A stretch of 64,000 bases of DNA from the NCBI GenBank assembly GCA_018398765.1, contig JAHBMJ010003212.1, positions 28,126-92,125 on the forward strand, given 5' to 3'. The position numbers were made by a program, and so were the translations under genes. The notes beneath the pieces were generated by a model, which did no database searches, was not told the DNA's origin, and saw only the letters and a list, made by a program, of their open reading frames with translations. The stretch is from Chromera velia (Eukaryota > Sar > Chromeraceae). Below, in pieces: positions 1 through 64,000 of the stretch. The stretch's first letter is position 1, and each line of letters starts with the position of its first letter.

Positions 1-1646
1 GTCAAGAAAGTGATTGCATGAATTAATGCAGATTCTGAAGTAAACAACCAGATAAAAGCTATCAAATAAAATTAATTACTGGACATTGGAATCCCCCCCC
101 CACCGCCGCTACCACCCCGCTTGTTTCTCTTTTTTCCACTACCTCGCTGGCCTTTTTAGCTCTTTTCCTGCTCTCTTCTTCTTTCTTGTGCAACCTTCAT
201 CTGATGAGCGAAATCCTTTCTCCTCCCCACACAAAGAAGAGAAGGGAAGAACAGAGGAAGTTTGAGACTGCATTGCTAAGCCACTGTTACAGTATCAAAG
301 GGGCAGAAGACAAACAGAACTTTGAACAGTCAGTCACCTTAAAAAACAAAAATAAACCCCTTGCTGCTTCCAACCAATTTTTCCATATGCAATAAATTGA
401 TTTGCTCACTCTTTGTTGACTCTTCTCTTCTTTAAAGTTGAGCGTTTTCTCGTTGTCTTCTCCGTTTTCTAAATTATTGCGACGGTCAGCGAAACAGCAG
501 CATCTTCACGCACATGCATGCAATCCATACAGAACATGTTCACATAACACTTCATATATACAGAGCACATAACATAACCGCTGTGGCCTTGTTTGGCCTC
601 TTGCTGACAACTGCTCTCTCTGTATCCCCAGCTGTGTTATAAGGAACACAAAGTCGTCGTCTACCCAGGTAACGTCCAAAAAATTCAATGGAGAAAGGAA
701 GAAAAACATATCCATGCACCCTTTCCCCTGACCCTCTTCATTCATATTCGTTGAACTTCTCTTTTGTTCTCCTCTCTTTCCTCCTCCTCCTCCTCCTCCT
801 CCAAGAGTGAGAAAAGAAAATTGTTGCTCTTCTCCTCTGCTTTCAGGCGATCCTGCAGGCAGGCAGGTACATACATGGATTATATTGTATGGTTTGAAAT
901 GCAAAGTAATGATGCTGTGTGCTCAGCCTGTCTAGTGGTGCTTTACGTGTAAATAGCTTGTATCCACTATATCATATCTGATTTCTCTTTGTGCAAGAAG
1001 AAACATGCATTTCTCTAAAGGGAGAAAGACCCGTCTTGAAAGCCGTTTTCATAGAAAGAGGACTTACTGTGGCTTTGATAATGTACCGAGGTACGATTCC
1101 ATCTCAAACTGCTCGTACTCGCTTGTATTGTAGCGTGAAAAGGAAATATAAGGGAGTATATGATTTTATCGATGCAAGATTGCATAATTTCTCTGCAAAA
1201 AGACTAAAAGAGCAATATCATGATAAGAAGTCCTCACCTGCAGGCATGAGAAGTCTGTCACGACTCGCAATGCTATCGCAGTCTCAGAATCATATCAGGG
1301 CAAGCAGTTATTCTAGGCCCACCAATGTGTTGTGCTCAAAAAAGATTCAATAGAGCAGCAGCAGGAAAGGACGCAAAAAGATTAATGGAAGTGAAAGAGC
1401 ATAAGAACAAAAAGAAATATATGAGGTTCACTGAGCCACTTACCTTCACAAAATCGAGCTCTTCACCTCTAAAAAAAGATAAATGCCTCAGGGTCTAAAT
1501 GTTATTAACCCAGGGTCCAAATGACCTGCCCTAGTGGCCACGAGCTCCGCAGTTTCTTCAGCGGGGCTCTTGAGGGATGGACGGTAGGGGTAGAGAAGAG
1601 GTGTATGCCCTTCTCGAAAGTGGGCTTTGTTAATCTGGAGGAAGAC
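1..1646. other. Intergenic DNA with one weak plus-strand reading frame
   Basis: No gene is recognised here. A plus-strand frame at 991-1353 (120 codons, TAG stop) has a mixed, coding-like composition, but I see no known domain and no convincing splice acceptor before it. It could be a lone exon or chance. A TCC/CTC run near 776-802 explains a poly-Ser frame that is not real coding. The rest is AT-rich, without clear structure. Confidence 0.4.
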
Positions 1647-3231
1647 TCAGTCAGACAGGGCTTCCTCCAGCATGCTCTCCCCCGCCTTCAACACTACATT
1701 CAAAACCTTTGCTACTCCCCCAGAACAAAGCGAGGCAAAGCGGCCTTCACCAGCAGAGTGCCGCATAAACTCTGTGGCACCTGCTGCTGCTACTGCTGCT
1801 GCTACTGCTGCTGCTACTGCTGCTACCACCTGCTGCCAGGCATGGAAGGGCTCGAAGTAAGCAGCCCAGAATGCTTCTGTACGCTGTTCAAGCTCCTTCC
1901 TGTACCTTCTCCTCACTCCTCACCGCTCCCTACTCTCTTTCTAACGTGTCCCATATTTGGAGTGGCTCTCTCTCCTCTAGGGCCTCGAATTTCTTGAAGT
2001 CGCCGAGAAGAGTTGCAAGGGTTGCAACCACCTCCTTCCTCACGGTGACAGTAGGCGACAATAAAATATCCAAGGTCCCCATAGCGTGGCTTGCAGGAGC
2101 TGAGGACTGGCAGACAGAAGACTGCTACAGTGGCGTCGTAACCACGGTGACCTCGGATGAAGTCGTCCGAGTCTATCAACGTACTGTATGACTGTATGTA
2201 GAATATTGGTGCATATGGGCACTGTTAGTCATTATGTTTAGATGAATATGGGCACGTCCTGCCATTTTATGAGATTAATGAAATTTTAATAGAGGTAGAA
2301 CGTGGTTGCATGCACGTACGTGAAATGCTGTGGTCCACCCAGAGCGTCTGACTTCACTTTTTGGGGTTCTGCCTTCGTATGAATATATCAAAGCAATTTA
2401 AGCAGTCCGACAGATGCTTTCTTTCATAAGAAATCTGTTACCAGGACTTAGTATTTTATCATATATACCCACTGCCTCCTCCTTTTCAACTGAGTCTGAC
2501 CAGGACACAAACAGGCGTCTGGGACCCGAAGTCCTGGGAGGTCCTCTTCGGAGCCCCCCTCGAGGCACAAGACATCGGGTGACAGGGTGTACCACTAGTA
2601 CCGGCAGGATCCATCCCTATCTGTCCCTCTAATTACTGCCTCAGCAGCTTTTTCCCTTCCCGGCCCCACCCTTCTAGCCCCTTTGCAGGAGCGCAAGCGG
2701 GAGCTGCCAGTCTAGGCTGCCAGTGGGCAATCCCACCGTGGTTCCCACGTTGGTGCCATGGATGGGCATGGGAAAAGCAGAGGACCCCGGCAAGCTCATA
2801 ACAAGTCTAACTTTGGCCCTGAATGTCAGTCTGACTTTGGCCTTAGCTGCGTCGTGTACTGCCATGACAGATTGAATTGCTATCTCAGCAGCTGCCTCCC
2901 TTTCCGGCCCCGCCCTTCTGTGCCCTCTGTAGGAGTGCAAGTGGGAGCTGTGAGTAGGCAATTCCACGTTGGTGCCATGGATGGGATGGGTATAGGAAAA
3001 GCAGAAGGAAGATGCAGGGAGCCCCACAACCAGTACATAGAGGTCAGTTGTATAGCATTTGCAGGCTAACGCCCGAAAGCGTTCTTTGCTCGCCAGTTTG
3101 ACCTCAGATTCTGCCTTGGCAGCAGCAATGGACTGCACCCTGCGTGCACCCTTGAGAAGGGCGTTGCCTGCCTTGAGATCCTGGACACAGTTTCCAGACT
3201 CCAGAAAAGACAGGACGATCTGAACAGCCTT
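1647..3231 (-). CDS. Fragmentary coiled-coil/Ala-rich gene, minus strand, possibly decayed
   Basis: Three minus-strand stretches look like coding sequence. The first starts at about 3231 after a good acceptor (ctgtttgtag) and reads into a charged helical segment (QSIAAAKAESEVKLASKERF). The second, near 2920-2800, is a related segment (AIQSVMAVHDAAKAKVRLTF) that looks like a duplicate of the first. The third, 2055-1647, reads KEVVATLATLLGDFKKFEAL, then shifts frame into a segment ending LEEALSD and a stop at 1647. A (CTGCTACTG)n microsatellite inside it encodes AVAAAVAAAV. The shift near 1920 is not removed by any intron of plausible length, so the gene may be broken, or an exon boundary may be misread. 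No family is recognised. The segments are helical and charged, as in many structural proteins, but that is only composition. Confidence 0.35.
2641..3030. repeat. Diverged tandem duplication, unit about 200 bp
   Basis: A block containing cggccccgcccttct, a gcaagtgggagctg-like stretch and the string ccacgttggtgccatggatg occurs twice in direct order (about 2655-2790 and 2885-3000), with substitutions and small gaps. It overlaps the fragmentary minus-strand gene and duplicates one of its helical segments. Confidence 0.6.
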
Positions 3232-4185
3232 CTACAAACAGAAAAGCAGGAACTTCAAGCAACGTTGAGTATGTACAAGCATCTCGCTTTTCTGATTTTG
3301 CCAGCTTTGTTTCTATTTTTACGACATAAAATAGATAGATCTCTATTCTGCATTTGCTCTTCAAAAAGAGCTTGTGGGTTTTGTGCTTTATTCTATAGCC
3401 TTCATTTGTGCACCGAGGAATTTAAGAGGATGGCATCATGCCTCTCTATCGCTTTTGTTTTTGAGCAAAGCACCATGCATTCCAATATGCAGGTCGCACG
3501 CATGAAGGCAACCATATACTGACTTCATGGTTAACGCCCTACCTGCAGCACTCCAGGACACGCTAAGACGAAAAACGAAGCTGCGTTGAACCTGATAGAG
3601 GGTCCCCCCTCTTGGTCCTTCTCCTCCAAAACAGGAAAGGAACGCTTCTCTATACACTGTCCACATAAGAGTAACCGCTAAAAAATAGTAATGAGGCGGT
3701 TATCAGGCCACCGAGTTACGGTTTTTTAGTAACTGAAGGCTTAAAATGGTAGATTATGGAAAAACAGTAACGCAACCTGCTGATAATAGCCTGATATACG
3801 ATTATTCAGTTACGAATATCACTAGTAATAGTCTACTAAGGAAAAAACTAAATTTAATCTGTTTAAGACTTGCTTTTCGATGTCTACAGCTACCTTTACA
3901 TTCAAAATAATTCAAAAGTTTGACAAAACAATACAAAAGGTTGACCTTACAAGCCTTTTCCATCCCCTTCCCTTCCGTTAACTAATTGTGGTCTTTTTAA
4001 CTGGTGACTTTGGCTTTTGTCTTGTCTTTTAGCCTTCCTTTGCCCCTCGCCTTTGCATATCTTGACGGCAGAGGGCTGATTTGAGAAAGACGAACTCGAA
4101 GATGCCCCCCCTGATCTAGCTACTAGCCCTGCAGAAACAGGTCGCTCTCTGCAGTTCGCAACACACACAGACACACACTGTCATA

Positions 4186-4263
<78 letters not shown>

Positions 4264-5415
4264 TACATATACATATACCAAACATTGTTTGGAAATGTTA
4301 TTCAACTTAAAGAAGAGAAAGCAGGTATGAAAGAGAAACGGTGTTGCTTCGCACAGAAGTGACACATCTGCAGACCACAAGGTTGTTGGTATTTCTTGCT
4401 TTGGCCTCTGCTTTCATACTACTGAGCATGAAAATGTAGATACATACTATTAGTGCCACTGAATTGTATATTCACGCACACATATAAACATATTTACACA
4501 CAGACCGGCACAGACATAGAGAATGCGTCCATCCATCCCAACCCACCCATTTACGTGCTTTGGCAAACTCTCGCTCGAACTCTCAGACATTCATTCATTA
4601 TTCATTCATTCACTCACTCCCCTATTCACTGACACCCTCATAATAAGGGCCTCATTCTCTCACTCACTCAGCGACTCACCTACCCAGCCTCACTCACTTA
4701 TTGACTCACTCCCTGCCACACCACGTTCACTCACTCATCCATTTACTTATTCATTCACTTAGTATGACACCCATTCGCACTCACTTGCTCTTTCATCCAC
4801 GTCCATTCACTCATCCACCCAGTCACTCACTCTCACATTTACCTGTACTCACGTACTTACTCACTCACTCACTCATTCATGTACTCGTTCATCCCGACAT
4901 TCAGTCACCCATCCATCCATCCTCGTCATCCATCCATCGATCGATCCATCCATTCATTCACCCCTCCTGACCTTCGCAGAGAGTCATTTTGTCAGGCAGG
5001 GCCTGGCAGGCAGTCAGGCATGCAGACACAGCCACAGGCAAGAACAGGCAGGAACAGGCAGGCACAAGCATGCTTCTCCCGTCTATCTCTGTCTCCAGCA
5101 TGCTTTTTCTGTCTGAAGGCATGTATGCTGGTCGCAGCGATTCTTGCATCAAAAGATTATCAGCAGCTTAACAAGATCGCATCTTATCGGTTGGCATGGT
5201 TTAACTTGATTGGCTCCTTTAGCTTACCAGTTTTGGAGTCAATGCATGCAATCATTCGCTTGTACAAGCATGCATGCATATATATATGAGAGGCGATATA
5301 AGACGTATCATATATGATTGAATGATTGAATTGTACGCATGCAAGATGCTCACTGCATGAAGAACCGCGCGAGATTTCTATGCCGGGGCCCCATGTTGGC
5401 CCCACAACGCCCAAA
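3232..5415. other. Intergenic DNA: microsatellites and simple arrays
   Basis: No gene is recognised. The stretch holds a (CA)n tract at about 4163-4272, an imperfect CATT/CACT/CATC tetranucleotide array at about 4580-4960, and a GGCAGG/CAGGCA-rich patch at about 4995-5060. Around 3690-3800 there are GTTACGG/GTAACG strings like those near 5.4 and 63.3 kb. Frames rich in His-Ser-Leu or Val-Cys here are products of the arrays. Confidence 0.6.
4580..4960. repeat. Imperfect CATT/CACT/CATC tetranucleotide array
   Basis: Nearly 400 bases are built of tcat, tcac and catc units in loosely tandem order, such as tcattcattcactcactc. The variation between units suggests an old, degenerate microsatellite. 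Confidence 0.8.
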
Positions 5416-5733
5416 TTACGGTTTTTCCGGCCGGGTAAAAAAAAATTGGCGCAAGTTACAGAAAATTAAACCGTAACAAAAAAAGTCGTAATCCGTAATT
5501 TCCTCACAGACCCCCATCGTAACCCTTATATGGATGGTGTACTTCTCTGCTGTCTCCCTGGAGATATCGTGAATGTCTGGCTGGGTGGAGATCCCGGTAA
5601 ACTTCAAGCATGCCATCCCAAAACACTGTACCACTACCACATGTCGGTAAGGGTCTGCAGGAAGATCTGTAAAATGGAACGTGTGTGAATAACGTATGTG
5701 TATACACAAATGGGTAAAGAAATTGATGTGCAC
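5416..5733 (-). CDS. Short coding fragment of unknown type, next to an ATTACGG repeat
   Basis: A 105-codon minus-strand frame has a coding-like middle (YRHVVVVQCFGMACLKFTGI, then TAEKYTIHIRV) that alternates hydrophobic and polar residues like a beta-barrel. It runs directly into the motif ATTACGGATTACGA. That motif recurs in the same orientation near 63.27 kb, and in variant form near 63.85 kb, the first of these also beside a short minus-strand coding fragment. This suggests the fragment belongs to a dispersed element and not to a host gene. No known family is identified. Confidence 0.3.
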   Translation of the reverse strand: MHINFFTHLCIHIRYSHTFHFTDLPADPYRHVVVVQCFGMACLKFTGISTQPDIHDISRETAEKYTIHIRVTMGVCEEITDYDFFCYGLIFCNLRQFFFTRPEKP

Positions 5734-5747
5734 CTATTTTGATCCTG

Positions 5748-7025
5748 CGACCCCCCTGACATGCTGTCTAAACCTGCCTAGGGCGTCTGGGGTACCCCAG
5801 GCACGCCGCAGGCGGCCTGCCAGGGCCGCCTGGGGTGACCCCAGATGGTTTTGCTTAAGTTTATATAGAGCTGCCTGGGGTGAAGCCCCAGGCAGTTGTT
5901 GAGAGTTGCCTGGGGCGAAGGTCGGTACCGAAGGCACCGACCTTATCATCACAAACCAGGGTGTATGTGCCCGACCAGGTTTGTACGAGGGATGCGCCGA
6001 CGTGACCTCGCGATCTATACGTGCATGCCATGCATCAAAAGTCCAACCGGGTCATGCAGACCGGCAGCAACTTTTTGTTCGCCCCACTATGATCGCTTAG
6101 AAAGAGTGGTGAAGGCTGATCGCGATGCAGAGAGGGCTTTTTTTGCAGAGATGTCCAGAAGGGGGGAGCTGACGGACTGGCTCCAGTACTTCCCAACCAC
6201 CGTGCTCACAGCGCAACATGTGCAGCGATTTGCGCACAATATGTCATGTGGAATCCCTCCTCTATCGATCCAATGACGGTGGACGAGCAAGCCATGTGGT
6301 CAGTGCCTGCGCCACGCCTCTCTCAGTGGGAAGTGGTACGTTTTGCACCCCCTAAAAATATGAATCAAGCAGAGCAATTCAAAAAGGAGAGGGAGGTAGG
6401 GCGTCTGCCTGATGGCATGTCCTTTTCAGCAAATGCGGCAGAAGAAGAATCTGAGAGGGAAGAGGTAGAGGAACGGAGAGAGGTATTTCATATAGAGGAC
6501 ATAACAAAAGAACAGGCCGTAGCTGAAAAGAACTGCCGTAGAACATTCAGGCAGGTAATCGATGCCTGTGTCCCTCACCACCATGATGAGGCAGAAGATT
6601 TCGAGCTTGTCCGGGAGGTGTCAATCCAAGTAAACAAAAAGTGACACATGCAACTTTGCATTGTTTATAAACTTATTGTAGAGTAAAAATTTATTCTGGA
6701 AAATTATTCAGAAAATTTGATTTAATTCTTTTGTATAAAATAATATCTAGAATTATATAAAAATTTTGATTTATTGATTCAATTTGAAGCATTGTAAAGT
6801 TGCGTTCAGATACTAAATCCTAGAATAAAGGCATTTTTAAACCTTTTTCAACGTTTTTTACACTATAGAGAGAATGCAGAAAGACCCCCTGACTGCCTGG
6901 CGTGCCGCAGGCGGTCCGTAAGGACCGCCTGGGGAAGGTTATACATAAGACCCCAGGCGGCCTGTCAGGACCACCTGGGGTCAGCGCAGGCAGTCATTCT
7001 AAAGGTTTAGACAGCATGCCCCCTG
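5748..7025. mobile_element. Inverted-repeat DNA element with an internal broken reading frame
   Basis: GC-rich ends, full of CCTGGGG/CCCCAGG and AGGCGGCC palindromes, lie at 5748-5905 and 6885-7025. The outer parts share CATGCTGTCTAAACCT in opposite orientation (about 5760 and 7005). Between them is a plus-strand coding-like frame, about 6085-6245, containing ELTDWLQYFPTTVLTAQHVQ. It continues in a different frame from about 6240 to a TGA at 6642-6644, with a long acidic segment (AAEEESEREEVEERREVF). The frame change falls near 6240. I cannot name the superfamily: no transposase motif is visible and no target-site duplication was found. It may be a non-autonomous DNA transposon carrying a decayed gene. 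Confidence 0.5.
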
Positions 7026-7560
7026 AGCTCCCGAAGACCCACACACCTCTGTACTTGGATGGACGACTGTTTCCAGAGTGTACGTGAGTGGCATGAGCCT
7101 TTCCCAATTGGGGTGCAGGTACGCAAAGTTCACACAAAGGTGCTGCACCCTTAAGTTAATCCATTCAGGGGACTTTCTTCTTTCATAACATTGCTGCCCT
7201 CGGTCGATCCTTTAGATATGTGACAGGAAAAAACAGACGAACGGCTGGGAATTAAAACATTTCTTCCTTATCTACTGACCAGGACTGAACAGTCAACCAC
7301 TGTTACTTCTTTCTTCATATTCTAGGAGAGCGAAACAATTGAGAGTAACAACAATTGGTGGACTGCTCTCAAATTTCACTGTAGCAATAGAAACAGCTAG
7401 CTCATGCACAGAAAACAACATCCAATCACTCAAGTGATCATCATTGAGTAAGCCATCACAGAAGGAATGCTGAGAGAGTAACGGTGGACCGATTAGATAC
7501 AAACGCTCCCTTGCATCGACACAAACTATGAAAGATGGACACCATTGAATATGGAACAAG

Positions 7561-8235
7561 GGAATACACAAAAATTCTCTTACGCGACGGCGTCGCATAA
7601 GGGCTTTAGGGAGGGGGGGGGGGTATATTTAATTCATACTTACGCGATGCCCCCTCTTTTTGCAACATTTAGCAGCATTCGGGGAACCAGAAACCCCACC
7701 AAGTGTTCACACGTAATGTCAGTAACACAAAAAGACACCTTCACGTCAAGAGCAGTTTTAAAGGGAAACGGCTGTTAAAAAGAACCCCTCTGACACTCAA
7801 GGCTACTTGAAATTTTGTGCCGCTCAAAAATTTATTCTTGAAAGGCTGCGCCGCAGGCGCGGCCTATGTCTTAAAAAGTTGTGCCGCAAGCACAGCCTAT
7901 GTCATATATGGCCTAGGCCTTAAAATATATACGGGGCCACACAGTGCTCCATAAAGGCAGCGCGTCACGTCGCACGTTAGGTCGCGCGTGAGATAAATTT
8001 TGGCGGCACAAAATGGTGCCGCTGCTCAAAAATCCTAAGGTGAAATTAAGTGCCGCTCAAAAAATCCAATCTTGAAAAATGTTTTTAAGAGGAGCTTGGA
8101 GTGTCAGGGGGGTGTCAAAAAGCTACAGAGGATACCACACCAGCCTTCGGCAGGCTCTTACGCACCAGAAGCTTACGATGCTGAGAGGGGGGGGAGGTAC
8201 GCGACGCCGTCGCGTAAGAGAATTTTTGTGTATCC
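7561..8235. mobile_element. MITE-like element with 35-bp terminal inverted repeats
   Basis: The sequence starting GGAATACACAAAAATTCTCT at 7561-7596 reappears as its reverse complement at 8201-8235, with about one mismatch. Each end also carries the self-complementary GCGACGGCGTCGC. The interior has no coding frame, but it repeats TGCCGCTCAAAAA and GCCTATGTC phrases and is rich in CG. No clear target-site duplication is visible, so the true ends may lie a few bases outside. Confidence 0.7.
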
Positions 8236-8717
8236 CCCCGGATTTCTGTCATCGGATTTCAACATGTTTTTATAACTATCTCAACGTAGACGGTTGATCC
8301 ATCGAGCTGCCGGAGAATTTTGCGAATTTTGTTCCAGAAGACTCACACGCGTGCGCACGTGCGCCTAGGAACTAGAATCTGCTACAAGATCGGACGATAA
8401 GTGGCTTTGGACAGCTAGCCTCGGTCACTAAGCTTTAATTTCCGCTGTCGTCTGCTTTCGTCTGCTGTCCAACTAATATATACACTTCAGGCGCAATTGA
8501 CGACGTCAAGCGTTGACTGCCTTTCTTCTGGATATCCAAAGTGCCGTCTCTGCCTCGACCGCCTGAATTGTTTCGTTCTGTCAACCAGACAGGCAAGAGA
8601 ATACATCTAGACGCCCCCCTCTCTTTTCTTTCAAGTATTTGCAGCTCTGATACTTACCTTTTTGTTGCTAGAGGCGACTAAGGAGCCTCTGTCAAAGGCT
8701 GACCGATTGACGAGAAA

Positions 8718-10394
8718 ATGGAGGGAGAGGAGGTTCCACCGGAGGCAGCCCCTTCATCCGCTTCTCCTCTGGATGTCATTCGGAAAGTGGCGGGCTATCT
8801 GATTGACGGGAAATGCTTCGACCTCTACTTGAGTGGACACTTCACAGACCTCGACTGCCTCAAAATGGTCTGTTTGTCTGAGTATCTCTTTCCGGCTTTC
8901 GTCTGATCTGTAAGTGGCCATCTTTCCCTCTCTTTCCGATATCTACCTTTTTCCGGTTGAATCGCATCCGAAAATGCAGACTGACTGTCCCCTGCAGTAT
9001 ATGATCGAAGAATGGGGGGGTGGGGGGGGGCGGACTGTCCGTCTGGTATCGTCTCCCTCCCACCTCTGTGACTGCACGCTCACCCCCCCAATGCGTTCTT
9101 TGTTCAATCCACGCACGTTCTCCGCATACCGCCCTCTTTGGCTTTGAGCCATGCGGTGCGTCTGAATTCGCCTGTTCCTCTCAAGTAGGAAGGGATCGGA
9201 AGAGGGCCGTGAGTGGATTGGTCCCTCGAGCTGGTTGGGGGCAGTCGCGAAGGAGAGAAGAAAAAGAAAGACGAAGGTGGCAAATCAATTTCCTGTCCCA
9301 TGCGTCTTTTCCCTACAATCTGCCCTTCCCCTTTCTCTCCTCCCTCCCTCCCTCCCTGCAACTGGATGCAGCGCTTTTCACATTCCTTCCCGCTCTCGCG
9401 GTTGAATCTTCGCCTCTCGGTCCTCTTCCTTCGATCCTTCCTTCTGCTTTCTGCAGTTGATCATCAACGGCCTCAATCTGGCCATGCTCGCAGGGGGGGC
9501 GATCGTGAAGGTGCCCCAACTCGTGAACATCTTCGCGTCAAAAAGCGTGTCGGGAATCAGCGAGACCTCACAGCTGATTGAGGTGAAAGGAAAGGGGGGG
9601 GTCTCTCTGGGGGGTCAATTCTTTCCTAGTGGCCGTGCCCTTTTCTGTCTCTGTCTATGCTTCTTGGTCCGTGCATTTTGGTAGTGATTATCATTCGTGC
9701 AAGTTGAGCAGGTGCTGTCCTTGTTTTCGTCGTGTCTGCATGCGGGAAGTTTTGCGTGTCGGTTTGTGCGACTGCTTTCGCGTCATTTCTTTTCTCACAC
9801 CAACTTCTCCGTGCATGGTTGCAGTTCTACTCAGCTGGCCTGACGGTTGCCTACAACTTGTTGGTGGGAAATCCTTTCAAGACTTGGGGGGAGATGGCCT
9901 TCATCAGTCAGTCCTCCGATGTCACTTTCATAATCTTTCATACAGAACATATAATACATACAGAAAGATTATGAAAGACTTGGGGGGGGNGGGGGGGGGG
10001 GGATGGCCTTCATCAGTCAGTCCTGCGATGCCACTTGGTCTTTTCTTCCTTGAGTCCTTTTGTTCAGTGTTTCGTGTGTGGAGGCATGGACACGAATTGA
10101 GAGAGTTGTTCAAGGGCACCGTCGAAAAGGAAAAAATGAAGATGAATGTTACACATGGAAGAGGGGGAGGGTTTTTCCCCCCCTCCGCGACACAGTCTCT
10201 CCCGTTTTTTTTTATTTTCTTTCTTTCTTTCTTTCTTTCTTTCTTTCCTTCCTTTTCTTTCTTTCCTTCCTTTTCTTTCTTTCTTTCTTTCTTTCTTTCT
10301 TTTTTTCTTTTCTTTCTTTTCTTTCTTTTCTTTCTCTTCTTTCTCTTCTTTCTTTTCTTTCTTTTCTTTCTTTTCTTTCTTTTCTTTTTTTTTT

Positions 10395-10428
<34 letters not shown>

Positions 10429-10517
10429 TTTCTTTCTTTCTTTCTTTCTTTTCTTTCTCTTCTTTCTCTTCTTTCTTTTCTTTCTTTTCTTTCTTTTCTT
10501 TCTTTTCTTTTTTTTTT

Positions 10518-10551
<34 letters not shown>

Positions 10552-13086
10552 TTTCTTTCTTTCTTTCTTTCTTCCTCGCCTTCCTTTCGTCGGTCCGTCC
10601 CTCTATCCGTCCGCCCTTCTTTCTTCTGTTTTTTTCTTTTCCAGCTCGGCTTTCTTTTTTTTCTCCCTCTTGTTGGTGTGTTGGGCTGCGAGGGAGCATG
10701 ATGGTTGGAAGAAAACGCGATACGGATTTCTTGCTGGTCTATGTGAAATTGCTGACTCACTCACTACCAATCAGGGGTCTTCACACCTTCAATAATATGC
10801 CTTCTTCTCTACTGTACGAATATACCAGTGCCCCCGTGCATACGTGCGCATGTGCAAACGAGTGCGTTATGTGTGTGCATGTGCGTTGTGACTGCATTCA
10901 TGTCTGCTTCCCCTCCCTTGTACGCATGCGTGAATGCAGCCGTGCAACAGGCGATCCTCATTCTGCAATATTGGTTGGTCCGTCAGTTAGCATTCTTTTT
11001 TGTTCTTCTGTCGGTCTGCTCTGCTTTCTACGCAGAAGGATGCAAGGTGGCGGCCGTTTTTTCATCTCCGCTACAGGAATACGCGCGCTCTCTCGATGAT
11101 GGATGAATGGATGGATGGATGGATGGATGGGTGGAGCCGAGTGTTTTGTTTGTTGACATGAATGAAGTAAATTTAGGTCTCTCTACTCAGATTGATTATT
11201 GCAAGGGCAAGCTATTGCCAATCGCAGCGCAGTGACTGCCGGTTTGGCTCTTGCCTTGCTTTGGTCTATGCATTCCCTCTCTGGTGCGAGTCATCAGACA
11301 GTTTTGTTGAAGTACTTTTTGGGTGAAAGCACGGACGGAGAAAGACAGAAAGACAGACAGAAAGAAAGGAATGAAGAAAGGGAAGGAAGGAAAAAAAAGA
11401 AAAAGAAAAGACAACCTGACCAATAGAAAAAATCTGCCTCTCCGTCAGTTCTCCTCCCCTCCCTGTAGCACACTTTGGAACGCGACAAGATGATTATCCA
11501 TCCCTTTGGTTAATTAATTTAATTGTGTGCGTGATCGATCGATCGAACCTCCCTTCCCCCGGCCCTCCATTTCTGCAGGTCGTATGCGAAGAAGGGCAAT
11601 TTGGTGTTGCGTGCTTCGTTCATCTTCTCCGTCGTGGGCATTGTGTATATCCTCCAGAATGGGCTCTTCCCGGAGGAGTACCTCTGGGCTCTCGGGCTCT
11701 CCCCCACGCCCATCAGTCAGCCCCCCCCCCCCCTCTCTCTCTCCCTGTGTCTGTGTCTGTATGAGTCGGTGTGTGGCAGGGTCAATGAGGAGCGTGTATG
11801 TGTGTGCATGCTCTTTTTCTTTGAGCTTATTGATTTTTCTGCATGAGACCACTGAACCCCTCTCTCTTCTCTTCTCTTCGATTCTGTGGACAGTCGCCGG
11901 GCCTTCTGGTCGCCTCTGTTTGTCCTTCTTCTTTCTCCTGCGGCACTTCTGGCTCCTCATAGGTCTCGGGCATCCATTCCCCCAAATTCATTCGATCAGA
12001 TGCCGTTGTTGTGGATCGAGCTGTGCTGCATGGGGGGGATTTGGGACCTCTTGCTTGGAGTCCTTCTTTCATGATGTGCACTTTGGTGGGGCTTCTTCCC
12101 TCCCTGCATGGCTTGCTCGGAGGGAGGCTCCCTCTTTGTGTCTTTGTGTCTCCAAGCAAAGATCCCCCCCCTCCCTCATTCATTCTAATGGCAAGATTTC
12201 ATCGTTGATTAATTTTCCTCTGCAGTTATTGTGGCTCGGATGCCGCAAGTGATCATGAACTTCCAACAAGGGCACACGGGTCGGTCTGTCTGTCTCTTCT
12301 TTTGTTTGTTGTTTGGTAGACTGACTGGGGGGGTGGGAGAGGGGGCAGAAAATGTCTTACATGGCTGGCAGGATGGGGCTGTTGTTTTCCGTGTCTTCGC
12401 TTGGGAAAGGGACAAACGACGCTTGTGGTTTCTCTTTCGTAGGAATGCCCATGCTCCCCTCTAGAGTTTCTTCGTATGGAAGAGAGAGGATCGATTGAAC
12501 ACAAAAATTGATGCAGAACCAGAAGGACATCATCCTGCTTGAGGGAGGAGCTGCGACATCCTTTCCATGTTATCAGCAGATCGACGTGATGATTGTCTGT
12601 CTGTGCATGTAAATATTCTTGCAGGGCTCCAGTCTGTGGTGACGGCGGCTGCGAACTTTTTGGGAAACATCGCGAGAGTGGCGACGACTCTAGCACAGGT
12701 TGACGACCCAGTTATGCTGGTGGGTCCATGGGGGGTTGGGGGTTCCTGGAATTATCTCTGTGAGTGTCTGTCTGGCAGATTTGTTGCGTCCGTCCTTTCC
12801 TCACTACTTCTCTGTTTCTGTTTTTTGACTCCGTCTCTGTCTCTGTCTGCTTGCTTGCTTGCTTACATTGTCGGCGTCTTGCTCCCTCCGTGACTCCAGG
12901 AGCAGCACACCAAGCACTTGATTGCGAACAAAGAAAGGTTTCGGGTACGGGGCGCACGCTTTTTTGAACCACGACATAGGACAACAATTCTCTCTCCTCA
13001 TGCATGAACGGCTGTGCGTCTGTCTTTCTGTCTCTCTGCCCTCTGGATCCACTGCCTTTGCTTGTGTCTTTCCCCCCTCTCTCTGC

Positions 13087-13123
<37 letters not shown>

Positions 13124-13645
13124 TGTGTGCGTGCGTCATCTGCCTGCAGACCTCCTACGTCGTCTGCACGGTCATCAACGGGGTTCTCTTCTTCCAGGTG
13201 GGTGAGTGGGTGGGCGCACTCGTATAGGGGGGGCTCTGTTTTGCTTCATGAACAGCGGGCAGTTGTGAGGAACGAACAGAGGAGGAGATCTGTGGTGCAG
13301 GTGGGAGGACAAGTGGAACTACTTCGCGAACGCATGAAATGACAAGTCCATGCAGAAAGAAGACATAAAGAAAAGTTGTTCAGCCCGGTAGGGGGGGTAA
13401 ATATTGATTCATCTACGTGCAGGTAGATGGTCTACCATTGAATTCTTCCGACTGCTTTATTTTTGGAAGTGTATGACCCACATTGTGATTGGCTCCTCTC
13501 GCCACCTTGTCTATCTGTCTGTCTGTCTGTCTGTCTTTCGCCATCATATACGTAGACTGTGCGTCTTGTCAGTGGCTTCATGTCGAGCTTGCTGGTTGTT
13601 CTCTCCATGCACAGTGGATCTTGAATTGACGCATGGCATATGCGT

Positions 13646-13679
<34 letters not shown>

Positions 13680-13764
13680 GATTGTTTTCTACTGGAGTGC
13701 CACGAAAGCCGTTCTTGCGAAAGAAAAAAAAGAAAAAGACAAGGAAAGCAAGAAGAAAAAATGA
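8718..13764 (+). CDS. MPDU1-like PQ-loop protein (dolichol-P-mannose utilisation), 12 exons
   Basis: Exons with consistent phases: 8718-8867, 9457-9582, 9825-9906, 10940-10981, 11206-11311, 11579-11715, 11894-11962, 12226-12279, 12625-12719, 12900-12944, 13150-13197 and 13681-13764 (TGA), giving about 345 aa. Exon 2 holds the first PQ-loop (VKVPQLVNIFASKSVSGISE), exon 3 NPFKTWGE, exon 8 the second loop (VARMPQVIMNFQQGHTG), and exon 9 a segment ending LAQVDDPVML. All align with eukaryotic MPDU1, an ER membrane protein needed for use of dolichol-phosphate mannose and glucose in N-glycan, O-mannose and GPI synthesis. The human protein is about 247 aa; the extra length lies mainly in exons 5-7 and in the tail. 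The C terminus is lysine-rich and ends KKKK, a KKxx-type ER retrieval signal. Small exons 4, 5 and 7 are placed mainly by phase and are less certain. Confidence 0.85.
9880..10036 (+). repeat. Direct duplication of an exon end around a hairpin (case A)
   Basis: The end of MPDU1 exon 3 and its donor region (about 9880-9925, GACTTGGGGGG then ATGGCCTTCATCAGTCAGTC) occurs again at 9977-10036, with a longer G run that contains an N. Between the copies is a perfect 14-bp hairpin: arm TTTCATAATCTTTC at 9926-9939, its reverse complement at 9963-9976, and a 23-nt loop. The upstream copy keeps the reading frame, so the second copy is intronic. Confidence 0.85.
10207..10574 (+). repeat. (TTTC)n/(TTTTC)n microsatellite in MPDU1 intron 3
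   Basis: About 370 bases consist of TTTC and TTTTC units with occasional TTCC, and include two nearly identical blocks in succession. It lies inside the intron from 9907 to 10939. The long poly-Phe/Ser and poly-Lys/Arg frames here are products of the repeat. Confidence 0.95.
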
Positions 13765-14340
13765 GCAAAGTAGCCCCGGAAAGAGCAAATCAATTGTACA
13801 GTCTAGAGTTAGTCTCAGTTGACTATGACTATGACTATGACGCGCCGTCGTTATCCATATCCAGAGCTAGCTGGATACTTCTCACGTTAGGCAGGGAAAA
13901 GTTAACATTTAAGTCGTTATTTTCTAGGACGCCGTCTCAGTTAGATATGAATTAATTGCAAATGATCATTCACAATCCTTTTGACAAGGATTTTGACAAC
14001 TTGAAACAGCTTGAGGTACAAAAACTGCCAAAACAGCTATGCATATATTGGGGCCTTTTTAGTGATTAGTGATTAGTGGTGCCCTAGAGCACTGTCACCG
14101 TTTTGTCTTATACAGGCTTGTTATTTGTTATAACTTACTAGGTTATATCACTAAACTAGCTATTGGTTATACTATTATTTTACTATATCAGCAAGTATAC
14201 ATAAGCATCAACGTTGCATTAAAAATGATATAGGGGCCATGAAAAAAATCAAAACCGAACGTACGGGTTGGAACTCCTCAGGGGGGGGGGAGGTCTATAG
14301 CCAACCCATGTTTATTTTTCTGGTGCTTTCCAGAACCCTA

Positions 14341-14655
14341 AAAAAAGTTATAGAAATGTCGTAGAAATCTTATAGAAGTGTCATAGAAATCTAGATAGAA
14401 ATCTAATAGAAATCCAATAGAAATCGATAGAAATCAGATAGAAATATCATAGAAATCTAACCCTAAAATTTCTATCTGATTTTTATCGATTTCTATTGGA
14501 TTTCTATTAGATTTCTAGAACATTTCTATAAGATTTCTATAACATTTGTATAATCTGATTTCTATGACATTTCTATCAGATTTCTATCGATTTCTATTGG
14601 ATTTCTATTAGATTTCTATGATATTTTTATAGAATTTCTATAACATTTCTATCAC
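14341..14655. repeat. Inverted array of TAGAAATC / GATTTCTA units
   Basis: From about 14350 to 14458 the motif ATAGAAATC recurs every 9-12 bases. From about 14468 to 14655 the complement GATTTCTAT recurs in the same manner. The core arms, 14391-14445 and 14468-14518, are near-perfect reverse complements around a short centre that reads TAACCCTAAAA. A second copy of the right arm follows at about 14570-14620. The single-stranded DNA could fold into a long hairpin. Confidence 0.85.
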
Positions 14656-15962
14656 TTTTTGTAGGGAAGTGAGGCCAAGTCGATGAAAACAGAGTGGCTA
14701 ATTTTCATCCCTAAGAGGTCCTTACTATTGCTTTGAGTCAGAATCTTGGGGGTGGTCTCTGTATAAGACTCCCAGGGGTGAGAAATTTCAGATTTTTTTT
14801 TTATCTGCCGTCTCTTCACAACTTGAATACTGTTCTCACCCCAATGGAAGATGTTCGACAAGCATTCTGGGATACTGTCAACCTAGGTTGTCAACAGGCT
14901 CCCAGCAGAACTTTCAGAGCTCGAAGTTAATAGTACCTTGAAAAAATGGAGCGCTGTGTATAAAAAATGTAAATCGGACGACGACTCGTCGTTGACGAGT
15001 TGAAAGGTCGATTTTTGAAGTTCAATGATGGTCGGGCGGCCGGAAATCTTGTGTCTGACACCCCACTTGAGGACCAAGTAGAAAGTGTTCTTTCCCATGT
15101 TTTGAAGGCTCTTCAGAAACCGACTGCAAGCAAAGATGCAAACATAGATCTCAAACAAAAAAGGGTTTTATAAGCGGTGGATGACGGCTTTGAAACAAAG
15201 TATATATAGCCGGACGTTTTCAATAGGATATTTAAGATCATTTGAGATATTGCTTATCAATAACATGGCATGGTGTGCAGGGCAGCCTCGAGATCATCTC
15301 CTTCGAAGGCTAGTTCGAAGGCCTCTTTTAACTGCAACTCTCTTTCTGGTATACAGACTCAAAAGCATGCAGTGGTTGGAACAATCACCATATATATCAT
15401 GAGTACAGGTCGTGCATCAATCAGCATCGGTTTGAGTGCATTTATAGATGCAAGACTCACTTTTCGTGTTGTGTTGTGAATCCCCAAATGGATAAAGTCC
15501 TTTATTGCAATGGCCGCGCCCTTTGAGTTTGGTGGAAGGTTTTTGAGTCCTAGGTGTTCAAGAAAGTTGATTGTGATCTGGTACAATGGGTCGCTGTATG
15601 CATGGATACATACCATTCAAGGAAAGATTCAGGAAAGACCTGCCATCTATGTAACAAACGAAAAATACACTCAGGATTGTGCAAGTCCTTGCTGATCCTC
15701 TCATGGTTTTAAAGTCAGCATATTGTAGAACGGGAACACGTTCCTCCAATTTGCTCCACAGCTCTGGCAAGTTTATTTTATACCTGTTGGCCTTCAAAAA
15801 GCTGTCTTATATGTTGGCCTTTTGACTGTTGATTTGATTGGAAGAAGAAAGACAGAGCAAGTTTGGGAGTTCACACTGGCTGGCCTTCATATAGCCAGGG
15901 AAGATAGCATGGTATCTGGAGATGGTTTCTAGATAGGGGGGTGATATCGGGGGGGGGGGGGC

Positions 15963-16482
15963 CNNNNNNNNNNNNNNNNNNNNNNNNNNNNNNNNNNNNN
16001 NNNNNNNNNNNNNNNNNNNNNNNNNNNNNNNNNNNNNNNNNNNNNNNNNNNNNNNNNNNNNNNNNNNNNNNNNNNNNNNNNNNNNNNNNNNNNNNNNNNN
16101 NNNNNNNNNNNNNNNNNNNNNNNNNNNNNNNNNNNNNNNNNNNNNNNNNNNNNNNNNNNNNNNNNNNNNNNNNNNNNNNNNNNNNNNNNNNNNNNNNNNN
16201 NNNNNNNNNNNNNNNNNNNNNNNNNNNNNNNNNNNNNNNNNNNNNNNNNNNNNNNNNNNNNNNNNNNNNNNNNNNNNNNNNNNNNNNNNNNNNNNNNNNN
16301 NNNNNNNNNNNNNNNNNNNNNNNNNNNNNNNNNNNNNNNNNNNNNNNNNNNNNNNNNNNNNNNNNNNNNNNNNNNNNNNNNNNNNNNNNNNNNNNNNNNN
16401 NNNNNNNNNNNNNNNNNNNNNNNNNNNNNNNNNNNNNNNNNNNNNNNNNNNNNNNNNNNNNNNNNNNNNNNNNNNNNNNNNN
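15963..16482. other. Assembly gap (520 Ns)
   Basis: A run of unknown bases directly follows a G homopolymer. Nothing can be said of its content. Shorter Ns at 9990, 26214-26215 and 52978-52979 also sit inside homopolymer runs. Confidence 0.99.
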
Positions 16483-16868
16483 ATGCTAAAAGCATTTCAC
16501 CCCCCTATGTTTCTAGACTTTGTGGTAACAATTAAGGAAAAAGGAGGTCGACACTGAGGGTGCTGAAGAGCGTCCCATCAGATCGAGCATTCACTGCGCA
16601 TGCATGCATGCATGCATGCATGCATGCCGGGGCTCATGGAGGGCCTCGGTTCTTGTCTAGATCTGTACACCCCCGCCCCGCGGGCCCGCGCGCGTGCTGC
16701 CCCCCGGCCGCGCGAGACTGCTTGCATCACAGTCCTCTTCCCGACTCCCGAGGAGGTCCCTGAAGGAGTGAACGCTGCTGGAACCTCGTCGGGAATCAAA
16801 CAAACACCTGCAGCAAAACGTATCGAATATTGTTCTGGACTGAGTGTTTGAGAATTTGGCCAGGCCCG

Positions 16869-18625
16869 ATGCGTTTGGGAGTGCTTACCCTCTTCGGTCT
16901 CGTGACCGTTGTTCGGGGGGGAGTGATGGAAGATATCGCCAGTGGGACGTTTTCGATGAAACTGTTCGAGTCCGGCGTGGGTCTTGCAAACAAAAACGAA
17001 GATGGGATTGCGAAATTCACATCAGGAGTTGGGGGCATGTTGGGGGGTCTGAATAAACTGGATGGATTTCAGTCGGACGGTTTGAAGAAATTGGTGGAGG
17101 GCATGAAGGGACCGACACCAGGCAAACCCACAGTCCGAAAGAATATCTATTCTCTTGCCGAGCAGGAACGCGACGACTTCTTCACTCTCCTCAAGCTGAT
17201 GAAAAACACAACCGCAGAGGACGGCAGAGCCCGCTACGGGGAAGTCTTTGCCACTTACGACGAGGTACTGTGCCAAGAGTTTTTCTTTCAAGTACACTGT
17301 TGCTTGTTTGCGTGTTGGTACATCAATGCCACCTCTTCTCATGTCATGTCCACTTGCAGATTACCATTCAGCACGCATACGCTACTCTGGCATCTGACTG
17401 CGACAGAGGACACTTCGGACCGGTGGGTGAAGAGAAGAGATCCATGTTGGAAAAGTGACTGACCTTTTTTTCTCCATAACAGTGACTGACCTTTTTTCCC
17501 CCCTGTTGCATGCGCATGACCGGTCCTTTTCCTGTGGATAGCGGACCCAAGTGCACTATAGCTGAATCCCAAGGACAATAAATTGTCAGCTTGCACCTTT
17601 CATGGGTCCCTCACACTTCTAGTGCCCTCTCAGTGCCAATACATAAAGGTAGAAGATGTGTTTCCACCCCATGCAGATTTCCAACGTCCCCATGCAGGCT
17701 CCTCCCCCCATCTCCCCCATGCATGATTGGTGCAGGCCATGCCCTGGTTCCACCGCATCCTCACCAGGAGAGTCGAGATTGTCCTTGCCGCCATTGCGGA
17801 AGTGGAGGGACTGGAATTCCCAGGGATGCCCTACTGGGACTTTGTGGTCGGTTTCCTAAGAGAATGTGGTCTCTAGCTGTCGGATGGATGAAGCCCTCTT
17901 CCTCTGCGTGTTTGTGCATGTATTTGTGTGCTTCCAAGAGTACATCTTTGAGACTGGGGAGTCCCATGGGGTAGCACACTGATGGATCTAGACCTTGTGG
18001 AATGTCTGGTTGGGTACGTACAGGGAAGGAAAGCCAAAGTTTGCGTGCTTTGCTGTTTGCCGAGCGGTCTGACTGCCTGCCTGTCTGAAGTAGAAAACCA
18101 ACAGAAACATATAACAGAAAGAAAGAAAGGTATAGTCTGTCTGTCTCTCTATCCATCTGTCTGACTGGCCGACTTTCTGGCACCGCCAACTTGCGGGCTG
18201 CTGCCTTTGGGGGCCCGCCAGAGTGTGTGCGTCTGATTTTCCCAAAAAGTAAAGCAACTTGCATGGGTTGGATAGGGCGTTGACGGGTCGAGCACAATTG
18301 GATCTAAGTGACGTGACGTGGAGGGGATAGAGAGAGCGTTGAGGATGTCTCTTCACCCTTTGTGGAGTCGTGGCTCTCGTCTGCCTGCACTTGTGTTCAT
18401 TCATTCGGATTTCATGCAAAGAAGTTCTTCTGTTGATTGTGCATGGCATCCCTTGCATGGCTTGCAGGAGGATTTGAAGGCAGGCAAGTGGGAAGAGGCC
18501 AAGATCTTTTCGGTGGGTGAACTAAGCGACTCACCCTCCTTCAAAGTTTCTCCTCTTATTTGTCTCTTTCATATCTCTGCCTCAGTTTATCTATCTGTGC
18601 CTCTCTCTCTCTGTCTCTCCCTCCG

Positions 18626-18685
<60 letters not shown>

Positions 18686-18716
18686 TGTGTGTGTGTGCGT
18701 GTGTGTGTGCGTGTGC

Positions 18717-18784
<68 letters not shown>

Positions 18785-21133
18785 GGGTGGGTGGCTTTAA
18801 TTTGGTTCTTCTTTTTCTTTTTTGTGTTTTCTCGGGATCTCTTTTTTCCCTTCCTTTTGAGTGAATTTGAATTTTTTGATCTCTTATTCTTTCTTCTGGT
18901 GTTCTGTTTTCTTCTTTTTGGTCTTCTTTCCACCGCACATTCCTGTCTTGTTGGAGTTGTTTCTGAAACGTGCTGTCGCTTTGTTTGGTCTCTGTTGTCT
19001 CTTTGTTTATTTGCAGGACGACTACTTTGGAGGGGAGGGGGATCCCTCGGACAGTTGGCAGATTCAAAACGGACAGCTGGTAGATGGGTGGGAGATCTCG
19101 GAGAGCGACCATCCGAGGTTCAAAAACGCATTCGGACTGCTCAGGGCTCCCTACAACCCCAACAAAGCAAGAAAACTCACACGCAGGTGCGGCCAGTCTC
19201 TCTCAAGACATGATTCACTATTGAGACAGTAGTGGACGTGCACCAGTTTACGTTCACATCACCACATTGTCTGTACGTCCGGCCCTAAAGGGGTCCCTCT
19301 TCTGCTCGGGAGAATGAATGAAGACTGACTGAACGGAAATTACAGAAAGAAAGGATCCTTGCTTCACCTGCTGACACATTCATGAAGGGAGTGTTCTGGT
19401 CCAGGTTCTGGTCCAGATTGGGGGTCTTTCTATACACACACACACATACACAGACACATACACACACAAGTGCACGCACACTCACACAGACCTATATGTG
19501 TGCACATACGTGTGTACATGTTTGCTCAGGTTCAAGAGCTACTGCGGTGTCCCCTTCCCCGAGGTCACCTCCAGTGGCCAGGACGCGTGCGTCAAGTTGA
19601 AGCAGCCAGCTGGCGTGCTCGGGTTTCTGGCCTGTGCAGACCCGACGGTGCACTCCAGCCCCCACTTTGTGATCGGAGGTACCTGGAACTCCTCGGACGG
19701 AATCGACTGCTTTGCTCTTCAGGTATTTTGAATGTATTACCGAAATACAGGGTGCATGCCAAATACGTGCAGTCCAGAACATACTAGTATGTATTAATAG
19801 AAGAATGCGAAACTCTCCCTCCTACAATCGGTTCTCTTCAGAGAAAGTGGACTGGTCTATGTGAGCATGGACAGCTCGAGGACAGACGGACACGATGTAA
19901 CCCTTTTCGAGTGACCCTATTTGTTTCTGAAGTTTGTATCTCTCTCCCCAATTTATCCGGTCCTTGTGTGTGCGTTGTTCAGGTTCCTGCCTCATCTTTT
20001 CCAAAGGAAGAAGGTGACATCCTCGTGCTTGGGGGCACTCCTGGTCGGTTTGTTCTTTGCTTTTCCATAATTGCCAACAGCTGAGCGGAGAGGCTTTGTC
20101 CAGATCGTTCTGTCTGTTTTCTCACTTTCGATCTCGCTGCCCCCATTTCTCTTCATTTTCCGGGAAAGACTGTGGAAGCGCTAGCTACGATGGATCAACT
20201 GGCGTTGTGTCCCTGCAAAGCTGTAGAACGCAGAACAAATATGCGGTCAAGAGCCTTGTTCTGATCTGTGCATCCGTTCATGTACTTGCAAGTCTGTATG
20301 TGAATCTGTAACTATCTTCATATCCAGCCTTGTTCTGACATGTGCACTTGTACGTTTCTCTCTCTGCACGTGCCCGCAGGTCCCTATGTGGATCAGTGGG
20401 CCGCCGGGTGCGTGCAGTGCGACCCCTGTGCACCAGAGGCCGACCCGACAGAGTGCTTTTGCACGTACACGGCAGAAACAGAAAAGGAAGCCAAAGAGTC
20501 AGTTCAGAATCAGCATCCACGCGTGAATTGTCATTCTTTAAGTTTGCAAGGGGCAGGAGTTATCGGTTGAATAGCTGTACCTCCGCATGCATGACACACG
20601 GAAAAGAAGGTCAAGGGTTCTCGCAGTTTATATCCCTCTATTCAGGTACGATACAGAAGAAAACCACAGTAATTCCCTGACGTTCTCTGGTTGAACGTGC
20701 GTGTGAATCTGTGAACAGATCCCCCTCCTGTGAAGGTAGAATGCAAATTGTTTCTCTAATGTACGGAAAATCAACCGAACCACCTAAGCATGCACATGTA
20801 CGTACAACGCTTCGTGAGTGCGTGCGTGCATGCAGCTGTGTGGACATGCATTTACTTTCATACAGAATTCTGTATAAAAAAGAATTCTGTTTGAAAGTAA
20901 ATGCGTGCGTCAATGCAGCTGTGTGGACAACGCCCTCCTCTCGAAGGCCTTCCCCGTGTGGGGCCTGGGGGTGCTCGGGGACATGAGTGACAGGCCCACC
21001 GCCACCAACGACCCTCTCTTCTGGCTGCATCACGCCAACGTCTGTCCTGTCGGCCGTTCCGTTGAACTCCAACTGTGTACTTTCAAGGTGGAAGCTGCCT
21101 GCTCCTTTCTTATGTGTGCAGGTGTGCGTAAGG

Positions 21134-21182
<49 letters not shown>

Positions 21183-21967
21183 AGAGAAAGAGAAAGAAAA
21201 AAAGAGAAAGAAAGAAAGAAAGAAAAAGAAAGAACGAAAGAGGGAGGGGGGGAGGGGGGGGGCAGAGAGAGACAGAGACAGAAACAGAGAGCGTCTCTCT
21301 GTGTGTCTCTTTGCAGTTTGATAGAGCTTTCACAGCATGGCAGGTCCACAACGTTGAGCTTGCAAAGGCCTACTACGGCGCTCCCGACAAATGGCCTCTC
21401 CCGAAGCTGCGTGAGTGCTACGGACACGCCCTGGACGATGTGGTGAACTCAGAAGATCCGTTCATCAACGTCCTCGAGGACACACCGGCAGATGCGCCCC
21501 CCACACTCAGACAGATCATCGCAGCCACAGTGCCTGGGTGGACTTTGCCGTATGACTATGATGACCTTCCAGGTGAGAGCGAAAGGCCATGCGTGCATCC
21601 AAACATATCTGTACGGTATTTGCGTGGTTGCCCCACACATTTTGTAGTTAATTGCATATTTCTAAATGTGAATGCTGTAAATGAACACTTCTGACTCATG
21701 AGCTCGCCGTCACTGTTTCTCCAGTAACTTCGCTGACAGATGCGAAAGGAGCGCATTTGATTTGTATTCTCTCAGGCATTGTGCTTGTCCATCATTATTG
21801 CTTCGTCTGCTTGCATGCATTCATGTGCAGCTGGGATGACGGGAGTTCTCGAGAAGCAGCGCTCTGCCTTTGCCGAGAAGGGCGCGGGTCCTCTGGAGAC
21901 TCCCGCAGCTGCTGAGGGGGGGCAGTTGGACCTTTCCGGCCTCAAATTCAAGTTCCCTGGCAATTAG
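16869..21967 (+). CDS. Secreted tyrosinase-family copper oxidase, 12 exons
   Basis: Exons with matching phases: 16869-17264, 17360-17422, 17736-17846, 18468-18512, 19017-19186, 19530-19722, 19983-20043, 20380-20497, 20646-20681, 20919-21039, 21317-21572 and 21831-21967 (TAG), giving about 568 aa. The start [17 protein letters not shown] is a typical signal peptide. The CuA site is [14 protein letters not shown] and [13 protein letters not shown], followed by the family's YWDF. The CuB site is [11 protein letters not shown] plus [10 protein letters not shown] and FDRAFTAW. All six copper-binding histidines appear present, so it could oxidise phenols or diphenols. The unusual part is about 100 residues between the second and third CuB histidine regions, with six cysteines in [18 protein letters not shown]. 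Exon 9 (36 nt) is placed by phase. Substrate and physiological role are unknown. Confidence 0.88.
18628..18782 (+). repeat. (CT)n(TG)n microsatellite in a tyrosinase intron
   Basis: A CT run is followed by about 130 bases of TG repeat with a few CG and TA interruptions, inside intron 4. Poly-Val/Cys and His/Thr frames over it are not coding. Confidence 0.95.
20820..20930 (+). repeat. Duplicated splice acceptor around a 24-bp hairpin (case B)
   Basis: The string ATGCAGCTGTGTGGACA, with flanking TGCGTGCGT, occurs at about 20822-20846 and again at about 20904-20929. It contains the acceptor and first bases of tyrosinase exon 10. Between the copies is a hairpin with 24-bp arms (20848-20871 and 20881-20904, 23 of 24 paired, 9-nt loop) that contains TTTCATACAGAATTCT. 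Only the second copy leads into the conserved CuB frame. The first is an intact decoy acceptor 83 bases upstream. Confidence 0.9.
21135..21292 (+). repeat. GA-rich microsatellite before tyrosinase exon 11
   Basis: GAGA, GAAA and GGGA units fill the end of intron 10. The intron then switches to CT/TG just before the acceptor at 21316. Confidence 0.9.
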
Positions 21968-24805
21968 CTGGGAGGTGAGAGGAGACATTCAGGGACACCA
22001 ACGCGTTGAGGAAATGTATCAGTAAATGACTACACGCACTTTCTGAATGCTACGTGAAATTCAATGTTGTGATTCCATTTAAATGCCGGCCGATTGCGTC
22101 TCTTTGATGATCGATGTCACAGCTGTAGGTCAAACGGCGATGACTCGAATGACCAACTTTTGAAGCAAGCCGTGCGTCGTTGACTCAGAATGCATGATAT
22201 CTTGCCCTATGCGTCCGCGTTCAAGCAAGTAGATTTCAAGCCGCGCGTAAGAAAAGAGGAGGAGTTGTTTCAGAGCAACAGAGCGCAGAGAGCCTGAGGG
22301 GAAGGAAGCTTTGAATTTTCATTGTTCGTTTGGAGACGGAGTACAAGAAGAAATTCTCCTTTTGACAACTATAGGAGAAACGTATTCGTACTTGCGATTG
22401 TGCAAAAAGGTGGATCAGTATTCATAGTGCCATCATCAGTGAATCTTGAAGCAGAACGGTATCTGTGCAAAAAACAGTTCCAATTCTCTCTTCAAGTTTA
22501 ACTTTTTGTCAAGTTCTTAAATGCATTCAGACCAGACATTCATTAAAAACTTTGTATACATAAGTTTCTATTTATAATCTGTCAGAATATTGTATACATG
22601 AAACCACTGCCGCAGTGTACAATATTAGTACAACTACTCTAGACAACTACTGCTGCTACTAGCTGTTACTTATTACAATAATGCCGCTTGTAAGTTTAAG
22701 TGAATATGAAAATTCAATTGGGAAAATTTTAATTTGTATAACTATTTAAAATAACTATACAAAATCATACAGTACAGCTAATTAATAATAAAGTAATATA
22801 CTTAGTATAATTAGTCCTAAAAGCAATATTAAAATAGCTGAAATATTTCTGTATAAACGAAGTGTACATAGTGCTAAGTAGTGCTAAGCTTTCTAAAAAA
22901 TAGTCTTAAATAGATTAAGATTCAATTTAGGAGAGTCAGAAAGACATTTTAAGTTACAAAATATGAGAATGTAGGAACCAAGTCAAACTTAACAGCCAAA
23001 TGCCGCTTGATTCGCGGCTTGAAACATGTGTATAAAGTAAAGTTTCCATCTAGCTTAGCATTTAGCTTAAGTTCGTTGTTCTATCAATATTCATAACAGT
23101 TTTTTAGCAAAAGTTCTAAAATTTTAGACTAAAAAACAATACTAATTGATAGTAACCAATTTTGATTTAATAGGATTTAATTTGATTTGATTTGAGCTTC
23201 AAGCTCAAATCTGACCAGATTTGAGATAGATTTGAGGTTGAAGTCTTGAGGTCACTCTCGATAGTATTGAAGACGACATGACGCAGTCGATACCACTAAG
23301 AAATCCTAGAAAGCCCTAGACACAAGAAAATCACTAAAAACTAGACTAAAAGCTACATTAAGACTCTCAAAATTAATGAGCTATTATCAAAGCTAAGAGC
23401 TTACATAAGTTAAGAGCTTATAATTACATTACTCCCTCTTTTTGCAGGCCACACTTTCTTTACATAGCCGGTACTGTATACTAATGTGGCCTTCTTGCTA
23501 GCCTTCTTGCTAGCTTTCTTGTTGTTATGACTTATGGGATTGTTTGACATCGTTGATCGGTTTGATAAGGGGGGGCCCAAGAAGGGCCCAAGCCTGGCAA
23601 AGAAAGAAGCGTAAAAACTGCCACAGGACAATAAAGAACTACTTTAAACCCTCAATCAAAACTGGAATGTCTCGAAAATAGACTGGATGACCTCTTTTTC
23701 ACTGAGCAAACATTTAGAAAAGCTTTGGGGCGTTCATATTCATGCTAATTATTCATGTGAAACCGATGAAAAAATCTTTTTATAATCATTTATTTTTTTT
23801 TTGTGCATAAAAAAGTGTAAAGACTTATTTGAGAGACTAGATGATGGATTGACCTCGAAGATTTGAGCTTAAAGGGTCAGATTTGAAGTAGATCTAGGCG
23901 CCGGCTAGAAAAAAAAAAAAGAAAAAAAATAAGCGATTTGAGGAGATCTTTTTTTTTTACTTTTTTTTTTTTACTTTTCAACCCTGAACAACACTTAGCA
24001 ACAGTTGTGCAATACACAAACAACACTTGTATAACACTTGAATAACAGTTGTTTGACTGATACAGAAAAAAAAAAAAAAGTAAAGGGTTTTGGGGGATCT
24101 TTTTTTTTTTTTTTTTCTAGCCAGCGCCTAGAAGTAGATTTGATAGGATATGGTAGGCCCTATCATGCTAAAGTTTCTCAGGCCTAAGATTTGATTTGAG
24201 GTTAAGCCCTACTTCAAATCAAATCAAATCAAATCTGGTCACTATCAATTGGCATGTTATGAATATCGTTTTCTCATTTAAAAAAAACCAAAAAACCGGG
24301 CAAGCAAAAACAGTATGAACAGAGAATTATCCTTCAAGATTGACTAAGTAAGTAATTTAACTTTGAAAAGTTGGCTAATGGGCTCATTGGCTTTTGCGTC
24401 TTGAAGCTTTGAGGCTGAGATCGAAGGAATTAAGTCAGAAATCTCCCCAAATCCGTCACGGTTTCGATTCCTCCACCCACTTCGAATTTGGTCAAACAAT
24501 TTGCACAACCAGAAATTCAATCGGGTGGTCTGTAGAAAGGGTCCTGCAACGCTGTCCCAAACTTCGTGTCACCGAATGTGTATCTGTCTTTTTTTTTGTT
24601 GACTGAAAGTGCATAGATCCCACCTAAGTCCTCTCCCTTGCCCTCTTCCCGTTGTCGATGATGAGTCCATGCAGAAGGGCAGAGGACTGATACCATCTGT
24701 TTTCCCCAGCCTCGAATTTTATACCCTCGCCGTCCCCTCTACCATCCACTTTTGAATTCCACTTCACCACACAACCCCACCCACCCAGCATCAGTCTGTT
24801 TATGT
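21968..24805. other. AT-rich intergenic DNA with a nested inverted-repeat element
   Basis: No gene is recognised between the tyrosinase and the four-TM gene. 22.5-23.1 kb is very AT-rich, without long frames. The inverted-repeat element is listed separately. The last 200 bases are the 3' flank of the minus-strand gene. Confidence 0.6.
23086..24275. mobile_element. Inverted-repeat element with a second inverted repeat nested inside
   Basis: ATATTCATAACA, then ATTGATAGT(A/G)ACCA, then TTTGATTTGATTTG reads inward from the left end (about 23088-23200, with a 45-base insertion) and inward from the right end (about 24272-24200) in opposite orientation. Inside it, AGATTTGAAGTAGAT plus CTAGGCGCCGGCTAG at about 23879-23912 is mirrored at about 24117-24147. 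Each inner arm runs into a long A or T homopolymer. No transposase is visible. I read it as a MITE-like element, perhaps with a second one nested inside. Exact ends and target duplications were not resolved. Confidence 0.55.
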
Positions 24806-25879
24806 TCAGTAGTAGTCTCTAGGTCCCCCCTTGCCCCCCTGACGCACATCCCCGTAGTAATTCGGGTCCACATCGGGTTGGTAGGCCAGGGGACGGCTGT
24901 AGTCGGGTCGGTTTCTGGAGTCGGGTCCGGAGGGGGGGGGCTGCTGGTGTTGGTAGACCTCAGGGTATATCCCTCTTCCCTGGGCCTGGGGGGGGGGGCC
25001 TGGACCGCCTGGTGCCTGGCTGTATCCGTCATGGATTCTGGGTCTGCTTTCCCTCCCTGCCCAGGGATTCCACTTTGAGTTCCTCCACCTCTGCTGCACA
25101 CCCCTTCCCCATGGACCCATCGGGTCGTCTTCCTCGTCGTCCTCTTCCTCTTCTTCTTCTTTGCTTGAGGAGTTGAAGTTTGAGAGGGAAAGGAAGACGG
25201 GCATCAGGGAAAGCAGCGTTGCCATCAGTGAGATATACCAGCAGACGAACAAACCTGCCATGGCGCTAGAGGAGCCGCATCCGGGCAAACGGATGTAAAT
25301 CGATCGAAGGAATGCTGTTGCACAAAAGGTCCACGTGATGAATGCAACGACCTGAAGGACACCAGCTGCGATAAAGGCATACGCCGCGTATTGGCTGTAG
25401 TTCTTTTTGACTTTCCGCTTATACACGTGGTCTTTGCCTTTCCAGATGTAGGCAATGAAACCCCATCCGGCGATTGCCAAGCAAATCGATACTGCAACCA
25501 TAAAGGTCAGAGCAATGGAGCCCCCATAGAGAGCATGCATCCCGCTGCACAGCTCCTGAAAGAGAAGTCCCCCGGAGGCACTCTTCATGGCACACACCTG
25601 TTCGAAACCCATCCGGATGCTTGATGGCTCCTCTTCTAGTGGGAAAACGTCTTGGATCTTTTCTGCGGGAGCGTTCGTGTATTTTCCGAGTCCGACAAAA
25701 TCACCATTAATCATGGGCTCGACCACCGCCCAGATCGTCCAGAGGCTGGTCTTGACGGTAATCTTGGTGTTCAGAAGACCAACAATGATCAGTTTGTTGA
25801 TCCAGAAAGGCATGAACATGGCCACTAGCCAGACCACAGTACCGGCAAGGGAGAAGCCAAGTGTGAAGTACGTCTTCAT
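24806..25879 (-). CDS. Four-transmembrane protein with an acidic, Pro/Gly-rich tail
   Basis: A single uninterrupted frame runs from ATG at 25879 (MKTYFTLGFSLAG) to TGA at 24806, 357 aa. The frame is open for 22 further codons upstream but has no earlier ATG. Four hydrophobic segments follow: about residues 5-27, 120-145, 163-190 and 207-233. A loop of roughly 90 residues between the first and second contains two cysteines in FEQVC and LFQELC. After the fourth come an acidic run (EEEEEEDDEEDD) and a disordered Pro/Gly/Tyr tail. The topology resembles claudin/PMP22-type or similar tetraspan proteins, but I see no diagnostic motif. It is intronless, unlike its neighbours, which may mean a retrocopy origin. 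Function unknown. Confidence 0.75.
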   Translation of the reverse strand: MKTYFTLGFSLAGTVVWLVAMFMPFWINKLIIVGLLNTKITVKTSLWTIWAVVEPMINGDFVGLGKYTNAPAEKIQDVFPLEEEPSSIRMGFEQVCAMKSASGGLLFQELCSGMHALYGGSIALTFMVAVSICLAIAGWGFIAYIWKGKDHVYKRKVKKNYSQYAAYAFIAAGVLQVVAFITWTFCATAFLRSIYIRLPGCGSSSAMAGLFVCWYISLMATLLSLMPVFLSLSNFNSSSKEEEEEEDDEEDDPMGPWGRGVQQRWRNSKWNPWAGRESRPRIHDGYSQAPGGPGPPPQAQGRGIYPEVYQHQQPPPSGPDSRNRPDYSRPLAYQPDVDPNYYGDVRQGGKGGPRDYY

Positions 25880-27032
25880 CCTGCCGTCCCTTCGTCGGAA
25901 TAGGCGAGCCGGAGTGTACGAAGAAGAAAGGATTGGAAGACTCACAGCTCGGCCGGTGAGAAAGGTCCAGATTTGAGAGGTTTACAGCGTACTCTGTCCG
26001 GAAGAAAAGTGATGGACGTTTTCTCTAAGCTCTCTTCCCTGTCCGCGGAGTGTCATGCAGCTACAGGGACACATTGAATGACCTACTCTGTTTTGGGTGT
26101 CTGTCGCCTCGGGGGGCAGCTCAGCTCTGCTGAGATCAGCCGAGAGGCCCTAGCTGAGATCGCACGGATCCGCATAACGCATTTTTTCATTTTTGGGGGG
26201 GGGGGTTCGGTTCNNGGGGAGGGAAGGAGGTAGAGAGAACAAGAGAAAGAGAGAGACAGGGATGGAAGGAAGGAAGGAAGGAAGGAAGGGAGGAAGGAAA
26301 AAAAGAAGGAAGGCTCCATTGAAAAGTCATTCGGTCGCGGAACTTATTCTTGAGACCAGGATGCGCGTTTACGAGCGAAGAATCATGGAAGCAGTAATTA
26401 ATCGGTTGCATGCATTGCACTGCATCCACATGTAAGCAATACATAAAGAATGAGAAAAGTGTTTGTATCAACGACTATACTAGTCTGTGCTGGACAAACC
26501 GGAACTTATCAGAAGTATAAACCTTGTAAAGCCTTGCATTACCTTCCATCATAGTACATCAGAGACTTTGAGATCAAATTTAAGCCTTGTAACGTCAAAA
26601 CTAGCCCTATTGCACTCCTTATTCCCAATTATACCTACAGACTTAATTCCTAGCTTAATTCTTTATCATATATTTTTTTTTCCTTCATTTTCTAGTTTTG
26701 ATAGAGAATTATACAAAATTTTTATTATTTATTTTCATTTTTTGAACGATCATATTTTATTTTAGGATTAGGATTACGATTTATGTCTGGAGGATTGGCC
26801 TCCCGCGCCAATGCCGAATATCCCACGTGCAGCTTCCAAAAAAAGCACCTAGATGCATCAGACCTCCCTGGCAATCAATCCAGAAAAAATATTCTCGTGA
26901 TGGGTGAATTCGCGTTGTTTAAGATTGTTTTGCTCTAACTTTTTCCATGTCATGATCGTTGACTGGTCGGATTCTGTCAAACATATCGTTAAACACATGT
27001 TTTTTTTTCTAAACATTTTTTTGTCAGGGCCC
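25880..27032. other. Intergenic DNA
   Basis: This is the upstream flank of the four-TM gene, followed by a GGAAGGAAGG microsatellite at about 26219-26306 that contains two Ns, and by AT-rich DNA. No gene or clear element is seen up to the MITE at 27033. Confidence 0.6.
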
Positions 27033-27616
27033 TTAGGGGGGGGCACTCTTGGGCTCATATAGGGTTACAAGTGCAAAAATAACATAAAAAATGAACCAAA
27101 AAACATTTGAACGAGCTTTTCACACAACCTGGAGGTCCGGCATATTGAGTTACTTTGAAATCAATTACTTTTACTGTATAGCTTATGTGGTTACATGAGG
27201 TTACACCTCTTATTATATATGTCCCCTTGCAAGGTTACAGGCTACAAGGTTACAGGCGGTCTTGAGGTCCGTAACCAACCAAAAAGTCAACTTTTAAAAA
27301 CTCTTCAAATCACTTCAAAAACACTTTAAAATGCATGCAAACGAAGGTTACATCACTTTTGAAGAGGGTCATTTTAGGTTACAGGTTATAAGGTTACAAG
27401 GGTTTTGGCTACAAAGTGAAAGGGACACATCGTTTTTCATTATAGTTTCTCATGTAACCTTAATCAACAGAAGATGTTTTCAATATTTTTAGATGTAACC
27501 TGATGAGATTGATCGATTGGGACCACTTTTGAAGTAAGGGTAACATTACAGGGGGGTATACCCTTATGTATAGGGGGTGTTAAAACCTGTAACCCAATAT
27601 AAGTGCCAGGCCCTAG
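27033..27616 (+). mobile_element. hAT-like MITE, copy 1 (GGTTAC-rich)
   Basis: The element starts TTAGGGGGGGGCACTCT and ends in a diverged reverse complement (GTGCCAGGCCCTAG). It is flanked by the perfect 8-bp direct repeat CAGGGCCC at 27025-27032 and 27617-27624. It aligns along its length with the copy at 56548-57130, in the same orientation (shared AACCTGGAG, AGTAACCAACCAAA-like and TTTTAAAAAC phrases). The interior repeats GGTTAC/GTTACAGG and encodes nothing. An 8-bp target duplication with a YTAGGGG end fits hAT-type mobilisation. Confidence 0.85.
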
Positions 27617-28079
27617 CAGGGCCCCGGCATACCCCCGGAGCCTGTGGAGGGGGTATCCTGCATTCTGCATGTCTATATAGCTCTGTCCGTCCGTCACCCA
27701 AATTCTAAAATGTGCCTCTCAAGCATGTTGCACAGAGCAGCGATCGTATTATAATTTCTTCGCTCCTCATGATATGTGCCTCTCAAGTAACTCGCACGGA
27801 GTTGCATATGCACGGTCCTGAAAAGCATATTTTATGCACGTTGCCGTGGCCCCCGCCACTTTGCGCAGGCAAGACATGCCCAAGTCGATCCCTGATGCTT
27901 TACATCAATTAAGTTAGCCGACCCCCTAAATGGCCCCCCGAGGCACTCACCCAACTGGTTGGGTGTATCCCGTTAATATATGTTGGTGCATGTCACTGGA
28001 CCGCGGCCGGAGAAAATGCATGCATGTAAGCTATAGAAATTTGGGCCGCGGCGGGGAACGTACGATGTGCGTGCTTGCA
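27617..28079. other. Intergenic DNA
   Basis: A short phrase, ATGTGCCTCTCAAG, followed by a GCAC.GAGC-like string, occurs twice about 65 bases apart (27711 and 27775). Otherwise no feature is recognised. Confidence 0.5.
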
Positions 28080-29264
28080 ACATATGTTGCTATGTTGAAG
28101 TTCAAGATGTTTCCTCATCTTCTCTCTCTGTGACTGAGGACCACTCCTCTTCTCTTCAAGCAGCTTCAGGGCATTCTTCTGTTCTTCGCAACGCATCTGT
28201 TTGCGCAGGCTGGTCATTTCAATCATGTTCTTGCTTTCATCATAGAAACCCTCATCGCAGTTATGTACTCAGCTGCTAGATGAATCTTGACGAGTTTGAT
28301 TGTTTGGACAAGGTGAACGACCTGTCTGTTTGTGGGCGTCGGATGCAAGCAGGAGTGGAGAACTGGTTTTGAAGGGGGTCTTCCTTTAATCTGCAGAAGG
28401 AGAAGGAGTCGGGTGGACTATAGTCCATGAAGCATTGCGGCTTCTGTTTATGAAAGAAAGGAGATGGCTACAGTGAGACAACTTTCTGCAACAGCGCCTC
28501 TCAGCAGTCAAAGATGACTGGCAGAGGTATCTCTGTGGATCTCTCAAGTGCAGCTTCTTGTTGGGATTGAAATTTGTTTCGCAAGTGAAGGAAAACCTTG
28601 CAAATGACCTCCCGTGGTGTGTTGATCTGTCTCTTTCTCTCTCCTCGATGGTTATTTACGTGCCTCAGTTGATACTGTGAGCAGCCTGTATTGTTTCTTC
28701 CTGGTCTTCAACGTTCCATTCTACTTATGAGTGGTGACTGAACAAAGCAAGAGACAGGTCTGCAATGTTTTGTTTGCTTGTCGTCTCACCCTGCGTGAAG
28801 TCTTCCAGAGGGAGAAGAAAAGAGTTCTGATCGTGGACGCTCGTTCTGTGTGCTGTGCGGAGTGTGCCGTTTCGCCTATACCTCTCGCCTATGCCGGATG
28901 GACGTCCTGAGTGAGAATGGGATGGTTTTTTGATTTGTGAGTGTCTGGACGTGCACTGATACACAGAGAGGTAAAGTCTGAATTGTGTGCGCTGTGTGGA
29001 GGGCCGCCCACCCACGTTCATGAGTCTGTCATGGGCTAATCATTCCGTTGAATGAAGACGATTCATGAGGCAGTCGTTACACCTTTCAGAGCGGTATGCT
29101 AGGCGGTATGTTTGTTGAATCATGCTGTACCTGGTTGTATTGAGTTCGTCTGGCTGTGTTTTCTGAAGGTTTTGTGAACGGATGGATTCAATGACTTCTA
29201 AATAGGTACGTGGGGACTTCGAGTGCCTTAAGCTTCTGTACCTATCCAGATCCAAATCAGTCAA
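28080..29264 (-). CDS. Unrecognised minus-strand coding segments
   Basis: Three minus-strand stretches look like coding sequence. At 29264-29040, about 75 codons include TDLDLDRYRSLRHSKSPRTY and LEVIESIRSQNLQKTQPDEL, ending in TGA. At 29021-28725 is a polar, Ser/Arg-rich stretch. Near 28270-28085 lies a charged coiled-coil-like segment (MTSLRKQMRCEEQKNALKLL). I could not link them with confident splice sites, and they match no family I know. They may be exons of one gene or remnants. Their composition is their only support. Confidence 0.3.
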
Positions 29265-29560
29265 TTTGTAAATATCCCTTCTACCTTATCAGCAACGGAT
29301 GGCCGGGGGGGGATAAATACATGTAAGGACTGGGAAGATGGAGTAGCAGATCCCTGCCTGAAAAGAAGGAAGGAAAAAGACTCTGCTTGAATCCGCTTTT
29401 CCAACGCAAGAGAACAAGAAGATAAACATGGATGTATGTAGACGTCCAATCATTTTCTTTTCATTCATTTTTGAGACCTCTCTTCTCAAACAGTTTTTCT
29501 TTTTGTACTGAGCATCTGTTCTTTGTGTAACCTGTTTTATGGTGCCGTTAGTTGTTAATT

Positions 29561-30533
29561 ATGGCGGTAGCGGAGGATGATTTTGTTTTTGAGTGGCCGG
29601 TGTTTCTTTCTCTCATCACTTATTCAGGAGTTGGACCTCCGGTTTGAGGCCATGAGATCCTCCGGTCTGGGGGGGCAGTCTGTGAATACATCCGAGACCG
29701 CCGTCAGGGCCACTCACCTCCCTCCAAGCTCTCGGTGGTCGTCAGAGAGAGCTCCTTGCAGATCGAAAACAGGAAAAAGGCCCTCACTCTAATTTGTACA
29801 CGTCTGTTTGAAAAGCAAAAGGCGCAGGAACAAGAGGTCAGTTAGACGGTGGGTAGGTGGCTTGGGCTGGGGTCAGGAGAGCGTCCCGTGGCAGTGTGTG
29901 TAACACTGTATGGATTCATTTTCATGTATGTATTTTCGTGTGTGTATGTATGTATGTATGTATGTATTCTGCATGTATGAAAATGAATCCATACAGGCTT
30001 GGGGTGGGGTCAGGAGAACGTCTCATGGCAGTGTGTATGGACGTGTTGAAAAATCTAGACAAAAAGCAGAATAAGGTCCCCCCGTAGAGTCTCTGTCTCT
30101 GTGTATATTTTTTTGCCACTGCTTGTACTTGAGGAAGTGTACGTGGTGGTCGGGGAGAGGAGGGCGCCCCTCTGTGTGCAGTCTTCGGTGACATGCGTAT
30201 GTGTTCATTGCGCTTGTGATGCGCTCTGACCAGAAACAAAACGCAACTCCGGACTCCTGACTTCTTTTCTTCCCTGGCTCTCTGCAGGCAAAGGCTTCCG
30301 AACGAGAGAAGCAGGTGATCGCTGGAGATCGGTCGGAAAAGCGCAGGACTTTCAACTTTTAGCATAATCGAGTGACAGATCATAAAGCCGGTACGAGCCA
30401 ACCTGACGTGAGAGCGTTCTTAGAAAGCGCAGAGGGGCTTTCCGACTTTTATGAAGTTCTTGAAGGCATTGAAAAGGAGGAAATTGTAGAACAGGCTGCA
30501 AAAAACGATTCTCAGTGCCTTTCGTGCATGTAA
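29561..30533 (+). pseudogene. Remnant of an organellar class-I peptide chain release factor (RF1-type)
   Basis: Three exons follow the RF1 order: 29561-29599 ([11 protein letters not shown]), 29628-29836 and 30288-30533. Exon 2 holds [20 protein letters not shown], the GGQ catalytic motif of class-I release factors. Exon 3 holds AGDRSEKRRTFNF and then NRVTDHKAG, the conserved motif after the GGQ domain. In bacteria and organelles such proteins release finished chains at stop codons. Two defects are visible: a one-base frame change in exon 2 after THLP, at about 29725, and an in-frame TAG at 30360-30362 where the family normally has proline. The frame stays open to TAA at 30531-30533 for more than 50 codons after that TAG. 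The codon-recognition half upstream was not found. Assembly errors could mimic a broken gene. The intron between exons 1 and 2 would be only 28 nt. Confidence 0.7.
29859..30038 (+). repeat. Direct duplication around a hairpin in the release-factor intron (case C)
   Basis: About 43 bases (GGCTTGGGCTGGGGTCAGGA, continuing through GGCAGTGTGT) at 29859-29902 recur at 29996-30038 with a few changes. Between them a perfect 19-bp inverted repeat (TGTATGGATTCATTTTCAT at 29907-29925, complement at 29977-29995) encloses a TATG microsatellite loop. Confidence 0.88.
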
Positions 30534-30954
30534 ATAGGTAAGTACAGGCTTTAAAGCCTACTGTACAAGGGCCATATTAGAAGCGTTCAAAGTTCAGCCG
30601 TCGTTTACTTATATATAATGAATCTAAAGTAAGTCTACAACAAGGTTTTTTTGAAACTGAAAAATTGTGAGTGAAGTGGCAAGTTAACAATTAATGTAGA
30701 CTGAAATATGAAGACCTATATAGATAAAGACTACTAGGAAGACTGTGGTATGGATCGTGGTGCTCGTCGCGGGGAGACGTGCACTCAATCATACATATAG
30801 GACTCTAGATAGAACTCTAGGCAGGGCAGTCATGACTTTGCATACAAGTATTATGTAAATCGAATTTGTGATTTTTAAAAAAGTTTTTTTAATGAGAATA
30901 TCTCTATTAATGTGCATAATTATCTAAATAATTATATAAAGAAAATTTGCTAAT
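30534..30954. other. Short AT-rich interval
   Basis: No gene is seen. It ends at the candidate target-site duplication GCTAAT (30949-30954) of the following LTR element. Confidence 0.5.
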
Positions 30955-33935
30955 CGTAGGGATGTAGGCCCTCAGCTAGTCGTAGCTGGGATCAGCTCCT
31001 ATATACAGATAAAGGTTCTGTCATGCATGAGTAGTTCTGCTATCTCTGTTCTATAAGATAAACAACAGATGTCTTCATAGAGACTGCATGCTGCACAATT
31101 AATTCCCGGTATGCATGCATGCATGCGCCCTACGCACGTTATGCGCGCGTACTTCATTTCATCCTGACACAACTGTTTGTCAGACCTTCACAACGCTATG
31201 TGCCCCCTCCCTCTAGAGTGGCGTCTCGCCACTTCATCAGCATGAGGCAATTTGATCTCAAAAAGGTGCGGTCCATACAAAACGGTCTCGAATCTATGCA
31301 AGTCACCTCAAGTCATGTTCTCCTTCTTCCAGCTTTTACTGCTGATTAGGCTTATGATGACTGATTACAAAGCAGGCTCTCTTTTCTCATATGAAAAGCG
31401 GGATAAAGAATCGTTCACAGGATTTGAACCTGGGATGCAGCAGCACATGAGATGAATTGTTTCTCTAATTGGCTAATCCGTAGCTAATACAGCCACCTCT
31501 GCCTACTTCAACTCTTGCTCTCTCTTTTTCTGATCGATCTGAATGTTTGCCTTATTCCAGCCGTCATGCTACGCAAACAGAGTCTTCCCTTTCTAGCCAT
31601 CACTCACTGTCAGCTCTTCTTCTCTTCCTCTCTTTGCTCTGTCTCCTTAGACCTCTGAATGTCTGCCTTATTCCAGCCGTCATGATACGCAAACAGAGTC
31701 TTCCCTTTCTGGCCGTCACTCACTGTCAACTGTCAGCTCTTCTTCTCCTTCTCTCTATGCTTTCTTCTCTCACTGCCACCTGCTCTTCTGTCTCCTCCTT
31801 TCCTCTCTCACCAGTACCATGCCCCCTCCCTTCAACGCCACGCCCCGCGGCTGAGCGAAGGTACAAAACAATTGAAACGATCTCTGAAAAAAAAAAATTC
31901 CTGCCCAACGCAGGCGAGACGGGACCCCAGTATAGGCAAACAAAATCAAACAGACGCGCAAAACCAAAGCAACTGCACGTCCAAACAAAATGAAGGGATG
32001 TGGACGGACAGAAAAAGGAAAGCGTTGAAATGCGACTGTATTCCGTCTCCAACTCTGGCTCACACACTTCATAACATACATACACCCCTCAATGAAACGT
32101 TGCCATCGCATACTGTGCCCACAGTTCAGAGAAATACTTCTGGATGTATTCGTCGTGAGACAGTGTTTAGGTTTCTCCGGACTGGGCACCTCCTGCATCT
32201 CCCTTCATGCTCGGCGTCTCCACCCTGTCGCAGTAACAGATAGAGGCGAGTTGATACGTTTGCACATTCTTCCTCAGGGGAGGCGCTGCGCTCGAACCAA
32301 ACCCCCTTTTCCCTTGCGTATGACCCGTCTCCATGCTACTGCGAAGGTGTACTGACGTGATTCTGTATTGTTGCTCTCGAATTTCACGGGGGTCTCTAAG
32401 TTGGGGCACGGAGTTGCTGCTGAATCTCCCCCACTGCTCTTTCTCCCCCGTCGCTCTAAGACTTACTTGGTTTTCAAGAAGCGACGACTGCCTCTGCCTG
32501 AGAGCGTTGATTTCGGCTCTCTGAATCTCTTGCCTCTTCCACTCCTTTCGCTCCTCTTTCCTTCTTTTTCGGTCCTCCTGCACTGCAACCCTATCCCGTC
32601 TCTCTACTTGCACCTCTACACTCACTCCTTGAAGGGAGGCACCAAGATTTGTCTGGTGGCTATCCCCACGAGCCTGCCGGATGGTATTGATCTCTGCACG
32701 GTGCTTCACCTCCTTTTGCCTCTCTCTCTTTCTCTGTTGTTTCTCTCTCCTTCTCTTGGCTTTCCCCTTCCCAGCTGCTTCGGTTCTGCCGATCATCATC
32801 GGCATGGGTTCCATCACTGGGACGGGCTGGACCAGGCTGAATGACAGGGTTTCTTCACCGCTCGGGTCGTACATGTCAATGTCTCCCTGGTCAGTCGGTC
32901 AACCAGCATCAGAAGACGGCCCTTCCCAGACTTTTCCCTTTTCTTCTGCTTCTTTGGACGTCACCTGAGAGAAAGTACTCTGACCTCTATCTTCTCTCTC
33001 AACAGGCTCTTTCTGGGTGGACAGGTCCACTGGCGCACCAGGGACAGACCTCACGGGCCTCCAATCAGTTCTCCTGTGGGGACTTCTCTCCCGCCTCACA
33101 TCCATCTGCAACCGTTGCGATGCAGACAGGGGACTGTTATTGCTCCCTACTCTCCCTGAAGGTGTTGTTTGCTTCTTTGTGCTGCCGTCTACTAAGCCGC
33201 TTGCTTGTTTGCGGGCCCAGGCTCCAGCGGTCAACTTCTGACTCCTTCGGGTCTTCGACTTCTTCAAAATTCCCTCTGTATCGGCAGGGGATCTTCTCAA
33301 AGGTGACTGTGGATTCCTCTTTTCTGAAGGGGTGGCTGTGGAAGACCCGACTGCAGCCTCCACAAGATTCTCTGCGAGTGTTCTGCCTTCTGCCAGGAGG
33401 GCTTGACCGTTCTTTTGCACATGAAAGATGGAGATGTTCTTGAACCGGTCAAGAGCCTCAAGCAACAGAATAAAATTCCTGAACCGTTCTACTAGCGACA
33501 TGACTGCCAACTGACAAAGAAATTCAAAGGGCTCTGAAAAAGGTGGCTTCTACTGAATTGGACTTCCTACAGTGACCGCGTGCAAAGCTCAATCGACGAG
33601 CAATGTGACTGCAGCACGAAAAGCTGTTCGAACGATCAATCCGAAGAGAGCGCACGAACCGACTGAGGCTGGATCGTGTGCTCCACTGCCATGTAGGGAT
33701 GTAGGCCCTCAGCTAGTCGTAGCTAGGATCAGCTCCTACATACAGATAAAGGTTCTGTCATGCATGAGTAGTTCTGCTATCTCTGTTCTGTAAGACAACA
33801 ATGGATGTCTTCATAGAGACTGCATGCTACACAATTAATTCCCGGCATGCATGCATGCATGCGCCCTACGCACGTTATGCGCGCGTACTTCATTTCATCC
33901 TGACATAACTGCTTGTCAGACCTTTATAACGCTAT
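30955..33935 (-). mobile_element. LTR-retrotransposon-like fossil, minus orientation, about 3 kb
   Basis: Direct terminal repeats of about 245 bp lie at 30956-31200 and 33693-33936 and are about 95% identical by eye, so the insertion is not very old. GCTAAT flanks the element on both sides (30949-30954 and 33936-33941), a plausible 6-bp target duplication. In minus orientation a purine-rich tract (AGAGGGAGGGGG) abuts the downstream LTR, and TGGCAGTGG lies just inside the upstream LTR where a primer-binding site belongs. LTR ends are not the usual TG..CA. The interior carries one minus-strand coding region (about 33.5 to 32.2 kb) for a charged, coiled-coil-rich protein, possibly Gag-like. No reverse transcriptase or integrase is seen, so it is probably non-autonomous. 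As assembled the coding region looks broken about once. An internal 130-bp tandem duplication lies near 31.55-31.74 kb. Confidence 0.7.
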
Positions 33936-33941
33936 GCTAAT

Positions 33942-35596
33942 TACCTTTGGGTCCTACTCTAGGTCCTACTGGAGCGTACGTTCTGTCAGCATAGACTCTG
34001 AGTCTTGAGCTAACTATGGAGTGATAAATAGTGTTATAACATAAATTGTCTGTTTGTTAAAACTTTGTTTTTTCTTCTGTATGTAGTTCGGATAATAGAT
34101 TCTAGATTCTAGAATAGAACTGAGAACTTGATGTCTTATTAATGTTATCATGATTCTTATGTATAAAAATGTAAAAATTATTCTAGAAATTATATTTCAT
34201 CTAGACTTTGATATGAAGTTATGAATCTTATGATCTAGTTTATATAATTTAAAAACATATGGCATAGCATAGCATATAGCATAGCGTTTAATATTGAAGC
34301 AAAACAAAGCATTACATTGAATTATTCATATATATTTACAGTGTGCGCATGAATATTTTTGATTTTTTATAATAGTATATTCGATCCCTAATACTCCTTG
34401 CTATAGTATAACGTCTAAAGTAACATGTATTCTAAGGTATATAGTATTTAATGAAAACCTAGCCTAAAACATACTACCCATTCGTATACTAGGTATAATA
34501 AAACACTGGCAGGTATACATATTTGTAGGCCTAGTTGTAGGCACTTATGCATGCAAGTAGGGCCAGCACTAGGGCCAGCAGCAGTCCCGGTCTCATGCTT
34601 GAGTCCCGCACGCTCGACGCGGCTCGAGAGATAATCATGCACGTGCACGGCAACTGTACATGGCGATCGATTAATTAATTGCCTTGGCTTGGATCCATTG
34701 ACCCATCCATGCATCGACCCGTTCGATCATCAGATAAATTAATGACAGCACGCAACCACTCTCACTTCCGTCGACTGATCAGCTGTTCGATCTCCGCATG
34801 CATGCGTATCAGCCGCATGGTTTCTGAAAACTTCCAACCGAAAGCGAGGCAGCAGGTACACGAGAATGCATGAAGTTCCTTTGTTCCATCATTAAAGGAA
34901 GCATGGACAGAGAGCGGACACCAAGAACAAGTATTCGCTCGATCGGATGAGTTAGATAGTCAGATAGTCAACCATCGCAAAGAATGGTGACCCGAAAAAC
35001 ATGGAAACGTACAGGCAGGGTGCATTTTGGATACGTGAGAGGCAGGCACGCAGGCAGGGAGGATGCAGTTCATGTACGCGACTTGAATGCATCTAGATTA
35101 TCAATGCGATTGAGTCAATGAATGAATGAATGGATCATGAATCAAAGATCCCCTGTTAAGACAATTGAAGAGTCTTCATTGCCGACTCAAGAAGGGCAAT
35201 TCTTCAAGAAGACGGTGGACGACGGTGGACACATCATGCATGCATGCGTGTGCACCAGCAGACAGTCAGGCGGTCCTTCGACATATACGGAAGCTGCCTC
35301 GATCGCAAATAAACAACAGACGCATGCATAAACAACAATTGATTAACCTTCCATTCCGGACTTTCCCTTCCCTTCCCCACAGGACCCACATTCATCCATC
35401 CATCCATCCACCCACCCACCCATCCGTCCGTCCATCCAATCCATCCATCCAACCATTGCATGGCAACGCATGCCCCCACCGATCACTGGCCAACCTTAAT
35501 TAAGGCTCTGGCGTGGTCGCTTCATTTTTTTTTTTTTAACAAAGCAACGAAGAAGGAAGGGCCTCAGGAGAGGTTCCATTCAACGTCGCTTATGGC
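33942..35596. other. Intergenic DNA
   Basis: This is AT-rich DNA with short CATCCATCCAT runs (about 35390-35450) and several ATGCATGCAT palindromes. No gene is recognised. The last stretch, to 35600, is the extension after the alveolin stop described separately. Confidence 0.5.
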
Positions 35597-35677
35597 TCAC
35601 TTGCTTCCCCAGAAAAACTCCCACACTCTCTTCCACCACGCACCAAGTCTTTCCCAGAGGGTGAGCTTGGTGTCCCC
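35597..35677 (-). other. 26 open codons after the alveolin stop
   Basis: Directly after the TAG, the same frame completes the interrupted repeat (GDTKLT) and continues LWERLGAWWKRVWEFFWGSK before a TGA at 35597-35599. The segment is aromatic and amphipathic, unlike random translation. It may be the ancestral C terminus, cut off by a recent stop, or a read-through extension. Confidence 0.5.
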
Positions 35678-36960
35678 CTAGTAGACCTGAGGAGCCTCAG
35701 CGTACTTGTCAACGATCTGAACCTCGGGGGCCTCGACCTCTATGATGGCCTCCTGAGTGGCGATCTTGGGGGTGAGCTTGGTGTCCCCCTGGACCTGAGG
35801 AGCCTCAGCGTACTTATCAACTATCTGTACCTGGGGGACCTCGAACTCTCTGACGGCCTCCTGAGTGGCCATCTTGGGGACGAGCTTGGTGTCCTCCTGG
35901 ACCTGAGGAGCCTCAGCGTACTTGTCGTCGACGTTGTGCACCTGAGGAACCTTGACCTGCTTCTCAACAACCTCAGCCTGGGGGACGTCAACCTCTCCGA
36001 CAACCTCCTGAGTTACGATCTGTGTCGACGAAGGGGGCGGAATAGAGGCGGAGACGGGGGGGTTGGAGATGGGGGAGGGGCGGAGCTGCTCCACTCCGCC
36101 GGACCCATCGAACGCTGACCCCCGACGGGAGTCAAACGTCCCGCCTCGCGAGAGAGCGTCATCCCCCACAGTGGTATCGGAGTTCCCCTTGTTCATCTGC
36201 ATGCGTACGTATGGGCAGGCAGAGTATTACACAGCGAGCGGGGCATGCAGGACGCGGAATTCCTCAATTCGAAGGATTGCCTCAGATGGGGGGGGGCATC
36301 AAAAGCAACACACAAAGCGAATGCAGAGAAACCGATCGATAGAGATAGAGCAAGACGCAGGGTGGAAGGTCGAGGGGGGGAAGCAGCGACAGAGAAGAGA
36401 AGAGAAGAGAAGACAAAAGAAAAGAGAAGCTGGAAGATTGGCGGGAAATCACTCAGCCATCCTGTCTGAGAGAGAGACAGAGAGAGAGAAAGAGAAGGGA
36501 CTTACACGGATTGACAAAGAGAGAGAGAGCAAGAGGCGGAGGAGGGACCAGGATAAGAGAAATCGATCGAGAGAAAGTTCCGGCGTCAGGGAGTGCGGAG
36601 GCAAATAGAGACAGCTAGAGAAAGACAAATGGAGAAGGAGGAAGCGACGCACCTCTGGCCACTCTCGCGATGACCGCACCTCCGGGGAGGGGAAGAACTG
36701 CAATACAGTGCAACAGGGGCAAATGATCGAATGCGTGCAACTCTTTTGCTCAATGGCATGGCCGGAGCCAGCAGCAGACAGAATTAAAGAGAGCTAGGGG
36801 ACTTCACAGAGAGGGAGGGAGGGAGGAGTTGAGGGACCAAATTGACGGCCACACACATGCAGAGATCGGAGGAGTCCGACAGGAGCTAGGAACGAGAGGA
36901 GGCTACTGTCACAGATCCCAAGTTGCTTTCTTCACAGCAGGAGGGGGGAATGGAGACAGG

Positions 36961-37003
<43 letters not shown>

Positions 37004-37947
37004 GTACAAGACAAATCTATAAAAAGCCATCGATCAGAGAATGAATGCGAGAAGCAGAGACGTGAAAGGGCAGGTCTGGCACGGAAGAGAGACGCACCTT
37101 CATGGGGGAGATCTCAACAGGGTCCTCCACGACCTTCTCGAAAGGCTTGTCAACGGTCTGCACCAGAGGGACCTCGACCTGCTTCTCATCGACCTCGACC
37201 TGGGGGACCTCGACCTCTCTGATAAGCTCCTGAGTGGCCATCTTGGGGACGTGCTTGGTGTCCTCCTGGACGTGAGGAGCCTTCTCAACGGTCGGGACCT
37301 GGAAGCGGGGCGCGTGACGGCCAGCCTCCTTGTGCACGTACCTGCAGATGGGGGAGGGGGGGGGGGAGAGGTTGAGACAACATCTAGATGAGGGTCAGGC
37401 ACTTCGGTGAGAATGTTGTAGACGGAGAAGGAAGCAGACCAACACGCACGAGACACAGGAAAGAACACACAGGTGACCCATTTGGGGGTGTGCATGTCGA
37501 CGGGGTGCTCAGCAATGTAGATGCTCTCCTGGAAGGGGCGCATGTCGGGGGCGGGGTGCTGCAACAGTCAGATAGCACATGTACGCACAACACATTTGAT
37601 GAGTCTGTGTGTCTCACAAGAGGAGTCGGAGAAGGACTTCAAGGGGAAAACAAGGAACGTTGAAGAGAGTAGAGAGCATAAACCAGAGGCGAACGGGTGA
37701 CTCGCTCTTGACGGACCATCATGTAGGCGGCGTGCTGGACTCCAACGTTGTGCTGAGCAACGAAGGCTGTTCTGAAGGCGGCCATCTGGGGCTCGACAGG
37801 CACGGGCTGAGGCTGCACAGCGCCGGGGTAGGGGTGCTGGACATTGGTGGCCTGCTCAATGGGGTAGGGCTTGTGCTCGACGTGCTGGACGACCTCCCTG
37901 GGGGTAGGGACGTGCTTCATAGTATCGACAGGGACGGGGGTGTCCAT
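35678..37947 (-). CDS. Alveolin (inner membrane complex / cortical skeleton protein)
   Basis: Minus-strand exons: about 37947-37700 (start MDTPVPVDTMKHVPTP), 37558 to about 37475 (HPAPDMRPFQESIYIAEHPV), 37341-37098 and 36196-35678. Junctions 37098/36196 have a clear donor (AAG|GTGCGT), acceptor (GCAG|ATG) and matching phase. The ends of exons 1 and 2 are less certain. The last two exons carry repeats such as VPQVEVDEKQVEVPLVQTVD and four rounds of KYAEAPQVQ..TKL.PK.ATQEA, the Val/Pro/Glu-rich repeat typical of alveolins, which form the filament network under the alveolar sacs. The first exon's VQHVEHKPYPIEQ is also alveolin-like. The reading frame ends at TAG 35678-35680 in the middle of a repeat unit. 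A larger upstream open frame overlaps the start in another frame (37965-38470). Confidence 0.8.
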
Positions 37948-37964
37948 GTGCGTGATCGCTCGCT

Positions 37965-38470
37965 CAGGGACATCGCTTTCCGTTTTCAATCTCCGCATCT
38001 GACGGCCAATTGGCCTTGATCCACATATTCGGGTCGAGGACTTTCTTTTCAAGAAGATTGCGAAGCATTTTCGGCTTCAGAGAGTGAAGCTGATCGGAAA
38101 TCTCAGGGGAACAGAAGAGAACAGAGTCTTCGCTGATAAGTTCAAAGCAACTTTCGACTTCTTTCTCGATCGCCCGTCCGAGAAGACCTGGAATAGTCCC
38201 CTTCAGCTTACGCAGAGGAAGGAGCTGCTGCAAGGCCCCGACATCGTCACGGTCGATGCAGTTCTGGAGAAGATCGAGAAGACAAGAACGCTCGGAGACG
38301 GAAGACAGATTTGCAGCAATACCACCCAGACCCGTGCACAAGTCTGGGGAGTATCGCAACGTCAGAAGCTCTTTCGAAAGAGAAGAAAACTTCCAAAATA
38401 GCTTGAGAGAGAGCATGCCGGAAGCACACATAATCTGTGGGAAACAGCTTTCCTCAGAGGACAGCTGCAT
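37965..38470 (-). CDS. Unassigned minus-strand reading frame of 168 codons
   Basis: A long frame (CASGMLSLKLFWKFSSLSKE, then VGALQQLLPLRKLKGTIPGL, then LHSLKPKMLRNLLEKKVLDP) looks like real helical protein sequence. It ends at 37964-37966, 17 bases before the alveolin ATG and in a different frame. I find no known domain. It may be an upstream exon of another gene, an inserted gene fragment, or a 5' part of the alveolin transcript. The opposite strand is open too, so strand is not certain. Confidence 0.4.
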
Positions 38471-39348
38471 CCTGTACGTTTTTCTAGGTGCACTTGGAAG
38501 GGGAAGCTGTCAGAAGGAATCTTTTGTTTAACGGGTTTTCCCGTCCGCCTGGTAAAGAAGGAACAAGCTTGCTTGCAGTCGTATAGCCTCCAAAGTCACT
38601 GCACACGGTCCCATACAGCTGATCTACAGGGTTCGTCGAATTCGATATCTATCATCTGTGACGGTAGTTTGTATGACCTGTCTGCTTTCGATCATCGAGT
38701 CACACGTTGGGCTGTCTTTTGTGCCGCAGTCACTGTGTGCATGCATGTCAGACTGATATCCGACGCTTAAGAAATTGCTTCAGCACTGCGTGCGCGACGG
38801 TGCGAACAGGCTTCAAAGCGAAATTTGAGGGCCGCGAAAGTGCATGAGATGTGCATGAGACACGCGTGGAAACTGCATGTTTTTAAGTGCCCCCCCAGCC
38901 CTTTTTCATGCATACTTTCCGGGGCCCAAGGGCCCAGCTCGGTGCTTCCACTTTCACAGGCTCCATGCAGTGGCATGCCGGGGCCCCCGTAATAATTGTG
39001 TCTAGTGCATTGTAGACCGAATTTGTAGTGCACTTTTGATTGTTGATGCTTGAATCAATGTCACAATGTGGCCTTCAGTCTCTGTGTTGTATGTCCACAC
39101 AAAGGTACACAGACCACAGACATTGTGACACAACGTTACAGCCAGGCTGAGCCTTCATCTTGGATCTGCCCTTAGATTGTTTCGTTCGCACCGTGTCCGG
39201 GCGCGGCTCAGTCTATCTTGTCATTCCAGGGTGCCAGGAGACAGCAGAGGATTGGGACTTGTTCTTGCCTCTTCCCTCGTTCCCGGCTGTCACCGCCGGC
39301 ACTTCCAGACACAACGCCTGTGAACTTTGTTGATTGGGTCACGTCACA
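38471..39348. other. Interval between divergent alveolin and channel genes
   Basis: No gene is seen. It contains GTGCCCCCCCAGCCC and GGGGCCC palindromes near 38.89-38.99 kb, and a GTCACAATGTGGCC / CATTGTGACACAA pair in opposite orientation near 39060 and 39121. It must hold the promoter of the plus-strand gene, but no motif can be named safely. Confidence 0.5.
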
Positions 39349-42300
39349 ATGGCTGGCAGCGGTTTGACAGAAAACTTTCTGAACATCAATGCCTCCACAG
39401 CAGGATACACCCCCCTCCAGCAGGTGGACTCCTCTCCTGTGGTCCCTGCCCCAGCAGAGACACAGCTGCAGCAGACTCTGCAGGGGCCCAGGACCCAGGC
39501 AGAGGAGTCCACTGCGGAGCTTCTGGAGGCGGGGTGCGAGCGGGCCCTCTTGGCAATACAGAAACTAGAGGAGGGAGGAAGCAAACAGAAGGAAGATGCA
39601 GTGAATGAGATTATGCAATTCCTCAAGTTGGCAGCCAAAGCGAAGACAGTAGACCCCAAATATGACCTTCTTTCGAACCACAGAGTGTTGGAGCAGATTC
39701 GAAAACACGACCTGCTGTATCGTCTCCTCAAATGGAACACCACTGTGAGGTTCGAGGGGGCGTTTGAGATTGACGAGAGGGTGTGGAAGAGTGGAGACAG
39801 ATGCAAGGCAGTGAAGGTACAGAGACGGCGCAACACCCATTTCCTCATCGGAGTTATGCCCCCAGGCCCTCCTGCCATTGTGTGCAACAGGGAGAGGAAG
39901 GACGGAGCAGAAACGGCTTTTCGCCTGCACCCACCCATGAGTGTGGACTATCAGGCTGCGGACGTCTTCATTCCCCAAAACGAGGCAGATCACCTCTGTG
40001 TGGCTCTACTCGTCGAAACCACCCGTTTCCGTGCGCGTGCACGTCCGGTCGTGTCCCTCTTTGAGTTCGCCCCTCAGCAACAGCCCATGGCACCCGATGT
40101 GGCCTCAAATGCGCAGAAATTGTTCCAATACAGAGACGACTCGAAGCCGTTGAGGAAACTGTTGTTGGCAGAGAAAGAGGAGGATCAGAACAAGGTTGAG
40201 ATGTTCGAGGTTGCAAAGATCAGCCCCGACGGTCGGTTCGTGGCGGCGGTGTCGCGTTTGGACAAAGGCACAAGGGGTGGAGGTGGGGGTGCCCGTGCGG
40301 GTGGTGTGGGGAGTGACTACTTCCTGTATGTGTTTGACACCATCACGGAGACTGATGGCATCGACCGGGCTCCCTCTCAGGGTGGTGGGGGTGCTCTCCG
40401 TCTCTCTCGCGTCGGTGTTGGGGGAGGAGACGGGGCGGCACAGAGAAGGTCGCAAGTCCACCCAACGGGGGGGGAGGGAATGGAGCAGAGTGCACACGCA
40501 ATCGATCGGGGGATGCTGGGGGGTCTGGCGGCAGCCCGGAAGGCGAGGGAGGAGATGCCGGTGTTGAAGTGGAGACTCAGATACCCATTTCAACCAAAGT
40601 GAGTGAGTGAGTGAGTGAGTGAGGGAGTGAGTGAGATTGTCTTTGGAAGAGATACTGCTCCTGATTCATCTGAAAGGCTCTGTTCTTTGCTCTCGTCTTG
40701 AGGGGGGGGTCGTTTTCTTTTGACTTTTCTTTTCCCTTTTCTAGAGCGTCACGGCTCTTCTCCAAATGCGCTTTTGTCTATGCAGATTCGTTGCCGAGAC
40801 CTTTTCTGCCGTTGAGCTCTGTTGGAGAGTGGAGGGAACTTCTTCCTCCTCTTCCTCTGGCACGACGACGCTGCACATCGTGTACGACCAGGGCGTGCAC
40901 ATCGTCCACATGGCCGATTTTGCACACCTGACTCAGGAGAAGATCTGCAGGGGCAGCCAGACAATGTGGGACCCCATGTGGGAACCTGCAGGTCCGTTTC
41001 TTTGGTTGTTTGGTAGGTTGGTTGGTTCTTTGGTTGTTTGGTTGGTTGGTTGGTTGGTTGTTTGGTTGGACGTGTGTGTGTGATTGTGGTCTGTCTTTTT
41101 TTTTCTTGTTGGCTCCAGGGACACCGACTTTGATTCGGGATTCTGGAATCTGGTGGGAGGACCGGGAGAGAAACCATCTCGATCGATCCATCTGAGGCCA
41201 TAGCTAGGTCATGACGTGCATGCCACCAATCGTGCAATGCGTGGTTGGTTCGGCAAAAACGGACAGGACACACGGTATTCAGCACAATCCCTGCATGATG
41301 GCCATCCATCCCCTTGTCTGTCTCATTAATCTGCAGAGGTCTCTGTGGACGTGGGCACATTGACGGATGGGGGGGGGGTCCTCCGTGCGGCAGTGGACCC
41401 GGAAGGCCGATTTCTGGCTCTGATCACCTCAGAGAAGGAGGAAGACGAGGACCAGGGCCCAGCCGCGAGAAAGGGGGGGAAGGCCGCGAGGGAGAGACTG
41501 CAACTGCAGGCGGAGATGGAGAAGGAGAACCGTCTCCTGATTCTTGACGCACGCCTTGGGTGTGTGGTGTCTAGAGTTCGTGGCCTGCCGGGACTTCAGA
41601 GGAACTCCGTGCTTCTGTGGGGCCCTATGGGGCGTCGCCTGGCTGTGACTGTGTACACTCGTTTGGGCCCTGCTGCTCAGGTGAACCAGGCAGCACCGAG
41701 TTTTGAGGAGGAAGTGGCGTACACGGCCGTTGTAGATACGTTGAGGGGTGTGAAGGAAGATCTGTTGCCGGGATGTGCGGCCAGGGAGTGGCTTCCTCAG
41801 GATAGATCTGCAGATTTGTTTGCACGGGCAGGGAACAGGCTGTTGATCACAAAAATTGCAGAGGAGAAAGTGGAGGGGGAGGAGGGGGAGGAAGGCGACG
41901 CCCTCGCACCAGGGGCCAAGAAGGCAGAGGTCAGTGAATAGAAAGGAAATATGCAACGCAGAATGCGGTTTTCTTCTTTGTTGCTTGATGTGCTGGGGCT
42001 CCTATCTGGAGCCAGTGCCTCTTCTGTCTTCCTGCGCTCATTTCACATGCGTGCCGAGATTTCAAATCATGCGATTTTTTTTCTTTCTCTCTTCCTTCAA
42101 GCGTTCTTCCAAAGGTCCTCCATCCATCCATCTCTTTGTCGCGGTGTTGCAACGCTTGGCTTCTGCCTTTCTTTTTCGTGTTTGCGTGTATTTCTGTTTG
42201 TGTGAATGGTTCGATCCTCTTGAAGAAAACGATGACGGCGTGTGTTCTGAACATGAACGCGGGGCAGAGACGGAAAACGGACCGGCCCTGGATGCCTCGG

Positions 42301-45300
42301 AAGGAACGAGTGGAGGTCTCCGACTGGGCCTCTGAGGTCGGTCGGTGGGTCAGTCGGTTTGTGAATGCATGGGGGGGGGATAGATGGAGGGTTTATTCCT
42401 AGTCCTTGCAAAGGAGTTGGTCAACCGTGGACAGCGGGCGGAAGCGTAGACTCCAGAAATCTCATCCTGATCATTGATTTTGATTCTGTATCTCTCTTTC
42501 TCTTTTAGTCTGGACAATTTGGCCTTTTCTTTTTCCTTCCTTTCCCTCTTGGGTGTTCACTCTTGCAGGTCTGCCCGAGCAACTCCGGTAAGTGTTTGTT
42601 TTCATACATATTTGAAAACAAAATAAAATTAAATATTAATATACGCATTCACTCTTGCAGGTCTGCCCGAGCAACTCCGGTAAGATGGTGGCGGTGATGT
42701 GCCGGAAGAAGCCTCTGGAGCTCTGTCTGTATGCACTCGACAAGGAAAGGCCCAACTTCCTCAAGGACACTCCCGGTAGGTGGGGGGAGAGGTTGTGTTC
42801 TTTGCGTGACACAGAGGTTGTGTTCTTTGCGTGACACGAAGATGCTTCCTCCCCCTTCTGTTGGAATAGGCTGGTTTGTGTTAGACGGGGTTTTTTCCGA
42901 ATGGTCCCGCTTTCTCCTTGCATGATTTTTTTTTTCTGCTCACTTGTGGGTCTACTTCTGTGTCCTTTGGTACCTGTCTGTGGAGGTTCCGCCCCGATGG
43001 CTTCTTTGCTTCCTGTTTGCTGCAGATGCCTCTGTATCCCTTGGCAGCATCGCCACGAGGGGAGAAGAAGAGTACGACAGTGTGTCGGTGTTGATTGTGT
43101 GGGCTGCTGATGACAGCCGTGTGTTCGCTCTGGTGTCAATTGAGGAAAAGAACGGGATTTGTGTGGTGGAGGTGGACAAAGAGAAGTTTGTGGAACCTCG
43201 ATTCCAGGATGCGGGTCTGTCTACATGAAGGGGGAATGAATCAAGGGGGGTGGAGACCCCAATTTATCACAGTTTCCCTCTCTGCCTCTCTGTCTCTTTG
43301 GCTGCGCCACATTCTCTCTCTCACACTCGCTTGCAGGCCCCTGCACTGATTCCTTTTTTCTTGTTCTCTCGATGTCGCTCTGCCCCTTCTCCCCTCATTG
43401 GCACTCTCTCTGCAGTAGGCAACAATCTCTCAGACTGGTTTGCATTCTGCGCTTTGTCTCTCTGTATTCCGATCGTGCCTCGCCATGGCATTTCCTTCCT
43501 TCTCTTTGTGCCTGCAGTGTCTGCTCCTGTGGTTGTGGATGTTGAGGACACCGTGGACTTCTCTCTGCTGACTGTGGCCAACAACAGGAACCAGGGGGAT
43601 GAGGAGCTCTACTTCCACACGGTGTTCGTGTCCCCGTGTGACAGGATTCTCTACGTGTCTGCATCCGTCAGTTTCTCAGAAAGACGGTAGTCAGACATGT
43701 TTGTCGTTCAGCGATCGAGTGAAGCGGAATTAAGAGAGAAGAGGAGAGACCCTTCCGTTGCCACGTGCGTGTCCTCTTGCACTCGTGTTCGTCTTTCTTT
43801 TCTTTTATCCAGCATGCTGTGTCCGTTTGTGAATGTCCTTTTTCTTCCTTCCTCCTTGCACTGTTCTTTCTACTTTTGCTCTAGTCTTGTTTGCTGCCTT
43901 GCCCATCGAAGCAGCCTCCACTCCCTTAAGGCCCCTCCTCTGGTGCCGAAAAAAAGAAAAAATGTTTAGTGATTCATTAGTCAACGCAAGTACGCGTGCC
44001 GATTTGCAGGAGGGATGCTTCTACCTGGACCCTGAGAACTTCAAAGAGAAGCAGGTGGAGAAGCTGGCAGACAAGCCTGCAGGCACCACGGCAGGCCAGC
44101 AAGGCACTAGTACAACCATCAAGACCCTAGAGCTCAAACCCTTCCCCTCAGACGTCTCGGTCATCTGGCCCTCCATCCCCTCGCCCGTAGCCTTCGACGC
44201 AGGTCTGCATGTGGCTCGGGAGAGACGCTTTCAATGAATACTACGGGGGAAAGGAAAGGAGTGGTGGTCTCTGCGTGGTTGGTTTCTTTCGATGGCATTT
44301 TCTCTCTCTGCATGTGCGGACCAACTGAGATTGCATCGCAAGGGTAGATGGAAACGAAGAAACCCGAAAGGAATTCATTCGACAATGAAAACGAGTTCAT
44401 GCGGTGCATGGGAGGGGTGGGAGAGAAAAGAGAAGGGAACGTCAATAGAAAAGAGAGGTAAATGGGGATAGAAAAGGGAGAGATCGACAGAGAGAAGGGG
44501 GGGAACAAGGTGAAGATGGAGTTTTCGCATCTGGATTATCTTTTTGCACATTGTGCTTTGCTTGCAGGTCTTCTGAGCGAGGATCAATTGGAGTGGTGTC
44601 AACATCAGTCGAAGGGATTCCTCAAGGGGACTGCTCTCGACGCCTCTTTGAAGAATCCTGTGCCGATCATCTTCGCCAACTGCGGAGAGAAGGTGTTGGT
44701 CTACGACCAAAACCACGAGACCTTCCAGGAAATGCCCCAAGTAGAGACGGTGCAACTCCGTCAGCGTCGTGTTGTCCTAGGCCCCCCTCTCGGCAGACCC
44801 CTTCCGGATACAGACGGGGAGGGGAAGCCTCAGGTGGCAAAGAAGAGATCCAGTTTCTCTTCCTCCTGGTCGTCCGATGGATACATGATGACCCACAGAG
44901 ACAAGACACAACCAGACGCATTCCTGCGGAGAGTGGTGGACATCAGCACGTCAAATGATGGCAGGTCGGTCGGAATGTTGTCTTCGGGGGCAGGTTTTGT
45001 CTAATGAAGAGTGAGGGGTCTGTCTTTTCCACTTTCTTCCTCTGTCCCTTCCTTTTTTTCTCTTCGTCCCTCCCTCCTTTGATCTTTCTTCTCTACTTCA
45101 ACGGTGCATACCCTACTTATCTGTCTGTCTGTGTGTCGCTTCCTTCGTTCAGGTTTTTCGTTCGTTGGACAGACGCCCAACGGCTCCTGATGGCCGTCTG
45201 GAAGTTCCCAGCAGATCGCAGAGAGGAGTACCAGAAACTCGGGTTGGCACCCTGTACGGTGTCTGGCACAGCAACGGCAGATGTGAAGGAGCTGTGGAAG

Positions 45301-48300
45301 GGCAAATGCTCCCACGACAAGTGCAGCAGGGGACTGGAGGGGGAGACGCCGCAGTGCTGCTACAGATGCAGAAAACTGTACTGCGCCTTTCACACTCTTA
45401 AGGTAGGCTGGAAGGGATTGATTGGAATGGCCTGTCTGCTTTTTTTCTTTGCATCAAGCAGGCTGTCTCATTTTCTTTCAGGTGCTTTTTCAACGCATTC
45501 TCTTCAATTGATTCCTTGGGTTTCCTGAGCTCGTTCTTGTCTTCACGAAACCAGTCAGTCCATCGAAATGCTTTTGGTCACTTCAGAAAGTTCCGAGCCA
45601 GATGAGACAAACGCCTGTGCCTGCCTTTCATGATCATTGCCTGCTTTCATTTCAGGTGAAGGACGTGATGATCGACCTTCCCGATTTTGCGGACCCGAGG
45701 GAAGGTGAAACCAGAGAGGTGTACACGAAGGTGGCAGACATCGCCCTGACCAACCCCCTGATGGCTCTGGAATTCACAACCAAGTGGAGGGGGGAACCGA
45801 CGGGAAAGCTCAGGCTGCGTCTCTTCAGGTGTGTGCGTCTTTCATGAAGTGAAAGAAAATGCATGTTGACTCAAGGAGTTCTTCTTCTCCGCTCCTGGAC
45901 TTGAAGTGTCTCGATCCACAGGACAGAATGAATACACATATTCCAATCCCCTGTATTCCACTTTGGGCCTTACATGGAATCAGGACCCCTTCAGCAACGT
46001 CAACGGCAGCAGCACGCAAAGCCCACGAGTCGAGATTGAGGGATGATGCATCTGTCGATCTATGGATGTGTTTGTTCAAAGTCATGAAGTCCTGCCTGGT
46101 GAACAAGCAAGCCCCTTCCTCTTCCACCCCCTTCTCCCCCTGCAGATACGAGAAGAAAAAAAAAAAAAAAACTTTTTCTTTTTTCTTTTCCCCCCTTCTC
46201 CCCCTGCAGATATGAGAAAGAGAAGATGGCCCTGCAGGAAGTGGAGAGACTCCAGCAGGAGATTGACCTCACAAAGGAGACCCCAAGTCAGGACGAGACA
46301 TCCATCACAGTCACCCTGCCCTCCACAGATTCCCTGGTTGCCAACGCACGACCGGGGGATCTCCTGAGGATCGTGCAGAGGCAGGGGAGGGGACTGCACA
46401 TGGAGGAGACGAAACTGAGGCTGACTGTGGGGGCGACGGAGGTGTGTTCGATGAACGACGCCCCGCATCCCCTGGAGAGAAAGCAGAAAGGGGCGGGGGG
46501 GGCAGCAGACGTGCCAGCGTTCTCGACGTCAGACGCCAGGGACGCCCCCCCGAAGGTGTGGATGTGCAGACGCAAACACGTGCTGGAGGAGAGAAACGTG
46601 AACAGATACCATTCCTGTGACATCTGCAGAAGGAGTATCGTCGAGGGTGTTGCCAAACGATGCAACGCGTCAGTGCTCTCTCTCTCTGTTTTCGTTGTCT
46701 TTGTTATTGTGCTTTTTTGTGTGACATTCAGAGCCCCTTCCTTGATCAGTAGAGAGGAAAGAGGGTACGAGGAGGACCCAGGCCGAGACGGGATGAGGTG
46801 TCACTCTGCACTTTGTCATGGGTTGGTTGACCTTTGTCTCCCATTCCTGCAGACACCTTTTTGTGTTCAGTCCTCCTGCATTGTTTGGCCTTCTCTCTCT
46901 TGGTCTGCGAGGGTTTCGATTTCTTCTGAGCAGCAGAGAATGAATGCATCACTATTCTCATCTTCTCCTTGTGCATGTGCAGATGTGACTATGACGTGTG
47001 TCGGAAGTGCACGTCTGTGAAGGACCAGTTCGTGTGCGACAACGGCCACAGGACCTGCAAAGTCCTCATCCCTGCCTCCTCAGTCCAGCCTCAGGCAACG
47101 ACTGTGAAAGAGAAGAACAGCTCAGGAAAGAGACAGTCGGACAATCTGGGTGCATGGAGCTCCCCCATCACCCCTGCCGAGCCTGCCGAGAGTCCCTTGC
47201 AGCCCTGGCGCGTTGCGCTTCCTGCTGTCGTCTATGAGGACGTTGAGAAGAGGGCAGTTGAGGTCTTCACTCGGAACGACGCAGAGGAATTCGACTCCGA
47301 CGAGGAGGACGAGGACGATAACAGCGACGATGACGGAAACACCGCACAGCCGAAACAGGACGGCATAGTAGTAGGGTCGAATCCCAACCAGTTGTCGGTT
47401 GGGGCAGCAGAGAAGGCCCAAGCAGGGGGGACTGCACAGGGGCCGCCCTCGAAGAAGCCGAAGAGCGAGGGAAGCCAGATGGAGAACTACAAACCTCCTG
47501 CACAACCCATGTGGGAACTCTTCAGAAGAATTGCAGGTCGGTCGGAGTGAAGAGGCTTTTTTTTTCTGGCGGTTGTTTGAAGCAGTGCCCAGCGAGTGTG
47601 TTTGAGCCCTTCTCAAAAATCTTCTTTCAAAGGATTGCTTTTGATTTTCTCAGAAATGATGCAGCTGGCCGTCCTTTCCTTTGCAAGTGTGAAGGCGAAT
47701 GTAGACCCAAGTGATCTCTTGCTTTGTGCTTCTCACTGTCGATTTAAGAAAAGGAAAAGGAAGAGAGGCATGCAGAGGATCAAATTTCGTTCTCAATTTT
47801 AGAAATTCACAGGGGTCCCTCCCTCTCTGTCTCTCCCTCCATCCCTCCTTCCATCCCTGACTCCCAGTCCCTCTAGCTGTTGGCACGCCTGGGGAGGGAG
47901 GGAGGGATGTGTGAGTAGAGTTTGATTGCCTCGTCTCCCTTCTTGTTATTCTTTTCCTTTCTCCTTCGTTCAGGCATGCCTCTCGTTGAGGCCGCAACCT
48001 TCTACGTGATCCCCCACATGGAGTCTGACTCTTCCGGCACATTCTTCAGGTCGATAGGCTGCTTAGATGTCTGCATGGACAATTCTTCTTCGTCTGCAGA
48101 ATTTGACTTCATGTGGAGATGCTCCTTTTGTTTTTCACGTCTGGGTCGTCGGCCTTTATGTCGACACTTGGGTCTTTTTTTGCGTTCTCTCTGATTTCCG
48201 CTCCACTTGATGGGTGCAGGCTGGATGCTGAGTCTTTTTTGCGTTCTGTGCTCATCCGGACCCCCATCTGTTGTCTTTTGTGTCCTGTCGTCTGGTCTTT

Positions 48301-49640
48301 CTTCTAGCCGCGCGCGTGTGAATCTTTGTAGGTGTTCTGTCACATAAATGTGTCGTTGTGTCCGTGTGCAGATGGGACACCCTGATGCTCCACCCGAGAC
48401 AGACCTCTCAAGGTTCGGATGTGCTCCGTCTGATGTGCGTCTCCGGAGACGGCAGACTTGGTTTGTACCAGCACGACGACGGGGAGACGGTGGACGTTGT
48501 GAGGTTCGATGCGGGGGGGTGGGAGGCTGCAAAGGGATCAGACACGGGGACGTCGCTTCTGAAGGAGGAGAGGGTCGGTAGAGGGGGGGGGGAGACGGGA
48601 ACGTTCTATCTCTTTGATTCTGCCTCCACGTATTATGCTGGCTTGCCTTCACAAAGTGATGGATGTGTGAGACTAGGGAAAACAGGGGAAAGGTCGGGAA
48701 GGGTAGGGTTTCTCTCTCTCTGTTCACGGTATAGTCAGTACTTGTGGCCAGCAGCGTGGAAGCGAAGGTCTTTCTTTGAGGCATTCAGGTGCCTGGTGGG
48801 GGACTCATCAGACTTTACAGATCATTTTTCTCTGAACTAAGACCAATTTTTCCGCACATTTTCTGCAGCTCAAATCTTTCTCTGCCGCCGTCGCCCTCGG
48901 CATGGACCCCAAGAATGACGGGGGCGCCCTCTTCCTCATAACAGAGTACGACGACGAGCCGAACGCGGCATTGGTCTTCCAACCTCTCCGTGTTGCAGAG
49001 GGAAAGAGAGGGAGAAAATTCGAGAGTGTGTCTCTGGGAGCGATAGGAGAGGAGGTGGCGCTGGCGATGTTCAAAGGGAAACGTCAGAGAAATTTTGCTT
49101 CTCTGTGCGACCGTGTGCGGGAGGTGCAGGAGTCCACTCGGGTGACCGTGCCTCTAGGGAAGTCTCGAGAGGCCACTGTGGAAGCAGACGTGCTGCAACA
49201 GAGACTTCCCCAGCCTCTGGGCTGGTCCCTGCTGCACATGTTGATGTTCTATGGAGTGAGGGAGAAGCAATTGTTCGCAGAGAACAACCAGGCAAAGGAC
49301 CGTCTCCTGCACGTGAGTCACAAAAATCCTTGCCTCTGCGTGTGCTTGAAGGGTCAATATGGCTATGTGTATCTGCCCGGTTGTGCAGGACTTGTTTGAT
49401 TGTAGAGACGGCTCCTTTCTTTGAATGTCCCTTTTTTTCGAAAGAGGGTAGACAGTCCCTGCATTCGAACAAATGGATCACCTTGCCTGCACCCACAGTG
49501 ACAATGCGTGCGTGCGTACCCGTCCGATTATCTTCCCCCATCCTCCCCCTCTCCCCTACTTGTGTGCAATTGAGTGTGTGGGGGGATTTTTTTTACCCTG
49601 TCTCATCCTTGAGTACAAGCTTTCTCTTTCTTTCTCTTCT

Positions 49641-49676
<36 letters not shown>

Positions 49677-52600
49677 TGGGTGTGTGTCTGTGTGTGTGTG
49701 TGTGTGTGTGCGTGTGCATTTCCAGATCCTCCCCCGTCTGCTGGACACCTCCCTGATGCCTGACAGCGCGGGTCGATCCATCACCCCCATCAGTCTCTGT
49801 CTCCTGCTCATGGCCTCTGCCAGCCCGGGGGCAGCACAGAACGCAGAGATGCTGTTGGATCATGTGGTAACCACAGGCAGGGGTGACGGTGGGGGCATTC
49901 GAGAGGAGGAGGGGGACGAGTCGCTCTTCCCCCTGTCCTTCGACACAGAAGGGTGGCAGGCAGTGGGGTCAACAGTGGAGCACCTGATCTCTTCTCTGCA
50001 GCACGGGAGAGCCCTGGAGGTTCTTCTGACGAAATCCCACGCAGTCCCTGCACCCACACCCTTCCTGAGAGTTCATGCAGTCCCAGTGACCGCCGTGGGA
50101 GAACAGAAGTACTTCCGAGTCACCCATGGACAGCAACCAGCACTCATGCCACAGGTGAGAAAGACGTGACGTTTGTGTTTCAGATTATTGTGTTTTCCTT
50201 CCTTTGCGCAGAGGTTCTTTCGTCCCTTCTTCATCTTCTTGCAGTTGCTGATGTTGAAGTGCATCATACGATGGACGCCTGCACGTCTCTTAAATGTAGC
50301 TGACCATAAAAATAAATGTGCGAATGCATGGATGGATGGATACAGGTGATCAAGAACTGGAACGCCGTCTCCACCTCCCTCGACCAGGCCATTCTGGAGT
50401 CCAAGCAGAAGAAGGCCTCGGGCACGTTTGCGGGAGGGGCGGCCCTGGCAGGGGACCCAGATTTGGGGGCTCTGCAGAGTCTGGACACGGTGCCGGTGGC
50501 AGGCAGCAGGTTCTCTCTGGAGGCTATTCTGAGTGGCACCTTCTCTCTGAAGTCCCAGGCGAGACAGGCGCCTGTGAGGATCTCCACAGTGACCATCCCC
50601 GGATGCACTGCAAAAGACTCGACGCTGTTCGAGTCGATGGCCACATGCTCCATTTCGGTTAGTCAGTCAGTCTGTGGATGGATTGCTTGGTGACAGGATC
50701 GAAAAACCTTTGTGTTTCTTTTTTTCTGTCTCTTTTTCTCTTTCCTTACTCTTTTCAACGCTTTTCCATCCCTCTGTTTCCTTTTAATTCTGAAATGGAA
50801 TTACAAATTTGATTGCAAACTTGTGCTCTTTGATTGAATGTGCAGGAGGTTGTGCGATCTGATGTTGTGAAGAACGTGATCTTCTACAAGTGGAAGATGT
50901 ACGGAGAGCACTTCGTTGTCCTCGAGTGCTCTCTTCATGTCGTCCTTCTGGTCGTCTTCCTCCTGTCAGTCTGACATAAATTTAGTGGCATCTGGTTGCT
51001 TCCATCCTTTCTCTCCTCTGATCTTTCTTCTGAGGACCGTTTCTCATTCTTCCGTCTGTGGGCATTTTTGAGGAGTTCATGTGGCGGCAGGTGAGAGCAA
51101 AGGTTCCTTGTCACTCCGGTGACATCCGAGTGATGGTCTCTTTTTTGTGCACTCTGTCTGTTGTGTAATCAATCATGTGTGTGTCCCATTGGACCTGCAT
51201 GTCTCGTCTCCTTGCAGGTGGGTGTGGACGTGTCTGGGTTGCAGTGAGGATCCTCTGAGTCCTTCCGAGATGCAGGGAGACCCCTCAACTTTGTCTTTTT
51301 TTTCTGAGCTGAATGCCTCCAGCTGGATGTGCAAACAGAGACTGCACCAGTGGGGGGAGGGCCTGCCTCTGTGGTCCTTCGTGCATCTCTCTTTGGCAGG
51401 GGTCGTCTTCCTCATGGTGCTCGTCGCAATCGTTCGGGAAATCTTGGAGGTCAGTCCTATAAGTGTGTCCGTGTCCGTGTTCGTCTTGGTCCATCTTTCT
51501 CACAAGCTTCCGATATTGCTGGTGCTTGAATATTCGGATGTATGTGAGTGCGCCCCTTTCCTTCCCTTTCTTCTTACTTCTGGGGGATGACTGGGACCAG
51601 GAAGTGGAAAGGAACGGTGAATCTTTCCCTTTCCTTCTGGCATGTCGTCGCTTTCTGTTAATTCTTACACAAAGCTAGGCCTCTGAAGTGTACGCGGAGG
51701 CCTTCCTGGCTTCTCTAATTCTATCCTCGGAAGATGAAAGCAGGCCAGAAAAAACAAAAAGAATTGTCAACACAACGCTCGGCTCCTCTCTCTCCCTTCA
51801 TGACTGCAGGTTCACGGTCTGGGAACAGACAAGTACTACGAGGACATCTTCAACCTGTTCGACGTGGGGGGGACAGTGGCGACTTTCGCTGCTGTGATTC
51901 TGGACTGTCTGGAGTTCCCCGGACGGGCGTGGAAGGCCAGTGGGGGGCCTGATGACCCTCTGTACAACCACAGGTGGGTGGCTGCTGGGCGGAGGTGCAG
52001 ACAGTTCCGTTTGAATGTACTCAAAAAGCCCTTTTGCGATACTGCCGAAGATCTTTTTTCGAGCTGTTTTTCTCTGTCTGCATGCAAACGTTGTAGATAC
52101 TCCCAAAGTGCACGCACGAGTGGTCGTGTCGGCGGCGATGTGTCCTTCCGGATCCGCTGTTGATTGTCTTTTCGGCCTCTGCATACGCGGGAATACTCCA
52201 GGACATGTGAGTACTCCATTGCAACGACAATTCTCTTTCACTCTAGGTTCGACACATTGAAATCACTTGAAAATACACGCAGACAGTCTACACTAGTTCC
52301 TTCGTGTCTCTTTCCATTGAGTGCTGCAGATCCCCTGACAGCCTTCTGTACATCCAGACGTTTGCGATCTTTTGCCTCTGGATTCGTCTGCTGAACCTAA
52401 TCCGGCCCTTCAATGCGATCGGGACGTATATCAGAAGTCTTGTGGAGGTGTCGAGGGACGTGGCGTACTTCCTCGTCGTCATTATCATCATCGTCCTCGC
52501 CATGGCATGCACCTCGTTTGTGCTCTTCAATATTGCGCGAGAGGTCTGTCCGTCCGTCCGTGTGCCTGTCTGCGTATCTGTGTGTTAATCTGTGCATCTG

Positions 52601-54808
52601 TCCATTAAAAAGCGGTCATTCTGCTTGCCTGTTCAGCAAGCAAATAAGAAAAGCAAAGAGAGAAAGGAGACCTTAATTGTCAGTTTTTTGCGTGCGTGTT
52701 CGTCGCTGGTTGTGTGTGCACCTACCTGTGCATTTTCGAGAGCTACGAGACAGAAAGGAGGAACGCAAATTGAACCAACCAAAAGGTTTTGTCATTGTCT
52801 TCGGCAGCATTTTTCTTTTTGTGGTCGCATCTGCATGTGTCTGCTTGCGTGTTTGTGTGTGAAATCTCAGGTCGGAGAGGGAGGAGAGTCGATGGAAGTC
52901 CACCAGGCCATCGGGAAGATGTATCTGCTGGGCATGGCAGGTCGGTTTTTTTTTCCTTTCTTTTTTTTGGGGGGGGNNTTTTTTTTTTTTTTTTTTTTTT
53001 GGGGGGGGGGGGGGTGATGAATTAAGAACATGAAGAAGCAAAACATCGAGAGTAGAAAGAAATATCCTTCTGGTGATGCTTGGTCTCTCTTGCACTCTGG
53101 GGTTTTGCACTTGTATCTTTTACATAGGAAGAACGTTTATTGCAGGCCCGTTCCCTTTCTTTGGAACAACGTTCTCGCTTAATTTTGTTCTGCTTCCCTT
53201 TCTCGGAATGAAAGGACCTTTCTGTTTTGCACACTGAAGATCTGTTCTCACAAGCCTGGTTGGCCCCCCCCCTCCCTCTACTCTAACTGTCTGCCTGCAG
53301 GTTCCTTCGAGACGGAGGACTGGAACAGGAGCTACCCCCTGCTTGGAATCTTCGTGCTCGTGCAGTTGGCCCTTCCCATCATTGCCTTCAACCTGTTGAT
53401 CGCTGTGATCTCCGACACCTTCGACAGAATCAACGATCGCAGAATTGAGACCGGCATCAGGTGGGGGGGGTGGGGCAAAGATACACGCATAAGTATTGAC
53501 ATGTACACACACGCACAGAGACGGACAGACCTGGTAGGGAGAAAAAGTGCAGGAGGAAGACGTGCAATCGCGAGCCAATGCAAATGCCCGTCAGCTGCCC
53601 AATCTTGGTGTCGTCTGATCTTGAACACACAGTTTTTGTATTCTTCGCCGTTTAAAGACAGAGGACTGGGAAGGTCTCTCTCTCTCGTGCATGTATGTGC
53701 ATTTGGATGTCATGAGTGTATTCACATATCATGTGTCCGGTCCGTCAATTGAGTGCATGCAGAGAGCAAGCGGCTGCCATTCTTACGATCGAGAAGTGCT
53801 ACATCCCATTCTTCGACAACTTCCGGTGCCTCCCCTGGCCCTTCAACGCCCTTTCATCCAAACCCTTCTGGTTCCCTGAGTACATCATGGTGAGTCAGTC
53901 AGTTTCTGTGCCAGTCAGACAGGGAGGAGTAGAGAGTGCTTTTCGACCAGAGTGCCAATCCCTTTATCCTTTTGAAATCTTTCTCGGTGTTCCAACTGCT
54001 TCTGCGCGTATAGATCTGCAAGCATTCTTGTCTGTCAATTTGTTGATCTTGCGTGTATGTACTGGCATGCAATTTTGGCTTCCTCCTCTGTATAGTGCCC
54101 TCCTGCATGTGTACCTATCCTTCTTTAGTGTCTCTCTGGTCCTGCATCCGGCCTGCATGTGTATCTGCATGTCCGTGTGTGTTTTGCATGCAGAGTCTGG
54201 CCCCGGAGTCTGCCGAGATCGGTCGTGACTTTGCAGTGGACGAGTGGGAGGGTCGGATAGGGATCATGAGGAAGGAGTTCAGGCAGCTGGTGCAGGACGC
54301 AGAGGACAGAATCAGGAGGGACTTCAAGGTCAGTCATTCGACCTTCAGTTGATTCATTCATTCATGCAGGAATTAAGGACTTGCATGAAGCCTCGGATGC
54401 ATGCATACATGAAGGGTAGATAAAGCAGTTTGTTTGGCAGGAAGACGACGTGGGAGAAGGAGCGGAGAACGGTTTGCTTTTCCCTTCTTAGATGTTGCCT
54501 CCACCGGCTTTCAGAAGAATACGAAGTCGATCCCCGGCCAATCTCAAGTGTCCTTTTCCGGCCCCGAGCCGCGATATTCTGATACCTGAATGCATGCAAA
54601 AATGCAGCCTGCCTGTGCAAATGCATTGATTCCCCCGGCTGTTAATTTTGTTTGGCTTGTGTGGTTGCAGGAAGGTCAGAGGCAAGGCAGAGAGAGCCTC
54701 GACGGTTTCTTCAAGAAGCCCCTGGAGGACATAGAGCGCCGAATCGACCGGGCAGTTCACCTGGTGGAGAAGGACATCGCCGACAGAAAGGGGGAACAGA
54801 GCGCGTAA
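39349..54808 (+). CDS. WD40 / zinc-finger / TRP-like ion channel fusion protein, 28 exons
   Basis: About 2,490 codons from ATG 39349 to TAA 54806-54808. Well-phased exons include 39349-40598, 40786-40991, 43026-43214, 43518-43666, 44010-44202, 44568-44964, 45153-45402, 45656-45828, 46210-46668, 46983-47536, 47974-48049, 48372-48573, 48869-49312, 49726-50154, 50346-50657, 50846-50964, 51218-51449, 51810-51973, 52330-52543, 52871-52940, 53301-53460, 53763-53889, 54194-54328 and 54671-54808. Exons 3-5 (41119-41152, 41337-41929, near 42226-42315) do not phase cleanly. Exons 1-10 read as WD40-like blades (ISPDGRFVAAVSRL, VDPEGRFLALITSE). Exon 11 has a Cys/His cluster (CSHDKCSRG, CCYRCRKLYCAFH). 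Exons 13-14 have CDIC, CNACDYDVCRKC. Exons 20-25 form a six-TM channel: S4 FCLWIRLLNLIRPF, pore AIGKMYLLGMAGSFETEDW, S6 IIAFNLLIAVISDTFDRI. The pre-S1 YKWKMYGEHF is TRP-like. A charged helical tail follows. Probably a cation channel; ion and gating unknown. Confidence 0.85.
42556..42684 (+). repeat. Duplicated mini-exon with both splice sites, around a hairpin (case D)
   Basis: A 37-base string (TTCACTCTTGCAGGTCTGCC, continuing to CTCCGGTAAG) occurs identically at 42556-42592 and 42648-42684. It contains an acceptor, 19 exon bases and GGTAAG. Between them TTGTTTTCA / TGAAAACAA (42596-42604, 42613-42621) forms a 9-bp hairpin around TACATATT. The second copy continues the channel frame. The first, followed by GTAAGTG, is a ready-made 19-nt exon. 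Confidence 0.92.
46126..46218 (+). repeat. Duplicated splice acceptor around an A/T hairpin (case E)
   Basis: CCCCCTTCTCCCCCTGCAGA, then TAcGAGAA, occurs at about 46128-46153 and again, with one change, at about 46190-46216. Between the copies are GAAAAAAA and TTTTTTCTTTTC runs that can pair. The second copy is the acceptor of channel exon 13; the first is an equally good acceptor about 63 bases upstream. Confidence 0.85.
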
Positions 54809-55687
54809 GGGGCGTGCGAGAGAGCATGCGATTGAGTGTGGAATTCAGGAATAGCTGGAGAGAAAGGGAAACAATCCGCAATCATGGACTGTTCAAGTTG
54901 TTGGAGAAAGGAAAGCCAGGAGCATTTCTATCTTTCTTGCATGCGAGTGCTTGCATGCGTTCAGGTTGACTTTAGTTCATGCAGACTCAGCCAGACTGTA
55001 ACGCACTGGGTAACGCAGTATATGTCACGGTCCTGAATAATTGACTGACCTAGCGACTGACAATGTTTGATAATCTAACTACTATTAGGTGTCTTTTACT
55101 ACAAAACAATTGAAAACATACGTAAACCATGAACTTGTAACTTGAATTAGCTGCAGTTATATTATATAACTTATATATATTCTTTAAAAAAAAAGAAAAT
55201 AGACGTTTCAAGATTTTTTTTCTTTTTCTTATCACTGTGCGTGCCAGTGGCCTGTAGTGGCCTGGAATTTACTTTTGATAGTAGTGATATTATATTATAA
55301 TTTATTCATTTTAAAAATCTAATTCTCTATAAAATTTTAAAAGTCTATTGATTAGTATGAATTCATTATTACCATTTTATCTTGAAACTTTAGTAATGTA
55401 TATATGCAAGAGGCAAAATTCTACATGACTAGCTATTGATTTGATTGATTGCTATAAAAGCGCTAGCTAAGGCCGCTAAGCCCTAGGCTAAGCCATAATT
55501 TAACTGATTATTAGTGTTTTACTAGCAATTGCTAATTGGTATATATTCAGCGTTTGCTCACGCCAGAAGCTGTTGAAATCTAGGTTGAAATGGTGTTGAT
55601 ACCTTGGTTCATGCACCGGGTACTAGACTTGGTATGGGTTTTTGATTAAAATATAGGAACTTAACTTGAATGCTAGCTTGACGCATG
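54809..55687. other. 3' flank of the channel gene and AT-rich DNA
   Basis: No gene is recognised. The DNA becomes strongly AT-rich after about 55.05 kb. Confidence 0.5.
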
Positions 55688-56133
55688 CCGGAGGCGAGTA
55701 GGGTGCTTTTTGCCCCCCATTCTACATAGGAGACCGGCACTTTTCCGTAAAAAACTCGTTCTCATAATTGGTAAGGAGTTTGAAGCTGAAACTTTGTGTA
55801 AAAAGACGTTGTAATGATAGAAAAAGAACTATGAAACAAATTTTTTATATCATTTCTAAAAACATAGGCTGCCATACAAATTTTTATGATTTTGCGGTCA
55901 TATTTTTTAACGGTTTTCAACAGTAAGAAAAACGGTATGAAACTCACAAAATTTATATAGCAGCCTATGTTTCTAGAAATAATATAAAAAATCTGTTTCA
56001 TAGTTCTTTTTCTATCATTACAACGTCTTTTCACACAAAGTTTCAGCTTCTAACTCCTTACCAATTATAAGAACGAGTTTTTTGTAGAAATGCACCGCTT
56101 TAAGGGGGCAAAAAGCACCCCACTCACCCCCGG
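55688..56133. mobile_element. Fold-back element with about 200-bp inverted arms
   Basis: The left arm (about 55688-55885) and right arm (about 55935-56133) are reverse complements for nearly their whole length, by eye 85-90% identical. Each outer part has GGTGCTTTTTGCCCCC, then ACTCGTT..ATAATTGGTAAGGAGTT, then GACGTTGTAATGATAGAAAA. The spacer is about 50 bases and nothing is encoded. No target duplication is clear. It is a MITE or foldback transposon. RNA from it would form a long double-stranded hairpin. Confidence 0.85.
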
Positions 56134-56547
56134 TATACAGAATATTGATGATCATAACGTCATGGTTAATTAATTGTATAAGCGCAATTTGTAGACACTT
56201 TTAAAGATTTCTCAATGCACAACTGTCACCAGAACGTTAAACCATATTGTTAATGACATTTTCGGGATGTTGTCGGACTAGTTGGATGGCTTTGCTTCGC
56301 GTAGACGGCCGAAGACAGTGTGAGATAGCAGGAGACGGCACAGTCTCCTCCTCGACAGATGGCCTCAGCGCCTCCCCTCTATTCTTTAAAGTTCCCCCCT
56401 CTTGCTGAGCAGTCTCTGGCTCATTTTTTCCCTCCTGTGTGAAATTCAAGAGACAATACATAACAGAGCAGATGAGAATGAATAGACATTTGTGATACAA
56501 AGACTTCACAAACTTTTTTCACGGTTTCTAATATCGAGCCATATCAT
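56134..56547. other. Short interval with no recognised gene
   Basis: A weak minus-strand frame at 56237-56509 has a coding-like middle but no recognised domain. The interval ends at the 8-bp target duplication CATATCAT of the next element. Confidence 0.4.
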
Positions 56548-57130
56548 CTAAGGGGGGGCACTCTGGAAGGTTATGGTAGATTTTAAGCCCAAAATAACAT
56601 AAAATGTGAACAAAAACAAATTTTTGCTAGTCTGTCCGGCAACCTGGAGCTCCACTTGGTCAAGTTACATCGAAATCTGATGTTTTTGAAGTGTAAACTA
56701 CGTGGTTACTTTGGGTTACCCCCTTTTTATCTTTGTCACACAATTAAAAAAGTTACAGGTTACCCGGTTATGAGCATTTTAAGCTCAGTAACCAACCAAA
56801 TTTTCAACTTTTAAAAACATTTAAAATGATATTTAGAACACGTTTGAATGCTTCTTGAGGGAGGTTACTTCATTTTTGAGGGGGGTCAAAAAAGGTTATG
56901 GGTTACCCGGTTACGGGGGGTTTGGGGGCAAAGTGAGTGTGACACATCATTTTTCATCATTTTTGACCATAACCTGAATTGTTTAACAATTTTGAAGCCA
57001 GTTTTGTGAGTAACCAAACGTAACTAATCGATTGGCACCACTTTTGACTGATGGTTACATGTCACACGTTGTAGGGGGGGGGTGTAGAGTCAATAACCAT
57101 GGTGTAACCGGCTGAAGTGCCCCCCCCTAG
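56548..57130 (+). mobile_element. hAT-like MITE, copy 2 (GGTTAC-rich)
   Basis: Terminal inverted repeats are CTAAGGGGGGGCACT and AGTGCCCCCCCCTAG. The perfect 8-bp direct repeat CATATCAT flanks the element at 56540-56547 and 57131-57138. The interior is rich in GGTTAC/GTTACC phrases and aligns with the copy at 27033-27616. It has no coding capacity. The 8-bp duplication fits hAT transposition. Confidence 0.9.
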
Positions 57131-57138
57131 CATATCAT

Positions 57139-58116
57139 TCTTATAGTGTATGATGCATGCAAGCATGATATATATAAGCATGATGCCAGATATCTACAGA
57201 TACTGATCGATCAATCGATAGAGTTAATTAGACCCGAACCGAAAAGGAAAGGGCCTTTTACGCAACATACACTCTGACCTGCTGTGCCTCAGATGCGGGC
57301 CGCCGCACAATGGCACTGCTTCTGCGCCGACTTGGACGCATCACGTCGTATTGCATAATATATTTGTATTGTACACAACATACAGTCATCATGCAAATTA
57401 AGGCAAGTTTTAATAACAATGACTGGCTCTGTGTGCAGATACTTGTAGCTTCCAACATTGAGCAAAGTTGGTATGTGCAAAACGAGGACAAAGGTTCAAA
57501 CTGCAGCTTACGCCATATAAAGGGATGCACAACACTTAGTAGATAAGTGGATGGGAAAAAAGCAAACGCAGAGCTGAAATCCAACAAGAACAGACACGAT
57601 GTAGGCACTGCCAAACTTATATACGAGCGAGTAAAGGAAGCATGTAGGGACGCATATGACAGTCCCATAGAGAGAAATCACTTTGAAGGATTAATCCAAA
57701 AGGACTGAAAGACGCAAACGGACCCGGTGGAGAAGAGGGGGGGGAGAACTTCCCAGTGACTCTGCGGGAGACCTGCTGTTTTTCAGCCAGCTGCACTGCA
57801 GGCACATATTGATGGACACGCAATCAATGTTTGCGCAGGAAGCTGGGGAGAGGGGTAACTAACATATATACTTGTATTGAAAGTCCTTCCTTTATACGCA
57901 TACAGTGACACAGACAACTCTCAATTCCTTTTCATTTGCGCCCTTTATCTTCTCCTCTTCCTTCTTCTTCTTCTGAGTAAGACACCCAAGCCGAAGCGAC
58001 TAGACAAAAAAGCAGCAACTAGCATCAATTCCACCTCTTTTGAGCATCGACAACTATATGAAACGCTCTTCTCAACAAAAATCTAAACGAAAAAAGACAT
58101 CCGCTTCCACCTACTG
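57139..58116. other. Interval with no confident gene
   Basis: A short minus-strand Arg/Ser-rich stretch near 57340-57270 (RPSRRRSSAIVRRPASEAQQ) might be an exon. No splice partner was found. Confidence 0.4.
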
Positions 58117-58516
58117 TCAACTGATGCTCTCTACGTCCTTGCCCAGGTATGTCCCTGCATCAATGTCTTTCCGTCTTTGCTGCTTCTCGAACTGCGAGTC
58201 ATCAGCAAGAACCAAAGGTAGCAGATGCTCTCTATAATTACGTTTCAGAGCATCAACAAAAAATATGGTGTCAGTAAATGATCAGTAAACATACAGGCAG
58301 GGAAGAAGCCGGAAGACACAGTCCCATACAGACAGACACCGACCATAAGATAGACATACCGACTAGCATACCGGCAGACCGACAGACAGACATACCGACA
58401 GACAGACAGACCGACAGACAGACAGACAGACAGAGACACAGACGGACAGACAAACAGACAGACAAATTGAAAGACAAGTTCGTAGACAGAGACAGGCATA
58501 CACATACACATACACA

Positions 58517-58555
<39 letters not shown>

Positions 58556-58583
58556 ACACATACATATACACATACACACATAC

Positions 58584-58616
<33 letters not shown>

Positions 58617-59350
58617 TACACACACACACACATGCAGACACACCGAAGAGGGAGACAGAAAAAGAATGAAGTTTCGATTTTTCATTCAGAAAAAAAGAGA
58701 GAAAACACAGGCAGAGAGAGACAGATAGATAGATAGATAGATAGATGGATACACACAAGTACAAACACAAAAGCTATATATGCATATAAGAAGGAAAGGA
58801 GACCAACTTCCTGAATGTCCTTCTAGATTTCAAGGTGTGCCTTCGGCGGTTTAATGTCTTTCAATTCGTCAGACTACAATCCGATGAAGAGAAAAGAGAA
58901 GAAGAAGTGGAAATCAGATTAGTAGAGAGTTTGGTCAAATACATTGATGCAATGCTGTAACGCTTCAAGCAGACAGTGGAGCAAAACTGTAGGATTGATT
59001 CCGCCTCAGGGTTGCGTGCAACCAAAGTGAGTGCAAGAGAGTCTGAGCAAAAGATCGCGACAAAAAAAAAGCTTGAAAGCACGTTTTAGTTCAGACTTGT
59101 AGTCTTTGAATCCAGAAAACAGACAAATTAAAAAGTCAAGGAGATAGGTAATTTGTTCAGCAAAACATTGACAGAAAAAAAAAAGACCAATCAAGACTCC
59201 TCTGAAGTTTTTTAAACTAACAAGAAATGTAGCAAGGCAGATGGAGACCCCTTTGTTTCTGCTACTCTTCGTCTTCTTAATCCTAGAGACAGAGGACAAG
59301 AGGTTCTTCCTTCCCAAGATTGGCCCCTTGGGTTCCTCATTCAAGGCTTC
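58117..59350 (-). CDS. Probable exons of an unrecognised gene, minus strand
   Basis: Two segments look like exons. 59350-59249 has acceptor CTGCAG, 34 codons including EEPKGPILGRKNLLSSVSRI, and donor GGG|GTCTCC. 58191-58117 has acceptor CGCAG and reads FEKQQRRKDIDAGTYLGKDV, then ESIS and a TGA at 58117-58119. A further stretch near 59030-58830 reads NPEAESILQFCSTVC and DELKDIKPPKAHLEI. Both firm exons are in phase 0, so they could belong to one gene, possibly the 3' part of the gene ending at 59999. No family is recognised. Confidence 0.4.
58380..58645. repeat. GACA and (CA)n microsatellite
   Basis: Runs of GACAGACA are followed by CACACA with TACA interruptions. The His/Thr and Val/Cys frames here are repeat products. 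Confidence 0.95.
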
Positions 59351-59998
59351 CTGCAGCGTTAGCGGAGAAGCAACCTTTCAAAGACCTCATGGCTATATAA
59401 AATATCTAGTGCGCGGCCCTTGTTCTCAAACAAGTCTTCCATCGTCTTCTTTCATAAACATAACTAGGAACATAACAACAACTTCCATGCAACAGCACAA
59501 ATGAGCACGTCTTCTTTTATGAACACAACAACAACTTCCATGCATACAATATCACAAATAAGTATATGTGAATATACACAGATTTGGTTGGAGATACGGA
59601 GATATATGCAGACGATGCAGAGGGAGGGATTGAAAAGAAAAAAGTTCGGAGGGAGACTATGAGTGCACGCACATCTAGAGGAGAACAGGCAGGCAGGCGA
59701 TTCCCGGTGGCCTCGATGATCGAAGTATAAGAAGAGCAGGAAAGTCTTAGACAAGCTCACAAGAAGGCAAGAAAAAAAAGAAAAGAGGCGATGCAAACTA
59801 AGATCTCGAGAGCACAAAAATGATTGAAAAGGACCAGCCAGTCCACTTGCTTTTCGTTCTTCTCTTAACTTTTTCATCCTCGTTCTGTCTCCTTTTCTTT
59901 CCTTTCCTTTCCTTCCCTTTCCAATCTTTTGTGTCTCTCCCATCCGAATTGTTTCTGTCCTACACAGCCCTGCCAACCCACGGAGACTCACTCACCTC

Positions 59999-61025
59999 TC
60001 AAATCCTTTCCGAGTCCGCATTGTAGACGGACAAGTACAGAGTCTTCTCCCTGGCAAGGGGATCCCTGGCAAGGCTGTTGATCTTGGCGTTCTTCACAAG
60101 GTCCAACAGCCTGAGGCCCTCTGCGTCTCTGAGCATCTGTGGGGTATGCCACTTACTGTTCGAAGTATAGAAAACCCAGTCCTTCAAAGGTATAAGGCCG
60201 CATGAGGCTGCAAGAGACTGAAAACACACCTCCAGGACCTATACTCCCTGAGTCTCTGCGTTGGCAAACAAGCCGTATCGCTCATGGATCCTTGCATTTA
60301 TGTATGTCTATACAGAGGAAATCAGGCACTAATTCTCCTGTGACAGGCAAAGACTCGGGTCTCAGACTGTAAGACACGCCAAGAAGAAGTTACAAAAAAA
60401 CCCAACAGCAGTGATAGAAGGAAGAAAGAGAGCTTAACCACTCACGTGGCAATCGAATTTTGTCGAAAGGCATAACACATAAGCGTACAAGCCGTCTTCC
60501 ACCATAAGAGGTAGAAAAAACACAAAGTACACCCCCTCCTCAGCCCCCCTCAGGCCGACAGACGGCTCACCAAGCAGACGGCTCAACAGACACACCACCG
60601 TCACCTCTGCAGGCATATACGCAGGCATTAGGGGAAGGCCGGAGCTTTCTTAAAAGATAGCAGGTAGTAGGGCAGGCTACGAAGCAGACGCCATTATGGA
60701 GGGTTACAGAGTGCACAAAAAGAGCAAACGCTTGTATATAGATGAAAAGAAGAGAAGTGAGAAAAAGAGAGGTGGAAAATCGTAGAAAGGAAGCCTTTCT
60801 CAACCCCGGGGCCTTTTGTCGCTTTCCTTTCCCTTCGGTATTCCTTCCACTGCATTTCTTTTCTCTGGATACTTCTACTTCTGGTGTATGGCCCAGGAGT
60901 GTAGGAGGTGCAAACGAAAAGTAAAAGAAGGGTGCTCATCGAGAACCGAGGCAGGGTACACTTGCGCCCTCGATTTACAAGCATTCTTTTCTTTCTTCCT
61001 TCCTTCCTTTTTTCCTTAATTCCTT

Positions 61026-61078
<53 letters not shown>

Positions 61079-61237
61079 GTCTTTCTATCTTTCTGTCTTT
61101 CTGTCTTTCTGTCTTTCTTTCTTTCTTTCTGTCTGTCTGTCTGTTTGTCTTTCTTTTTTTTTTTCTTTTTTTCTTTCTTTCTTTCTTTTTTTCTTTCTTT
61201 CTTTCTTTCTTTCTGTGTTTCTTTCTTTCTTTCTTTT

Positions 61238-61268
<31 letters not shown>

Positions 61269-62446
61269 CTTTCTTTCTTTCTTTCTTTCTTTTTTTTTTG
61301 CTATCACGTAAAAGGAGAATTTTGCACTCCTGATAGACTTTAAAAGGTCCGCACATACGCAGTCTCAGACAAAACATAGATCCGAAGAGAGCAAACCACA
61401 GTATCCTATGCATTTGTTTAAGGGAGATCTGACACAGCCTAACAGAATCATCAAATTTATGTCAAACACGAAAACGTCTATGCAAGAGAAAAATTAAGGG
61501 CCCACAAAAGAGCGAAAATCATCTAATACTGACTGACCAGCAAGTCAGTGATTTTCTTTATCATTCCTTCTGCAGGCAGCTATCCAGAAAGCAAGTGCAA
61601 AAGAGAAAGGGGTGCAACACAGACAGTTAGAGGAGCGTTCACCCTTTTTCTCTGACATGGGGGATGCGCCAGGGGGATGGGATGGGCTGGAGGCTGCAAG
61701 CGACAGCTCTATAGAGATTCTACACGGAAGCAAGTTGAGAAAGGGTCTATAGAGAAACGGTTAAAACTTGCAGCACGCTTTGAGGAAAGCCCTTAAGACC
61801 AAAGAATAAACCAACATATGTTTCAGTATTGAGCGGCTTGCCTAGCAAATATCCAAGGAAAAGACTACACTCTGCTGGAAAGGGATGGTGAAAACCGCTT
61901 CTCAGGTGTGACTAAACAGGGTGCAAAAGAAGCTATGATATAAGTGCACCACCCGTACAAGCATTCTTAGCGCAAGATTGGAGACTATAACTTCCAAGAA
62001 ACGGTTATGCCGCACAATAGATTACTCACTGAAGCTTCTTCCATGGTTTGTGTTATGCTGCCAGACTTCTTTACTTTTGGAAGACATTATCATCCTGCAG
62101 AAGAGTAAATGGAGGAAAGGTAGAAATGGGTAGAAAGTGATACACCGCAATGGAAAGGCATAGAGACATAGACCACGAGAGACCAACAGGATGGATTTAG
62201 ACAGTTTCAGATTGGACCTTCATAGGGGGAGAAAGATTCAGATTCCGCTTGACAGAATAAATGAAGCCTGACAGTAAAACAGGGACAGCCTGATAGAAAT
62301 ATCGATGCAGACTGACAAGACAACAGTGACAGTCTGTGTATTTTTGACCTGCTTCCTGCAAAAGCCTTGCTTTGCTCTAGAGTGGCCGAGTGGTGGTACT
62401 CGCTCTCGCAAACCATATACACCGTTCCCGCTGTAATGCTGCGTAT
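59999..62446 (-). CDS. Unrecognised multi-exon gene, minus strand, 5' end not found
   Basis: Exons, most in matching phase: 62446-62349 (SITAGTVYMVCESEYHHSAT), 62094-62030, 61693-61643, 61569-61538, 61428-61339, 60606-60446 (GVYFVFFLPLMVEDGLYAYV), 60307-60245 (INARIHERYGLFANAETQG) and 60217-59999 (IPLKDWVFYTSNSKWHTPQM, ending NADSERI, TGA). One more exon probably lies near 60.87-60.80 kb (RKEMQWKEYRRERK). Splice sites are good, for example TTCA|GTGAGT, CTG|GTCAGT and CAC|GTGAGT. Between the last two exons the frame contains a TAG at 60239-60241, unless a 27-nt intron (60218-60244, GTATAG..TTTTCAG) is removed. The product has hydrophobic and soluble parts; I recognise no domain. A donor-like GTGAGT follows the TGA by three bases, so the gene could have extended to the exons near 59.3 kb. 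Confidence 0.5.
60990..61300. repeat. (CT)n and (TTTC)n microsatellite
   Basis: CT, then TCTG, then TTTC units, probably in an intron of the minus-strand gene. Poly-Lys/Arg and poly-Phe frames are not coding. Confidence 0.95.
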
Positions 62447-64000
62447 CTGGAAGGGAAACACTTGTCCAGAGTTTTTGAGAGCCTCCTTATGGCTGCTTCG
62501 TTAGGCTAGTCTGGATTTTGTTTATTCGTTGGGGGTGGGAGTGTCGCAATACCCTGGCACCAGCAGATAGCAGCGACGGAGAGTTCAAAGCACTGGCTCT
62601 CTCTTTTTTAAGGGCAGAGCTAGATATGCAGTTGCGGAAGAGGTCTGCTCGCGGTGGGTGGGGGCTATTGCTTCTTCACATTTCCCTCCTCTTGCCAAGC
62701 TCACCCCCCTTCAACAAGTTTTTCCCTCCTCTCATCGCATGTTTGTGTTTCTTCTTTACAACAAATCTGCCTCTGGTCTTTACTCCTTTTCTGCCCTCCC
62801 TCGATCTGCTCTCACAGTAACCGACGGCTCTCTGTTCGGTTTCTTCCGTCTGCTCTCATTTAACCCTCAAGGCGAAAGCAGTGCTTTGTCTGTTGAATGT
62901 AGCGACCACAAACTCTGTGTACATAATTCTTGTATTCGGTGTATTGATGACTTCATGCATAGACTTTCTTCATATGCCAAGTGGCTGGATGAAAGAGAAT
63001 TCATACACTGCCTGGCTGAGCTGGAATCCATTAATTCAAATGCTAGGGTAATCGATTTAAGATATTACTAGATGAATTTTAGGGGCTACACATAGGGTAT
63101 GTTAGTATTTAACGTCACCCCTACACTAAAAACCATTTTTTTAGAACTTATTACATTAAATTACTTTAAACAAAGTCAACACCTCATCAGAATGTTCACT
63201 GGTTCACTTGTAATCTGCGATGAAAGTCTTGTCTCCAGGTGATATCTAGAAAGGGCTCGTAAACTCGTAATCCGTAATATATAGTAAAATGGAGTAAATA
63301 GCCCCCCTCCCTGGACCTTCCTTCAAAAAACAAAAGAAAACCGTCATGATGCGGTAATGTCATCACTAGACTTCAATCTCAACATCCATGACAACACCAG
63401 GGTCCTTGATGAGAAGCTTTTTAAACGCTTCTTCAACTTTTTGCAGCTCATCCTCCTCCATAAACAGACTTTTTCCCTAGCCTTTTTCTACGACTTTTAT
63501 ATGGTGCAACCAATAAAAAACAACAGCAAGACTAACAGTATTAAGATAAATTTTGGGCTGCAATAGAACCAGGCTCGCGGCGGCTGCTGTTGTTGTGCGG
63601 CCTCCCGAGAGAGGCCGAGTAGTCAACTCAACGCCTCTTCCATCAGTCTTCCCCCCTCCCTTTGCCCCTGAATCCCCAGCTTGAATCCCTAATAGGCGCT
63701 TAAAAGACTGCAGAAGAGGAGAATTAACAATTTTTATTGTCTTTTGTATGAGCTACAGCGGGAAGCCTTGTGCTTTCTTGGAGATGGGTGATGGTATGCA
63801 AAGAAAAAAAATATTGGTGGTTTTTCAAAAGATGCCGTAATCTCATAATCCGTAATCAGTTGTAAGAGACATACCATAAAAAGGAGGGTATATGATTATT
63901 TTTTCCCGTAATTACATTTAATTTCACCGGATTCAAGCTTTTTAAGATGAACTACGTTCCTTTAGCCTGAAATGTTTATGTAATCTATGTTTTTATTATA
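62447..64000. other. Window end: coding fragments and ATTACGG repeats
   Basis: A plus-strand stretch at about 62890-63071 (RCIDDFMHRLSSYAKWLDER) ends in TAG and looks weakly coding. A minus-strand stretch at 63480-63358 (MEEDELQKVEEAFKKLLIKD, then PGVVMDVEIEV, TAG) also looks coding. Around them are CGTAATCCGTAAT strings near 63262 and ATAATCCGTAAT near 63846. These match the ATTACGGATTACGA motif near 5.49 kb and suggest a dispersed element. Confidence 0.4.

What the first reader, a model, noticed from the sequence alone, without database searches (positions are those of the whole stretch)
9880..46216. A recurrent structure: direct duplications of 25-45 bp, each split by a short hairpin, mostly at splice sites
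Five places (9880-10036, 20820-20930, 29859-30038, 42556-42684, 46126-46218) share one architecture: a host sequence present twice in direct orientation, with a short inverted repeat filling the space between. Four of the five duplicated segments contain a splice acceptor or donor of a host gene. In those four the copy next to the conserved exon keeps the frame. Hairpins at 9926, 20848 and 42596 share TTTCATA, and at 20858 and 42599 the longer TTTCATAC; the one at 29907 has TTTTCAT. This is seen in the sequence. Inference: either a tiny hairpin element that makes very long target duplications, or a break-repair process that copies a flank and folds back. Dinoflagellate introners also carry inverted and direct repeats, but with short duplications. 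If general, this could create alternative acceptors, micro-exons and new introns.
Basis: partly seen in the sequence, partly recalled or inferred. Interest (0 to 1): 0.85.

Follow-up and report, generated by a model that had tools for sequence, protein, structure and literature searches.

The report
Short template copies inserted with duplications
The genome of the alga Chromera velia carries many tiny insertions that look like one or two copies of the same 40-odd-letter sequence pasted into a break, each flanked by an unusually long duplicate of the host DNA and often at an exon edge, which points to a little-known way of patching or invading genes.

Summary
All five duplications exist. Three spacers (9.9, 20.8, 29.9 kb) clearly belong to one genome-wide family, 42.6 kb is borderline, and 46.1 kb is not separable from chance. 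The organism is Chromera velia CCMP2878. The 20.8-kb example finds 39 other places; of 45 family rows tested, 44 have host duplications beyond the 99% null. Duplications are 17-83 bp, median 39. Hairpins with 8-bp arms number 452 against 3 in the reversed control.

The hairpin is probably not the unit. Inserts read as copies of one ~43-nt template T on one or both sides, truncated or restarted. L070 has one tail, a 45-bp duplication and no palindrome. In 7 of 9 contigs read, copies reaching GCGC stop there or two bases on. Host/tail junctions show excess microhomology.

Best reading: templated extension of one or both 3' ends of a staggered break, then joining. Splice-site motifs are enriched about 4-7 fold in duplications, partly confounded by TGCA priming. 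Enzyme, template type and source are unknown.

The parts
9886..9927 (+). Site 1, duplication copy 1 (42 bp)
9928..9994 (+). Site 1, insert; family member, inverted repeat 9925-9977, followed by a G run with one N
9995..10036 (+). Site 1, duplication copy 2
20819..20846 (+). Site 2, duplication copy 1 (28 bp), with acceptor TGCAG
20847..20901 (+). Site 2, insert, best family match in the window
20902..20929 (+). Site 2, duplication copy 2; AG at 20917-20918, exon of the tyrosinase gene starts at 20919
16869..21964 (+). Host gene of site 2: predicted tyrosinase copper-binding protein P0001 (556 aa), mapped exon by exon
29859..29899 (+). Site 3, duplication copy 1 (41 bp)
29900..29995 (+). Site 3, insert with 20-bp arms (start variant TGGATTCATTTTCAT) and a TATG-repeat centre
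29996..30036 (+). Site 3, duplication copy 2
42556..42592 (+). Site 4, duplication copy 1 (37 bp, identical), TTGCAG inside and GTAAG at its end
42593..42647 (+). Site 4, insert, borderline family likeness (p=0.055)
42648..42684 (+). Site 4, duplication copy 2, next to the open frame
46127..46154 (+). Site 5, duplication copy 1 (28 bp), CTGCAG inside
46155..46190 (+). Site 5, A-run/T-run spacer; not distinguishable from chance as hairpin or as family member
46191..46218 (+). Site 5, duplication copy 2, next to the open frame

Best explanation
These are insertions made at staggered breaks. Two nicks on opposite strands some 20-80 nt apart leave complementary 3' overhangs (inferred from the duplications). 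One or both 3' ends are extended by copying one short template T, about 43 nt, TGCATGCATTTACTTTCATACAGAATTCTTTTTCAGGGAGCGC. The start is set by a few bases of pairing between the host end and the TGCATGCA side of T; copying stops early, at the GCGC end, or restarts at the repeated TTTCA. The two tails, the same sequence on opposite strands, are joined near self-complementary GAATTC or GAGCGCTC, and the overhangs are filled in. Result: duplication, arm, reversed arm, duplication; with only one end extended, a non-palindromic insert. Shown: insert composition, duplications, junction microhomology, the stop at GCGC in the loci read. Inferred: order of steps, overhang polarity, and that T is an RNA copied by a reverse transcriptase; a DNA template copied by a repair polymerase is not excluded. 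The enrichment at exon edges is probably part priming by TGCA near acceptors and part selection, because a duplicated acceptor or donor leaves one intact copy.
For: Duplications in 44 of 45 family rows, 17-83 bp, median 39 of 49. L070: one 36-nt tail, 45-bp duplication at 98%, no palindrome; L064, L071, L074: second tail short or nearly absent; L012: a long tail beside a very short one. 7 of 9 contigs read stop at GCGC or GCGCTC with different continuations (9 of the 19 contigs listed were read). L021 repeats CTTTCATACAGAATTCTTTT within one insert. Microhomology 1.87 against 0.61, sd 0.15, none of 2000 shuffles above 1.15, 52 of 68 junctions usable. Precedents: 43-bp 3' overhangs give small tandem duplications in mouse cells (PMC8355091, passages); telomerase RNA is copied into breaks in vertebrates (PMC8537989, passages).
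Against: No source locus or RNA for T was found and no enzyme is identified. Arms of one insert share their start variant more than shuffled arms do (19 of 36 against 11.2), which a palindromic donor would also give. L070-type single tails could be later deletions. Only 9 of 19 GCGC contigs were read. Different start variants (L064, L071, site 3) imply more than one template. Polarity of the overhang is not observed.
Confidence: 0.55

Rival explanations
1. A palindromic non-autonomous DNA element (MITE- or foldback-like, a perfect palindrome of T) is inserted by an unknown enzyme that makes very long variable duplications; its unstable centre is later deleted or rearranged, giving unequal arms.
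For: Most inserts read are inverted repeats; complete palindromic units occur in L066 and L073; the two arms share a start variant above chance.
Against: Single-tail L070 and nearly single-tail L064, L071, L074; stopping within two bases of the centre in 7 of 9 contigs is not expected of random centre deletions; duplication length varies 17-83 bp, whereas the introner families cited in PMC9860276 have 3-9 bp (passages).
Confidence: 0.25
2. Template switching by host repair or replication polymerases: the nascent strand leaves the host, copies a T-like DNA stretch elsewhere, and returns some 40 bp upstream. T is only the most favoured of many fillers and no dedicated mobile element exists.
For: Junction microhomology; complex serial inserts such as L004 and L066; duplications whose spacer is not T, such as site 5 and other pairs in the duplication-first scan.
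Against: One sequence recurs 352 times as an exact 20-mer against 0 in the control, with the same start side and the same end; ordinary filler should be diverse.
Confidence: 0.15
3. Chance repeats or assembly artefact.
For: Short-read assembly (PMC4501334, passages); the region is rich in simple repeats; site 5 is not separable from chance; a first hairpin-first scan was only weakly above control (8 rows, 3 of them simple repeats, against 1-6 per control run).
Against: 225 against 1 and 452 against 3 in pattern controls; 44 of 45 family rows beat the null.
Confidence: 0.03

Closest known systems
Introners (Micromonas, Aureococcus, Symbiodinium; Amoebophrya introner elements)
   Same: Short non-autonomous inserts with inverted repeats and direct repeats in genes, often at splice junctions (PMC9860276, PMC7789003, passages).
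   Different: There the direct repeats are 3-9 bp or 3-5 nt; here 17-83 bp. Here the insert is one or two copies of a 43-nt unit and intron function is not shown. The word Chromera does not occur in the main text of PMC9860276.
Telomerase RNA copied at breaks (TERC-ITS)
   Same: Short templated inserts at break sites; one Xenopus locus has two head-to-head repeat stretches (PMC8537989, passages).
   Different: No telomere repeat is evident in T; here long duplications and hundreds of copies or more. The word duplication does not occur in that paper's main text.
LINE-type target-primed reverse transcription, including twin priming
   Same: Variable duplications, microhomology at junctions, inversions through two priming events (twin priming: recalled and search listings only).
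   Different: Both tails start at the same end of a very short template; no LINE whose end matches T was found or looked for.
Penelope-like elements
   Same: Inverted repeats with palindromes attributed to self-priming (PMC3846280, passages).
   Different: Duplications of 8-10 bp or none in the passages read; large elements; one GIY-YIG match in this genome.
Small tandem duplications by CST/Pol alpha-primase fill-in
   Same: Complementary 3' overhangs of about 43-50 bp give duplications of similar size (PMC8355091, passages).
   Different: That explains the duplication, not the recurrent T insert.

Membership tests
Introner (DNA-transposon type) | Short target duplication (3-9 bp) | tested here: not met
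   17-83 bp, median 39, n=49
Introner (DNA-transposon type) | Insert carries or recruits splice sites and is spliced as an intron | tested here: inconclusive
   At 20.8 kb the predicted protein uses the acceptor in copy 2, consistent with the insert lying in an existing intron; splice motifs enriched; no RNA data
MITE / foldback element | Terminal inverted repeats in every copy | tested here: not met
   L070 has one arm only; L064, L071, L074, L012 have a short or nearly absent second arm
MITE / foldback element | Fixed short duplication from a DDE transposase | tested here: not met
Retroelement inserted by target-primed reverse transcription | Variable duplications and microhomology at the priming junction | tested here: met
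Retroelement inserted by target-primed reverse transcription | RNA intermediate and source gene | not tested
Retroelement inserted by target-primed reverse transcription | Reverse transcriptases present in the genome | tested here: met
   RVT_1: 150 matches scored of 1759 candidates; none is linked to T
Penelope-like element (GIY-YIG type) | GIY-YIG endonuclease reverse transcriptases in number | tested here: inconclusive
   one GIY-YIG match of 14 candidates; only the best candidates are scored and frames are read without introns
TERC-ITS (telomerase at breaks) | Telomere repeat or telomerase RNA sequence in the insert | not tested
   Chromera telomerase RNA not at hand; no telomere-like repeat is evident in T by eye

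The most novel reading that the evidence does not exclude
Chromera velia has a telomerase-like end-tagging activity: a small dedicated RNA with a template of about 43 nt and a hard boundary at GCGC is copied, sometimes reiteratively, onto one or both 3' ends of staggered breaks that tend to fall at exon edges. Thousands of scars were left and splice sites duplicated along the way, so that break repair itself becomes a source of exon-intron change.
Probability: 0.3. Interest if true: 0.92.

Novelty: new variant of a known kind. Interest (0 to 1): 0.77.

Why it matters
If the two-tail reading holds, an interspersed 'hairpin element' is really the scar of templated repair with one short template, something between retrotransposition and telomerase-style end healing. 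Overhang length, priming and template end could then be read from many natural events. It also gives a concrete route by which acceptors and donors get duplicated, a question in intron evolution that this genome would make testable, and it warns that inverted-repeat inserts need not be DNA transposons.

Tried and rejected
Searching with the 42.5-kb or 9.9-kb site found only the site itself. A hairpin-first scan of the window plus 20 contig starts (238 kb, 177 hairpins) gave 8 rows: four window sites, L021 and three repeat-rich rows in L015, against 1-6 (mean 2.3) per random-position control run; too weak alone, so the duplication-first scan and the family search were used. An earlier version of that scan gave self-matches and is not used. 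Fold-back of the flank was rejected. I suspected L059 to be a tyrosinase paralogue with an insert at the same place; tblastn found no such match. L002 and L059 share target letters with the query because the query held them. Open frames of 120 nt or more after TGCAG: 23 of 27 in duplications against 74% of 992 genomic TGCAG, not a clear separation. The protein search for the 39.3-47.5-kb gene with a hand-joined query found nothing, as did Pfam for five window frames. The exact 20-mer TTTACTTTCATACAGAATTC is absent from viral contigs and from the bacterial/archaeal collection (near relatives may be left out there). Rfam at gathering scores finds nothing in the window.

Rows dropped before counts: one search dropped the 9.9-kb site (N); of its 49 rows four are not family members (L023, L072 at 2498, window 4325, window 55749); L066, with several hairpins, fails that test though a 15-bp exact duplication flanks it. 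L053 and L062 are not among those rows; L053 shows a 34-bp duplication, L062 none by that script but one by eye. Of 49 duplications, five were delimited by hand (L002, L031, L047, L062, L066) and one is site 5. leave out tandem arrays and several complex loci. One search's 46 rows contain a mis-delimited L012 and site 3 twice, so its tallies are rough; L012 was redone. One search's count of 19 of 41 inserts with an internal restart includes rows whose arm simply begins so; about a dozen look like real restarts by eye.

Full report
What was checked. The five places were read; each carries a 28-42-bp direct duplication around a 36-96-bp spacer. Tests against shuffled spacers support family membership at 9.9, 20.8 and 29.9 kb, leave 42.6 kb borderline and do not support 46.1 kb.

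Where it is. The window is part of a 177.8-Mb assembly in 4040 contigs. A gene at 16.9-22.0 kb matches a UniRef protein of Chromera velia CCMP2878, P0001. Mapping P0001 on the window puts an exon start at 20919, right after the AG in duplication copy 2 (the shared codon was read by eye). So the insert and copy 1 lie at the 3' end of an intron and the predicted reading frame is unharmed. P0001 is a predicted protein, not RNA evidence.

It is a genome-wide family. Searching with 20760-20990 returned 92 match segments at 40 places including the window, with 40 of 161 candidates scored, so a lower bound. The pattern CTTTCATAC, 8-38 bases, GTATGAAAG occurs 225 times against 1 for the reversed control; with 8-bp arms and a 6-36-base gap, 452 against 3. 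The 20-mer TTTACTTTCATACAGAATTC occurs 352 times against 0. These counts include nested and tandem matches. Twenty contig starts (175 kb without N, chosen by contig number) hold three family inserts inside duplications: L012, L014 and L021. That scales to about 3000 per genome, Poisson range about 630-8900; adding three of the window's sites gives 6 in 238 kb, about 4500 (1600-9700), but the window was chosen for this finding.

The duplications are real. Loci L002-L008 and L031-L062 (39 places) were fetched for likeness to the 20.8-kb site and L063-L074 for the pattern GAATTCTTTTTCAGGGAGCGC; none was chosen for a duplication. Flanks of the same insert were compared with flanks of different inserts (2352 pairs; 99th percentile 24.0, 99.9th 45.5, maximum 118). 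Of 49 rows 45 exceed the 99th percentile and 36 the 99.9th; of the 45 rows that are family members, 44 exceed the 99th. Lengths are 17-83 bp, median 39, n=49. Identity between copies averages 0.95 and 9 of 37 are perfect. Tandem arrays of duplication plus insert were read in L002, L008, L031 and L047; evenly spaced 20-mers on C656 (five, 86 bp apart) and C630 (three, 97-98 bp) suggest more, but those were not read.

The hairpin is two tails. Aligned to T from both sides, tails end anywhere from none to T45; by a rough tally 28 of 46 rows have both tails to T25 or beyond and 15 only one. The clearest cases reach the end of T (25 matches on 19 contigs, of which 9 contigs were read). L070 is a single 36-nt tail between 45-bp duplications of 98% identity. 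L064 has a full first tail and about seven T bases in the second. L071 and L074 have hardly any second tail. Seven of the nine contigs stop at GCGC or GCGCTC before other sequence; L066 and L073 run into a reverse copy, as two complete tails joined at GAGCGCTC would. L021 repeats CTTTCATACAGAATTCTTTT within one insert, and about a dozen inserts contain an internal TTTTTCATACA, the look of a restart at the repeated TTTCA (and by eye). L066 holds several units in one insert.

Junctions. In nearly all of 37 inserts listed the TGCATGCA side of T faces the host on both sides. Overlap between host and T at 52 usable junctions of 68 averages 1.87 bases against 0.61 (sd 0.15) after shuffling hosts; no shuffle of 2000 exceeded 1.15. 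TGCATGC is reached on the right in 13 and on the left in 9 of 37, next to unrelated host sequence, so it was not copied from the flank.

Splice sites. TGCAG in either orientation is in 19 of 49 duplications (22 of 49 if copy 1 is read) against 10.6% of random windows (p=2e-7); with 6 bases trimmed from each end, 15 of 47 against 7.5% (p=1e-6). The donor-like GGTRNGT is in 8 of 49 against 2.5% (p=2e-5), 4 of 47 trimmed by 6 (p=0.007) and 2 of 42 trimmed by 8 (p=0.15). TGCA followed by another base is also raised, 21 of 49 against 17.1% (p=2e-5), so part of the acceptor signal may be priming at TGCA. Without the window, L002 and L059 the counts are 15 and 8 of 42 (all). Motifs are not gene models; only the acceptor at 20919 is backed by a predicted protein.

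Mechanism and rivals. The data fit templated extension of one or both ends of a staggered break. Two facts temper this: arms of one insert share their start variant above chance (19 of 36 against 11.2; but 17 of 23 rows with a non-consensus arm differ between arms), and no source locus was found. A palindromic DNA element with later loss of its centre is the main rival. Reverse transcriptases are plentiful (150 scored of 1759 candidates); one GIY-YIG match was found. None is linked to T.

Literature. I saw passages of PMC4501334, PMC9860276, PMC7789003, PMC3846280, PMC11167929 (one passage), PMC8537989 and PMC8355091, the abstract of PMC11782384, and only a listing of PMC2246262. Nine searches showed in their listed rows no paper describing this in Chromera; they list only the top rows, and most subscription papers are outside the library.

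Noticed in passing
window 31538-31612 / 31654-31728: A 75-bp direct duplication at 95% identity with a 41-bp spacer that is neither a hairpin nor T-like.
   Followed up: partly
window 59468-59491 / 59521-59544: A 24-bp duplication ending in TGCA with a 29-bp spacer that is not T-like (p=0.13); perhaps the same kind of event with another filler.
   Followed up: partly
G000 contigs C656:7308-7671, C630:30696-30910, C90:37737-38065, C13:41153-41348, C164:25008-25275: Evenly spaced family matches (86, 97-98, 103, 80 and 107 bp apart), probably tandem arrays of duplication plus insert; not read.
   Followed up: no
L007 about 1450-1610: The duplication ends in GCAG|GT and the insert begins ACGTAAG and ends TACAG, so it could in principle be spliced as a new intron.
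   Followed up: no
L064, L071, window 29900-29995: A start variant, (A/T)TGGATTCA..TTTTCAT instead of GCATTTACTTTCAT, suggests more than one source template.
   Followed up: no
template T, TTTACTTTCATACAG: The T arm itself looks like a 3' splice site (pyrimidine-rich, ending CAG), and its reverse holds GTATGAAAG, donor-like; read by eye.
   Followed up: no
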